In this document: piece by piece, positions 1-42,625 of the stretch
Layout: each line of letters starts with the position of its first letter
Position numbering within the stretch: the stretch's first letter is position 1
Virus record (IMG/VR): IMGVR_UViG_3300020202_000132
Coordinates: 1 to 42,625 of that record
DNA from: a virus
DNA: 42,625 nucleotides
Strand: one strand, 5' to 3'
The notes under the pieces: model-generated
The model's database searches: none
What the model was told of the DNA's origin: nothing
What the model saw: only the letters and a program-made list of their open reading frames with translations
Made by a program: the position numbers and the translations under genes

Positions 1-144
1 CCACAGCCTTTGTCCTATTGGTGCTCCTCCGAGCCATACACCGAGAACTCCCCGCGGTTGAACTTGCCGGGGAAGAGCATCAGCCGGTCCCGTTTGTCCA
101 TGACCCCGACGCGGTGAGGGATGGCGCGGTCCTTCGAGGGCAGC
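1..144. repeat. Terminal overlap of circular genome
   Basis: Bases 20-144 are identical to 42501-42625 (125 bp). Bases 1-19 align to 42482-42500 with four mismatches. The simplest reading is a circular or circularly permuted genome of 42,481 bp whose contig ends overlap. The mismatched 19 bases suggest a second sequence variant in the population or a residual assembly error. A true short direct terminal repeat is possible but would not explain the diverged outer bases or the gene that reads through the join. Confidence 0.9.
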
Positions 145-398
145 GCGTCCAGCGTGCGCCGGAGCATGACGTGGTTCAGTTCCTCGGGCTCGTAGCAGTG
201 GATGAGCGCATTGGGCCACCGGCCGCGGGCCCATTTGGCGAAGGCACCTATGTTCGCTCCAATGTCGAGGATGACGGGGTGCGGGTGCTCGAAGGGTATG
301 TCGTAGCAGCCTTCCAGCACATCCTTGCAGTGGTCAGGCTTGATGCCGACCGTGAGGAACTCGGGCGGCCAGAGGGAAGGGGATTCAGTGGTTGTCAT
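15..398 (-). CDS. FkbM-type methyltransferase, N-terminal part (split by contig end)
   Basis: SAM-dependent methyltransferase of the FkbM family. The family usually O-methylates sugars or polyketides; here a surface glycan is the likely substrate. Motif I (VILDIGANIGAF, about residues 42-53) and the acidic CYEPEE motif are visible. This copy ends at a TAG after 127 residues, within the 19 diverged bases at the contig end. When the circle is closed using the other end (42205-42625), the frame continues and gives a full protein of 224 residues. Start ATG at 398. It lies downstream of the glycosyltransferase on the same strand. Confidence 0.85.
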   Translation of the reverse strand: MTTTESPSLWPPEFLTVGIKPDHCKDVLEGCYDIPFEHPHPVILDIGANIGAFAKWARGRWPNALIHCYEPEELNHVMLRRTLDALPSKDRAIPHRVGVMDKRDRLMLFPGKFNRGEFSVYGSEEHQ

Positions 399-428
399 GT
401 TTCGGTGTAAATAGGGCGCCCATGATTA

Positions 429-1238
429 TCACCACGCGCTCAAATCAGCCCGCGCGTAGGGCAGGTCCTTCGGGTTCTTCGGCAGGAAGTGCTCCGGAAT
501 GGGGTAGGGAGCCTGCCCCATGTGGTAGACGAGGAGCTGGGTGTCTATCCACAGCTTGTAGCCAGTCTTTCGGCATAGGTGGCTGAAAAAGTAGTCCTCT
601 CCGAGCAGCCGATTGGGCTCAGGGCGTGTCCCGTCCAAGACCTCCAGCGCGAATGCTGAATCGATGTATTCAACGTCTTTGCACAGCTTGCGAATCCCCG
701 CCAGCCGCGCCTCCGGCGTGTTCGGCCCCACCAATCCAATCGGAAACCACTCGAAGCACTCGAAATCCTTCCCGTTGTCGTCCGTGTAGACGTATTTCCG
801 GTCAGGAAACCGCTCTTGGAGGGTCTTGTAGACCGAGACATCGACTTTAAGGAAGCCTGTGGGGATATAAGCCGCCTCGACTAGGCCATCTTCCCGCTTT
901 TCGTTCGTTTTAGCCTTCAGGCCCACCCAAACCGGGTCTCCGGGCGCCTTCTTGCAGTAAAGGGCGCTCACAATGGGCTCTTGGTGGCTCAGGATGCGCT
1001 CCAAATCAGCCCCACCCCAAGGGTGGTCGGCATCAATCATCACGTGGATGTCGTAGCCCTTGGAGAGGGCCTCGTGCGCCATGACATTCCGCGAGAGATT
1101 GATGGCTTGATGCGTGTCCTCGATGGAGAACGTCACTTCATGCCCCGGAATGGGATGGAGGGTGACGCTCATTGCGCCTTCCATCCAATAGGCTTTAACG
1201 CCTGACTTCGTGGCGGTGGAGACAAGGACACGCTTCAT
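429..1238 (-). CDS. Glycosyltransferase-like protein (GT-A fold)
   Basis: Protein of 269 residues. An IDADHP segment near residue 70 fits the DXD metal and nucleotide-sugar site of GT-A enzymes. The C-terminal LLGEDYFFSHL segment resembles the conserved acidic region of phage and bacterial glycosyltransferases. The ATG at 1238 is chosen over longer readings because it overlaps the TGA of the preceding small gene (ATGA), implying translational coupling. With the adjacent FkbM methyltransferase it forms a glycan-modification module, probably altering the host envelope or a virion component. The sugar and acceptor are unknown. Confidence 0.75.
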   Translation of the reverse strand: MKRVLVSTATKSGVKAYWMEGAMSVTLHPIPGHEVTFSIEDTHQAINLSRNVMAHEALSKGYDIHVMIDADHPWGGADLERILSHQEPIVSALYCKKAPGDPVWVGLKAKTNEKREDGLVEAAYIPTGFLKVDVSVYKTLQERFPDRKYVYTDDNGKDFECFEWFPIGLVGPNTPEARLAGIRKLCKDVEYIDSAFALEVLDGTRPEPNRLLGEDYFFSHLCRKTGYKLWIDTQLLVYHMGQAPYPIPEHFLPKNPKDLPYARADLSAW

Positions 1239-1414
1239 GCTGCTTTTTTGGATCTGAGCTTCTTTTCCATGTGGAGCTGGCGATAGAGGGTCTCCGCTCG
1301 CTGCAATCGGCCATAGGCGCGCATGGCTGCCTTCCTCGCGAGACGCCATTCGCGCGCAATCTCCTGGAGGTTGGCGTCCTCGACGCTCTCGTAGGTGCTG
1401 CGGTAGCGGAGCAT
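1235..1414 (-). CDS. Small basic helical protein, unknown
   Basis: A 59-residue protein, Arg/Lys-rich and predicted mostly helical (QEIAREWRLARKAAMRAYGRLQR). Its TGA overlaps the ATG of the glycosyltransferase gene (ATGA), which is the best sign that it is real. It is the first gene of the leftward glycan module. No family is recognised. Confidence 0.65.
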   Translation of the reverse strand: MLRYRSTYESVEDANLQEIAREWRLARKAAMRAYGRLQRAETLYRQLHMEKKLRSKKAA

Positions 1415-1560
1415 TGCGGACGGGGACCATGAGAATCCCCACCTATGCCTTCAAGGCGTATTCGGTCAAAGGCATAGGAAAGAAGCATGCCTAATACATA
1501 GGGAATAGGTCGTCGTTCTGCTTGCCCTAGGTGCTGAGGCTAAGGCAATGATGGAGGGCG
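1415..1560. promoter_or_regulatory. Divergent intergenic region with inverted CCTATGCC boxes
   Basis: The 146-bp gap separates the leftward glycan genes from the rightward packaging block, so it should hold divergent promoters. It contains CCTATGCC at 1442-1449 and its complement GGCATAGG at 1472-1479. CCTAGGTG lies at 1526-1533, 28 bp before the first rightward gene. No convincing -35/-10 pair was identified. Confidence 0.4.
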
Positions 1561-1800
1561 ATGACCCGCGACGAAGTTTCACGCCGGCCCGAGTTTCAGC
1601 GGCTCCGCTCTGCCGCGGAGTCCTTTTCCTCGGCGCTACGGCTGGTAACGCGCGTCTATGGCGTGGACCTGAACATCATCGACCCGCGCACCACGGCCTC
1701 CGTCGTGGCCGAGCATGCGCTGGATGAAATCAACAAGCGGGAGGCGCTGGCCAAGCTCTCAAGGCAGGAGCGGCAGGCGCTGGGATTTGGAAAGGACTGA
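1561..1800 (+). CDS. Small phage protein, unknown
   Basis: A 79-residue helical protein that opens the rightward packaging and structural operon. Alternating charged and hydrophobic residues suggest a compact helical fold. Its position in front of the terminase would suit a packaging accessory protein, but no terminase small subunit signature is seen. The next gene starts 4 bp after its stop codon. Confidence 0.7.
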   Translation: MTRDEVSRRPEFQRLRSAAESFSSALRLVTRVYGVDLNIIDPRTTASVVAEHALDEINKREALAKLSRQERQALGFGKD

Positions 1801-1804
1801 AGCC

Positions 1805-1984
1805 ATGAGCGAATGGAAGATACGTGAACACCAGATCCAGATACTCCAAGACAATGCAACAAACCAAACGTGGGTTCCTGGGGTGTTTATCAAGGACTCC
1901 ACGACCCTGAACCTTAACATCAAGGCGGTTGTTTACGACTCCACCGCCCGGGCACGGCGCCAAAAACTGCTTCTTCTTACATGA
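1805..1984 (+). CDS. Small phage protein, unknown
   Basis: A 59-residue protein starting at the ATG after the previous stop (TGAAGCCATG). It has a polar N-terminus, a beta-rich middle and a basic end. Its TGA overlaps the next ATG (ATGA at 1981). Function unknown; it belongs to the operon. Confidence 0.6.
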   Translation: MSEWKIREHQIQILQDNATNQTWVPGVFIKDSTTLNLNIKAVVYDSTARARRQKLLLLT

Positions 1985-2259
1985 AACTGACACCCTATAG
2001 GAAACTCCTCGCGATGGCCAATGAGGCTGTCGATGCGGTATTGGCGCCCGTTCGCGCTCACGCCGCCAAGAAACAAGCCGAGCTTGAGATTGCGAAGCTG
2101 GACGAGCGCATTGCCACGCTGCAAAGCGAACTCACCATCGCCTGCTCCAAGAAAGACATCAATTTCGATAGCGTCATCGACAAGCTGGATGACATTGCGC
2201 TGGCGGAACGCCGCAAAGCGCAGTTCCAGAAAATCGTCGAGGAAATGTTCCCCGAGTGA
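1981..2259 (+). CDS. Coiled-coil protein, unknown
   Basis: A 92-residue protein with a long predicted coiled coil (about residues 30-60, KKQAELEIAKLDERIATLQ). It overlaps the preceding gene by four bases, indicating coupling. It lies just before the terminase genes and could be a packaging accessory protein, but this is inference from position only. Confidence 0.7.
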   Translation: MKLTPYRKLLAMANEAVDAVLAPVRAHAAKKQAELEIAKLDERIATLQSELTIACSKKDINFDSVIDKLDDIALAERRKAQFQKIVEEMFPE

Positions 2260-2270
2260 ATGGGGGATTC

Positions 2271-2390
2271 ATGGAAACGGGCGGCTGCACGTCCTATGAG
2301 CGGAGGGCTTTGCTGATTTCGCCCCCGCGATTTGTCGGTGTGTTGGCCGAGCACCGCGAACGTGCGGATCGGCCCACTTTGGATGGATAA
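2271..2390 (+). CDS. Possible 39-residue leader gene before terL
   Basis: A short reading frame (METGGCTSYERR...) fills the gap between the coiled-coil gene and the terminase. Its stop overlaps the terminase start (ATGGATAA), the compact arrangement used elsewhere in this genome. No similarity is recognised. It may be a coupled leader peptide or chance. Confidence 0.35.
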   Translation: METGGCTSYERRALLISPPRFVGVLAEHRERADRPTLDG

Positions 2391-4041
2391 AATCAACTGC
2401 GCTGACGACTTTCAGCCCGACTTCGGCAACCTCTGGGTGCCGGTGCTGCCTCGCGAGGTGCTGAGCACCTATTCGCAGCAGGAGATGGCCGAATACTATG
2501 CGCTGCGCACCAGGCTGACCGTCAACGCCGAGGACAACCCCGTAGGGGCCGGCTGGATTCTTCCTTCGTGGCGGACGGTGATGGATAACTGGAAGAAATA
2601 CCGCATCCACATCATCCTTGGCGGCCGGCGTTCCTCCAAATCCGAGTTTGCCTCCCGGCTGTGCGTGTGGGCCGCCGGCACCATCCCCGAGGCCAAGGTC
2701 CGTGCCTATCACGTCAACGAAGGGCGCTCCATCGAGGATCAGCAGGAGTTTGTTTGGAAGGCGCTCCCCAGGAGCCTCAAGAACATCACTCCCAAGAAGG
2801 GGATGTTTCACAGCCTGCAATACTCGCAGAAAAACGGCTTCACCGACTCGGTGGCGATCATCCCTCCGGACCCCGGCGCGCAGCGCGGCGGCACAATCTA
2901 CTTCGGCAACTACCGCCAGTATGCGCAGGACCAGCAGGTGACGGAAGGCTTCAAGGCGCACCTCATCTGGGGGGATGAGGAAATGCCGCTGGAGATGTTC
3001 AAGACGCTGCTGATGACGCTAACCGACTACCGCGGCAGAATCGTCCTCACCTTTACCACGATGCAGGGTTGGACGCCGCTCGTGCAGGCATTGCTCGCGA
3101 AAACGCGCACCTTGCAGAAAATCCGCTCGCCCTTCCTGAACCGCGACGTGCCGGTGTTGCAGGAGAGTCTTTCATGCCCCGGCGGTCCGGCGCTCGTGCA
3201 CTACTTCCAGTCGGTGGACAATCCCTTCATCGACCAAGAGTCGTTCCGGAAAAGCATGGAGGGCCGGCCGGTCTCGGAGGTGCTCGCGCTCGCGCATGGC
3301 ATCCCCACGAAATCAATGGAGGGTGTCTTTCCGGCCTTCTCCAAGGAAATCAATGTCATCCCCCATGAAGAACTCCCGTGGCTCAAGCCCAAGAAAGACA
3401 AAAACGGAGCGCCGATTCATTATCCTGTTACGCGCTACATGGCCGTCGATCCCGCCGGCTCAAAAAACTGGTTCATCCTCTGGGTCGCTATTGATGGCGC
3501 GGGAACTTGGTGGATATACCGTGAATGGCCAGATTACGATGACTGGGCACTCCCTGGTCCGACTCCGGAAGGTAAGCCTGGCCCAGCTTCAAAGGGGTCT
3601 AAGCGGGGAATCAAAGATTACGTTGAACTCATCCGACACCTCGAAGGGGATGAAGAAATCTTCGAGCGCTTCATCGACCCGCGGCTAGGTGCGGCCGAGA
3701 AGCAGTCCCAAGACGGAGCCACCACCATCATCTCCGACTTGGACGATGCCGGCATGACGTTCATCCCGGCGCCGGGGGTGGAAATCGAGAATGGGCTCCA
3801 GCTGATAAACAACCTGCTGGCGTGGGATGAGAGCAAGCCACGGGACAGCCTGAACAGCCCCCGGCTGTTCATCTCCGAGCGATGCCAAAACGTCATCTAC
3901 GCACTGAGCGAATACACGAACTTCAACAGGTCTGAGGCCTGCAAGGACCCTATCGATTGCCTGCGCTACCTCTGCGTCTCCAACTGCGATTTTCTGGAGA
4001 AGGCGAAGGACTACACCGAACCAAGCACGTTCTCCTATTGA
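2383..4041 (+). CDS. terL: Terminase large subunit
   Basis: ATP-driven DNA packaging motor and nuclease, 552 residues from the ATG at 2383. A Walker A-like loop (GGRRSSKS, residues 80-87) follows HIIL. A Walker B-like LIWGDEEM lies near residue 205. The nuclease half begins with MAVDPAGSKNW near residue 365, where the aspartate is the expected metal ligand, and a later FIDPRLG motif is consistent. An upstream in-frame start would add 17 residues, but the later ATG fits the N-terminus better. It precedes the portal gene, as is usual. The likely small subunit lies at 39588-40100, adjacent on the circle after the glycan genes. Confidence 0.9.
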   Translation: MDKINCADDFQPDFGNLWVPVLPREVLSTYSQQEMAEYYALRTRLTVNAEDNPVGAGWILPSWRTVMDNWKKYRIHIILGGRRSSKSEFASRLCVWAAGTIPEAKVRAYHVNEGRSIEDQQEFVWKALPRSLKNITPKKGMFHSLQYSQKNGFTDSVAIIPPDPGAQRGGTIYFGNYRQYAQDQQVTEGFKAHLIWGDEEMPLEMFKTLLMTLTDYRGRIVLTFTTMQGWTPLVQALLAKTRTLQKIRSPFLNRDVPVLQESLSCPGGPALVHYFQSVDNPFIDQESFRKSMEGRPVSEVLALAHGIPTKSMEGVFPAFSKEINVIPHEELPWLKPKKDKNGAPIHYPVTRYMAVDPAGSKNWFILWVAIDGAGTWWIYREWPDYDDWALPGPTPEGKPGPASKGSKRGIKDYVELIRHLEGDEEIFERFIDPRLGAAEKQSQDGATTIISDLDDAGMTFIPAPGVEIENGLQLINNLLAWDESKPRDSLNSPRLFISERCQNVIYALSEYTNFNRSEACKDPIDCLRYLCVSNCDFLEKAKDYTEPSTFSY

Positions 4042-4042
4042 G

Positions 4043-4171
4043 ATGAGCAAGGGAACCGCCATTGTCCTGCTCGGACTGGGCTGCATCGTAGGAGCTGCTT
4101 TCCTGACCGCGTGGAAGCTTGGCCTTGCGGCGCTTGGCGCAGCCCTGTTTTGGATAGGCCGAAGGCTTTAG
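4043..4171 (+). CDS. Small membrane protein
   Basis: A 42-residue hydrophobic protein (MSKGTAIVLLGLGCIVGAAF...) with one long or two short membrane segments and a basic C-terminus (GRRL). It starts two bases after the terL stop and ends 26 bp before the portal gene. A small membrane protein between terminase and portal is unusual. It could be an inner-membrane lysis or superinfection factor. No family is recognised. Confidence 0.6.
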   Translation: MSKGTAIVLLGLGCIVGAAFLTAWKLGLAALGAALFWIGRRL

Positions 4172-4197
4172 GCTTGTATTAGGCCGTATTCTAGGCC

Positions 4198-6327
4198 ATG
4201 CGAAGGCCTAGGTTGAGCAGCATCACCGACATCGGCACGCAGAGCCAGACCGACCCCGGCCTACAGCTTGCACCACAGGGGGAGGCGGGGCCGGACTTTG
4301 GCGCCCTCAAGAAGGGCTACGAGGATTGCATCACCGACAATCAGCCCTTCATCGACCAATGCTTCCTCAACTATCAGACGCGATATGCGCTCTGGCCCGG
4401 CCAGTCGGCTGACGGCAAGAAGCATGCCCGGGACGGCAAGAACGGCGACGTAACGCCGTGGGATGGCGCCTCCGACCTTCGGGTCTACCTCGTGGACGAG
4501 GCCATCAACGCCAAGGTGGCCATGAAGGGCATGGCCTTCCGCAAGGCGAACCTCGTGGCGGTGCCCGTAGAGGGCAACGACATCAAGCGCGCGAAGGTGG
4601 TCGAGAACTTCATGCGCTGGCTTATCCAGACGCAGATTCCCGAGATAGACCGCGAGGTCGAACTGCTCGCGAACTACATCGAGGAAAAGGGCGCCGCGGT
4701 CACCGGCCAGTTCTGGGAGGTGTGCGAGGAGAAGACGCTCCAGACCATCCGCCTTGCCGATTTCCAGCGGCAGTTCCCGCAGCTCGACGTGCAGGTGATG
4801 ATCAACACCGAGGGGCTGGAGGATGACATCTGCGCCCTCTTCGAGGAGCAATACGGGTGCTCGAAGAAGAAGGCCAGGAAGATGCTGGCCGAGCTGCGCG
4901 AGAAGGGCGAAACGACCGTTCCCATGGTCGGCCGGCGCAAATCCTACCCGGTCATCCGCGCTTTCAATCTCGACGAAGACCTCTTCATCCCGACCAGCGC
5001 CACGGACATCGAGCGCGCCCCCGCCATCTACCGCGTGCAGTATTTCACGCCGGAGCAGCTTCGGGCGTTCGTCCGGTCGGATGGATGGGATGAGGAATGG
5101 GTGGAATCCGCCATCGAGAAATGCCGCGGGCAACTGCTGACCCACAACGGCACCGACCCCTATTCGCAGCCCGTTTCCCGCTCGTTCATCTACGTCCAGC
5201 AGCGTTTCACCGACCTCATCGGCGTCGTCTATGCCTACCAGCGGCTATCGGACGAGGACGGGGTGTCGGGCATCTACCTCACCATCTTCAACCCCTTCCT
5301 TCCTCCCGATGAAAACCAGAAAGGGTATGCGAAATTCGGGCTGCTGCCTTACGCGCACGGACAATATCCATTCGTGCTTCATCGTCGTGAGATGCTCAGC
5401 CGCCGGCTTCACGATACACGCGGACTCCCCGAGGCCGGCAAGCCATGGCAGGACCAAATCAAGGCGCACAAAGACAGTCGCATCGACGCGGCGTCCCTTG
5501 CGGTTGTGCCGCCGATTGGCTATCCGGTAGGGCGCCCGCTGTCGAAATGGGGCCCTGGTGCCCGGATCCCCGAGCGGCGCCAGGGTGAATATCATTTCAT
5601 GGACCGGCCGCTGCCGGACATGAACACGGACTCCTCCGAGGCCCAGCTTCGCGAGGACTTCAAGCAGTATGCCGGCTTCGCCTCGAAGGAGGCCGACCCG
5701 ACGTTCTCCGCGCTGAAGAACCAGTGGGAGACGGACAAGTTCCTCGCGGGCCTCTGCAAGGCGTTCAAGCAGGTTTGGTCGCTCTACAAGCAGTTCGGGC
5801 CGGACGAGCAGTATTTCCGCGTTATAGGCCTCAAGAATGACGATCCAGCCCTCATGCAGAAGGGCGACCCCTACGAGGATTACGACATCATCATGGCGTA
5901 TGATGTCCAGTCGATGGACTGGGAGCGGCAGGAGGCGAAGATGGAGGCCATGGCGAAGCTCTTTGCGACGTTCGACCGCAACGGGCAGGTGGACTACTCC
6001 GAGGCGCTTCAGATTGGCATGGAGATCATCGACCCGAACTGGGCTGAGCGCGTCATCAGGCCGGTGGATGTGGGCTCGGCCAAGGTGGTCTCCGAGACGC
6101 AGGATGTGGTGACGAAGGCGGCGGTCGGCTTTGACGTGGACCTCCCGCTGGGCACCCCGCCGCAGCTCGCGATGCAGGTCATCCAGCAGTATGCCGCGGC
6201 CCCGGATGTGCAGCAGCGCATGGCCACGGATGAAGCCTTGCGGAAGCGCATCGAGAAGCTGGCCAAGCAGGCGCAATTTCAGGATACGCAAATGCAGAAC
6301 GCCAAGATCGGCCGTTACGGCGCATGA
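4198..6327 (+). CDS. Portal protein
   Basis: A 709-residue protein placed between terminase and scaffold/capsid genes, the standard position for the head portal ring through which DNA passes. Its length matches the large portals of P22-like and SU10-like short-tailed phages. The C-terminal third is a long helical barrel-like segment rich in Gln/Ala (PQLAMQVIQQYAAAPDVQQ). The identification rests on length, position and overall character, not on a single catalytic motif. Confidence 0.85.
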   Translation: MRRPRLSSITDIGTQSQTDPGLQLAPQGEAGPDFGALKKGYEDCITDNQPFIDQCFLNYQTRYALWPGQSADGKKHARDGKNGDVTPWDGASDLRVYLVDEAINAKVAMKGMAFRKANLVAVPVEGNDIKRAKVVENFMRWLIQTQIPEIDREVELLANYIEEKGAAVTGQFWEVCEEKTLQTIRLADFQRQFPQLDVQVMINTEGLEDDICALFEEQYGCSKKKARKMLAELREKGETTVPMVGRRKSYPVIRAFNLDEDLFIPTSATDIERAPAIYRVQYFTPEQLRAFVRSDGWDEEWVESAIEKCRGQLLTHNGTDPYSQPVSRSFIYVQQRFTDLIGVVYAYQRLSDEDGVSGIYLTIFNPFLPPDENQKGYAKFGLLPYAHGQYPFVLHRREMLSRRLHDTRGLPEAGKPWQDQIKAHKDSRIDAASLAVVPPIGYPVGRPLSKWGPGARIPERRQGEYHFMDRPLPDMNTDSSEAQLREDFKQYAGFASKEADPTFSALKNQWETDKFLAGLCKAFKQVWSLYKQFGPDEQYFRVIGLKNDDPALMQKGDPYEDYDIIMAYDVQSMDWERQEAKMEAMAKLFATFDRNGQVDYSEALQIGMEIIDPNWAERVIRPVDVGSAKVVSETQDVVTKAAVGFDVDLPLGTPPQLAMQVIQQYAAAPDVQQRMATDEALRKRIEKLAKQAQFQDTQMQNAKIGRYGA

Positions 6328-6590
6328 CCGCGAAGCAAAGGCACGAGTTTCGCCAGCGTCGGCTTCGGGACTCCATGGTCTCCCTCATCGGAGATGAACG
6401 GTTCAAGACCTTCATGGAGGAGGTGGCTGAGATGCAGCGCATGGCGATGCTGGATGCTTGCAACGACCGGGTGGTCGCCAATGAGCGGCTGCTGGCTACG
6501 GCGCTAGGCGAGGTGCGCGCCTATCAGGCAATCCTCGACTGCTATCAGGGCTTCATCGACCAAGCCGAGCAGGGCTTGGGGGAAGAGTAG
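6324..6590 (+). CDS. Small helical protein after portal
   Basis: An 88-residue protein, highly helical and Met/Arg/Glu-rich, overlapping the portal stop by four bases (ATGA). It is probably translated with the portal. It may be a head assembly accessory protein; no family is recognised. Confidence 0.7.
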   Translation: MTAKQRHEFRQRRLRDSMVSLIGDERFKTFMEEVAEMQRMAMLDACNDRVVANERLLATALGEVRAYQAILDCYQGFIDQAEQGLGEE

Positions 6591-6761
6591 AGGTTGGAAG
6601 CTGCGCGGCATATTCCGGGAAACACGGCAATCTAACACCTAGGCCCTTCAGCTAAGTATTAGGGTTTCTGCTTGCCAAGGCGTAGGTGTTCGGTTCATGA
6701 GCATAGCTACTGGAGCATCCCGCTCCTGCTTAAGGCCTACTTGGAGGCCCATAATTAGCCC
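6591..6761 (+). promoter_or_regulatory. Intergenic region before head genes
   Basis: A 171-bp gap inside an otherwise tightly packed operon, so it may hold a promoter for the abundant scaffold and capsid proteins. It carries CACCTAGG at 6636-6643 and the inverted pair CACCTA ... TAGGTG across about 50 bp. No clear sigma-70 promoter was found. Confidence 0.35.
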
Positions 6762-7883
6762 ATGCCTGACACAGTTCCTCCGGCGACTTCGACCGCCCCA
6801 GCCCCCGAGGCTGCAAAGACCGATGCGAAACAGGGTGCCAGTAATCTGACGGCGAGCCAGATGGCCCAGCGGTTTCTCAAACCGCAGACCAGCGAACCCG
6901 CCCCCGCGGAACAGACTACCCCCGAGGCCACCGCCCCGGAAGCACCTCAACCTTCCGCAGCAGAAACGGAGCAAACTCCCGCTTCCGCCGACGCCGAGAC
7001 CAACGCCACCGAGCCCGCTGAAAAGACCGATGCTGACGGGCAGGACGCGAAGGAAGAGGCCGACGACGTTCTTTCGCATAAATCAACTCTCGACCCGAAG
7101 ACCAAGGAGCGCATCCAGCGCCGCATCGACAAGGAGGTAGGTAAGCGCAAGCAGTTGGAGGCCCGGCTGGCTGAAATGGAGTCGCGGTTGCAGCAAACAC
7201 CGCAGCCCGAGCCCAACGCCAAGCCCCAGGTCGTCCCGCTGCCCGCAGGAGCCCCACCCCTCGCCAACATCGAGAAGGCCGAAGACCTTGTTTCCCTGCA
7301 ACAGCAGGCCAAGGAAGCCATCCGATGGGCGGAGGAGATGCTGGACCACGACGGCATAGAAAATGGGGTTCAAGTGGGTGACCGGGTGTTCAGCAAGGGC
7401 GACCTCAAGACCATCATCCGGCAGGCCAAGGTGACGATGGAGGATCATATCCCCGCTCGTTACCAGTTCCTCCAAGCGCGGCATCAGGCCCAGCAGGCGG
7501 CATACACCGAGTTCCCGTTCCTCAAGGACAAGTCCTCCGAGGAATACCAGATGGCGCAAGCCATCTACCGGGATATGCCCTGGCTGCGGAATGTGCCAAC
7601 GGCAGACTGGATCGTGGGCCTAGGTGTCGAAGGCTTCAAGTCGCTGCAAGCCCGCAAGGCCGCAGCAACCAAGGCCAAGGATACAACCAAGCCCAAGGTC
7701 GAAGCCCAGAAGCCGCCCGCCTCTCAGGCGGCGGTTTCAGCCGGCTCGACGGTCCGAGCCCCCGCAGACGGGGAGCGCGGAACGTCGGTGGCCTACGAGA
7801 AGTTGAAGGCGAAAGGCGGAGTCAGCGGCAGCGAGTTCGCGCAGTTTCTGGCGCAAAAAGAACTTGCACGCAACTCACGCTAA
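6762..7883 (+). CDS. Capsid scaffolding protein (probable)
   Basis: A 373-residue acidic protein directly before the major capsid gene, with the usual scaffold layout. The N-terminus is disordered and rich in Pro/Ala/Thr/Glu (residues 1-95). A charged coiled coil follows (KERIQRRIDKEVGKRKQLEARL, about 115-145), then a helical C-terminal region ending in a basic tail. Scaffold proteins assemble the procapsid and leave it. The assignment rests on position and composition. Confidence 0.75.
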   Translation: MPDTVPPATSTAPAPEAAKTDAKQGASNLTASQMAQRFLKPQTSEPAPAEQTTPEATAPEAPQPSAAETEQTPASADAETNATEPAEKTDADGQDAKEEADDVLSHKSTLDPKTKERIQRRIDKEVGKRKQLEARLAEMESRLQQTPQPEPNAKPQVVPLPAGAPPLANIEKAEDLVSLQQQAKEAIRWAEEMLDHDGIENGVQVGDRVFSKGDLKTIIRQAKVTMEDHIPARYQFLQARHQAQQAAYTEFPFLKDKSSEEYQMAQAIYRDMPWLRNVPTADWIVGLGVEGFKSLQARKAAATKAKDTTKPKVEAQKPPASQAAVSAGSTVRAPADGERGTSVAYEKLKAKGGVSGSEFAQFLAQKELARNSR

Positions 7884-7885
7884 TC

Positions 7886-8884
7886 ATGGCACAAGCCACC
7901 ACTTACAATACCGCAGGCAATCGTGAAGACCTCACCGATGTCCTGACCATCCTCGAACCCGAGGATACGCCTAAGCTCTCCACGTTCTCGAAGACCAAGG
8001 GCTCGACGAACGTTTACCACGAATGGCAGGTTGACAGCCTCCTCCCGGTCACCTTCGCGGGCATCCTCGAAGGTCAGGACGTAACGTCCTACACCAACCA
8101 GGTCATCAACCGCGCGCGGATCGGCAACTACAACCAGTTGTTCCGGCGCGACTGGATGGTGTCGGTCCTCCAAGAGGCCTCCGACCCGGCAGGCGTCTCC
8201 AACGAGGTCGCGAACTCCAAGACCAAGGCGATGCGCGAAATCAAGCGCGACATCGAGGCGGCGCTGGGTTCCGACAACGACCGGCAGGCCGACAACGGTG
8301 TCGTGCCTTACAAGATGCGCGCCCTGGGCGACTGGATCAAGTCCACCGGGCCGTCCGACGTGCCGGCTGCGTTCCGCTCGAAATCCGGCGCCATCGACAC
8401 GACGGCCACGGGTTCGCTCACGGAATCGCTCTTCAACGATGTCTACCAAGCGCTGTTTCAGGCGGTGGGCGGCAAGCGGAAATACACGCTGTTCGCCGGC
8501 CCGAGCCTCAAGCGCGCCATCTCGAAGTTCCAGCGCCAGGAAGGAACGACAACGGCCAAGAGCTACATGGTCACGCAGGACGCGAGCGAACACCGCATCG
8601 ACCTGAATGTGACCATCTACTCGGGTGACTTCTCCACGGTCACCATCGTGCCCGACATGTTCAACGGCCTGCTGGAGGGGGCGGACCCTTCAACCGTCAC
8701 CAACCAGCAGAAGGCCCGCGGCTACGTCATCGATCCCGAGCTTGTGGGCCTCTCCTACATGGTCGGCATGACCAACAAGGAGAACCCCGACCTCGGCGGT
8801 GGACGCCGTGGCTTCATCCTCTCGGCCCTGACCCTGATGGTGAAGAACTGCAAGGGTCTCGGGAAATTCGCCGCCACCAGCTAA
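7886..8884 (+). CDS. Major capsid protein (SU10/DUF5309-like)
   Basis: A 332-residue protein two bases after the scaffold gene. The N-terminal region (ILEPEDTPKLSTFSKTK) and the following segment (HEWQVDSLLP) fit the family of SU10-type major capsid proteins, which form HK97-fold shells. A helical spine-like segment (residues 110-135) and a beta-rich C-terminal domain are consistent. Position after portal and scaffold, and ahead of a small decoration-like gene, supports the call. Confidence 0.85.
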   Translation: MAQATTYNTAGNREDLTDVLTILEPEDTPKLSTFSKTKGSTNVYHEWQVDSLLPVTFAGILEGQDVTSYTNQVINRARIGNYNQLFRRDWMVSVLQEASDPAGVSNEVANSKTKAMREIKRDIEAALGSDNDRQADNGVVPYKMRALGDWIKSTGPSDVPAAFRSKSGAIDTTATGSLTESLFNDVYQALFQAVGGKRKYTLFAGPSLKRAISKFQRQEGTTTAKSYMVTQDASEHRIDLNVTIYSGDFSTVTIVPDMFNGLLEGADPSTVTNQQKARGYVIDPELVGLSYMVGMTNKENPDLGGGRRGFILSALTLMVKNCKGLGKFAATS

Positions 8885-8903
8885 CGCATAGGAGGACACG
8901 ACC

Positions 8904-9380
8904 ATGGCAGATTTCACCACGACCATCAGCGACGACCGCGTGTCGCCGCTTTCCAACGACGAGCGCGCCGTCTGGGGCGTAAGCCACAAGTTCCGGGTGC
9001 TCTCGTCCGACATCGCCCTTGCCTCCGCCACCGGGTCCACGGACACGGTTACGGTCACGCTGGGGGCGTCGCCCACCCGTTGGTTTGTCAACCGGGCGTT
9101 CGGCTACGTCAACACGGCCTTCGCGGGCACGACCGCGCTGACCGTGGAGGCAGGCACGACCACATCGGTTGCGGCCTTCATCTCCTCGCAGTCGGTGCTC
9201 ACCGGCGGAGCCATTCTCACGGGTGTCGCCACGCTGCCGGAGATGACCAACGCCACGGCGACGGCCTCGCGGAACTTGCAGCTCAAGTTCACAAATGCCA
9301 CGGGCGGAAGCCCCTCGGCGCTCACCGCGGGCGAGGCGACGTTCTACGTCAACCTCTGCGACAGCACGACGCTGCCGTAA
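8904..9380 (+). CDS. Head decoration-like protein
   Basis: A 158-residue Thr/Ala/Ser-rich, beta-rich protein straight after the capsid gene, with a strong Shine-Dalgarno (AGGAGG at about 8891-8896). Small beta-rich proteins in this position usually decorate or cement the capsid, which would need high expression, as the ribosome site suggests. No specific family is identified. Confidence 0.65.
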   Translation: MADFTTTISDDRVSPLSNDERAVWGVSHKFRVLSSDIALASATGSTDTVTVTLGASPTRWFVNRAFGYVNTAFAGTTALTVEAGTTTSVAAFISSQSVLTGGAILTGVATLPEMTNATATASRNLQLKFTNATGGSPSALTAGEATFYVNLCDSTTLP

Positions 9381-9465
9381 GCATAGGGGAAGCATACGCC
9401 AACAGGGAGGGGAAGCCAAAGACCCAGAGCTTGGTTCCCCTCCCTTCGCGTAAGTGGACGCTTTT

Positions 9466-9831
9466 ATGGACGAGCAACCCATCATCACCGAGGCCGACAT
9501 GGACGAGGGCCTCATGCGCGAGTTCTACGATGAAGTCGCGGCCACCATCCCCGCGGAGAAGGTGAAGCAGAACCTTGCCCTGGCAGCGACCGCGAAGGCG
9601 CTTCAAGCCGAGGGCAGCGTGCGCACCGAGCAGGGGCTTGGCCAGAAGGTGGCGAGCATCCCGGCCCGCGTCTATTTCCGCTGGCATCAGGAGTTCCCCG
9701 GCTGCTGGCAGGACAAGGGGTTCGTCGATGCCTTCCTCCGGGACAATCCCCAGTGCTGTGCGCCGGGCTATAAGCCCACGCCAGACCCAACCCGCCACGG
9801 GAAGACCTTTCTGAACGGAAAGCCTGTTTAA
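9466..9831 (+). CDS. Neck or head-completion protein (putative)
   Basis: A 121-residue protein with an acidic, Met-rich N-terminus and a conserved-looking centre (ARVYFRWHQEFPGCWQD). It lies between the decoration and connector genes, so a role in head completion is likely. The ATG at 9466 is preferred to an in-frame GTG four codons upstream; neither has a strong ribosome site. Confidence 0.65.
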   Translation: MDEQPIITEADMDEGLMREFYDEVAATIPAEKVKQNLALAATAKALQAEGSVRTEQGLGQKVASIPARVYFRWHQEFPGCWQDKGFVDAFLRDNPQCCAPGYKPTPDPTRHGKTFLNGKPV

Positions 9832-9845
9832 GCGCATTCCAGAGG

Positions 9846-11153
9846 GTGCAAACGAAGGCCTACAGCGATTACCTCGCCAACATCGGCGGCCTGATTGGCG
9901 TTCCGACCTCGCGCATCTCCACCGAGTTGGCGGATGCGCTGGAGGTCTATTTCAACGCCGCGATGCGCAAGGCATGGAAGGCCGGCAACTGGCTGGACAT
10001 CTGCCCTTATGGCGAAGCCCGGTTTGCCGGCAACAAGCTGACCTATCCCAACGACCTCTCCCAGACTGCGAACTGGACGGCCACGGCCCTGACCATCACG
10101 GCCAACAACCTCGCGAACCCGCTGGATGGCCGGACCACCGCCAGCAAGTGCATGGAGACCGCGGCCAACAGCGCGCATCAGGTCGTCCAATCTTCGCTCA
10201 CCTTCTTCCCGAACACCGATTATCTCGTGTCGGTCTACGCCCGGCAGAACGGGCGGGATGACATCAAGCTCACGCTGAATGACGGCACGACAAGCCACAG
10301 CGCGTTCTACGACATCAACGCCGGCACCGTGGGGACCGCCTCCAACACGAGCGGCACTACCTGCACGCCGGTCGCAAACGGCTTCTTTCTCTGCCAACTC
10401 GAATTCACCACCGGCAGCACGGCCGGCTCGGGCTCGCTCACGATCAACCTTTCGACGGATGGCTCCACGACCTCGTATGCCGGCGACACCGGCAAGGGGG
10501 TCTACCTCTGGGGTGCGCTGGTGCAGCAGACATCCAACACCGGCCCGCAGGATGCACTGGTGGCCTGGTCGCAGACGGGCGAGGACACCATCGACGCGGT
10601 GTTCACCGTCTGGAAGGACCCGCCCTCGGTTTCCTATTACCCCCGCGAGCAGCCTTTTGAGCTGACGCCTAACGGGCTTCAGATTGTCAGCACTGGAACC
10701 GGCCTGCTCACGGGGGCCTATACCACCGCCATCCTCTACGGCGCCACCGCCAACCCGGTCTATCTCTATTATCGGAAGGCGATGCCCAGCTACACGGGCG
10801 ACACCTTCTCCGCCTCCTCGACCTACACCGCAGGGCAGCAGGTTTACTACACGGCGTCGGACGGAAACTCGAATTTCTACAAGTGCCTTGCCGCGACCTC
10901 GGCGGGGGAGGACCCGGACGACACCCCGAGCAAGTGGGACCTGCTGGAGATTCCCGAGCCGCTGTTCTGGTTCGCCACGTATCAGGCGTATGGCGACTGG
11001 CTGACCGCGGATGGGCAGCAGGACAAGGCGGTCGGCGCCTACGCGCTCGCGCAAGGCCGGATGGACGACGCGTGGGATGTGCAGGAACGGCAAATGGGGT
11101 GGGTGATGCCCACCCGGTTCGCCACGCATGTGACCGCCCAAGTGAGATTTTAA
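9846..11153 (+). CDS. Head-tail adaptor with inserted beta domain (putative)
   Basis: A 435-residue protein with a GTG start at 9846. The N-terminal 55 residues (helical, ending NAAMRKAWKAGNWL) and the C-terminal 80 residues (helical, FWFATYQAYGDWL...QGRMDDAWDVQERQM) resemble gp4/gp11-like tail-tube or adaptor proteins of short-tailed phages. In between sits a roughly 150-residue Thr/Ser/Gly-rich beta domain resembling a carbohydrate-binding module (VVQSSLTFFPNTDYLVSVYARQ). The insertion suggests a neck appendage that binds glycans. This is inferred, not proven. Confidence 0.6.
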   Translation: MQTKAYSDYLANIGGLIGVPTSRISTELADALEVYFNAAMRKAWKAGNWLDICPYGEARFAGNKLTYPNDLSQTANWTATALTITANNLANPLDGRTTASKCMETAANSAHQVVQSSLTFFPNTDYLVSVYARQNGRDDIKLTLNDGTTSHSAFYDINAGTVGTASNTSGTTCTPVANGFFLCQLEFTTGSTAGSGSLTINLSTDGSTTSYAGDTGKGVYLWGALVQQTSNTGPQDALVAWSQTGEDTIDAVFTVWKDPPSVSYYPREQPFELTPNGLQIVSTGTGLLTGAYTTAILYGATANPVYLYYRKAMPSYTGDTFSASSTYTAGQQVYYTASDGNSNFYKCLAATSAGEDPDDTPSKWDLLEIPEPLFWFATYQAYGDWLTADGQQDKAVGAYALAQGRMDDAWDVQERQMGWVMPTRFATHVTAQVRF

Positions 11154-11168
11154 CCCAAGGACTCAGCC

Positions 11169-11498
11169 ATGCCAATGGACATAACCAACCCACTTTACAC
11201 AAAGCCGGCGATTTCCAACGGCACGTATCTGGCCGACCAGCGGCTCACGGTGGACAACACCGCAGGCGGCGTGACGTTCACCGACTACACCGAGACCTAC
11301 GTTCAGGTGGTGGACATCGATGTGCAGGACGCGGACGTGATGGTGACGTTCGACGATTCGGCGCCGACCTCCACGAACGGGCACCGGCTGTATGCGGGCA
11401 CCGCCTACTCGTGGTCGGTGGCGCGCTTCAATGCGGCGAAGTTCATCCGGCAGGGCTCCACGAACGCCGCGATCCACGCCAGCCCCAGCTCCATCTAA
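11169..11498 (+). CDS. Small beta-rich virion protein (putative)
   Basis: A 109-residue beta-rich protein (QVVDIDVQDADVMVTFDDSAP) with AAGGACTCAGCC before its ATG. It lies among neck and fibre genes and ends five bases before the next gene. Probably structural; no family recognised. Confidence 0.65.
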   Translation: MPMDITNPLYTKPAISNGTYLADQRLTVDNTAGGVTFTDYTETYVQVVDIDVQDADVMVTFDDSAPTSTNGHRLYAGTAYSWSVARFNAAKFIRQGSTNAAIHASPSSI

Positions 11499-11502
11499 GG
11501 CC

Positions 11503-12699
11503 ATGTCACTCTCGAATAATCCACGGGTTCTATCGGGTGCGCAGCCCTCGTTTGGTGTTATCGGTGGCACCGGGAAGTTTGCCGATGGCACTGCCGCAGC
11601 GCCGAGCATCACGTTTGCGAGCGATCCGGATACGGGGTTCTTTCGCTTTGGTGACAATGTTGTTGGCTTCGCGGCCGCTGGAACTGCGGTTCTGCGATTC
11701 ACGAACAACGGAACCCATGGCCGCATCCTGCACGGCACGGTGGCTAACAACATACAATTTTCAGACGCTGGAGCAATCGACGTAACGGCCGCCGGCACGA
11801 ATCAGAACATCACGCTCACTCCGAGCGGGACGGGGCGCATTGTTGGCACCACAGGCAGTGCCAGTGATAGCCTTGGCGCTATCCACGTTACAACCAGCGC
11901 AAACCAGGCATTTCTTGCATTGATCAGCGGTCTCGCGGCCAATCAGGCGGCCGGGCAGATCGTGACGCTGCCGATAGGGAAGGCAGCAAGCATTAACAAC
12001 CTCGGATACATGGGGTATCTGTTCAACTCGTCGGGCTCCACCACGAACGCGTTGACATGGGGGTTCTACGCCAATGACAACCTGATGCGGCTCTTGGGGA
12101 CTGGCTCGTTGCTGCTCGGCACCACCACCGACTCCGGCAACGGCCGAATCCAACTCGCCACCCACACCACCAGCGCGGGCGGGATTGGGTTTGGGACAGA
12201 GACGGCGCTATATCGGTCGGCGGCTGGCGTTCTACAGCAAGAAACCGGTGGAACGACCGATGTTAGCTACTTCCTAAACCGAACGGGCGGAACAGCGGCT
12301 ACAGGTGGCATGTATTTGCCGACCGGGGTAAATGCGCTGCGCCTTCGCATCAATGGTGCAGATGCCCTCACCCTCGACTCCTCGCAGAATGCGACGTTTG
12401 CGGCGACTATCCGCGAATCAGTAGACACGCGCTCCGGGGCTGGAGCTATCAGTCTCACTGCCTCCACAACCAAGCTAACTACGACGGGGGCCGACGCATT
12501 GACCCTGGCAGATGGCGCCAACGGCCAAGTGAAGCGCATCGTCATGATTTCCGATGGCGGCGATGGCACGCTGACACCCACCACCAAGACGGGCTTTTCC
12601 ACCGTCACGTTCAATGATGTGGGGGATTCTATAACCCTTCAGTTCTACACAACGCAGGGGTGGATGGTCGTAAGCAATTACGGCTGCACCATAGCCTAA
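11503..12699 (+). CDS. Tail fibre or appendage protein
   Basis: A 398-residue Gly/Thr/Ala-rich protein with the repeat style of phage fibres. A DPDTGFFRFGDN motif (about residues 38-50) is followed by strand-rich blocks such as AGTAVLRFTNNGT and LRLRINGADALTL, and a C-terminal domain (GDSITLQFYTTQGWMVVSNYG). The true start is the ATG at 11503, five bases after the previous stop. Longer upstream readings are shadow of that gene. Likely contacts the host receptor. Confidence 0.7.
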   Translation: MSLSNNPRVLSGAQPSFGVIGGTGKFADGTAAAPSITFASDPDTGFFRFGDNVVGFAAAGTAVLRFTNNGTHGRILHGTVANNIQFSDAGAIDVTAAGTNQNITLTPSGTGRIVGTTGSASDSLGAIHVTTSANQAFLALISGLAANQAAGQIVTLPIGKAASINNLGYMGYLFNSSGSTTNALTWGFYANDNLMRLLGTGSLLLGTTTDSGNGRIQLATHTTSAGGIGFGTETALYRSAAGVLQQETGGTTDVSYFLNRTGGTAATGGMYLPTGVNALRLRINGADALTLDSSQNATFAATIRESVDTRSGAGAISLTASTTKLTTTGADALTLADGANGQVKRIVMISDGGDGTLTPTTKTGFSTVTFNDVGDSITLQFYTTQGWMVVSNYGCTIA

Positions 12700-12713
12700 C
12701 CTTTCCTCTCAAA

Positions 12714-13001
12714 ATGCCCTACTCCAAGGAAGCGGATGATTTACCCGCCCTATGCCTTGTCCGCCCTATCTACGACAATACGGGGGCGGTGTCGGGCGTG
12801 GTGTGCCAGTTCAACTGGATGCGGCGGGTAAAAAACGACGCCGATGCCGCGGACCAGCTCCCGCCGTTGGAGACAGCCAGCAAAGCCGTGGACCTGTGGG
12901 ATAACGTCAAAACCGTGAATGTGCCCGGAGTGGGGAATATCACCTACCGCAATATTTCTCGCGCTCTCAAGCTGGTGGCCGACGCGGAGCGCGGCACCTG
13001 A
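12714..13001 (+). CDS. Small protein, unknown
   Basis: A 95-residue protein (start ATG at 12714) with a beta-rich N-terminal half (SGVVCQFNWMRRV) and a helical end. It sits between the fibre-like gene and a coiled-coil peptide. Possibly a fibre assembly or attachment factor, by position only. Confidence 0.6.
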   Translation: MPYSKEADDLPALCLVRPIYDNTGAVSGVVCQFNWMRRVKNDADAADQLPPLETASKAVDLWDNVKTVNVPGVGNITYRNISRALKLVADAERGT

Positions 13002-13007
13002 AGCATC

Positions 13008-13166
13008 ATGACCCTCGAACATCGCAAAAGCACGCTCATCTGCGAACTCCTCCATGCCGACCTGAACACGCTTGTTCACACGCTCGCCGTGACCATGGCC
13101 GAGCGCGATGAGCTGAAGGCCAAGGTGGCCGAGCTGGAAGCCAAGCTGAGCCCCAAGCCGGAGTAG
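13008..13166 (+). CDS. Short coiled-coil protein
   Basis: A 52-residue protein (MTLEHRKSTLICELLH...) whose C-terminal half is a regular heptad coiled coil (ERDELKAKVAELEAKL). Its TAG is followed immediately by the ATG of the 849-residue gene, so coupling is likely. Function unknown. Confidence 0.65.
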   Translation: MTLEHRKSTLICELLHADLNTLVHTLAVTMAERDELKAKVAELEAKLSPKPE

Positions 13167-15716
13167 ATGGACCGTTACCGGACCATAGGCCCGAACGATG
13201 ACCCCTCCCTCGCGGAAGGGGATACGGCTTTCATTGGCGTCAACGACTACGACGCCCCGGAAAACCTCATGCCCGGTCAAGTTCAGGCGGCGGTGAACAT
13301 CGACTTCACGGACCAATCCGCCTCCACCCGTGGAGGCTTCGTGTGCCTGCCGTCGCTCGGCATCGCGCCGTTCCAAGCCTCTGCGCTCTGGACCTCGCGC
13401 ACGAGCGCCTCGGACATCACGTGGACTTCGGTAGCCTATGGCAACGGTGTGTTCGTGGCGGTCGCCTCGGCCGGTGGGGTGGCTAATTGCGTGATGACTT
13501 CTCCGGATGGCGTGACGTGGACCCTCCGGACTGCCCTCGAAGGCACGTGGAACTCGGTCGCCTTCGGGAACGGCCTTTTCGTGGCCGTGGGGGTGGGCTC
13601 GGCTGGCTTCGTGATAACCTCGCCGGACGGAATCACGTGGACGGCGCGCACCGCGGCCGCGCTCAATACATGGCGGTCGGTCACCTTCGGAAACAATCTC
13701 TTCGTGGCGGTGGCGTCCAACGGGGCAACGCGCGTGATGACCTCGCCCGATGGCATCACATGGACGGGCCGCACGGCGGCCAATGCGCATCAGTGGTGGA
13801 GCGTCACCTACGGCAACGGGCTCTACGTTGCCGTGGCGAACAACATCGTAATCACGCCGTTCATGACCTCGCCGGATGGCATCACGTGGACAGGGGTGAC
13901 GGATGCCCTGCTGAACTACGCATGGACGAGCATCACCTTTGGCACAGCCACGTTTGTGGCGGTGGCCAGCGGTGGCCAGGTGGCATCCTCGGGCGATGGC
14001 GCGACGTGGACCGAGCGCACCGCGCCGGAGGCCAACAACTGGAACGCCGTCACCTATGCCAACGCGTTGTTCGTGGCGGTGGCCTCCACGGGGACCAACC
14101 GCGTGATGACCTCGCCCAACGGCATCTCGTGGACTGCCGCCGCGGCCGCCGCAGCGAACGAGTGGAATGGAATCGGGAATGGCAACAACACCTTCGTCGC
14201 GGTCGCCGGCACCGGCACGGGCAATCGCGTCATGACCGCAGGCGCCACCAGCTCCGTCTTTGCCTCCGGCATCTACTCCGACCCCAACGACGCGGGCAGC
14301 CGGTGGATCATGCTCGTGGGCACGAACAAGGTGGGCTTCTACGCCTTCGGCCGCACCTCACGCACGGTCAACATCAACAGCGCCTACACGGTCTCGGAGC
14401 AATCGACCGTCGTGCAGTGCAACAACCAGGTCTACATTTTCCGCGGCTCGGACGAGACCCCGCTTTACTGGACGGGCAACTGGGGGACGGAATTCACCGT
14501 CGTGCCAGCCACCACGGCGGGGGCGGGTTTCGAGAGCATCCCGAACAGCAATCAAGCCACGTTCTGCCAGAACCGGCTTTGGGTGAAGAACGGCAAGGAC
14601 CGCATCAGCGGGTCGGACGTGCTCGTTTTCGACACCTACGATGCCATCAACAACGACTTCAACCTCAACACGGGCTCCTCGGATTTCATCGTCACTACCT
14701 ACCCGTTTGGCGACACGACGCTCATCGTCTTTAAAAACAACTCCATCTTCGCGCTGAATAGCGTGGATGGCGCGCTGGCGGACGTAACCTCGACGGAAAT
14801 CACCCGCACGGTCGGCTGCGTGGGCATCAACGCGGTCACGTCGGTGGGTCCGGACTTGGTCTACGTCTCGGACCGCAACGTAAACCTGCTCTCGCTCACC
14901 TCGACGAACAACGCGATCCAGCACAAGACGCTGCCGCTCTCGCGCAACATCCGCTCCGTCTTCAAGCGGGTGAATTGGGAGTATGGATACAAAATCTCGG
15001 TGGCGTTCTGGGACAACAAGCTATTCCTCGCCCTGCCGCTGGATAACGCGACCTCCTGTAGCACGGTCTGCGTCTTCAATTTCATCACCGAGCAGTGGTA
15101 TGGGGAATGGAACTTCTCTTCACTGATCAACATGAACATCCAAGGTTGGGCCATCGCGTCCTATCTGGGTGAACAGCGGCTGCACTGCATCACGGAGGAT
15201 GGGCGCATCTTCGTCACGGACGAGGGGCCGCAGGACATTTCGGGAACGACGGTGGCGGAGATTTCCACGTCGCTGACGACGCGGGCCTTTCGCGGGAACA
15301 ATAACAACCGGGTGGGCCGGCGCGTGTGGGCGGACATGGGCACATGGCGCCCCAGCTTCTCCGTGACCTCCTACGTGGATGGGGCAGGGGAGTCCGAGGA
15401 AATCCTCAGCGACCAGACATTTTCCCGGTCCGACTCGTGGATCTTCAACGACTCGACCTACTCCCTGACGAACTCCGGCGACAACTACAACCGCGCCGGG
15501 AGAAAGGACTATGCCGGGCTGTGTAGCGAGAGCATTCAGCCCCAAAGCGGTTTCCTGCCGGAAATGCTGCAAGAGTTTCGGCTGCCCATCATCACCCGGC
15601 GCAAAGGACGGCTGGCGTGGTTCAAAATCGAGAACACGCAAGGCCGGGTCGTATTGCGCGGCCTCGGCGTGGAGGCGCGAGCGGGCGACCGCGGGAACTT
15701 CATTCAGGTTATCTGA
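13167..15716 (+). CDS. Seven-repeat propeller protein, tail hub or DNA stabilisation type
   Basis: An 849-residue structural protein. Residues about 85-360 hold seven repeats of roughly 41 residues with the core W-x-SV-x-YGNG-x-FVAVAS followed by MTSPDGITWT, predicted to fold as a beta-propeller with one repeat per blade. Downstream (about residues 440-700) the sequence resembles the packaged-DNA stabilisation/tail-hub proteins of P22-like phages, themselves propellers (FKNNSIFALNS, VYVSDRNVNLLSL). It may close the portal channel and carry an exposed sugar-binding propeller. The start ATG directly abuts the previous stop. Confidence 0.65.
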   Translation: MDRYRTIGPNDDPSLAEGDTAFIGVNDYDAPENLMPGQVQAAVNIDFTDQSASTRGGFVCLPSLGIAPFQASALWTSRTSASDITWTSVAYGNGVFVAVASAGGVANCVMTSPDGVTWTLRTALEGTWNSVAFGNGLFVAVGVGSAGFVITSPDGITWTARTAAALNTWRSVTFGNNLFVAVASNGATRVMTSPDGITWTGRTAANAHQWWSVTYGNGLYVAVANNIVITPFMTSPDGITWTGVTDALLNYAWTSITFGTATFVAVASGGQVASSGDGATWTERTAPEANNWNAVTYANALFVAVASTGTNRVMTSPNGISWTAAAAAAANEWNGIGNGNNTFVAVAGTGTGNRVMTAGATSSVFASGIYSDPNDAGSRWIMLVGTNKVGFYAFGRTSRTVNINSAYTVSEQSTVVQCNNQVYIFRGSDETPLYWTGNWGTEFTVVPATTAGAGFESIPNSNQATFCQNRLWVKNGKDRISGSDVLVFDTYDAINNDFNLNTGSSDFIVTTYPFGDTTLIVFKNNSIFALNSVDGALADVTSTEITRTVGCVGINAVTSVGPDLVYVSDRNVNLLSLTSTNNAIQHKTLPLSRNIRSVFKRVNWEYGYKISVAFWDNKLFLALPLDNATSCSTVCVFNFITEQWYGEWNFSSLINMNIQGWAIASYLGEQRLHCITEDGRIFVTDEGPQDISGTTVAEISTSLTTRAFRGNNNNRVGRRVWADMGTWRPSFSVTSYVDGAGESEEILSDQTFSRSDSWIFNDSTYSLTNSGDNYNRAGRKDYAGLCSESIQPQSGFLPEMLQEFRLPIITRRKGRLAWFKIENTQGRVVLRGLGVEARAGDRGNFIQVI

Positions 15717-15720
15717 CCCC

Positions 15721-16191
15721 ATGGCCAACGTCACTCCAGGCTTCACCTACCAGTCCACCACGGCGCTCACCGCCGCGAACCTCAATTTGCTGGGGCAGCC
15801 GACCGTGACCATCGGGACGGGTGAGGTCACCAACGCCATGCTCGCGAGCAGCGGCGGCATCGGTTACGTGACTGGAACGGGCGGCACGGTCACGCAGGCC
15901 ACGAGCAAGAGCACGGGGGTGACGCTGAACAAGGCGTGCGGCCAAATCACCATGCACAACGCCGCGCTGGCGGCAGACACGACCGTCTCCTTCGTGCTGA
16001 CGAACTCCGTCATCGCCGCGGGGGATGTGCTCATCCTGAACCATATTTCCGGCGGCACAGCAGGCTCCTACACGCTCAACGCCCGCTCGGCATCGGGCTC
16101 GGCCACGATTGACGTGCGCAACGTCACGGCCGGCTCGCTGGGCGAGGCCATCGTCATCGCCTACGCGGTCATCAAAGCCGTCACCTCCTAA
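15721..16191 (+). CDS. Beta-rich structural protein
   Basis: A 156-residue protein whose N-terminus (MANVTPGFTYQSTTALTAANLNLL) and Gly/Thr-rich strands resemble phage tail-associated or decoration proteins. It begins four bases after the propeller gene and ends three bases before the next gene. Probably a tail appendage. Confidence 0.6.
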   Translation: MANVTPGFTYQSTTALTAANLNLLGQPTVTIGTGEVTNAMLASSGGIGYVTGTGGTVTQATSKSTGVTLNKACGQITMHNAALAADTTVSFVLTNSVIAAGDVLILNHISGGTAGSYTLNARSASGSATIDVRNVTAGSLGEAIVIAYAVIKAVTS

Positions 16192-16194
16192 GCC

Positions 16195-18354
16195 ATGGCC
16201 TACGACATCCAGCGCTATCTCCGAGACCGCGGCGACCTCGCCAACAACTGGCAGCGCGCCAACGACCCCGCTTGGCTGCAACAGAACCCCGGCGACCGGG
16301 ACCTCGTAAACTGGATTCTGAGCTTCGGGTCGCTCGACAATTATGCTCTGAACGACCTCCAGGGCAATGCGCAGGCGAACAACTACATGGCTCAGCCGCC
16401 GCCTGCGCAGCCACAGCCTGCCCCGCAGCCCCCACCGGCAGTAAACCCGCTTCCGACTGTCCCGAGCCTGCCGCTCAGCCCCGGAACCTACACGCCAACG
16501 GGCCCGACCCCGCAGAATACACCGCTGCCTCCGCCGGTCACTGTAACGCAGCCTCCGCCACAGCCACAGCAGCAGCCGGAGCCGGTCACGCAGCCGCCTC
16601 CGCAGCAGCCCCCGCCGGCCAACCCCTTCAACATTCCCCAGGTGCCAACGGCGAACAACACCGACCCCACGGCGCACGAGCGCAACATCACGGGCGAGGG
16701 TGCGGCCACGCTTCAGGCCATGGTCAATCTGGCGCCGTCGATGTATCAGGCGTATCAGACCTATGCACCTGCCTACGCGGCCACGGATGTAAACATCCTC
16801 GGACAATCCCTCTTTGGCAGCGGCTACACGGGCAATCTGACCGACATCAACCGCCGGCTCACCCAGGAGGCCATCACACAGTCGAACCAGGGGAACCGGG
16901 CGGTGCGGGAGGCCAACATCGCCGACATGGCGGAGTTTGGCGGTCAGGCCCTCCAGAGTATCTACAACCTCAATACGCCGCTTTACCAGAACATGGACAT
17001 TCTGGACGCGACGGCACGGCGCGGGCTCGGGTCCAACGGGCAGGCCCCGCGGACAGGCTACCAGAACGCCCTTCGCGAACAGTTCCTCCAAGGCCCCTCC
17101 TTCCAGTCGGTGCAGAGTCAGCAGGTGACGCCCTCCAGCGTGACCACGGGCAGCATTGCCAATCCGCTGGCACCGCGCACCGTCAACGCAGCACAGAGCG
17201 ACATCGGGCTCCAGACCGCCACAGGTCAGTTGGGCTCGCTTGGCCCTGGCTCCCTCCAGCGCACGCTCGAACAGCAGGCGGCGAATGACCTGGCACTGGG
17301 ACGCGGGCTCAGCGAGGCGGAGCGTCGGGATGCGCAGCAGGCCGCCCGTGAAGCATGGTCAGCCCGCGGGCTCATCAACAGCACGGGGGCGGTGGCGGAT
17401 GAGGTGCTGAACACCGACCGCATGGCGCGGCAACGCGAGGCAGAGCGCCGGGCCTTTGCCCAGCAGGTGGACCAATCCGGCTTTGGCCAGCGGCAGGCCG
17501 CGTTTGCCAATGCGCTCGGGCTCTCGGATGCCTCCCGCGGCTATGCCGGGCTCGGCTTGCAGGCGGACATGGCCAATCAAGGCCGGGACCTCTCCTTCAA
17601 CGACCAGCTTTACCGCACCGGACTCTCAAACCAGCAGCTCGGATTGCAGGCCCAGCTCGCGAACCAGCAGGCAGGGCTTACCGCCGGCCAGACCAACGCC
17701 GCGAACGCGTTGCAGGCAGCTTTGGCGAATCAGCAGACCTCGCAGCAGGCGCTTGGGATGAACCAATCGCTGGGGATGGACCTCTCCCGCATGGAAATCG
17801 GGCAGGACCAGCAGGCATTCCAAAACCTGCTTTCTCAGACCCAGCAGCGTGCGGCCACGGCCTTCAATCCTTTCTCGGTGCTCGGGGACTCGGCCAACCA
17901 AGGCATGAATGCGAGCCTCTTCGGCATGACAGGCCCCGCGACGGCGAACAGCCAGAACGTCTACAATCAGTTTAATCCCTTCAACGCCTACGCCTCCGAC
18001 CTCTACAACACGAACTACAATGCGGTGGAGGCGGCGCGGCTGAACGCAGCCAACGCTTCCGCGGGCAAGCGCTCCGGATGGATGCAGCTGGGCGGAAGCT
18101 TGCTTGGTGCCGCTGGTGCGGCCGGCGGCTTCGCTGCCCTGCTCTGCTGGGTGGCGCGCGAGGTTTACGGCGAGACGAACCCGCGGTGGCTGCACTTCCG
18201 CGAATGGGTTCTCACGCAGGCGCCGGCTGAGTTCCGTGAGTTCTACCGGGCGCATGGGCGGCTGGTGGCCGGGCTCCTGCGTCTGCGCCCGCAGGACAAG
18301 CCTGCGCTTCGCGAATGGATGGACGCACAAATCGCAACCCTCAACGCGGTGTGA
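16195..18354 (+). CDS. Probable internal virion/ejection protein
   Basis: A 719-residue protein. A short N-terminal domain is followed by a Pro/Gln-rich linker (residues 65-145) and a long Gln/Ala/Asn-rich helical region with repeated ANQQ-type units (about 430-560). The C-terminal segment (residues about 650-715, CWVAREVYGETNPRWLHFR) is a motif seen at the end of many phage internal virion proteins. Composition, size and position among three large helical genes suggest a protein ejected with the DNA. Confidence 0.65.
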   Translation: MAYDIQRYLRDRGDLANNWQRANDPAWLQQNPGDRDLVNWILSFGSLDNYALNDLQGNAQANNYMAQPPPAQPQPAPQPPPAVNPLPTVPSLPLSPGTYTPTGPTPQNTPLPPPVTVTQPPPQPQQQPEPVTQPPPQQPPPANPFNIPQVPTANNTDPTAHERNITGEGAATLQAMVNLAPSMYQAYQTYAPAYAATDVNILGQSLFGSGYTGNLTDINRRLTQEAITQSNQGNRAVREANIADMAEFGGQALQSIYNLNTPLYQNMDILDATARRGLGSNGQAPRTGYQNALREQFLQGPSFQSVQSQQVTPSSVTTGSIANPLAPRTVNAAQSDIGLQTATGQLGSLGPGSLQRTLEQQAANDLALGRGLSEAERRDAQQAAREAWSARGLINSTGAVADEVLNTDRMARQREAERRAFAQQVDQSGFGQRQAAFANALGLSDASRGYAGLGLQADMANQGRDLSFNDQLYRTGLSNQQLGLQAQLANQQAGLTAGQTNAANALQAALANQQTSQQALGMNQSLGMDLSRMEIGQDQQAFQNLLSQTQQRAATAFNPFSVLGDSANQGMNASLFGMTGPATANSQNVYNQFNPFNAYASDLYNTNYNAVEAARLNAANASAGKRSGWMQLGGSLLGAAGAAGGFAALLCWVAREVYGETNPRWLHFREWVLTQAPAEFREFYRAHGRLVAGLLRLRPQDKPALREWMDAQIATLNAV

Positions 18355-18357
18355 CCG

Positions 18358-19632
18358 ATGGCCTACAACCCTGGAGTTCAGTCACGAGTTGGTGAGTTCT
18401 ACGCCCAAGGGCTTTCTGGCCTAGGTGCCGGCATTGCCAGCGGAGTGGAGGCGTTCAAGCGCCGCGAGCAGGAGAACAAGGACGTTCAAGCCAAGGGCAA
18501 AGCTGCCGCCTCGTTCCTCAAGACATTCGGCAAAGACCTCGGCATGTCGGAGGAGCAGCTGAGCCAGTTCCTCACGCAGCAGCCGGACGAGACCCCGCGG
18601 CAGTATGCCGTGCGGCTCTCCGAGGGGCTGGGCAATGCCATCATGGGGCAGAAGGTGAAGGCCATGAAGGCGGAAATGGACGCTCAGGCGCAGCAACAGC
18701 AGCAGCTCGCCCGGTTGCAACAGCTCGGCCGTTTCATGGGCGGGGAGGGGAGCGGCGTCTATTCGCCGCAGGCCCAGCAGGCGATGCAGCAGCAGATGCA
18801 GAACAATCCTTTCCTGCGCACCGCAGCCCAGGCAGCAGCGGCCACCGGCCAGGTGCCCTCTGCGGGGGCCGTGCTCGACTACGATTTCAAGCAGCAATCG
18901 ATGCGCTCCCCGAATGCAATCGAGCCCTTCTCCGGCCGCTCGGTGGACGACCGCGGCAACCCGGTGGAAGTGACTGTGGACAAGAAAACGGGGAAGGAAA
19001 TCATGCGTGGGCCGGTGAACAAGCCGCCCTCGGTGCCCGACCCGCTGATCAATTCGATGTATCAGGATTTCTCGAAGGAGCGGCAGGAGCGTGTGCTTCC
19101 AGCGCTCTCCTCGCTGCGCGCCTACGAGGAAATCGAAAAGATTCTCAAGGGGGACGAGGGCAAGGTCATCTCCGGTGCCTTTGCCAACCCCGAGCTGCTC
19201 GCCAAGCGCGTGGCAAGCGCGCTGGGGGCGAAGAACGTGGACGTGAAGAACACCGAGACCATGCGGGCGTTGTTTGCTGTCCCGGTGGCGCAGATTATCC
19301 GCAATTTCGGTGCCGGCACAGGTCTCTCCGATGCCGACCGCGAGTTTGCCGCCAAGGCGGCCGGCGGTGACATCACGCTCAATGCCGAGAGCATCAAGGA
19401 ACTCGTGCGCATCGGCAAAGAAGCCTCCGAAAACATCCGCGCGCAGTATGAGGAGCGGCTGGACTCCGCATTCCCCGAGGACGGTGAAAATCCGGCCTTC
19501 CGGCAGGTGCGAAAGGCCCTGATGCTGCCGAAGGGCGGCGTGAAGCCAGCCCCGGCCCCGGCTGCCGGCACCGCAGCGCCAGCCCCGACCTCTCCGGCGG
19601 ATGCCATCCTGCGGAAATACGGCATCAAATAA
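18358..19632 (+). CDS. Probable ejection protein
   Basis: A 424-residue largely helical protein with Gln-rich stretches (DAQAQQQQQLARLQQ, about residues 115-145) and a Pro/Ala-rich C-terminus. Its N-terminus (GLSGLGAGIASGVEAFKRRE) is amphipathic, as in ejection proteins that cross membranes. Its TAA overlaps the next ATG (TAATG). Assignment is by position and composition. Confidence 0.6.
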   Translation: MAYNPGVQSRVGEFYAQGLSGLGAGIASGVEAFKRREQENKDVQAKGKAAASFLKTFGKDLGMSEEQLSQFLTQQPDETPRQYAVRLSEGLGNAIMGQKVKAMKAEMDAQAQQQQQLARLQQLGRFMGGEGSGVYSPQAQQAMQQQMQNNPFLRTAAQAAAATGQVPSAGAVLDYDFKQQSMRSPNAIEPFSGRSVDDRGNPVEVTVDKKTGKEIMRGPVNKPPSVPDPLINSMYQDFSKERQERVLPALSSLRAYEEIEKILKGDEGKVISGAFANPELLAKRVASALGAKNVDVKNTETMRALFAVPVAQIIRNFGAGTGLSDADREFAAKAAGGDITLNAESIKELVRIGKEASENIRAQYEERLDSAFPEDGENPAFRQVRKALMLPKGGVKPAPAPAAGTAAPAPTSPADAILRKYGIK

Positions 19633-21287
19633 TGGCCTACACCGACCAACAGATTAAGGACTATGCCCTCCAGCTTGAGCAGAATGGCGCTTCCGCTGAG
19701 GAAATAGAGGCTTTCGTCTCTGCGGCGGTGGCAGAGCGGGGTGCGGCTCCGCAAGCGCCTAAAACGCCCGCAAGGCCTGTTCCTGCGGCCATGCCGCAGC
19801 GGGGTATGCTGCAACGCATGCTTCAGCCGCCGGTCATGGATGTATCGGGGGCGAGCATTCGGGATGTGGGCGCCGCGGCAGACGTGGGAAAGCAGATGGC
19901 GGCGATGGGTGTGGATGCCGGGCTTGAGGCCGGCGGTGCAACGGCCGGGCAAGCCGCCGGAGCCGCAGCCGGCCCGCTGGCCCCCGTAGCCATGCCGGTC
20001 TTGGGTGGCCTAGGTGCTACTGGGGGCGCCTATCTCGCCTCCAAGCGCGGCGGTGAGCCCATGACCATGGGCCGGGCGGCGTCCGCGTTCATTGGTGGCA
20101 TGGTCCCCGGCGGCTCGATGGCGGGGGCTTCGGGCCGAAAGGTGGCGGCGGAGGCAGGTAAATACGCAGCGCAGAACATGGCGGCTGCCACGGCGGAAAG
20201 CGTCATCGACGAACGCAAGGTTCCCGAGCTGTCCCGCGGATTGGTCATTGGCGGGGTAGGTGCGCTTGCGGCCCCGGTGGCAAAGGGCCTCGATACGGGC
20301 ACCAACCCGCTCGCCCGCGCCGAGCGTGCGGAAGCCTCGCGCCAGGCTGCCAAACGGGAGACGTTGAAGCTGGGCCGTGAACTCGGGTATGTGCTGCCGC
20401 CCTCGGTGGTGCGCCCCAATCCGGCAAACGACTTCATCAACTCGGTCGGTGGCAAGGCAGCGACCTTGCAGCAGGCCGTTCAACGCAACCAGCCCATCAC
20501 GAACGCCGCGGTCCGCGACGAACTGGGATTGCCGGCGGATACGGCGTTGACCCCGCAGGCGCTTGAGGTGGCGAAGCTCGGCCCAAGCAAGACCTATGGG
20601 GAAATCGGAGCCCTCTCCCCGCAGGCCAGCATTGCGCTGGAGAACTTCAAGCAGGCTCAATCGGAGGCGCAGGCCCAGTTCTTCATTTGGCGAAACCAAA
20701 TAAAGAAGGACGCCAGCTTGCTGGAGTCGGCCAAGCAGAAGCGGGCCGATGCGGAGGCGATGCTGGCCCAGCTCAAGGCTGAGACGGTGCGGGCCGGCAA
20801 ACCCGAGCTGTTCGACAAGTTCAACGAAGCACGGGTGAAACTCGCTCAAATCGGGCTCGTGGAGCGCGCGGTGAACAAGGCGACGGGCGACGTGGATGCG
20901 CAAATCCTCGGAGACGCCTTCGACGCCGGGGAAAAGCTCACCGGCAATCTGGAGAAGATCGGGCGCTTCGCCAATGCCTTCAAACAAGCTGTTCGGGAGG
21001 CATCCGAATCGCCTCCGTCTGGTGTGCACCAGCTCCTGCCGATGATGGCCACGGCGGCGGGCGGTGCCGGCGTGGCGACGCATGGTCCGCAGGGGTTGGC
21101 CTATGCCGCACCGTTCCTGCTGGCTCCGCCAGCCATGCGGCAAATAGCACTCTCGGCGCCCTACCAAAACGCTTTCGTGAACTACACGGCCGGCGCCACG
21201 CGCCAGGATGTGCCGGCGATGCTTGCGCGCTTCATGACGCAGGGCGCCGGAAGGCAGGAGCCCCGTCCGGTGCCGTATCGTCAGTAG
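19632..21287 (+). CDS. Probable ejection protein with membrane-active region
   Basis: A 551-residue protein overlapping the previous stop (TAATG). Residues about 95-190 are very Gly/Ala-rich and hydrophobic (PVAMPVLGGLGATGGAYLA), consistent with membrane insertion or channel formation. The centre is helical (about 330-420). Last of three large consecutive genes that likely form the DNA-ejection apparatus. No lytic transglycosylase motif was seen. Confidence 0.6.
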   Translation: MAYTDQQIKDYALQLEQNGASAEEIEAFVSAAVAERGAAPQAPKTPARPVPAAMPQRGMLQRMLQPPVMDVSGASIRDVGAAADVGKQMAAMGVDAGLEAGGATAGQAAGAAAGPLAPVAMPVLGGLGATGGAYLASKRGGEPMTMGRAASAFIGGMVPGGSMAGASGRKVAAEAGKYAAQNMAAATAESVIDERKVPELSRGLVIGGVGALAAPVAKGLDTGTNPLARAERAEASRQAAKRETLKLGRELGYVLPPSVVRPNPANDFINSVGGKAATLQQAVQRNQPITNAAVRDELGLPADTALTPQALEVAKLGPSKTYGEIGALSPQASIALENFKQAQSEAQAQFFIWRNQIKKDASLLESAKQKRADAEAMLAQLKAETVRAGKPELFDKFNEARVKLAQIGLVERAVNKATGDVDAQILGDAFDAGEKLTGNLEKIGRFANAFKQAVREASESPPSGVHQLLPMMATAAGGAGVATHGPQGLAYAAPFLLAPPAMRQIALSAPYQNAFVNYTAGATRQDVPAMLARFMTQGAGRQEPRPVPYRQ

Positions 21288-21298
21288 CAACCTTCTCC

Positions 21299-21520
21299 AT
21301 GAACCAACAGTTCAACCCCAATTCAACCGATGCCATGTTTGCCCGTATCATGGAGCGGCTGGACGAGCTTAAGGCTACGACGGATGAAATCCGGGATGAG
21401 GCCAAGCACACCAATGGCCGCGTGACCTCCCTGGAGAAGGAGAAGTGGTATCAGCGCGGCGTTGCCGCGACCGTAGCCGTGCTGGCAGGGGCGGTTTGGG
21501 AGTGGTGGAACTCCCGTTAG
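21299..21520 (+). CDS. Holin-like coiled-coil membrane protein
   Basis: A 73-residue protein with an N-terminal coiled coil (RIMERLDELKATTDEIRDE, residues 15-35) and a single C-terminal membrane segment (GVAATVAVLAGAVWEWW, residues 54-70). This arrangement is typical of XhlA-like haemolysin/holin accessory proteins. It is the last gene of the rightward late operon, a usual place for lysis genes. No endolysin is recognised beside it. Confidence 0.65.
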   Translation: MNQQFNPNSTDAMFARIMERLDELKATTDEIRDEAKHTNGRVTSLEKEKWYQRGVAATVAVLAGAVWEWWNSR

Positions 21521-21551
21521 GCGTGTTCGCCCAACCGTCTTGACAAGGCCG

Positions 21552-21571
21552 GTATGGCACCTATGCCATAC
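21552..21571. promoter_or_regulatory. Perfect 8-bp inverted repeat
   Basis: GTATGGCA, spacer CCTA, TGCCATAC: a perfect palindrome just after the last rightward gene. It could be a small terminator stem or an operator, and it contains the CCTATGCC box found at other junctions (1442, 37114). Confidence 0.5.
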
Positions 21572-21594
21572 GATCAAACCGGAGACCTTAAGGC

Positions 21595-21643
21595 AGGGCG
21601 GCGGGGGCGATAGGGGAAAACCAACCGAGGCCCCTGCCGCCCT
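21595..21643. terminator. Strong hairpin between converging gene blocks
   Basis: Arms of 14 bases (21595-21608 and 21630-21643) pair completely, with one G-U. They enclose a 21-base loop and lie between the end of the rightward late genes and the end of the leftward early genes. The position fits a bidirectional terminator, although no long T-run follows on either strand. Confidence 0.6.
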
Positions 21644-21660
21644 AATTCATGGAAATTAGT

Positions 21661-21855
21661 TCAATGCTGAACCCCGGCGCTTCTTCGCAGCCTCTGTGAG
21701 CCGGAGTATTTCGCTGCGACAGTAAAGCAGCCAGTCCACGGCGTCATCGGGCGCTTGATACCAGCGTGCGAGCCACGTTTCATCAGCGACTCCAATTCGC
21801 ATACGTCTACCTTAGCCGCCTCACTCGGGGGGAGATTTTTAGGCGCATGATTCAT
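21661..21855 (-). CDS. Small gene after the resolvase, frame uncertain
   Basis: A 64-codon frame starts within the resolvase stop (ATGA overlap at 21852-21855), suggesting coupling. Its second half looks like shadow sequence. A different frame at 21656-21802 (48 residues, with ETWLARWYQAPDDAV and DWLLYC) has more protein-like composition. The two together may be one gene broken by a frameshift near 21785, or only one is real. Function unknown. Confidence 0.4.
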   Translation of the reverse strand: MNHAPKNLPPSEAAKVDVCELESLMKRGSHAGIKRPMTPWTGCFTVAAKYSGSQRLRRSAGVQH

Positions 21856-22286
21856 ACCGGCCGTTCCTCGTTACGCCTTCCATACTCCGCGATGAGCAAG
21901 CTGTCAGCCAGCGCATGCGTGACCTTGACGGCGGGGAATAGCTCCTGCGCACGGCGCTTGGAGACGTTTTTATCGCCCTTGGTGAGGCACCCCAGCTCCT
22001 TCTGCCAGACCTGCGGACGAACCCACTTCAAAGGCACGGAAAGGGCCTGCAATGCGGCCTCCAGATTCCCAAGTCCACGGCCAAAGGTGAAGGACGACAC
22101 CACCCCTTGCTTGGGCATGGAGTGCACCACCTCGACATAGGCCACGCAGGGGCGGTTGATGGAGAGGTCCCGCAGGAGGTCAACGAGGTCGCCCACGGTC
22201 TCGGGCATGGGCTCCGCAATGAGGTTTTCTCGCCCGATGAGGGAGATGCCGCCGGACTTGCCGGGGTCGATGCCGATGATGTTCAT
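21852..22286 (-). CDS. RuvC-like Holliday junction resolvase
   Basis: A 144-residue RNase H-fold nuclease that cuts branched DNA, probably clearing recombination or replication intermediates before packaging. The acidic catalytic set is visible: Asp7 in IIGIDPGKSGG, Glu52 in AYVEVVH, and His124/Asp128 in THALADSLLIA. The length fits small phage resolvases. The start overlaps the stop of a tiny upstream frame (ATGA). It is near the end of the leftward early operon. Confidence 0.85.
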   Translation of the reverse strand: MNIIGIDPGKSGGISLIGRENLIAEPMPETVGDLVDLLRDLSINRPCVAYVEVVHSMPKQGVVSSFTFGRGLGNLEAALQALSVPLKWVRPQVWQKELGCLTKGDKNVSKRRAQELFPAVKVTHALADSLLIAEYGRRNEERPV

Positions 22287-22351
22287 GTTTTGGGGCGTTC
22301 AACGAACAGCTTGCATTGCTTTGTCTTTTCGTATGCCTCTCGCGCGGTCAT
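22283..22351 (-). CDS. Possible 22-residue peptide
   Basis: A tiny frame (MTAREAYEKTKQ...) ending ATGA on the resolvase start. It is supported only by the coupling geometry; it may be a leader peptide or chance. Confidence 0.3.
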   Translation of the reverse strand: MTAREAYEKTKQCKLFVERPKT

Positions 22352-22372
22352 AATAGGCGACGTTTCTTCGAC

Positions 22373-22561
22373 CTAATCACTGTTCAGCTTTTCCGCTTTC
22401 GGCGCTATGATTGCGGCGAGCGCAAAGCACGCGGTCGCGAAAATAGAAACCGGAATCATTGCCCATTCGTGGCCGGGCGTTGCGATTGCGAGTCCTTGGG
22501 CGAGTCCGGCGATCCAGAAGAGGAGCATCGACGGCATCCAGCGAAGCAGTGTTGTTTTCAT
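22373..22561 (-). CDS. Two-helix membrane protein
   Basis: A 62-residue protein with two predicted membrane helices (MLLFWIAGLAQGLAIA and MIPVSIFATACFALAA). The ATG at 22561 lies 12 bases inside the outer core box of the neighbouring attC-like site, so it is the last gene of the 22.6-26 kb array. Longer readings run back through that site. Function unknown. Confidence 0.65.
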   Translation of the reverse strand: MKTTLLRWMPSMLLFWIAGLAQGLAIATPGHEWAMIPVSIFATACFALAAIIAPKAEKLNSD

Positions 22562-22573
22562 AAATTCAGAAGA

Positions 22574-22678
22574 GCTGAACCCCACGTCAGAGCCAACCCG
22601 ATTGGGGCTCCTGAGTGGTCGGAAAGCGTCGAGTGGGCGAAACATCAGAGGTCGGGTTGGCTCACCTTTACGTTAGCC
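22574..22678 (-). other. attC-like site A
   Basis: A 105-bp imperfect palindrome between small genes. On the minus strand it opens with core box GGCTAAC (22672-22678), whose TAA is the stop of the upstream gene. Inner arms are perfect 12-mers (GAGCCAACCCGA at 22590-22601, complement at 22652-22663), and it ends with GTTCAGC (22574-22580). This is the architecture of integron attC sites: outer R boxes, inner L arms and a variable loop. Confidence 0.7.
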
Positions 22679-22939
22679 TTTCCATGGGCGCGTGTTTTTC
22701 AGGTGCATTGTTGCCCCAAAAAGATGCTCGAACATCCCATGGCAGTTCGTCAGATGCACGTTTCCCTCCTTGTCGATACCCACGACAAAGACAGGGCTAC
22801 CATCCATCGTGATCGTCACCTCTTGCGCTCGGGCGTCGAGCGTTGTCGCGACCGCACTTTCACCATATCCACGAGCGCGTTGGTGACTCACCTTCGGCTG
22901 TTGGTCCGTGATGATTTCTACTGTGAATTTCGGTTTCAT
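22673..22939 (-). CDS. Cassette-like gene, unknown
   Basis: An 88-residue beta-rich protein (FTVEIITDQQPKV, VFVVGIDKEGNVHL). It starts seven bases after the core box of site B and stops exactly in the core box of site A (GGC-TAA-C), so it fills one cassette unit. No family recognised. Confidence 0.7.
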   Translation of the reverse strand: MKPKFTVEIITDQQPKVSHQRARGYGESAVATTLDARAQEVTITMDGSPVFVVGIDKEGNVHLTNCHGMFEHLFGATMHLKNTRPWKG

Positions 22940-22945
22940 AAAAGA

Positions 22946-23034
22946 GGCTAACCAGACATTGCAGAGAACGGCGACAGAGCGTCAGGGAGAAGGCGGACGC
23001 CCCTCATCGCCGTCTCTGATTCTTGGTGTTAGTC
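22946..23034 (-). other. attC-like site B
   Basis: An 89-bp imperfect palindrome. The minus strand opens with GACTAAC (23028-23034), containing the stop of the upstream gene, and closes with GTTAGCC (22946-22952). Inner arms of 12 and 13 bases (23007-23018, 22962-22974) pair with one extra T unpaired, as in authentic attC stems. Confidence 0.75.
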
Positions 23035-23235
23035 TGAGTTTTCTGGTGGAAGAAGGGTGAATTGGTGAAAGCCATTTCCGAGTTTCACCATGCGGACACG
23101 AAAGCCTAGCTGCTTGGCCGTCCATCGCAGGGAGGCAGCCCGCTCAAAGGGAAGCTGGATGGATGACCCTACGGTCATGGCTTGGATAACGGCCCTGTTC
23201 TGGCCGCTCCATTCCGCATGGACAAGCTTAGGCAT
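23029..23235 (-). CDS. Cassette-like gene, unknown
   Basis: A 68-residue basic protein (WSGQNRAVIQAMTVGSSIQLPFE). Its start overlaps the stop of the next upstream gene (ATGCCTAA), and its TAA lies in the core box of site B. Third gene of a tightly overlapping three-gene unit. No family is recognised. Confidence 0.65.
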   Translation of the reverse strand: MPKLVHAEWSGQNRAVIQAMTVGSSIQLPFERAASLRWTAKQLGFRVRMVKLGNGFHQFTLLPPENSD

Positions 23236-23440
23236 AGTGGTCTTCTCCGTTTCGCTCCGCTCGCAGCTTCCAGCACCATTCATTGAAGCTCTGGGCTGAC
23301 TCGGTGCAGACGGCCGCAGGCGGTTGCTCAGGGGTGGCGTGGGGGTTCCAGGGGAAGTGCCGCCAAGCCCGCTCCTGGCGCTCCCATTCGTCCCAAGTGC
23401 GCTCATTGCGCCTTCGCTCATCATCTCGGTCAAAGGGCAT
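23228..23440 (-). CDS. Charged cassette-like protein, unknown
   Basis: A 70-residue protein with an Arg/Asp/Glu-rich N-terminus (DRDDERRRNERTWDEWERQ) and a Trp-containing end (SFNEWCWKLR). It overlaps both neighbours by a few bases (TGATG at its start). The longer upstream reading is shadow of the SWIM-like gene. Confidence 0.6.
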   Translation of the reverse strand: MPFDRDDERRRNERTWDEWERQERAWRHFPWNPHATPEQPPAAVCTESAQSFNEWCWKLRAERNGEDHYA

Positions 23441-23706
23441 CAGGGAGGGGATAGCTCGCGGATATGGCGGTTGAGGTATGCCTCGCGGGCGGCGGTGAGA
23501 TGGCGGCAGCGTTCGGGTTTGAGGGTGCGCTTCCACTCGGGGAAGCGGCGGCAGGACCAATCCTCGCAGGAGCAGTGCCCAAGGGGTTGGTGCTCGGCCA
23601 GGTCCACCATATGCACCTCGCCGGGCCTGCTCCACGATTCGACGGTGGCCCGGAAAGGTTCGCCGGAGAGGAAGGAGACCTTTACCGTGCGGAAGCACTT
23701 AGGCAT
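23440..23706 (-). CDS. SWIM-type zinc-finger-like protein
   Basis: An 88-residue protein with HCSCEDWSC followed about 18 residues later by CRHL, the C-x-C ... C-x-H spacing of SWIM zinc fingers, which bind DNA or proteins. An N-terminal beta part (VSFLSGEPFRATVE) precedes it. First clear gene of the three-gene unit; its start overlaps a 22-codon frame beginning right after the 45-bp repeat copy 1. Confidence 0.65.
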   Translation of the reverse strand: MPKCFRTVKVSFLSGEPFRATVESWSRPGEVHMVDLAEHQPLGHCSCEDWSCRRFPEWKRTLKPERCRHLTAAREAYLNRHIRELSPP

Positions 23707-23764
23707 TCAGTGTTTCACAGACAGGACGTAGTGCGTGCAACCATACATGCCGCCGACTATAATT

Positions 23765-23812
23765 CATTTTGATATACGAACGCGGGTTCCCAGAATCACT
23801 TGTTCGGCCAAG
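23765..23812 (-). repeat. 45-bp dispersed repeat, copy 1
   Basis: Nearly identical to 32850-32894 and 37960-38007. On the minus strand it carries the last codons and stop of the upstream gene (AACAAGTGA), then TTCTGGGAACCCGCG, GTTCGTATATC and AAAATG. It begins with a CCGAAC core box and contains GTTCG, so it is a possible short recombination site of the same system. Confidence 0.8.
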
Positions 23813-24134
23813 ATCCAACGGCAGCGGCAATTTGTTGCTGGAACTCGCGCAGACACGCTTCTTCCATTTTAGGGAAGAAGAATTTCCACCATATGAGCCG
23901 GTTATATGTCGCCATCACGAACGGCAGTCCCATGTGATCGTAGTCGGATCCCGATGACGGATTGCAGGATGCCTGATACCTATTTTCCGCGGCTGCATAT
24001 TCGTCTGATGTGGGTTTCGGGATATTTGCTGGCCACTGCGCCCACGCTAACGGAACCCTGAAGGCCGAACCAGTCGATACAGCCAACGCGGGCGAGCGCC
24101 CGTCCTCATTCGCTTCGGTCTTTTGGTTGCTCAA
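23796..24134 (-). CDS. Cassette-like gene, unknown, start uncertain
   Basis: A frame of 112 codons from a TTG that overlaps the previous stop (TTGA). The first 25 codons lie inside attC-like site C, so the biological start may instead be the ATG at 23933 (45 residues). The C-terminal half is protein-like (ATYNRLIWWKFFFPKMEEACLREFQQQ) and ends WPNK in repeat copy 1. The gene at 37991-38191 ends with the same four residues at repeat copy 3. Confidence 0.55.
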   Translation of the reverse strand: MSNQKTEANEDGRSPALAVSTGSAFRVPLAWAQWPANIPKPTSDEYAAAENRYQASCNPSSGSDYDHMGLPFVMATYNRLIWWKFFFPKMEEACLREFQQQIAAAVGSWPNK

Positions 24135-24170
24135 AGTTTGTCCTCCGCGTGGCTGATCTCCACGTTAGAG
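24064..24170 (-). other. attC-like site C
   Basis: A 107-bp imperfect palindrome. Minus-strand core CTCTAAC (24164-24170), inner arm CAGCCACGCGG (24145-24155), partner arm CCGCGTTGGCTG (24080-24091) with one extra T, closing core GTTCGGC (24064-24070). The upstream gene reads into the site and the downstream frame emerges from it. Confidence 0.75.
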
Positions 24171-24508
24171 GTGCCCTGTGATTCGCTCGCCGAGGTTGGC
24201 AGGGAGATGGCGATGAGAAGGCCTCGGCATACGTCATGGCGGTTCTCCGCCGTGATTTTGTGACGGGCGTTTCCACATCGCACCCAGACCGGCAGCGCGA
24301 GTTCTCCGGTAAGCACGGCTACCATGAGCGAGCCGGGGCTGTAGCTTCGGCCATCGACCTCGGGCACCTCTAACAACTCGCCAGAGGGAACGCGCACAAT
24401 GGCCCCGCGATTTCCAGCGGCGGCTTGTGCGCTCGCGGTCTCGGCGTCGTGGTCACGGATTTGCCGTTCCATGTCCGCGGCATCGTCGATTAGCTTTTGT
24501 GTATTCAC
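24131..24508 (-). CDS. Cassette-like gene, unknown
   Basis: A 125-residue protein with an acidic helical N-terminus and a beta-rich centre (GAIVRVPSGELLEVPEVDG, LPVWVRCGNARHKI). GTG start overlapping the previous TGA (GTGA). The last 15 codons run through the first arm of site C. No family is recognised. Confidence 0.65.
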   Translation of the reverse strand: MNTQKLIDDAADMERQIRDHDAETASAQAAAGNRGAIVRVPSGELLEVPEVDGRSYSPGSLMVAVLTGELALPVWVRCGNARHKITAENRHDVCRGLLIAISLPTSASESQGTSNVEISHAEDKL

Positions 24509-24945
24509 AGTCTGGATTCTCCGTTCTGGTGCGCGTTCCTCATCTCGGCGTTAGCCCCTATCATCGTAAGGGCTTTGGTGACGTAGCAGAGTTGATAGCG
24601 GCGAAAGCCGCGCTCCATGTCGCCGAGATACGGCGCAGAGATTTCGAGATGGGCGGCGAGCGCGCGAAGCGATACTCCCGCGGCTTCGCGACGGACACGC
24701 ATCTGGCGGCCCACCTCTGTCCACTCATCGCGGATCGCTTTGGCCTGCTCTACCTCTATTTCTTCGAGGCGCGCCAGTCGCAGCGTGAGGTGCATGGGGC
24801 TAACCAGATCGCCAGTGCCAACGCGCACAGTGGCCCCGTGAACTTCGCGGCACGGTTCTACGCGCGGACCATTTCCGAACAGCCGCTCACGCTGGCGGCG
24901 CTCCATCTCCAAGATCGATTGTGGGGTTTCGCTGTCGCTGCTCAT
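24505..24945 (-). CDS. XRE-type helix-turn-helix regulator
   Basis: A 146-residue protein. A helix-turn-helix of the Cro/CI (XRE) class occupies about residues 84-125 (AAGVSLRALAAHLEISAPYLGDMERG). The N-terminal half shares the phrase ATVRVGTGDLVSP with the style of the next gene (AIVRVPSGELLEV). It ends in a reduced attC-like sequence (GGCTAAC). Likely a DNA-binding regulator carried as a cassette; its target is unknown. Confidence 0.7.
   Translation of the reverse strand: MSSDSETPQSILEMERRQRERLFGNGPRVEPCREVHGATVRVGTGDLVSPMHLTLRLARLEEIEVEQAKAIRDEWTEVGRQMRVRREAAGVSLRALAAHLEISAPYLGDMERGFRRYQLCYVTKALTMIGANAEMRNAHQNGESRL
24530..24556 (-). other. Reduced attC-like half site
   Basis: On the plus strand GCGCGTTCCTCATCTCGGC followed by GTTAGCC matches the arm-plus-core half of the complete sites (CGCGT..GGCTCAT...GTTAG). 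The partner arm and second core are missing because the next gene begins here. Similar reduced sites lie at about 24966-24992 and 25381-25411. Confidence 0.45.
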
Positions 24946-24961
24946 TTAGTCGGTTCTCCGC

Positions 24962-25363
24962 TCAAGTGCGCGTCGGCACATCTCCGTTGTTCTCCTGCTC
25001 AGGATGACCACGACAGCCAGTGTTGTAGTCGAAGTTGTCGCAGTCGCCGACTGGGATCACCCGACGGCCGAGATAGTCCTGGAGCTTGAGGTATTCGCGC
25101 GCCTCGCGGCCGGTGCATTCACTGCCGTCCTCTTTCGTGAAGAGCCCAGCAAGGCGAGAGTCTTTCCATCGGAGTGCGCCAGACACGCAGAGGCACATAT
25201 GCACACGCGTGCGGACCACCGCAGGAGAACCCCTCCCCAGACCCAACGCGCTGACTGGGCCTGCGGGCTCGGTCATGGCGCTTACGCTCTCGGCCAGAGG
25301 GCTGGCGTGATCCGTGGTGAGTTCGCGCATCAGCGCGCGGTTGAGCGGTGTATCCGTGTTCAT
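24962..25363 (-). CDS. Cassette-like gene with Cys-rich end, unknown
   Basis: A 133-residue protein. The ATG at 25363 (MNTDTPLNRALMREL) is preferred; longer readings run through the upstream reduced attC site. The N-terminal part is helical (DHASPLAESVSAM). The C-terminal half has Cys residues in CLCVSG, ECTGREAREYL and CDNFDYNTGCRGH, perhaps a metal site. No family is recognised. Confidence 0.65.
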   Translation of the reverse strand: MNTDTPLNRALMRELTTDHASPLAESVSAMTEPAGPVSALGLGRGSPAVVRTRVHMCLCVSGALRWKDSRLAGLFTKEDGSECTGREAREYLKLQDYLGRRVIPVGDCDNFDYNTGCRGHPEQENNGDVPTRT

Positions 25364-25370
25364 ACTACTA

Positions 25371-25411
25371 ATCTGCGCTCGTGGCGCGTTGGTCATGTCG
25401 ATTGTTAGCCA
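25371..25411 (-). other. Short attC-like hairpin
   Basis: On the minus strand GGCTAAC and AATC lead to GCGC-CACGA-GCGC and then GATTAG. Outer CTAA..ATC / GAT..TTAG and inner GCGC arms pair, giving a site about 40 bp long. The TAA of GGCTAAC is the stop codon of the upstream gene. Confidence 0.45.
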
Positions 25412-25617
25412 CGGAGGCCGTCCTTGTAGTCCTCTTCCGCTGATTCCATCGACAGGAAGAAGCCGACCATGCCAGCTATCGGGATTAGCATCCACATCCA
25501 CGCGAACGGGGCCAAGCGGCAGTATGGGCGGTTGTGTTCGTAATGGCGTTTTTTAGAGCAGAGCCGAAGCGTTACCTCGGCGTTCAAGTGGCGGAATTTT
25601 GTCCAGACGTGTTTCAT
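25405..25617 (-). CDS. Small membrane protein in cassette
   Basis: A 70-residue protein with a basic N-terminus, one membrane helix (FAWMWMLIPIAGMVGFFL) and an acidic end. It begins shortly after the core box of site D and its TAA lies in the next core box (GGC-TAA-C). Function unknown. Confidence 0.65.
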   Translation of the reverse strand: MKHVWTKFRHLNAEVTLRLCSKKRHYEHNRPYCRLAPFAWMWMLIPIAGMVGFFLSMESAEEDYKDGLRG

Positions 25618-25628
25618 GTTTATCGGAG

Positions 25629-25719
25629 GGCTAACCAGCCCGTAGAGCCAATGCGCATACGGGGTCTGTTTGTTGTTCAGTGTTGAGGGCTGCGCATTGG
25701 CTCACGCGGGATGTTCGGC
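25629..25719 (-). other. attC-like site D
   Basis: A 91-bp palindrome: minus-strand core GCCGAAC (25713-25719), perfect 13-base inner arms GAGCCAATGCGCA (25645-25657) and complement (25691-25703), closing core GTTAGCC (25629-25635). The loop holds the stop of the upstream gene. The same TTGGCTCTACGGG..GGTT segment recurs in site F. Confidence 0.75.
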
Positions 25720-25841
25720 AGTGCCATTACGGCGATAAAGCCGATTATGGCGATAAAGCCGATTATGGTGGCAGCATGGAGCAGCCACATCAGCCAGTCT
25801 GGTGATTCAACCTTACCCTCGAAGTCTTCGGGCTTTTTCAT
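25677..25841 (-). CDS. Small membrane protein in cassette
   Basis: A 54-residue protein with one long membrane segment (LLHAATIIGFIAIIGFIAVMAL). The segment contains a perfect tandem 18-bp duplication (IIGFIA twice). GGAGAC precedes its ATG. The last 15 codons lie in attC-like site D. Second gene of a two-gene unit. Confidence 0.65.
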   Translation of the reverse strand: MKKPEDFEGKVESPDWLMWLLHAATIIGFIAIIGFIAVMALPNIPREPMRSPQH

Positions 25842-25855
25842 GGTCGGTGTCTCCT

Positions 25856-26143
25856 TCACGCGCACACATACACCCGTGCCATCCGCCCCGTGCGGGTGGG
25901 CCTGCGCTGGCCCGTGTCCCGCAGGAGCCCGCGCTTGACCAGCGAGTAAACGCGAGCCGAACAATTCTGGTGAGGGAGCCCTGTCATCATCTCGATCATG
26001 TCGGTGGTGAGGCCGTCATCGCCCCAGCCGCGGACGCAATCCATGACCATGCGTTCGCAGCGCTCCAAATGCGGTTCCATGGATTTGGCAGCGGCGTTGC
26101 TCGTGTCGGTTCCGTTCGTTGGGATGTCTAGTGTCGTGTTCAT
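25856..26143 (-). CDS. Winged-helix DNA-binding protein (putative)
   Basis: A 95-residue protein. Residues 43-85 (GLTTDMIEMMTGLPHQNCSARVYSLVKRGLL) fit a winged helix of the kind that acts on start-site or replication DNA. The following RRPTRTGRMARVY fits the wing. It is preceded by a single core-like CCTAACAATC. It could be a regulator or a replication accessory protein. Confidence 0.65.
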   Translation of the reverse strand: MNTTLDIPTNGTDTSNAAAKSMEPHLERCERMVMDCVRGWGDDGLTTDMIEMMTGLPHQNCSARVYSLVKRGLLRDTGQRRPTRTGRMARVYVCA

Positions 26144-26176
26144 ATAGTGGGATTGTTAGGGTGAAAAACTGGATGG

Positions 26177-26494
26177 TTAAGATTTGGTTGCTTTCTTGAT
26201 CATATGTTGCACGACCCGGAGCGCGTGATTGAACTTTGCTTCACCAACCGTGCGTAAGTATGCCTTCGCTGCATTTGGCACCGCTTTCTTTGTCGTCCGC
26301 TTTGTATTGGGGACAGCCACTCCGGTGGCGATGTGCGTTGCATGCCACACCCCGTCCTGTCCTATAACGGGAGTTACGGCGAACCGCTCGCCAAAGCACT
26401 GGAACGGAAGAAACCCATGCGTCTTCCATGTAAAGGACGGCGGATTGCCTCCTTGAATCGTAACCTCTATTCGGCGCTTTGATTTCATACTCAT
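26177..26494 (-). CDS. Basic protein downstream of helicase loader
   Basis: A 105-residue Lys/Arg-rich protein (TIQGGNPPSFTWKTHGF, then a basic helical end). It begins one base after the loader stop, so it belongs to the replication operon rather than to a cassette. Possibly nucleic-acid binding; no family is recognised. Confidence 0.65.
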   Translation of the reverse strand: MSMKSKRRIEVTIQGGNPPSFTWKTHGFLPFQCFGERFAVTPVIGQDGVWHATHIATGVAVPNTKRTTKKAVPNAAKAYLRTVGEAKFNHALRVVQHMIKKATKS

Positions 26495-26495
26495 T

Positions 26496-27215
26496 TCAGT
26501 TGAATGGTGAATTGATGGAGGTCTCGCATAGCCGGCGGCACACATCCCGCGCGGCATCCTGAGAGCCCAGCGCTAGGCGTTGCTCAAACGGGCTGCCCTG
26601 CGATGCGCTCAAGGCATACTTGGTCGTGATAGCCGTAGGCATTCCCCGGCTGCTCCGGTAGTCGATGACCGTGAAGAAGGCCGACACCACGTGCTCCGTG
26701 GGCTTTCCCTTCCCCACGTCGTCAATAACGAGGAAGGGCCAGCGCTGCACCGCCTGAATCTCCCTCGCCATGCCCGAGCCCCCATAGCGGTGGGCCTTGT
26801 CCAGCTCGCTTTGCCATTGGTGCCAGGGCAGGAACTTGAACTCCCGCGCCTCATCCACCCATAGCCTCCGGCAGAGCTGGACGACGCTGCGGGTCTTTCC
26901 CTGCCCGCTGGGGCCATGGCAGAACGGGGCCTTTGGGCCGAACTTCCAGTTCACCACGGAATGGCACCGCGGGTTCGGATAGAGTGCTGGATTGGAGTCC
27001 TTCAACGGGAGATCTAGATGGTCCCAGGTGTTGAGGCGCTTCATGCGCTCGTTGTGCTCGTGCTCGCGTCTGGCGTTGGCCAGACGCTCCTGTTCGCAGG
27101 GGTCGCAGAGCCCGTTATTGAACACCTCTTCCCCCCAGAGGAAAACGGGGGTGTAGGTGTAGGGTTGGCCGCAGTTCACACAGGCGGCTGTTTTCGTGGC
27201 TGCTGAAGTGGACAT
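26496..27215 (-). CDS. DnaC/IstB-like AAA+ helicase loader
   Basis: A 239-residue ATPase. The N-terminus has a zinc-binding pair of CxxC motifs (CVNC, residues 12-15; CDPC, 37-40). Walker A is GPSGQGKT (residues 101-108) and Walker B is WPFLVIDDVGKG (about 160-171). This matches DnaC-like loaders that place the replicative helicase on phage DNA. No helicase gene is recognised, so host DnaB is probably recruited. It lies between an SSB-like gene and a basic protein gene. Confidence 0.8.
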   Translation of the reverse strand: MSTSAATKTAACVNCGQPYTYTPVFLWGEEVFNNGLCDPCEQERLANARREHEHNERMKRLNTWDHLDLPLKDSNPALYPNPRCHSVVNWKFGPKAPFCHGPSGQGKTRSVVQLCRRLWVDEAREFKFLPWHQWQSELDKAHRYGGSGMAREIQAVQRWPFLVIDDVGKGKPTEHVVSAFFTVIDYRSSRGMPTAITTKYALSASQGSPFEQRLALGSQDAARDVCRRLCETSINSPFN

Positions 27216-27235
27216 AAGTGTTCATGGGGTAGTCC

Positions 27236-27877
27236 TCAGAAGGGCACATCCTCGTCCACCGGGGCCTTGTCGGGCGCATCCCCGGATGGTGGCGGGTTGC
27301 TCTTGCCTCCGGCAAAGGCGCGATACTCATCGCTGCCCTTCGCGAGCGTGACCATCCATTCCGGCATGTTCGCGGGGAACTCCACCTGCCCACCCGAGAC
27401 GAGGGCCTTGTCGATGGCCTCATCCAAGTTGAAGTAGAGCGGCGGATTCTCGGCCGTGAACTTGGTCATGCCCTTGGCCAAGGGCGCCACGGACGTGACA
27501 TTGGCGTAGGTCTTGCCCCCGCTGCTCGTGTGCTGGACCGTCAGCAGGCAGTTGGCGCCAATGAGCCTGTCGATTTCAAAGGTGGAAAGCTCCTCCTCGG
27601 TGAAGGCGCGCCCGCGCCAGTTCTCCAGCACGTGCCGGAGCGTGGCTTTCTTGCCCAGCGAAAGCGTGTAGCGCTGGGAGATGGCCCGCGGGACATTCTT
27701 CTTGTCGCCGAAATCCCCCCGCTCATGGGGAAGCTCCCAGATGAGCATGATTTTCGGTCGAGGCTGGAACTTCTCGGACGGCTGGGTGCCGATGGCGACA
27801 CAGCCATAGCACACGGCTTGGTGGCTGCCGGCCGCAATCGGCGGGGCAGATTCGGAGTGAGGAGCTTTTATTGGCAT
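27236..27877 (-). CDS. SSB-like DNA-binding protein (DUF669-like)
   Basis: A 213-residue protein with a beta-rich core (IMLIWELP, FEIDRLIGANCLLTVQH) and an acidic, Pro-rich tail ending DEDVPF, the layout of phage single-strand DNA-binding proteins in which the acidic tail recruits partners. Its place next to the helicase loader supports a replication/recombination role. The ATG at 27877 is chosen because the upstream gene ends five bases before it. Confidence 0.65.
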   Translation of the reverse strand: MPIKAPHSESAPPIAAGSHQAVCYGCVAIGTQPSEKFQPRPKIMLIWELPHERGDFGDKKNVPRAISQRYTLSLGKKATLRHVLENWRGRAFTEEELSTFEIDRLIGANCLLTVQHTSSGGKTYANVTSVAPLAKGMTKFTAENPPLYFNLDEAIDKALVSGGQVEFPANMPEWMVTLAKGSDEYRAFAGGKSNPPPSGDAPDKAPVDEDVPF

Positions 27878-27882
27878 GGGAA

Positions 27883-28059
27883 TTACTGGAAAATCACGTC
27901 TTTGCTCACTGCCCGCTGGTTGCAGGTGGCCAGGTTTTCCTGCGTGGCCCGCGTCCATACGTGCACGCGCAGCCGGTTCACTTGTTTAGCCAGCCAGAGG
28001 ATGAAGCTGTGAACGCCCGTGAGGGCGGCAGAAAGCAGGGTAAGGAAGCGGAGTTTCAT
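27883..28059 (-). CDS. Small membrane-anchored protein
   Basis: A 58-residue protein with an N-terminal membrane or signal-anchor segment (FLTLLSAALTGVHSFILWL) followed by a basic amphipathic part. Its ATG overlaps the previous stop (ATGA), and its TAA is five bases before the SSB-like gene. Function unknown. Confidence 0.6.
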   Translation of the reverse strand: MKLRFLTLLSAALTGVHSFILWLAKQVNRLRVHVWTRATQENLATCNQRAVSKDVIFQ

Positions 28060-28259
28060 GGTTCGTGGGGATTCGCCCGGAATGGGGGCAAAAGTCGTCC
28101 TTCCGTCCGCTGCTCCGCGGCCTCATCCGCTGCCCGCTGGGCAGCTATCTGGAGGGCGCGCAGCTCGCGCTCCTCGTCAGGGGTCAGCCCTTCGCCGGAG
28201 CGCTTCCGCACAAGCGCACACTCCCGCAGGGTCTCGGGTTTGAGCCGGAGGATGGTCAC
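28056..28259 (-). CDS. First leftward early gene, unknown
   Basis: A 67-residue charged helical protein (TLRECALVRKRSGEGLTPDEERELRALQ). It opens the leftward early operon opposite the integrase gene. No family is recognised. Confidence 0.65.
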   Translation of the reverse strand: MTILRLKPETLRECALVRKRSGEGLTPDEERELRALQIAAQRAADEAAEQRTEGRLLPPFRANPHEP

Positions 28260-28420
28260 AATCCACCCCCGCTTTCTCGTGACAATGTTACACCGCTACG
28301 AGGGAGACGGATAAAAGGGTCTTCTGCTGCAAAATACCCCCGCTCGTTAATCGAACGCAAATACCTCGGAGTTGTTTGTTTTCGTTTGCAGGACTGTGAC
28401 AGCGTGTGACACAAGCCCTC
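28260..28420. promoter_or_regulatory. Divergent control region between early operon and integrase
   Basis: The 161-bp gap should hold divergent promoters and perhaps the phage attachment site. GTGACAATGTTAC (about 28280-28292) is an imperfect palindrome resembling an operator, and GTGACAG/GTGACAC direct repeats occur at about 28396-28410. No long core suitable for attP could be fixed. Confidence 0.4.
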
Positions 28421-29524
28421 ATGGGTTTCGGGGTCTACAAGCGCGGCAACAGCCCTTATTGGTGGATTTGGTTTGGCACCGGAAAAGACCGAGCCTTCGA
28501 GAGCAGCGGCAAGCGCCGCACCGACCCGCTTGGTTGGAAGCACGCATACGACCTGGCCCGCGCCAGGGCGGGCGATGCCGCGTCGGCCGGGAATAGCAAG
28601 AGCGCTCGATGGGATGCGTGGGTGGAGGACTGGCTTCGCATTCGGATGCCGGATGAGCGGCAAGCGCGCTCCCTGCGGCTCAACCTCATGCACTGGCGCT
28701 TCATTCGAGCATTCCTTGGTGACAGAGGGGTTCTTGAGCCCAAGGGTGTCACCTACGCGCTGGCCATGGACTACCTTGTCTGGCGCCAGAAGAACCGCCG
28801 ACTTCCGCAACGCCCCAAGGTGCAGACCTCCGTGATCGAGGTGAAGCTGTTGAAGCGCGTCCTGTCTGAAGCGGTGAACCGAGGGTTTATTCCCAAGAAC
28901 CCGCTGGCCGAGCTTAAGCTCACTGCTCCGAAGCACAAGGAGAAGCCGGAGATAACTCCGGAGGAAGAGGCCATCATTCGGGCCGCCCTCGCCAAAAGGG
29001 AGGGCCACCTGCCTGTCACTGAACGCTGGATGACGATTTCTTTTCTCTTCGGAATCCGCCATGGCTGGCGTATCGCAGAGACGAGCTTTCCGCTGAAGCG
29101 GGTGAACTTCCAGACATGGGATGTTCTGGTTCACTCCAAGGGGGACCGGTGGCGAACGGTGCCCGTGCACCCCGAGCTTCGTCCGATTCTTTCGGAATTG
29201 AAGGAGTCGGGCGCTGCATTGTCCTGCGTCTTCCCGGAGAACAGTTCGCAGCGCGCGAGCTACCATTGGTCGATGCTGCTTCGCGGGTGTGAGCGAGATA
29301 ACGTCAAAGGCATATTGCCCCATCTCAGCCATCATTGCGGCCGGGTGACGGTCATCTCCCGCTTGGCGCGCGCGGGCGTGCCGGAGCGGGTCGTTATGGA
29401 GTTTGTTGGGCATTGGTCGGTTTCCTGCCACCGAATTTACTCACGAGTTGCGCACGGCGATCTTCAGCGTTGTATCTTGCCAGACGCTCCACCCATCGAA
29501 GCCCCTCCCAGTCCTTCGCGATGA
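28421..29524 (+). CDS. Phage tyrosine integrase
   Basis: A 367-residue site-specific recombinase for lysogenic integration. The catalytic domain is recognisable: HGWR (first Arg), SKGDRW (Lys), the HHCGR box (H-x-x-R), the VGHWS box (His) and RIYSR (nucleophile Tyr). The N-terminal DNA-binding part begins GFGVYKRGN. The ATG at 28421 is preferred to an in-frame GTG five codons upstream. Unlike the second recombinase, it lacks the IntI-type internal insertion. The last 130 bp overlap a leftward gene. Confidence 0.85.
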   Translation: MGFGVYKRGNSPYWWIWFGTGKDRAFESSGKRRTDPLGWKHAYDLARARAGDAASAGNSKSARWDAWVEDWLRIRMPDERQARSLRLNLMHWRFIRAFLGDRGVLEPKGVTYALAMDYLVWRQKNRRLPQRPKVQTSVIEVKLLKRVLSEAVNRGFIPKNPLAELKLTAPKHKEKPEITPEEEAIIRAALAKREGHLPVTERWMTISFLFGIRHGWRIAETSFPLKRVNFQTWDVLVHSKGDRWRTVPVHPELRPILSELKESGAALSCVFPENSSQRASYHWSMLLRGCERDNVKGILPHLSHHCGRVTVISRLARAGVPERVVMEFVGHWSVSCHRIYSRVAHGDLQRCILPDAPPIEAPPSPSR

Positions 29525-29699
29525 ACTGCGGCCAGCGGCGGCGCCATGCGTGAAAGTCGGAAGGGGAGGCATAATTGGGGATGGGGTCGCCAAGGATCAT
29601 CCCTGCCTTGCGAATCATGCAGAGGGTGGTGTGGCACATGCCGGTAGCTTCTTGTAGCTCCTTGCCGCTCATCACCCGGTCTGTGTCCATGGCATTCAT
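29394..29699 (-). CDS. Helix-turn-helix protein, possible excisionase
   Basis: A 101-residue basic protein with a predicted MerR/AlpA-like helix-turn-helix near the start (SGKELQEATGMCHTTLCMIRKAG). Small DNA-binding proteins beside an integrase are often excisionases. It overlaps the integrase 3' end antisense by 131 bp, so the two transcripts may interfere. The ATG could also be at 29690. Confidence 0.55.
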   Translation of the reverse strand: MNAMDTDRVMSGKELQEATGMCHTTLCMIRKAGMILGDPIPNYASPSDFHAWRRRWPQFIAKDWEGLRWVERLARYNAEDRRAQLVSKFGGRKPTNAQQTP

Positions 29700-29786
29700 C
29701 GGAGGAGGATTTTTAGGAAAGATTGAGAGTCTGGCGGACGACGGGCGGACGGATGGATGATTCGCTCTGTCGTTTGGCCTATTCGT

Positions 29787-30047
29787 TCACCCGCGGGTGA
29801 GTTGGGCGATGCGCGGCAGGATCATTCCCTCGAACTTCAGGCCGCGTGGCGTCAGGTGCTCGCGCTCGTATTCGTCGAGTATCGCGCCAATCTGCTCCAA
29901 TTTGGCGAGACGGTCCGCTGCACGGTCTAAGTCCGCTGCGACTTCGAGGAATTTCGTCCTCAGCTTGGCGGGCGATACGACTTGGTCAGCAATGCCACGT
30001 TGCTCCTCGGCAGCGGCGCGAATCACATCGACAGATTTTCGGATCAT
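29787..30047 (-). CDS. Helical protein, unknown
   Basis: An 86-residue all-helical protein (FLEVAADLDRAADRLAKLEQIGAIL). It is the last of a run of small genes whose junctions carry GAACGAA; its TGA is part of that motif (TGAACGAA). Confidence 0.65.
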   Translation of the reverse strand: MIRKSVDVIRAAAEEQRGIADQVVSPAKLRTKFLEVAADLDRAADRLAKLEQIGAILDEYEREHLTPRGLKFEGMILPRIAQLTRG

Positions 30048-30069
30048 AAATTTGGTCCTCTTCGTTCGA

Positions 30070-30225
30070 CTACTTGGTGTAGATTTTCAGGAGCACAGCC
30101 ACGGCGACTAGGCCGAGCGCGGCGAACTGCATCACGCAGCCCCACTTCACGAGCTGCATTGCTATCTCAAATACCTTGTCGGCGATCATGGCGGGTTTCG
30201 TTCGGTGAAATAATGGCCCACGCAT
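30070..30225 (-). CDS. Small membrane protein
   Basis: A 51-residue protein whose ATG overlaps the previous stop (TGATG), or 39 residues from the ATG at 30189. It has one membrane helix near the C-terminus (MQFAALGLVAVAVLLKIY). GAACGAA lies both within its start region and before the next gene. Confidence 0.6.
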   Translation of the reverse strand: MRGPLFHRTKPAMIADKVFEIAMQLVKWGCVMQFAALGLVAVAVLLKIYTK

Positions 30226-30350
30226 CACCACGCGCTACCCACCCCGGATTCGGCGTCTACTTCACCGGAGCGAATCGCGGTTGGTGAGGTTGGTATCACC
30301 AGACTACCTGCCGGGCCTAAGCCTTGTCCGTGTGCGTGGGCCAAAGTCAT
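30225..30350 (-). CDS. Small protein, unknown
   Basis: A 41-residue protein (MTLAHAHGQGLGPAGS...) directly after GAACGAAAA, overlapping the next gene by TGATG. Low complexity; real mainly by its fit between neighbours. Confidence 0.5.
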   Translation of the reverse strand: MTLAHAHGQGLGPAGSLVIPTSPTAIRSGEVDAESGVGSAW

Positions 30351-30363
30351 TTTTCGTTCGAGG

Positions 30364-30639
30364 TTAGGCGGTGACGGCTTCGCTAACGTCGGCAACGGCC
30401 GGATGCCCCACGTCCTCGACCTTGCGGAATCGGTCCGCGTAAAAGGCGTATTCGATGTTCCAGAACGGGTGTGTGGGAGCCACGATCCCAACAACGCGCA
30501 GACCCCAGCGACCCGACACCGGCGACTGAAAGACTGCGCGCACGCAATAGACATGGCCGCACTGTAGGCCGAGCGTGGTTCCGGCTTTGCGCGGCTTGTC
30601 GTCTACGCAAACCACTTTGTCAGATACGTTGAAGTTCAT
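30364..30639 (-). CDS. Small beta-rich protein, unknown
   Basis: A 91-residue beta-rich protein (VSDKVVCVDDKPRKAG, GLQCGHVYCVRAVFQS) resembling an SH3-like or KOW-like barrel. It is preceded by GAACGAACAGCC and ends GCC-TAA-CC, a core-like sequence. Function unknown. Confidence 0.7.
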   Translation of the reverse strand: MNFNVSDKVVCVDDKPRKAGTTLGLQCGHVYCVRAVFQSPVSGRWGLRVVGIVAPTHPFWNIEYAFYADRFRKVEDVGHPAVADVSEAVTA

Positions 30640-30654
30640 GGCTGTTCGTTCGGG

Positions 30655-30873
30655 TCAGTAGTGGCCTCGGCCGCCGCATTGTGAGCAGGGCACAAGCTCG
30701 CCGGGGTGATACCAAAGCGGGTCTTCCTCATGCCCGTCGAACCAGCCATCGCCGCCGCACAGCCCGCACGTTCCGCCGAAGTCGTCGTCATGGCAGACGC
30801 ATTGGTGCCGTGCGTTCCCGCAGCCGGTGCATTCCGGTTCCGGATCCACTTTCTTACACGTCGGGATGCTCAT
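30655..30873 (-). CDS. Zinc-ribbon protein
   Basis: A 72-residue protein with three Cys pairs: CTGC...CVC, CGLCGGDG and CSQCGGRGH. The last two resemble the DnaJ-type CxxCxGxG repeats, so it probably binds zinc. Junction motif AGCGAACGAAC precedes its ATG. Confidence 0.7.
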   Translation of the reverse strand: MSIPTCKKVDPEPECTGCGNARHQCVCHDDDFGGTCGLCGGDGWFDGHEEDPLWYHPGELVPCSQCGGRGHY

Positions 30874-30885
30874 GTTCGTTCGCTG

Positions 30886-31068
30886 TCAGCGTTTCAGTTT
30901 CTTCGCCGCGTTCGCCCACGCTCCGCGGTATCCCTCGAAGCTGTCGCCGCTGCCGAGCATCCGCGGGAAAGGAGCACTCATGTCGGCAACGACAAAGTAT
31001 TCCTGCTCGTGGGTGACGACACACACGGCTTTCGGGAATCTCCTAAGCACTTTCTTTTTCGGCGTCAT
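30886..31068 (-). CDS. Small basic protein, unknown
   Basis: A 60-residue protein (VLRRFPKAVCVVTHEQEYFVV, then a helical basic end WANAAKKLKR). The ATG at 31068 is preferred because it follows the GAACGAA junction; a longer reading overlaps the previous gene. Confidence 0.65.
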   Translation of the reverse strand: MTPKKKVLRRFPKAVCVVTHEQEYFVVADMSAPFPRMLGSGDSFEGYRGAWANAAKKLKR

Positions 31069-31091
31069 AGTCGTTGCTGGTTCGTTCTGCG

Positions 31092-31349
31092 CTACTGGCT
31101 CCACTTGTGGAAAACCTCACCGTCGATGCTCACCGCACCGACTGAACCAGCGGCTTCCTTCGAGTCATACCAAAGCCCGCTGACCTTCGACATCCAGCGC
31201 AGCTTGGGCGTGACGGTTTTGGCCCGTTCAAGCGTCAGCAACTCGCGCACGCGGCTCAGTTGCTCCTGTTGGTCCGTAATGATGATTCGCGCCTCTTCCA
31301 GCGTCTCCGGGCATTGCGCAAGATGCAGCACTTGGCTCATGGATTTCAT
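31092..31349 (-). CDS. Small protein with coiled coil, unknown
   Basis: An 85-residue protein: helical/coiled-coil first half (ARIIITDQQEQLSRVRELLTLERA) and a beta second half (KLRWMSKVSGLWYDSKEAAG). It lies in the GAACGAA-spaced gene run. Confidence 0.65.
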   Translation of the reverse strand: MKSMSQVLHLAQCPETLEEARIIITDQQEQLSRVRELLTLERAKTVTPKLRWMSKVSGLWYDSKEAAGSVGAVSIDGEVFHKWSQ

Positions 31350-31370
31350 CGTGGGTCGGCTCCTCTTCGT

Positions 31371-31628
31371 TCAACGCTTGTGGACGAGCCGGTCGCGGAG
31401 AGTTTCCGGCATCGGTCTCGGGAGCTGATTATTGCGCCAAAGCGACTTGATGTAGGCGTCGGCCTCGTCGCGCTCAGCCCGCGCGTCAGCCAGCGCAGTG
31501 CGCAGGATTTCAATCTCGTCGCGTTGGCGATAGAACGCTTCCGCCACGATCACCTCTGCGGGCTTTGGCGGTAGGTTGCCCGCGTTACGCAATGGCTCGG
31601 GAGTGGAGGCGGTCGGTGATGCGTTCAC
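31371..31628 (-). CDS. Small helical protein, unknown
   Basis: An 85-residue protein with a central coiled coil (EIEILRTALADARAERDEADAYI). GTG start after AACGACGTG. Junction motif TGAACGAAGAGG contains its stop. Confidence 0.65.
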   Translation of the reverse strand: MNASPTASTPEPLRNAGNLPPKPAEVIVAEAFYRQRDEIEILRTALADARAERDEADAYIKSLWRNNQLPRPMPETLRDRLVHKR

Positions 31629-31649
31629 GTCGTTCCTTTCGTTCTGCGG

Positions 31650-31793
31650 TCAGTTGAAAACCAGCTCGGCGGCTGGCACCCAATGCCGACCGGAGACGCA
31701 CTCCACCCACCACCAGCCGGGAGTGTGTGGATGCTCGCGGATAATTCTGACTTCGGCGCTGAGGCCGTTAGCTTTCCATGTGCCGGTTTTCAT
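31650..31793 (-). CDS. Small Trp-rich protein, unknown
   Basis: A 47-residue protein (MKTGTWKANGLSAEV..., with TPGWWWVECVSG), probably a small beta barrel. It starts 12 bases after the stop of the integron-type integrase, with GAACGAAGCC in between. Confidence 0.6.
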   Translation of the reverse strand: MKTGTWKANGLSAEVRIIREHPHTPGWWWVECVSGRHWVPAAELVFN

Positions 31794-31805
31794 CGCAGGC
31801 TTCGT

Positions 31806-32831
31806 TCAGCACGCGAGCGCCTCGACGGAGGCGCGCACATGCACGCCACGCGTGCTGGGGTGCGTGTAGATCATCGTCGTGGCCACGTCTACGTGGCCGA
31901 GAATATCCTGCACGGCGCGAATATCGACGCCGCTCTCCAAGAGATGCGTGGCGTAGGCATGGCGCAGCCGGTGAGGCGTGGCGACGCCGAGTAACCCCAC
32001 GCGCTCGGCCGCCTCGCGCACCGCGGTTTGGAGCGTCTTGTCATGGAGGCGCCACCGCACGAGATGGCCGAGGCGCGGGTGCCTGCAACGTCCAGGCGCG
32101 GCGAAGACGAAATACCACGGCCACGCGAGCCCGTAGCGCGGCGACTTGTTGTAGACCGGATCAGGCAACGCGACAGGGATGCGGTCGAGTTGGTCGCGCT
32201 TGTAGAGCAATTCCACCCGCGCGAGCTGAGCGCGCAACTCCGGCATCAGCGCGCATGGGAGCGGCACGATGCGGTCCTTACCGCCCTTGCCGTTGCGCAG
32301 CAAAATCTCCGACTGCTCCCATCCGATGTCTTGCACGCGGAGATTGAGCACATCGGAGATGCGCATGCCCGTGTGATAGAGCAGCCGGCAGATGAGGCGG
32401 AACGGATAGTCGGGGCTATCGACTACGGCGCCGATGAGGTCGCGCACCTGCGCACGCGTGAGCACGTGCGGGAGGCGCACCGCCATCTTGGGCCGCGGAA
32501 TGTCGCCCAGCTTGCCGAGGGGCTGCTGACGCACATCCTTGTAATACCAAACGAGCGCGTTGAGTGCCTGCTTGAGCGTTGTTGCCGAGCGAGGCGAGGG
32601 GCCGGACACGAGCTGCGCGAGGTAGCGGGTGACCCGCTGGGTGGAGTCGGCCGCGGACCGCGCTTCGGGAGACAAGGCGAGCCATACGCCATAGCGGCGC
32701 ACCCACGCGCAATAACAGCGCTCGGTAGTGAGGGACCACTTGCGGAGGCGGACTGCCGTGCGCGTCGCCTCGACTTGCGCGGAGATAGCCACGCGTTGAG
32801 CCTCCGACAAAGAGGCCCAGCGGCGGCGCAT
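31806..32831 (-). CDS. intI: Integron-type integrase (IntI family)
   Basis: Tyrosine recombinase of 341 residues. Catalytic set: Arg157 (TGMRISD), Lys185 (GKGGKDR), His287/Arg290 (PHRLRH), His313 (LGHVDV), Tyr322 (MIYTH). Between about residues 219 and 268 it has the extra segment that marks integron integrases, with ALPDPV...PRYGLAWPWYFVF and the following RHPRLGHLVRW...DKTLQ. These match, position by position, the class 1 IntI1 segment I recall. IntI enzymes recombine folded single-stranded attC hairpins with attI. The ATG at 32831 has a good GAGG seven bases upstream; a longer start at 32852 adds seven residues. It reads in the same direction as the surrounding cassette-like genes. Confidence 0.85.
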   Translation of the reverse strand: MRRRWASLSEAQRVAISAQVEATRTAVRLRKWSLTTERCYCAWVRRYGVWLALSPEARSAADSTQRVTRYLAQLVSGPSPRSATTLKQALNALVWYYKDVRQQPLGKLGDIPRPKMAVRLPHVLTRAQVRDLIGAVVDSPDYPFRLICRLLYHTGMRISDVLNLRVQDIGWEQSEILLRNGKGGKDRIVPLPCALMPELRAQLARVELLYKRDQLDRIPVALPDPVYNKSPRYGLAWPWYFVFAAPGRCRHPRLGHLVRWRLHDKTLQTAVREAAERVGLLGVATPHRLRHAYATHLLESGVDIRAVQDILGHVDVATTMIYTHPSTRGVHVRASVEALAC

Positions 32832-32849
32832 TATTACCTCGTGCGGCTT

Positions 32850-32894
32850 CATTTTGATATACGAACGCGGGTTCCCAGAATCACTTGTTCGCCA
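32850..32894 (-). repeat. 45-bp dispersed repeat, copy 2 (next to intI)
   Basis: Identical to copy 1 over 42 bases. It lies about 20 bp upstream of the intI start and carries the stop codon of the upstream gene. The position directly upstream of intI is where an attI site or intI promoter would be, so it is the best candidate for the integrase's primary site. Confidence 0.75.
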
Positions 32895-33648
32895 AATCGG
32901 GCGGGTCGATTTTTCCGCCGCACGCAAAGCACACCTCGCGCAGTGAGTAGCCTGGGAAGACTTCGTAGCCTTTTCCTTTGCACACACTGCACGGCTTGGT
33001 TCTAGCGACGCTCGCCAGGCGAGCGGTGTTCACGAGCCAAGCGGCCATCGCCGGATGCGTCGCGGAGCGTTGTGTATGACTCATCACCTGCCATCTGCGC
33101 CGATCGCCAGCTGGCGAGTGTAGCGCGAACGGGAAGTGCACCGCGTTGGGCGCGATGCGCGAGAAGCAGAGCCAGGTTGTTTTCGTGCGGGTGTCCCCCC
33201 ACCACGCTTGCAGCACTTCGGCGGTCCAGAGATCGCCGCGCGATTTGCCAGGCTTCGGAAGTCCGCAGTAATCGAAGAGGCGGGAGTGCGCAGGGTGCTC
33301 CAGCACGCCGCCACATTTCCGCAGCCAAGCCACGCAGAGTGGCCCGAGTTCCTTTTCCCCGGCGAGCGGTTTCGCCTGATGCGCGCAGTAGGCGGACCAC
33401 GAGCGGCACGGCGGATGCGCCACGACGGGCATTCCTCCGGCGAAGGTCCGCATGTCGCGCTTCGCGTCGTAGCACTCCACGCCTGGAAGCGTCTTATAGA
33501 TCGACTTCGCGGCGACCCCGAGCACGGCGACCGGTGATGGCGAACCAGACGCCAGAGCAAACGCGCCTGTCTGTCCGGCCGCGGACGGCTCAGGGTAGGC
33601 GGATGCCAGCGGCTCCGACTGGACTACACTCTCAGGCGCGTTGCTCAT
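32881..33648 (-). CDS. HPPC-motif protein with C-terminal zinc ribbon
   Basis: A 255-residue protein. Residues 75-85 (VVAHPPCRSW) carry a PPC motif like the catalytic loop of cytosine-C5 methyltransferases. The surrounding sequence (GVLEHPAHSRLFDY, EVLQAWWG) matches a phage family annotated as methyltransferase-like, but no clear SAM-binding motif is seen. The C-terminus has two CxxC pairs (CSVCKG, CFACGG). It ends in repeat copy 2. Function uncertain; DNA modification or base chemistry is possible. Confidence 0.6.
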   Translation of the reverse strand: MSNAPESVVQSEPLASAYPEPSAAGQTGAFALASGSPSPVAVLGVAAKSIYKTLPGVECYDAKRDMRTFAGGMPVVAHPPCRSWSAYCAHQAKPLAGEKELGPLCVAWLRKCGGVLEHPAHSRLFDYCGLPKPGKSRGDLWTAEVLQAWWGDTRTKTTWLCFSRIAPNAVHFPFALHSPAGDRRRWQVMSHTQRSATHPAMAAWLVNTARLASVARTKPCSVCKGKGYEVFPGYSLREVCFACGGKIDPPDLANK

Positions 33649-33808
33649 CTGTTTTGTTCAGCGAAGCGGCTTGCTCATCCATTCGCTTGAGTGCGATTTC
33701 CGCATACATGCGCAGCAGGTCGAGTTGTTCGCGCTGGCCAGCTTCGTAGAGTTGGCGCATGATCTCGTTTGCGATCAGTCGGATTTCGTTCGCGTGGGAG
33801 TCGGTCAT
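33632..33808 (-). CDS. Small helical protein, unknown
   Basis: A 58-residue helical protein (NEIRLIANEIMRQLYEAGQREQLDLLRMY). It overlaps the previous gene by four bases (ATGA) and the next gene by 17 bases, so all three are probably co-translated. GAACGAA occurs near its start codon. Confidence 0.65.
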   Translation of the reverse strand: MTDSHANEIRLIANEIMRQLYEAGQREQLDLLRMYAEIALKRMDEQAASLNKTDEQRA

Positions 33809-34041
33809 GGTTGGCGAAATAGATTACCCAGCCAGCAGCGGAAGCGGACCCACAACCCAGCACCGGGCACGCTCGCGGGAATCGCGCACGTGAGTTCGCC
33901 TATCAGTTCGGCGTTGCCCTGAATTGCCCGAAGGCGGATGCGCGCATCGTCGTGATCGCGCGCTGGAAAGTGGAAGCTATAGGTTCCACCGTCGGGATGC
34001 CGATATTCGGCCCCGAATGTTGGCCATTGATCGTTTTTCAT
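33805..34041 (-). CDS. Cassette-like gene, unknown
   Basis: A 78-residue protein (TFGAEYRHPDGGTYSFHFPARDHDDARIRLRAI), beta-rich then helical. It begins seven bases after the closing core of site E and opens a three-gene unit that ends at repeat copy 2. Confidence 0.7.
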   Translation of the reverse strand: MKNDQWPTFGAEYRHPDGGTYSFHFPARDHDDARIRLRAIQGNAELIGELTCAIPASVPGAGLWVRFRCWLGNLFRQP

Positions 34042-34047
34042 CGGAAA

Positions 34048-34153
34048 GCTGAACCAGTCACCTCACGAAACCCGGACGATTCGCTCGTCCGAAGTCGCAG
34101 GGCTGGAGGTGGGCGAATATCAGGGGCCGGGTTTCGTGGGTTCGATGTTCGGC
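34048..34153 (-). other. attC-like site E
   Basis: A 106-bp palindrome: minus-strand core GCCGAAC (34147-34153), perfect 12-base arms CACGAAACCCGG (34064-34075) and complement (34127-34138), closing core GTTCAGC (34048-34054). A second small hairpin lies in the loop (CGGACGA..CGTCCGG). Confidence 0.75.
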
Positions 34154-34398
34154 GGAGGCGGTAGCGGCATCCATGCAACAGGATCGCCCTGAAAGCGTGC
34201 GACCTGCTCACCATCGGTGCCGATCCACGCGGAGTATCTTGGATCGTGCCCCCTACCTCCCGGCGCGTAATACCAGTCCCAGTAGCAGATTCCAATTGAG
34301 CCGTCGGCGAAGGCCACTAGCAGCCGAGGCGGCTCTACCCACTTCGGATCGTTGGTGCGTTCTGCACCGCCGCCCTTGGGCGCAGTGTCCATGGACAT
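34120..34398 (-). CDS. DUF551-like protein in cassette
   Basis: A 92-residue protein with MDTAPKGG near the start and VAWMPLPPPP near the end, the bracketing motifs of the DUF551 family common in phages. Between them are LLVAFADGSIGICYWDWYY and an Arg/Gly-rich linker. The start ATG lies just inside the closing core of site F, and the end runs into site E. The biochemical role of the family is unknown to me. Confidence 0.75.
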   Translation of the reverse strand: MSMDTAPKGGGAERTNDPKWVEPPRLLVAFADGSIGICYWDWYYAPGGRGHDPRYSAWIGTDGEQVARFQGDPVAWMPLPPPPNIEPTKPGP

Positions 34399-34402
34399 CC
34401 AC

Positions 34403-34509
34403 GCCGAACCACCCGTAGAGCCAACGCGGGGTGCTGCTCCGTTCTTTTTCGTTGAAGTCTTCATGTATTCGAAAGTTTAGAGCCGCGTGGCTCACTTGGA
34501 ATGTTAGAC
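34403..34509 (-). other. attC-like site F
   Basis: A 107-bp palindrome: minus-strand core GTCTAAC (34503-34509), which holds the stop of the upstream gene; arm GAGCCACGCGG (34483-34493); partner CCGCGTTGGCTC (34418-34429) with one extra T; closing core GTTCGGC (34403-34409). It is the closest of the set to classical attC form. Confidence 0.8.
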
Positions 34510-34776
34510 CCCAAGCTCGGCGCGCTCTTCGGGCGTGAGTTTGGCGATGGCGTTCTTTCGGATTTCAGCCTCTCGGCGGCCTTGTGCGTCTCGGCGCAGT
34601 CGTTCCGCATCGCGGCGTTTGTGTTCTTGCCACCATTCCCGAGCCCACTCGGGCACGACGCCCCCGCGGGCTTCGATTTCTCGGCAGCGGTCGCAGGCCA
34701 AGCGAGTCATCGTTTGATGATCGCGATTCTCACGTTCTAGTTGTTCGCGGCTTGGGGCGCCGTCTGAGCATGGCAT
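34504..34776 (-). CDS. Cassette-like zinc-binding helical protein
   Basis: A 90-residue protein with CDRCREIE in the middle and a very basic helical C-terminus (EHKRRDAERLRRDAQGRRE). Its start follows the lone core box at 34786 and its TAA is in the core of site F (GTC-TAA-C). It is the first cassette of the 32.9-34.8 kb cluster. Confidence 0.7.
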   Translation of the reverse strand: MPCSDGAPSREQLERENRDHQTMTRLACDRCREIEARGGVVPEWAREWWQEHKRRDAERLRRDAQGRREAEIRKNAIAKLTPEERAELGV

Positions 34777-34785
34777 AAAGAAAAG

Positions 34786-34792
34786 GTCTAAC
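34786..34792 (-). other. Lone core box at head of cassette cluster
   Basis: GTTAGAC on the minus strand, overlapping the TAG stop of the upstream ribbon-helix-helix gene and preceding the first cassette. There is no paired arm, as expected for an attI-like side of an integron insertion. It could also be chance. Confidence 0.4.
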
Positions 34793-34958
34793 CAGACGCC
34801 ACGGCGCTCTCCGAAATTTCCCGTTTGAGCCATTCCTTGAGCGCTTCGGCCAAGTGCTGATAGCCCTCGGACTCCGCTCGCTGAATGGCCAGCATAAGGC
34901 TTAGGCGCAGGCTAATGGTGTGTCGGGAACCTCGCAATGAGGTTATGTCGTAGGTCAT
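34788..34958 (-). CDS. Ribbon-helix-helix-like regulator
   Basis: A 56-residue protein (RHTISLRLSLMLAIQRAESEGYQHLAEALKEWLK): an N-terminal strand and two helices, as in Arc/MetJ-type repressors. GGAGGAG precedes its ATG. Second gene of a leftward pair opposite two more such genes. Confidence 0.6.
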   Translation of the reverse strand: MTYDITSLRGSRHTISLRLSLMLAIQRAESEGYQHLAEALKEWLKREISESAVASG

Positions 34959-34973
34959 GGCTCAACTCCTCCC

Positions 34974-35144
34974 TTAGTTCGCCTTGGCCTTCGGGACCTC
35001 CCGGTCCACGAGGTCCCATGCCTCCTCCCGCAGCATGCTTGAAAGGGCCTTCCGGCGATTCCTCGCCACGGCCACCAGCTTCTTCTTCAGTTCGGTTTCC
35101 CCGCGGAATTTTATCAGGGTGTCTTTTTTGGGTGTAGCTCTCAT
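34974..35144 (-). CDS. Ribbon-helix-helix regulator
   Basis: A 56-residue basic protein. DTLIKFRGETELKKKLVAVARNR followed by KALSSMLREEAWDL fits the strand-helix-helix of Arc/CopG-type dimeric repressors. It starts 10 bp from a cluster of TTGTGG boxes. Confidence 0.7.
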   Translation of the reverse strand: MRATPKKDTLIKFRGETELKKKLVAVARNRRKALSSMLREEAWDLVDREVPKAKAN

Positions 35145-35255
35145 TGGGCTCTATTGTGGCTATTTTGTAGCTACAAAAAACCACGAGGTGCAAGCCATAT
35201 TTTTCTTTTCTTTGTGGCCCTTTTGTGGTCCACGTTGGCGAACTAAGCTGGAACC
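35145..35255. promoter_or_regulatory. Operator cluster between divergent RHH genes
   Basis: The 111-bp gap holds TTGTGGC (35154-35160), the perfect 16-bp palindrome TTTTGTAGCTACAAAA (35163-35178), TTGTGGCC (35212-35219) and TTGTGGTCCAC (35223-35233). The last two are 11 bp apart, one helical turn, as is common for tandem ribbon-helix-helix operators. The same half-site forms TTGTGGCCACAA at 39502. Confidence 0.65.
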
Positions 35256-35468
35256 ATGAAAAAAACAAAACATCCCACCTATCCCTCGTATGACTGCGGG
35301 CTTCGCCCCCTGAAGGACGACATTATCCGGAGCCGATGCTCCAAGGCCTTCAAGTCGCGCGTGGCGCGCATGGCCGCATTCCACGACAAGGAAATCTCGG
35401 ACATCGTGCGCGAGACCCTGCTCAAGGAGGTGATGGAGTTCGAGCGGCGCATGCAAGCCGTCGCCTGA
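35256..35468 (+). CDS. Ribbon-helix-helix regulator
   Basis: A 70-residue protein. The segment DDIIRSRCSKAFKSRVARMAAF and the following EISDIVRETLLKEV fit strand-helix-helix. It reads away from the operator cluster and overlaps the next gene (TGATG). Confidence 0.7.
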   Translation: MKKTKHPTYPSYDCGLRPLKDDIIRSRCSKAFKSRVARMAAFHDKEISDIVRETLLKEVMEFERRMQAVA

Positions 35469-35794
35469 TGGACGACGAACGCTCACAATTCCCCGTTGTC
35501 ATCCGATTCCGCGCCTCGAAGGAACTAAAGGCTCAGCTCAAAATCCTGGCACGGCGAAGGCAGCAGAAGATGTCGGACATGCTGCGGCAGCTGGCGCTTG
35601 GCATAGTGGAGCGCGAAGAGAAGGAGCGGGGGCCGCTCATCCCCGGCGCGCCCATCAGTTCCGAAGCGAGTCGTCTTGCAGCCGATCTTCGCAGACAACG
35701 CAAGGTGGAGCGGGGTGCGAAAGCTCATGGCATCCCCAGAGAGAAAGGAACTCGTCTTTCTGTGCCTCGGGCAGAAGGCGATAGACCGCTTTGA
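35468..35794 (+). CDS. Ribbon-helix-helix regulator with extended C-terminus
   Basis: A 108-residue protein. Residues 7-45 (FPVVIRFRASKELKAQLKILARRRQQKMSDML) are a clear ribbon-helix-helix domain. The last 45 residues are basic and low-complexity and are antisense to the 3' end of the gene at 35655-35924, so that tail may be incidental. Confidence 0.7.
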   Translation: MDDERSQFPVVIRFRASKELKAQLKILARRRQQKMSDMLRQLALGIVEREEKERGPLIPGAPISSEASRLAADLRRQRKVERGAKAHGIPREKGTRLSVPRAEGDRPL

Positions 35795-35924
35795 TGTAGT
35801 CGGCGCGCTTCTCCTTGGGCACCAAGGCGTGAGCCAGGTTGGCCGCGAATGCCATTTCGCTGTCGTTCCAGTCGCGGATGAGTCCGTCCAACCTTGGCGT
35901 AATTGGCATAGCAACCCCTGCCAT
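35655..35924 (-). CDS. Small helical protein, unknown
   Basis: An 89-residue protein (or 84 from the ATG at 35909) with a convincing helical body (MAFAANLAHALVPKEKRADYIKAVYRLLPEAQKDEF) and a CVVC pair near the end. It overlaps the preceding rightward gene by 140 bp tail to tail. Confidence 0.6.
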   Translation of the reverse strand: MAGVAMPITPRLDGLIRDWNDSEMAFAANLAHALVPKEKRADYIKAVYRLLPEAQKDEFLSLWGCHELSHPAPPCVVCEDRLQDDSLRN

Positions 35925-35978
35925 CGGAATTTTTCCTATAGGTGCAAGCGCAGACGCGCGGCGTAAGTATTTTCACCC

Positions 35979-36266
35979 ATGTTTCAGAATTCACAAATCA
36001 CGGTGAACCACCCGGAGAATCCCGTGACACTGCGCGTGGCTGCGGCCTTCTATTGGTCTTGGGGCTGGAGGGTTATGCTTTTCGCCGGAACCCTAAGCTT
36101 CGCCCGTGGGTTCATTGTGAATTACTGGGCCTTGAGTGTAACTACGGACTGGATTCTTGGGTGGACCGTCAACTTTTTGACCCTCCCTGTCGGTCTATGG
36201 GTAATGCTGCGTATTTTACGAGGCGGAGCCGGGGCCTATCGCTTCCAAGTTTTCAGGAACCCCTAA
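35979..36266 (+). CDS. Two-helix membrane protein
   Basis: A 95-residue protein with two or three membrane segments (WRVMLFAGTLSFARGFIV, ILGWTVNFLTLPVGLWVML). A TTTCACCC stretch precedes the ATG rather than a good ribosome site. Possibly a superinfection-exclusion or lysis-related protein; no family is recognised. Confidence 0.65.
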   Translation: MFQNSQITVNHPENPVTLRVAAAFYWSWGWRVMLFAGTLSFARGFIVNYWALSVTTDWILGWTVNFLTLPVGLWVMLRILRGGAGAYRFQVFRNP

Positions 36267-36273
36267 GCACATC

Positions 36274-36705
36274 ATGAATATCGATACGACGGAGAAAGTC
36301 TCCGCGGCCTACGGCCGCTTGAAGCAGGAACGAAATCAGCTCGCCGAACGGCTCCGGATGCTGGATGTCCAGATTGCCACCTTGGAGATGGTAGGCGCTG
36401 GCCATAACGGCGAATCCGCCCCAGCCCTAGGCGTAGACACCCCCATGCCGCCAAATCGCGTTAAAAGCCAAGGAGCGGGCGCCATTCGGGCGCCGGTGGG
36501 AGAGCTGAAGAAGCAAATCCTCGCGGCGCTCAAGGCGAATGGGAAGCCCATGACGAACCACGAGCTGAGGACCTACCTGGAGTCGCATGGCTACAAGTGG
36601 TCGCTGACCCCGCTGCATGTCTCCAAGACCCTGACGGGGCTCGTGAGGGAAAAGAAGATCAAGGGTGAAGGTTCGATAGTGAACCGGAGGTATCGGCTGG
36701 CGTGA
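36274..36705 (+). CDS. Coiled coil plus winged-helix protein
   Basis: A 143-residue protein. Residues 8-40 form a coiled coil (RLKQERNQLAERLRMLDVQIATLE). Residues about 75-143 form a winged helix (LKKQILAALKANGKPMTNHELRTYLE ... LVREKKIKGEG). Likely a DNA-binding regulator expressed with the following lipoprotein gene, which it overlaps (GTGA). Confidence 0.7.
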   Translation: MNIDTTEKVSAAYGRLKQERNQLAERLRMLDVQIATLEMVGAGHNGESAPALGVDTPMPPNRVKSQGAGAIRAPVGELKKQILAALKANGKPMTNHELRTYLESHGYKWSLTPLHVSKTLTGLVREKKIKGEGSIVNRRYRLA

Positions 36706-37073
36706 GGGCATGGCTGGCCAGTCTGGCGTTGCTGGCGGCTGGGGCATGCGCCCCCGCCAGCAAGCCAGCGGTCGTGTTCCGGGTGGTGGAGGCGAAGGGC
36801 GCCACGCCGACCGCGGAGCAGCCGGCAAGGGTGGTGTTCGAGGGCTATGAGTCCCCGGTGTTCGTCATCGACGGAGCGGGGATTGTGGGCAAGGAGCTGT
36901 TCGTCGAGGTGAGGGTGAAGGATGGCAAGACGATCCACCTGTCTCCGGTGAAAATGGGCTCCGACCGGGGGAACTGGTTTTCGATGGGGAGGCTTAAGCC
37001 CGGGGCATATCAGGCCGTGCTGCATTTGGACGGGGAGCCGGCGGCTGACGCGGAGTTTTCCGTGCTCCCATAG
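36702..37073 (+). CDS. Lipoprotein-like secreted protein
   Basis: A 123-residue protein with a GTG start overlapping the previous stop. The N-terminus is a signal sequence ending in a lipobox-like AAGAC (cysteine at residue 16). The rest is a beta-rich domain (VVFEGYESPVFVIDGAG, KELFVEVRVKDGKTIHL). It may act in the periplasm or outer membrane, for example in superinfection immunity. The leaving gene end touches CACCTAGG. Confidence 0.65.
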   Translation: MRAWLASLALLAAGACAPASKPAVVFRVVEAKGATPTAEQPARVVFEGYESPVFVIDGAGIVGKELFVEVRVKDGKTIHLSPVKMGSDRGNWFSMGRLKPGAYQAVLHLDGEPAADAEFSVLP

Positions 37074-37103
37074 CACCTAGGCTAAAAATAGGTCTTGACC
37101 TGT

Positions 37104-37121
37104 GGCATAGTTCCCTATGCC
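37104..37121. promoter_or_regulatory. Perfect 7-bp inverted repeat
   Basis: GGCATAG, spacer TTCC, CTATGCC. It shares the CCTATGCC box with 1442-1479 and 21552-21571. A TTGACC at 37095-37100 just before it could be a promoter -35, but the spacing to a -10 is poor. Candidate operator in front of the structured region. Confidence 0.45.
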
Positions 37122-37183
37122 CTCCGGCCCAGTTCTTGCGGAGTCGAGACCGCGTCTGAGTAATCCACTTTGGTGATGGGCCT

Positions 37184-37229
37184 AAGAAGCCCGCAGCCCG
37201 GACGAGTTCTCGACCTCGCCGGGCTTCTT
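37184..37229 (+). terminator. Rho-independent terminator
   Basis: Perfect 10-base arms AAGAAGCCCG (37184-37193) and CGGGCTTCTT (37220-37229) enclose a loop holding a smaller CGAG-TT-CTCG hairpin. TTCTTTCC follows. It ends the 36.27-37.07 kb rightward transcript and separates it from the structured region. Confidence 0.7.
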
Positions 37230-37239
37230 TCTTTCCCCG

Positions 37240-37935
37240 TATCACCCGAAGGAAATAGCGTGAGCGGCCACCCTAACCGGGAGCCCTGCCACGCGTAGCT
37301 ATCGGTGCCCGGTCCAGCGGACGGCACTGGTGAGCATACAAGCGCACGGGTCGAACCGCTCGGGAGCAAAACCCTAAAAGGGTTTGCTATCCCAGGAGTG
37401 CCCGAGTGAAAGCGCCGTGGGGTATGCTCTCCAGTGCTTTCCTGCATAAACGCTGAAACAGCAAAGGACGGCACTGGTGAGCCGGAGGGTAGGTTTGGTT
37501 GGTTCGAGGAAAACGTCTTTAGGTAACTCGTCCCGTAAACATTCCAGACCCAAATCTGGCTCTCCAGTGCTTTCCCTGCCGGCACCTTATTACTGGCCCC
37601 CTGAACGACACCAAACAGGGGTTTGAAGTAGCGCGAAGGCTTGGCCTTCGGGTGAATGACGCAAGGTGCCCGAAAGGGCAACGTGGGCGACGAGCTGAAC
37701 CAGCACGGCCTTGTGTGTAGAAAGGGGCAACGCAACTCCCCAGTCCGGAGCGCTAGGCTTCCTCCACACCTTCCCCTGCAAGGGTGAAGTGTGGGGACGC
37801 ACTGAAACCCGAACCGGATCGCTATGCTCCCTTTCTACTCTTCTGAAACGCTAAGCTCCCGAAGCGGGCAACGACCGCGAGGGATGCGGTGAGGCGTGCG
37901 ACGGGGCAAAGATCTTGTGAGTTGGACGCACGCTC
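37240..37935 (+). ncRNA. Candidate large structured non-coding RNA
   Basis: About 700 bp with no protein-like frame but dense complementary arms. Stem 1: 37324-37339 with 37422-37437 (15 pairs and a T-T mismatch). A diverged second copy: 37471-37483 with 37558-37570, same mismatch. Others include CGAAGGC-TTG-GCCTTCG (37634-37650), GCCC-GAAA-GGGC with a GNRA loop (37668-37679), a long arm pair at 37761-37796, and GCGTGCG/CGCACGC (37894-37900, 37927-37933). The GNRA loop favours the plus strand. Size and setting recall large phage RNAs such as GOLLD or ROOL, but I cannot match it to either. No tRNA, tmRNA or RNase P signature is seen. Confidence 0.6.
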
Positions 37936-37959
37936 CCAAGGCGCAATCGGCCGGCGGCG

Positions 37960-38007
37960 CATTTTGATATACGAACGCGGGTTACCAGAATCACTTGTTA
38001 GGCCAAG
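37960..38007 (-). repeat. 45-bp dispersed repeat, copy 3
   Basis: Matches copies 1 and 2 with about two changes, one creating the core box GCCTAAC. It holds the stop codon of the upstream gene (AACAAGTGA) and borders the structured RNA region. The bases just beyond it (ATGCGCCGCCG) match the start of intI, hinting that it derives from the intI-adjacent copy. Confidence 0.8.
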
Positions 38008-38191
38008 AGTCGAAGCCTGCATTGTAGCCTTCACGCCATTCGTTGCGGAACGGCGAGCGCAGTTCGTAGTAGGGGCACTGGTCGTGGTAGCGTCGCGCTT
38101 TCGCGTCGCGCACGCCGTCAGTGAAGCCCAGGCGATAGGCATCACTTCGTTCGCTTGGCGCGGAATCTTGGGCATTCATCTCCGTCTTCAT
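37991..38191 (-). CDS. Small phage protein, unknown
   Basis: A 66-residue protein with AYRLGFTDGVRDAKARRYHDQ and FRNEWREGYNAGFDSW, a compact helical pattern with repeated G-F-x-x-G. It ends WPNK in repeat copy 3. The start may be at 38191 or 38179; both overlap the upstream gene. Confidence 0.65.
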   Translation of the reverse strand: MKTEMNAQDSAPSERSDAYRLGFTDGVRDAKARRYHDQCPYYELRSPFRNEWREGYNAGFDSWPNK

Positions 38192-38255
38192 ATGGATGAG
38201 GGTATGCGGCGAGGTGTTCGCCAAGCGTGCGCCCGCAGACGCATATGCGATCCAT
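38142..38255 (-). CDS. Small zinc-binding protein, start uncertain
   Basis: A 37-residue protein (MDRICVCGRTLGEH...) with C-x-C, His residues and a later Cys (DGDECPRF), probably a zinc knuckle. The frame stays open upstream to 38375 (77 codons), but that extension crosses attC-like site H, so the ATG after the site is chosen. Confidence 0.5.
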   Translation of the reverse strand: MDRICVCGRTLGEHLAAYPHPYEDGDECPRFRAKRTK

Positions 38256-38300
38256 CCTCTGGAAGTCGTATTGTCCGCTCGGGCGCCTGTCCTTCTTCGG

Positions 38301-38390
38301 GCCTAACGAGTCCCCAGAGCCAACGCCGTGCGTTGCTCCGTCCTGCTTTCGTGAGTCTTTACCGGCGTGGCTCATGTTCCGATGTAAGCC
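38301..38390 (-). other. attC-like site H
   Basis: A 90-bp imperfect palindrome: degenerate opening core GGCTTAC (38384-38390); arm GAGCCACGCCG (38363-38373); partner CGGCGTTGGCTC (38317-38328) with one extra T; closing core GTTAGGC (38301-38307). The arms are nearly the same as in sites C and F. Confidence 0.7.
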
Positions 38391-38467
38391 CAGCTATTCC
38401 GGCCCGCTCCAGCATGCGGCTTGCGGGGCCACTCGGCCCACCGGACTCCTAGCGACAGGAGAGGGGT

Positions 38468-38671
38468 TCAGTTTGTGTTCGAGGGAGGGATGAGCTTGCC
38501 GGCCTTCCACACCTGGAGTTCGGCCAACACGAAACCAACGCAGCCAGCTAGGAGCTGATAGTCCTGCTGTGTTTTTGGTCCACGCTCAAGGACAGCCTTT
38601 AGCTCGGCCTCGCGTCGTGAGAACTCCGAGAGAGTGTGCTCGCGGAGTTGCTTGGCTTGTTCGGGGCCCAT
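38468..38671 (-). CDS. Small helical protein, unknown
   Basis: A 67-residue helical protein (QAKQLREHTLSEFSRREAELKAVLERG). ATG at 38671, four bases after the previous stop. The TTG-initiated longer reading overlaps that gene and is less likely. Confidence 0.65.
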   Translation of the reverse strand: MGPEQAKQLREHTLSEFSRREAELKAVLERGPKTQQDYQLLAGCVGFVLAELQVWKAGKLIPPSNTN

Positions 38672-38675
38672 GGGG

Positions 38676-39035
38676 TTAGGACTCGACCGCAAGGCAGCGG
38701 TTGATCGACGGACGAAATTCGCCGGTACGCAAGGCGTGCTGATGGTAGGTCTCCCTGTGAGCCGGCACGGTCACTGACTCGCCCGGCTCAAGCTCATGGG
38801 TCCACGTGTTTCCGACCGGGACGTTCGCGTAGAAGAAACGGCCCTGCATGCGGCCGGCGCGCACCTCCCGTCCGTACCAAGAGCGCGGGCTATAGGTCTT
38901 CCCCTCAACCTCTACCATTAGCACCCGGCGTTCACCGGAGGGAGTCAGGAAGTAGTAGTCGTAGATGCCGGTGTCTTCGTCCCACTCACGGGCAAGCGTC
39001 CGAGCCGTCCGGGAGGTATTGGTGATCGTCTTCAT
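38676..39035 (-). CDS. Beta-rich protein, unknown
   Basis: A 119-residue protein (EWDEDTGIYDYYFLTPSGERRVLMVEVEGKTYSPRSW) with a mixed beta fold. ATG at 39035. Its stop region TCCTAACCCC resembles a core box. No family is recognised. Confidence 0.65.
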   Translation of the reverse strand: MKTITNTSRTARTLAREWDEDTGIYDYYFLTPSGERRVLMVEVEGKTYSPRSWYGREVRAGRMQGRFFYANVPVGNTWTHELEPGESVTVPAHRETYHQHALRTGEFRPSINRCLAVES

Positions 39036-39107
39036 TGTCGCTAGGATGCCGTTGTGTCGCCTCGGCGGGCGGCCTCGCTTCCCTTCACGGGCTCCTGGGC
39101 TCGGAGT

Positions 39108-39130
39108 CCTCGGGGCACCATGCCCCAAGG
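39108..39130. terminator. Short strong hairpin
   Basis: Arms 39108-39117 and 39121-39130 pair over 10 bases (one G-U) around a three-base loop. It lies between two leftward genes. There is no T-run, so it may be a processing or attenuation stem rather than a terminator. Confidence 0.35.
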
Positions 39131-39142
39131 CTGGGTAAATTG

Positions 39143-39328
39143 TCATTCCTGTCTAACGTCTCTTGCGGACGGCGCAAACACAACATGCGCGGTTGCGGCC
39201 TGCATCTCCCGCAGCGCTTGCTCGATCTCCCGCCGTGCCTCCGGGCTCATGGGGCGCACCACAATCGGCCGGTGGTGGCAGCCCATGCCGACGCAGCAGA
39301 GCAGGAGAGCAAGCAGGCGGGTTGTCAT
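39143..39328 (-). CDS. Small lipoprotein, possible outer-membrane spanin
   Basis: A 61-residue protein: signal segment TTRLLALLLCCVGMGC with a lipobox cysteine, then a short charged helix (SPEARREIEQALREMQAAT). Size and layout fit Rz1-like spanins that disrupt the outer membrane at lysis, but no inner-membrane partner is adjacent. The ATG overlaps the upstream stop (TGATG). Confidence 0.55.
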   Translation of the reverse strand: MTTRLLALLLCCVGMGCHHRPIVVRPMSPEARREIEQALREMQAATAHVVFAPSARDVRQE

Positions 39329-39420
39329 CACGACCTCGTTTTCGCGGCACCAAAGGCCGCATCGTTCTCCTTGCGGTCATATTCAGTGACTGCGTGTATC
39401 AACGTGTCTTTCAGGTTCAT
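39328..39420 (-). CDS. Possible 30-residue peptide
   Basis: A short frame (MNLKDTLIHAVTEYDRKEN...) ending in a TGATG overlap with the lipoprotein gene. Likely a coupled leader or small protein; evidence is geometry only. Confidence 0.4.
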   Translation of the reverse strand: MNLKDTLIHAVTEYDRKENDAAFGAAKTRS

Positions 39421-39501
39421 TTGTCGCTAGGGTTTGTCGTGGCCTCATTGCCTCCGACGCTCAGCATAATCGCACACCTAGGCCTTGCGCTCAAGGCATA
39501 G

Positions 39502-39513
39502 TTGTGGCCACAA
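39502..39513. promoter_or_regulatory. TTGTGGCCACAA operator
   Basis: A perfect 12-bp palindrome built from the same TTGTGG half-site as the boxes at 35.15-35.23 kb, between the leftward lipoprotein operon and the rightward gene at 39588. A ribbon-helix-helix protein from 35 kb probably binds here. Confidence 0.55.
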
Positions 39514-39587
39514 ATCGCCTAGTAGGCTGACTTATCCCTCCAAATCGCCCTTGCCTCCGCCCCCTAGGTGGTCATTAGCTACCGCTT

Positions 39588-40100
39588 ATGCCAAGGACTG
39601 AGCGCAAGACGGCCTCCGCGGAAAAGCTCCTCGAAAAGCTGCCGGACGCCATACTCAACGGGGCAAGCCCCCGCGCCGTCGCGATGGCCGAAGGTCTGAG
39701 TCAGAAGAATGCCTCCTCCCTCGCTGCCGCCATCGCAACCCCCATCGAGCAATTCAACGAGCGCTTGGCCGAGAAACTGGGCATCATCGCGGACGAATAC
39801 CTTGACGAGATACGCGCCCGCCGCTCGGAGATGCCCGCCGCCTCCCTCGGCTACACCTTTGCCGTGCTCGTGGACAAGCGCACCGCCCTCACCGGCCGCA
39901 CCAACCCCGCCGGAACCTCCGTCAACGTCCAAGTCAATAACAACGGCCTGCAAATGTCCAAAGAGGACCTGATGGACCTCCTCACCGGCAAACGCCGCCC
40001 CACCCACCCACAACCCATCGAAGAAGGGAACGAAAACGTCACTCCGCATGCTTGCACGTCCACCCTTTCCACGCACGCGCCCTGCCGTGCGCTACGTTGA
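39588..40100 (+). CDS. Possible terminase small subunit
   Basis: A 170-residue protein. The N-terminal part looks like a helix-turn-helix (AEKLLEKLPDAILNGASPRAVAMAEGLSQ). A helical middle follows, then FAVLVDKRTALTGRTNP, a phrase typical of small terminase or phage DNA-recognition proteins. The C-terminal tail overlaps the leftward gene by 62 bp. On the circle it lies about 5 kb before terL. Alternative: a general transcription regulator. Confidence 0.5.
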   Translation: MPRTERKTASAEKLLEKLPDAILNGASPRAVAMAEGLSQKNASSLAAAIATPIEQFNERLAEKLGIIADEYLDEIRARRSEMPAASLGYTFAVLVDKRTALTGRTNPAGTSVNVQVNNNGLQMSKEDLMDLLTGKRRPTHPQPIEEGNENVTPHACTSTLSTHAPCRALR

Positions 40101-40410
40101 GCAGCCCGGCCGTGGCATTACAGTATTCGCCGCCGGTGCCGCGTTTGCCGCCGGTTCGTTTCCAGAGCACGTCAGCCGCCGCAAAGAGGGCGCAGTGCGC
40201 TCGCACGAACTCGTAGAGGTTGGTTGCGGTGTAAGCGTCTCCGGTTGGAGACACGATGCGCCATGTGCGCGCGTGGACATTGCCTTCTCCGCGACCCGCA
40301 CGAAGGCTGCGCTTAGCGGCTTCGGTGGCTGCCGTCGGGTCGGTGTTGCGGACCGACAGGAGCCGTGCGCGTCGGGCAGCAGTGTCCTTATATGGTGCGC
40401 GCTTTGGCAT
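40039..40410 (-). CDS. Phage protein with NUMOD-like DNA-binding domain
   Basis: A 123-residue protein. The N-terminus is a basic helix (RAPYKDTAARRARLLS). The C-terminal part (TWRIVSPTGDAYTATNLYEFVRAHC ... WKGWTCK) matches the short domain found in homing endonucleases and many stand-alone phage proteins. No nuclease motif is present. Last gene of the leftward XRE operon. Confidence 0.65.
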   Translation of the reverse strand: MPKRAPYKDTAARRARLLSVRNTDPTAATEAAKRSLRAGRGEGNVHARTWRIVSPTGDAYTATNLYEFVRAHCALFAAADVLWKRTGGKRGTGGEYCNATAGLLNVAHGRARAWKGWTCKHAE

Positions 40411-40412
40411 GT

Positions 40413-40574
40413 TTATTGGCGATCATCGTCGGGATCATCCTTGTGCAGCCAAGCGCCGTATGCCGCTGCGATAACGGCAGCCGACAGGGCGCTGACGGCG
40501 ACCGTGGTGTATCCGAGCAGCATCGTTACGATGCCCAAAACAGAGGCTCCGATGACAAGGTGGCGCAGGCGCAT
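40413..40574 (-). CDS. Small membrane protein
   Basis: A 53-residue protein with two membrane segments (LVIGASVLGIVTMLL and AVSALSAAVIAAAYGAW) and an acidic tail (KDDPDDDRQ). It starts four bases after the XRE gene stop. Function unknown. Confidence 0.65.
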   Translation of the reverse strand: MRLRHLVIGASVLGIVTMLLGYTTVAVSALSAAVIAAAYGAWLHKDDPDDDRQ

Positions 40575-40578
40575 GGCG

Positions 40579-40824
40579 TCAGCGCCCGCGCAGGAGTTTG
40601 CCGAGCATGTTAAGCGCCTGAGCCGTGGGCATGCGCCCCTGCTCCCAGCCATTGACCGTGCGCTCGGACACGCCGAGCTGCTCGGCGAGCTGCGCCGCGG
40701 TGAGGTCCCCGAGCTTGGCGCGCGCGGCACGGATGCCGGGGGCATAGTCCATGAGCCTGCCCGCATCGTCGAGGATCACGGGCATGCCGTAGGAGCTGGC
40801 GGAGTGGTCGATTGTGATACGCAT
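40579..40824 (-). CDS. XRE-type repressor-like protein
   Basis: An 81-residue protein with a Cro/CI-type helix-turn-helix at residues 42-75 (LTAAQLAEQLGVSERTVNGWEQG). It lies in a leftward operon whose promoter region carries two CTGCGCA operators, so it probably regulates itself and the rightward gene. Small size suggests a Cro-like rather than full repressor role. Confidence 0.75.
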   Translation of the reverse strand: MRITIDHSASSYGMPVILDDAGRLMDYAPGIRAARAKLGDLTAAQLAEQLGVSERTVNGWEQGRMPTAQALNMLGKLLRGR

Positions 40825-40827
40825 AAA

Positions 40828-41187
40828 TTACTCCTCGACGCTGTAGGCCAGGGAGACGCTCTCACGATCCAGCACGACCGCACCGTCAGGAGTGCGGAAG
40901 CCGACGCACTCAAACCGCTGCCAGACGTCGCTGACAAACTGCGCGTCGTCCCATGCACCCGCACTCGTGACGATGTTGCGAGGGTTGACGAGCGCCGCGG
41001 CCTCATCGTGGCCGATGTTGTAATACTCGGCGGCAAACTCGATCACCGCCTCGGAGACCTCGGGCAACTCGGTGGCGAGCGTCCAGACATGCCGGCCGTA
41101 GTGCTCATTGCCGCGCTCCGCGAAAAGCATGACGTGCTTTGTCTCGGTCTTGCTCGTGCGGCGGTGAGTGAGGGTCGCTGTCGTCAT
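40828..41187 (-). CDS. Small acidic protein, first gene of XRE operon
   Basis: A 119-residue acidic protein (ELPEVSEAVIEFAAEYYNIGHDEAAALVNP). The ATG at 41187 is chosen because the longer start at 41286 would read through the operators. It ends three bases before the XRE gene. Possibly an antirepressor or partner; unknown. Confidence 0.65.
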   Translation of the reverse strand: MTTATLTHRRTSKTETKHVMLFAERGNEHYGRHVWTLATELPEVSEAVIEFAAEYYNIGHDEAAALVNPRNIVTSAGAWDDAQFVSDVWQRFECVGFRTPDGAVVLDRESVSLAYSVEE

Positions 41188-41197
41188 GCCCCCGAGA

Positions 41198-41248
41198 CTG
41201 CGCAACGCTGCGCAGTCGGTCAACAGCAAAGTGCGCAAATCTGCGAAG
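41198..41248. promoter_or_regulatory. Paired operators of the XRE system
   Basis: CTGCGCA-ACGC-TGCGCAG (41198-41215) is a perfect palindrome, and GTGCGCA-AATC-TGCGAAG (41231-41248) is a close second copy exactly 33 bp away, three helical turns. They lie between the leftward XRE operon and the rightward gene at 41276, as in lambda-like control regions. Confidence 0.7.
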
Positions 41249-41275
41249 CTGTCATCTCCTGAACGAATAAGTCCT

Positions 41276-42208
41276 ATGTCTACCATGGCTACAGTTACCG
41301 GGATAGCTCCCCAGCCAATTACCGGGCCTGGAATGGCTCACACCTCTACCACGGGCGTTGGGATGGCTCCTCGCAGGAAGCCCAGGAAATTGAGTACACC
41401 GCAGCTGGTGGAACGCCGTCGTTGGGCTAGGGGACTGCTTGCCCAAGGCCTCCGTGAGGAGGCTGTCCGATACCTCACTGAGCGTAAGCTAGGCCTGTGG
41501 GAACTGCCCGAGACTCATGCCTTCCCCCTCCCCAAGCGTAGGCGTAACAATGTGCATTATGTTAATTGCGCCACCCTGTCTCCCTCCCCTACCCTTCCGC
41601 CTCCTGACCTGGCTACCTCCACCACAGGGGGGGAGGGGGTTGCGCGTGTGCAGGGGGATGGTAATGCCATTCATCCCCCACCCCCTGGTGGAATTTTTCA
41701 GTCAGAAACGAACAACCCCTCCTACGACCCCTCCTACGACCCCTCCAAGGAGCCATCCTTCAAGGACAGATTGGAAGGGACTTGGGAGAAGGGGACGGCA
41801 ACGCCGGCCCTGCGGCAGCGGAGCTGGGTGGCGGAGGTGGGGATCGAGGAGCTGGCAGGGTTCGCGGAGAAGCCTAGGCCAATCGAATCCCAGCCCGTTG
41901 AGGAACCTATGCCTAGCGAGGCACCCCCTGAAGGTGAGAATGGCCTTAAAAGCCAAGGAAATGGGGTTCCTGAGGCGCCTGAAGCCTATGCCTCCTGGCC
42001 TGCCGAGTGCGAGGTGGAGGTGACGGGAACCTGCCCGAACAACCGTTTGCTGGTGTGCCGGGTGCTGGGAGGGGAGGGGCTGCCGGATGGGGGGCGGTGC
42101 AGCCTGTGGAAGGCGTGGGGGAGAACCTGGCCGGTGGGGGCTAGGCTAAGGGCGAGGATGGAAAGCGGCCCGCTGGGGCCGATCATCTATGAGCCCTTGG
42201 GGGACTAG
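41276..42208 (+). CDS. Large modular protein, unknown
   Basis: A 310-residue protein. The N-terminal basic domain (about 30-75, PQLVERRRWARGLLAQGLREEAVRYLTERKLGLWEL) is followed by a long Pro/Ser-rich disordered linker with PSYDPSYDPSKEPS. The small C-terminal domain (CEVEVTGTCPNNRLLVCRVLGG ... ARLRARMESG) resembles an OB-like barrel. It is transcribed rightward from the XRE control region, so it may be the phage's replication initiator, but no motif proves this. It meets the methyltransferase gene end to end with a 4-bp overlap. Confidence 0.6.
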   Translation: MSTMATVTGIAPQPITGPGMAHTSTTGVGMAPRRKPRKLSTPQLVERRRWARGLLAQGLREEAVRYLTERKLGLWELPETHAFPLPKRRRNNVHYVNCATLSPSPTLPPPDLATSTTGGEGVARVQGDGNAIHPPPPGGIFQSETNNPSYDPSYDPSKEPSFKDRLEGTWEKGTATPALRQRSWVAEVGIEELAGFAEKPRPIESQPVEEPMPSEAPPEGENGLKSQGNGVPEAPEAYASWPAECEVEVTGTCPNNRLLVCRVLGGEGLPDGGRCSLWKAWGRTWPVGARLRARMESGPLGPIIYEPLGD

Positions 42209-42625
42209 TTCAGGGCGTTCCGCCTGATGGCCTTCAGGACGCCCCTGCGGCCTTCCGACCCTTCGGTGGCTGCCTTGCTGTGGATGGCATAGCCTGCGCT
42301 CGTTAAAAGCGATTCCAGGGTGTCTGCATCGGCCTTCCGGTGCCATTCCAGCATCACAGCCGAGAACTGGCCCAGCCGCCCGGTCTCGTGCAGCCGCTTG
42401 AGGATGGCGGGCTCCGCCCCTTCGGTGTCGATTTTCAGGATGTCCCCAGCCGGCAGCGTGGCAGCATCGATGACCTCGATGGCACAGCCCTTGTCCAAGT
42501 GGTGCTCCTCCGAGCCATACACCGAGAACTCCCCGCGGTTGAACTTGCCGGGGAAGAGCATCAGCCGGTCCCGTTTGTCCATGACCCCGACGCGGTGAGG
42601 GATGGCGCGGTCCTTCGAGGGCAGC
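42205..42625 (-). CDS. FkbM-type methyltransferase, C-terminal part
   Basis: Remainder of the gene starting at 398 across the circular join. It contains DILKIDTEGAEPAIL, the typical FkbM motif, and the closing helices. In this copy the bases at the join read EEHHLDKGCA without a stop, so the closed gene encodes 224 residues. Confidence 0.85.
   Translation of the reverse strand, partial: LPSKDRAIPHRVGVMDKRDRLMLFPGKFNRGEFSVYGSEEHHLDKGCAIEVIDAATLPAGDILKIDTEGAEPAILKRLHETGRLGQFSAVMLEWHRKADADTLESLLTSAGYAIHSKAATEGSEGRRGVLKAIRRNALN

Follow-up and report, generated by a model that had tools for sequence, protein, structure and literature searches.

Integron theory holds that folding of the bottom strand of attC fixes the orientation of gene cassettes, which enables their expression from the Pc promoter (PMC8946536). 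The preliminary description of the locus analyzed here regarded integrons as normally chromosomal, plasmid- or transposon-borne, which is incomplete since phage integrons were published in 2023 (PMC9892861). Known examples are those of Qi 2023, Vibrio p16, P1 L-II and Shewanella M16-3 (PMC9892861). The Qi 2023 systems are host or class 1 integrons in canonical orientation, and M16-3 possesses attI sites at both its integron and its CALIN (PMC9892861). In Treponema denticola, intI is transcribed toward attI and the cassettes have the normal orientation (PMC3607928).

The window, i.e. the whole analyzed stretch of 42,625 nucleotides of viral DNA (IMG/VR record IMGVR_UViG_3300020202_000132), contains a real integron comprising IntI, attI, attC and cassettes within a phage genome. 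With sedentary chromosomal integrons such as those of Vibrio, Methylophilus (L029) and Methylococcaceae (L045) it has in common the extra domain of IntI, an attI beside a divergent intI, the R''/L''/L'/R' organization of attC, extrahelical bases and, as the predicted point of exchange, G|TT. What separates it from them are inverted cassette genes, three attI sites, attC sites lying over the 5' ends of genes and its location on a phage. The Qi 2023 integrons likewise reside within phage genomes, but they differ from the window by its phage-restricted IntI clade spread across unrelated phages, its inverted cassettes and its single IntI with three attI sites. Treponema denticola shares the common direction of intI and cassette genes; however, there it is intI that is flipped, whereas in the window it is the cassette genes (PMC3607928). 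Class 1 mobile integrons follow the same recombination logic, but the IntI of the window is 41% identical to the intI1 product, resistance cassettes are absent and there is no Pc-driven layout. The virus Rctr41k (KX853513) has a series of small phage genes read in one direction that closes with an IntI-like gene; a bacterial attC model found no attC there. An earlier report of inverted, operon-embedded cassettes with three attI sites was not found in our search of published papers, few of them from subscription journals.

The integron is very probably adapted to phage life, with one IntI, three attI sites, inverted cassettes embedded in operons and attC sites at gene starts. Legible in the DNA itself are the identity of IntI, the attI copies, the architecture and orientation of attC, the orientation of the ORFs and homologues beginning after the attC arm, and, in other phages, cassette gain and loss at G|TT.

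The integrase and its three attI sites

The intI gene (ORF 31806-32831, minus strand) is uninterrupted and has an alternative in-frame ATG at 32852, 21 nt upstream at the edge of attI2. Its product exceeds the cutoff of the integron integrase model TIGR02249 (273.9 bits versus 265) and is matched by V. cholerae IntI4 (PDB 2a3v, 1.7e-46, residues 24-330), whose alignment covers the region of the IntI-specific extra domain between the catalytic motifs. The assignment as an IntI-type tyrosine recombinase with the specific insertion was thus borne out, and so was its phylogenetic position, since the tree split the IntIs including that of the window from XerC/D with a support of 100/100. A second tyrosine integrase is encoded outside the integron (28406-29524, plus strand; phrog_1, 2.1e-28). 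It is probably the lysogeny integrase of the phage, in agreement with the earlier proposal that the integron is separate from this enzyme.

Three near-identical copies of a 43-45 bp repeat (family D5), all in plus orientation, start at 23764, 32850 and 37960. They are the attI sites. attI1 (23764-23808; crossover G23802|T23803) lies about 9 kb from intI, attI2 (32850-32893; G32887|T32888) adjoins it and attI3 (37960-38003; G37997|T37998) is about 5 kb away. The copies are 92-96% identical to one another, run the same course up to the crossover CTT-G|TT and diverge beyond it. The core GTTAGGC at 37997 matches GTTRRRY fully; the cores GTTCGCC and GTTCGGC are one or two bases off. The GATATACGAA motif of attI is kept beside intI in four relatives (G001, G002, G003 and L261). 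A sequence pattern of attI gave no match to viral contigs, and a looser pattern matched the contig of G001 only. The attI repeat had been overlooked in the preliminary description.

The single IntI would serve all three attI sites, which are distributed over different minus-strand regions of the temperate phage. It is expected to recombine attI with the folded attC, with G|TT as the junction, and cassettes would therefore enter and leave in a fixed orientation. As intI diverges from attI2 in the canonical manner, the suggested likeness to the layout of Treponema denticola was not upheld; an inverted intI of this type was rejected because it is the cassette ORFs that are flipped.

Architecture of the attC sites

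Approximately 11 attC sites are present in the window, all in plus orientation like attI. A scan for the R''-stem-stem-R' architecture returned eight sites, all on the plus strand and all within the three clusters that had been described, compared to a mean of 0.05 sites (maximum 1) in 100 shuffles. Three further sites were added by eye. To the left of attI1 are sites 22574-22678 (without extrahelical base) and 22946-23034. Array 1 comprises 24064-24170, 24368-24556 (with a long terminal loop) and two sites found by eye, namely 24798-24992, with a weak R' (GTTGTTC) and pairing of GTGCC-A-ACGCGCAC with GTGCGCGT-C-GGCAC, and 25224-25410, with R' GTTAGCC and pairing of GACC-C-AACGCGC with GCGCGTT-GGTC. 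It ends with 25629-25719, which lacks an extrahelical base (fold z -4.6). In array 2, the site 33539-33662 was added by eye (fold z -2.6; GAGC-A-AACGCGCCTG paired with CAGGCGCGTT-GCTC), 34048-34153 lacks an extrahelical base (fold z -2.7) and 34403-34509 is the last clear site. Array 3 contains 38301-38390 with a degenerate R' (GTAAGCC). Due to this mutated R' box and the absence of the extrahelical base in four palindromes, some sites may be weak.

The covariance model R1, which was trained solely on bacterial attCs, matched two of the approximately 11 sites with default filters, 24064-24170 (33.9 bits, E 3.7e-6) and 22946-23034 (33.4 bits, E 4.9e-6), on the plus strand only. In an unfiltered run neither was listed and only short matches at chance level (E at least 3.9) appeared, probably because long-loop sites exceed the length window of the model. 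An Rfam search of the window gave no match, a strict stem scan found nothing and a looser one was close to noise. The signal was parted from shuffles only by the scan that included box spacing and the extrahelical base. It might be argued that the palindromes, which sit between small operon genes and half of which are symmetric, are merely hairpins between cistrons, acting as terminators or regulatory stems, with the recombinase being an unrelated phage enzyme. This is barely credible in view of the correctly spaced R'' and R' boxes, the strand-specific model matches, extrahelical bases occurring in attC-type sites of the plus strand and in none of the minus strand, repeats that break at G|TT, exchange at such sites in relatives, and both the IntI tree and the TIGR02249 model.

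Inverted cassettes and gene starts within attC

As previously noticed, the small genes and intI are all located on the minus strand. The cassette genes are thus inverted relative to the plus-oriented attC and attI sites, unlike bacterial cassettes, and the usual feature of genes oriented with attC and away from attI for Pc expression is absent. By codon log-odds, almost all cassettes of the window are better read on the minus strand, and Pfam and PHROG matches fall on minus frames. In array 1, the attI-proximal ORF 23796-24134 scores above the plus-strand ORFs and has its TGA stop within attI1. It is followed by 24131-24508, which has a 4-nt overlap with the next start inside attC and whose own start codon lies in the loop of 24368-24556, by 24505-24945, a HTH transcriptional regulator (Pfam HTH_31, 2.8e-9; phrog_1373), by 24962-25396, whose first in-array ATG (25396) is inside attC and whose frame (24962-25501) is matched by phrog_21034 (5.5e-14), and by 25405-25617. 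All of these except the regulator are supported by codon score. Array 2 begins with the attI-proximal ORF 32881-33648, which is matched by phrog_12600 (4.8e-42) from residue 39, stops in attI2 and possibly belongs to a DNA-methylase-like family. Supported by codon score are 33805-34041 (weak PHROG match; same cassette as 33632-33808) and 34120-34464. ORF 34504-34833 (phrog_34941, 5.8e-7; codon score ambiguous) lies past the last clear attC and stops within the R' box of 34403-34509. Array 3 holds 38142-38375, starting inside attC, and the attI-proximal ORF 37991-38224, supported by codon score and stopping in attI3.

Inverted cassettes likewise occur in G001, G006, L008, L009, L014 and mostly in L012, and they recur in further phage IntI lineages. 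The ratio of sense to antisense cassettes was 112:12 in chromosomal integrons and 9:23 in phages (Fisher p 5e-12), counted from longest ORFs in non-independent cassettes, with L011 and L012 being mixed when judged by length alone. Cassette genes are read toward attI, in array 2 also toward intI. Since they are inverted and face attI, their expression most likely depends on read-through transcription that starts in the flanking phage operon, rather than on a Pc promoter borne by attI or intI. Phage integrons would break the link between orientation and Pc, as orientation is still fixed and the genes are reversed.

In most cassettes of the window the start codon lies within the attC loop; this applies to 8/8 sites whose R'' arm is traversed by an ORF, while three further attCs have no such ORF. 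attC would thus form the 5' end of the gene, and translation of its R''/L'' arm would add a short N-terminal peptide rich in Gly and Ser; predicted peptides of this kind include RVGTGDLVSP and ALASGSPS. The preceding gene would end in the same loop or in an R box. With starts and stops inside them, attC and attI are thus predicted to double as cistron junctions. Residues 1-36 of ORF 32881-33648 are encoded by attC, and its homologues in phages Doze and Ebor begin at about residue 37, just past this part. Translation of the arm is inconsistent in a second phage IntI clade (L008, L012, L016) and is therefore claimed for the clade of the window only.

Phage relatives and cassette exchange

The IntI of the window and four relatives form a clade of at least 71% identity which was found solely in phages and prophages. 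Its carriers represent three or more distinct backbones and include G001 and L261, both Mu-like, as well as TAV-type prophages. The tree united the window with G001, G002 and G003 (100/100); this core has a long stem that makes its placement among the IntIs tentative. Its closest chromosomal IntIs are about 40-43% identical. Among 17 records of phages with the capsid or terminase of the window there was no IntI match, and a near-identical relative was not found. Capture of a fragment of a host chromosomal integron, which would make the locus canonical and incidental as in Vibrio and Shewanella phages, is the origin of the reported complete phage integrons (PMC9892861), and Shewanella M16-3 and Vibrio p16 indeed have canonical divergent cassettes. 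For the window, this origin is very unlikely. Its cassettes are inverted, and IntI was not nested in the chromosomal clade of a presumed host: 373 Opitutales genomes contain a single close IntI (G. colitermitum, 72%), whose locus coincides with prophage G003 of IMG/VR, and the next one is 41% identical.

The preliminary description proposed that this phage acquires and reshuffles genes by its own integron. An integron in the phage was confirmed; exchange was confirmed in related phages only. L011 and L012 are about 99% identical (flanks 98.6-99.9%) but differ by whole cassettes, four unique to L011 and two to L012, with junctions exactly at G|TT, and exchange therefore occurs in nature. The syntenic prophages G002 and G003, which belong to the IntI clade of the window, have unrelated cassette regions, and homology returns at attI. 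Cassette movement at G|TT was thus observed in phages whose IntI is either related to that of the window or of another kind, rather than at the attI sites of the window, whose own integron is presumably active. A degenerate integron, in which IntI is intact by chance and the cassettes have become fixed phage genes at sites no longer recombined, would agree with partly imperfect R boxes, several attCs without extrahelical base and an overlap of ORFs and attC so tight that exchange could harm the genes. It is nevertheless unlikely given the preservation of three attI copies, the open reading frame of IntI and the entirely different cassettes bounded by attI in G002 and G003.

The data suggest that phages adapted the integron as a means of rearranging the gene content of their operons, and the cassettes may serve phage-host conflict. 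We consider it fairly probable that phages repeatedly evolved Pc-independent integrons, with inverted cassettes, dispersed operon attI sites, starts in attC and cassette swapping by a phage IntI that alters the accessory genes as phages evolve. If confirmed, phages would possess a programmable platform by which small accessory genes pass from one backbone to another, unrelated one, a site-specific path to the mosaicism usually credited to illegitimate or homologous recombination. It would also explain where reversed cassettes come from and offer a natural experiment on the determinants of cassette orientation. One cassette product, that of ORF 32881-33648, shares 60% identity with one cassette of G002 and has homologues in ordinary phages as well.

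Integron integrase and recombination sites

The window is a virus record of 42,625 bp with a terminal repeat of 143 bp (98% identical), encoding a terminase large subunit (2332-4041), a major head protein (7886-8884) and two tyrosine recombinases. Besides a tyrosine integrase on the plus strand (28406-29524), the minus-strand gene intI (31806-32831) was identified, whose product scored 273.9 bits with the integron integrase family TIGR02249 (cutoff 265). Its best solved match is V. cholerae IntI4 (2a3v, 1.7e-46), the alignment covering residues 24-330 including the IntI extra domain region. In a tree of 62 proteins, all IntIs split from E. coli XerC and XerD (100/100), and the window IntI grouped with those of three viral contigs, G001, G002 and G003 (100/100). 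Since a long stem was flagged for this clade, its placement among IntIs is tentative. The preliminary description of an IntI-carrying integron inside a phage genome was confirmed.

An architecture scan detected eight attC sites, all within the three clusters of attC-like palindromes described earlier (mean of 100 shuffles, 0.05). An independent covariance model, trained on 27 bacterial attCs taken from chromosomal integrons, phage sequence excluded, matched 24064-24170 (33.9 bits) and 22946-23034 (33.4 bits), with rough E-values of 3.7e-6 and 4.9e-6. Both matches lie on the plus strand only, and scan sites bearing the extrahelical base were found only in this orientation. Three further plus-strand sites (24798-24992, 25224-25410, 33539-33662) were recognized by eye. 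A covariance search of the window without filters gave only short, weak matches; we think that the length window of the model shuts out long-loop attCs.

A 49-nt repeat representing attI (CATTTTGATATACGAACGCGGGTTNCCAGAATCACTTG|TT on the plus strand) occurs in three copies at 23763, 32848 and 37958. The copies are alike up to CTTGTT and diverge thereafter (GTTCGGC, GTTCGCC, GTTAGGC), as would be expected if the first cassette acquired at G|TT differed between them. Of the three, the one at 32850 (attI2) adjoins intI, the others being about 9 kb and 5 kb away. The motif GATATACGAA, followed by a GTT core, also directly precedes intI in G001, G002, G003 and a fourth viral contig, L261. The ATG starting intI at attI2 is retained in the other copies (23767 and 37963), where it opens short ORFs on the minus strand; these may be translated downstream of the respective array. 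Left of the third attI, a long region (37115-37960) contains no convincing genes, many short repeats (GGACGGCACTGGTGAGC twice) and no Rfam family; it is possibly a structured non-coding RNA or a regulatory region.

Orientation and start of the cassette genes

All attI and attC sites point in plus direction and intI reads away from attI2, which is canonical, while the cassette genes lie on the minus strand. By codon log-odds trained on structural genes, minus ORFs beat plus ORFs in nearly every cassette, 34504-34833 (minus; phrog_34941) being ambiguous. Pfam and PHROG matches also fall in minus frames: a helix-turn-helix regulator (24505-24945), 24962-25501 (phrog_21034) and 32881-33648 (phrog_12600). 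The layout had been likened to that of Treponema, which was a misreading. In Treponema, intI is flipped and the cassettes are normal (PMC3607928), whereas in the window intI is canonical and the cassette genes are inverted.

At eight of the 11 window attCs an ORF crosses the R'' arm, in each case with its start codon within attC; at the remaining three, no ORF does so. The peptides encoded by the arms resemble each other (RVGTGDLVSP, RVPSGELLEV, GVGSGDSLG, ALASGSP; VGSGHLV in L261). For 32881-33648, attC encodes residues 1-36; the Doze and Ebor phage homologues begin at about residue 37 and the phrog_12600 alignment at residue 39, the fSU1 homologue being annotated longer. Upstream genes end within the loop or the R box of attC; in the attI-proximal genes, the terminal TGA lies within attI. 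Expression of the cassettes would occur by read-through from the phage operon. The cysteine-rich C-terminal tail of the 32881-33648 protein (CSVCKGKG...CFACGGK; 32881-33000), which reads into attI2, is absent from the G002 homologue and may have arisen by fusion at the cassette junction.

Distribution of inverted cassettes

In 28 chromosomal integron arrays, 112 cassettes were sense and 12 antisense by their longest ORF, compared to nine and 23 in phage arrays (Fisher p 5e-12, the cassettes being non-independent). Under codon scoring, most cassettes of the phage contig L012 become antisense, too. In the tree, inverted cassettes go with no fewer than three placements of IntI: the window's clade, a second phage clade and the phage contig L016 among chromosomal IntIs. 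Phage integrons are already known (PMC9892861); those reported from Shewanella and Vibrio phages have canonical cassette orientation. The window combines a phage-restricted IntI lineage, inverted operon-embedded cassettes, attC-internal starts and one IntI for three attI, for which no earlier report was found in the literature searched.

Related IntIs were obtained from the viral contigs L261 (84%), G001 (80%), G002 (73%) and G003 (71%). G001 carries transposase, Mu Gam, portal and head genes; L261 looks Mu-like by its reading frames and has a terminase match; G002 and G003 are syntenic prophages, the latter matching a G. colitermitum TAV2 contig with full identity across 21 kb. The TAV2 locus is the sole close IntI among 373 genomes of the Opitutales (next best, 41%). 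The window, G001 and G002 share IntI, one cassette family and almost nothing else, and none of 17 phages related to the window via capsid or terminase gave an IntI match. Six imperfect coding repeats of 120-126 bp (13412-14150) lie within an 849-aa ORF (13167-15716) resembling tail/fibre-region ORFs of G002 and G003.

Cassette exchange

Along most of their length, G002 and G003 share 65-80% identity; their cassette regions (2.6-2.9 kb) show no detectable mutual homology, which returns at attI. In L012 and L011, of the second phage clade, the flanks are 98.6-99.9% identical; four cassettes are unique to L011 and two to L012, with junctions at G|TT of attC or attI. L012 encodes terminase, portal, tape measure and tail genes. 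Hence, phage integrons exchange cassettes in nature. The proposed exchange holds for these related phages; for the window's own integron we infer it. L012 also contains a 121-bp repeat pair (20032-20152 and 20578-20698, 90% identity) and a reverse transcriptase gene (phrog_1423), likely a diversity-generating retroelement that this phage carries alongside its active integron. As read from sequence, attI-proximal cassettes in L012 (9030-9780) and upstream of attI in G003 appear to encode Dcm-type DNA methyltransferases, which suggests putative anti-restriction cargo.
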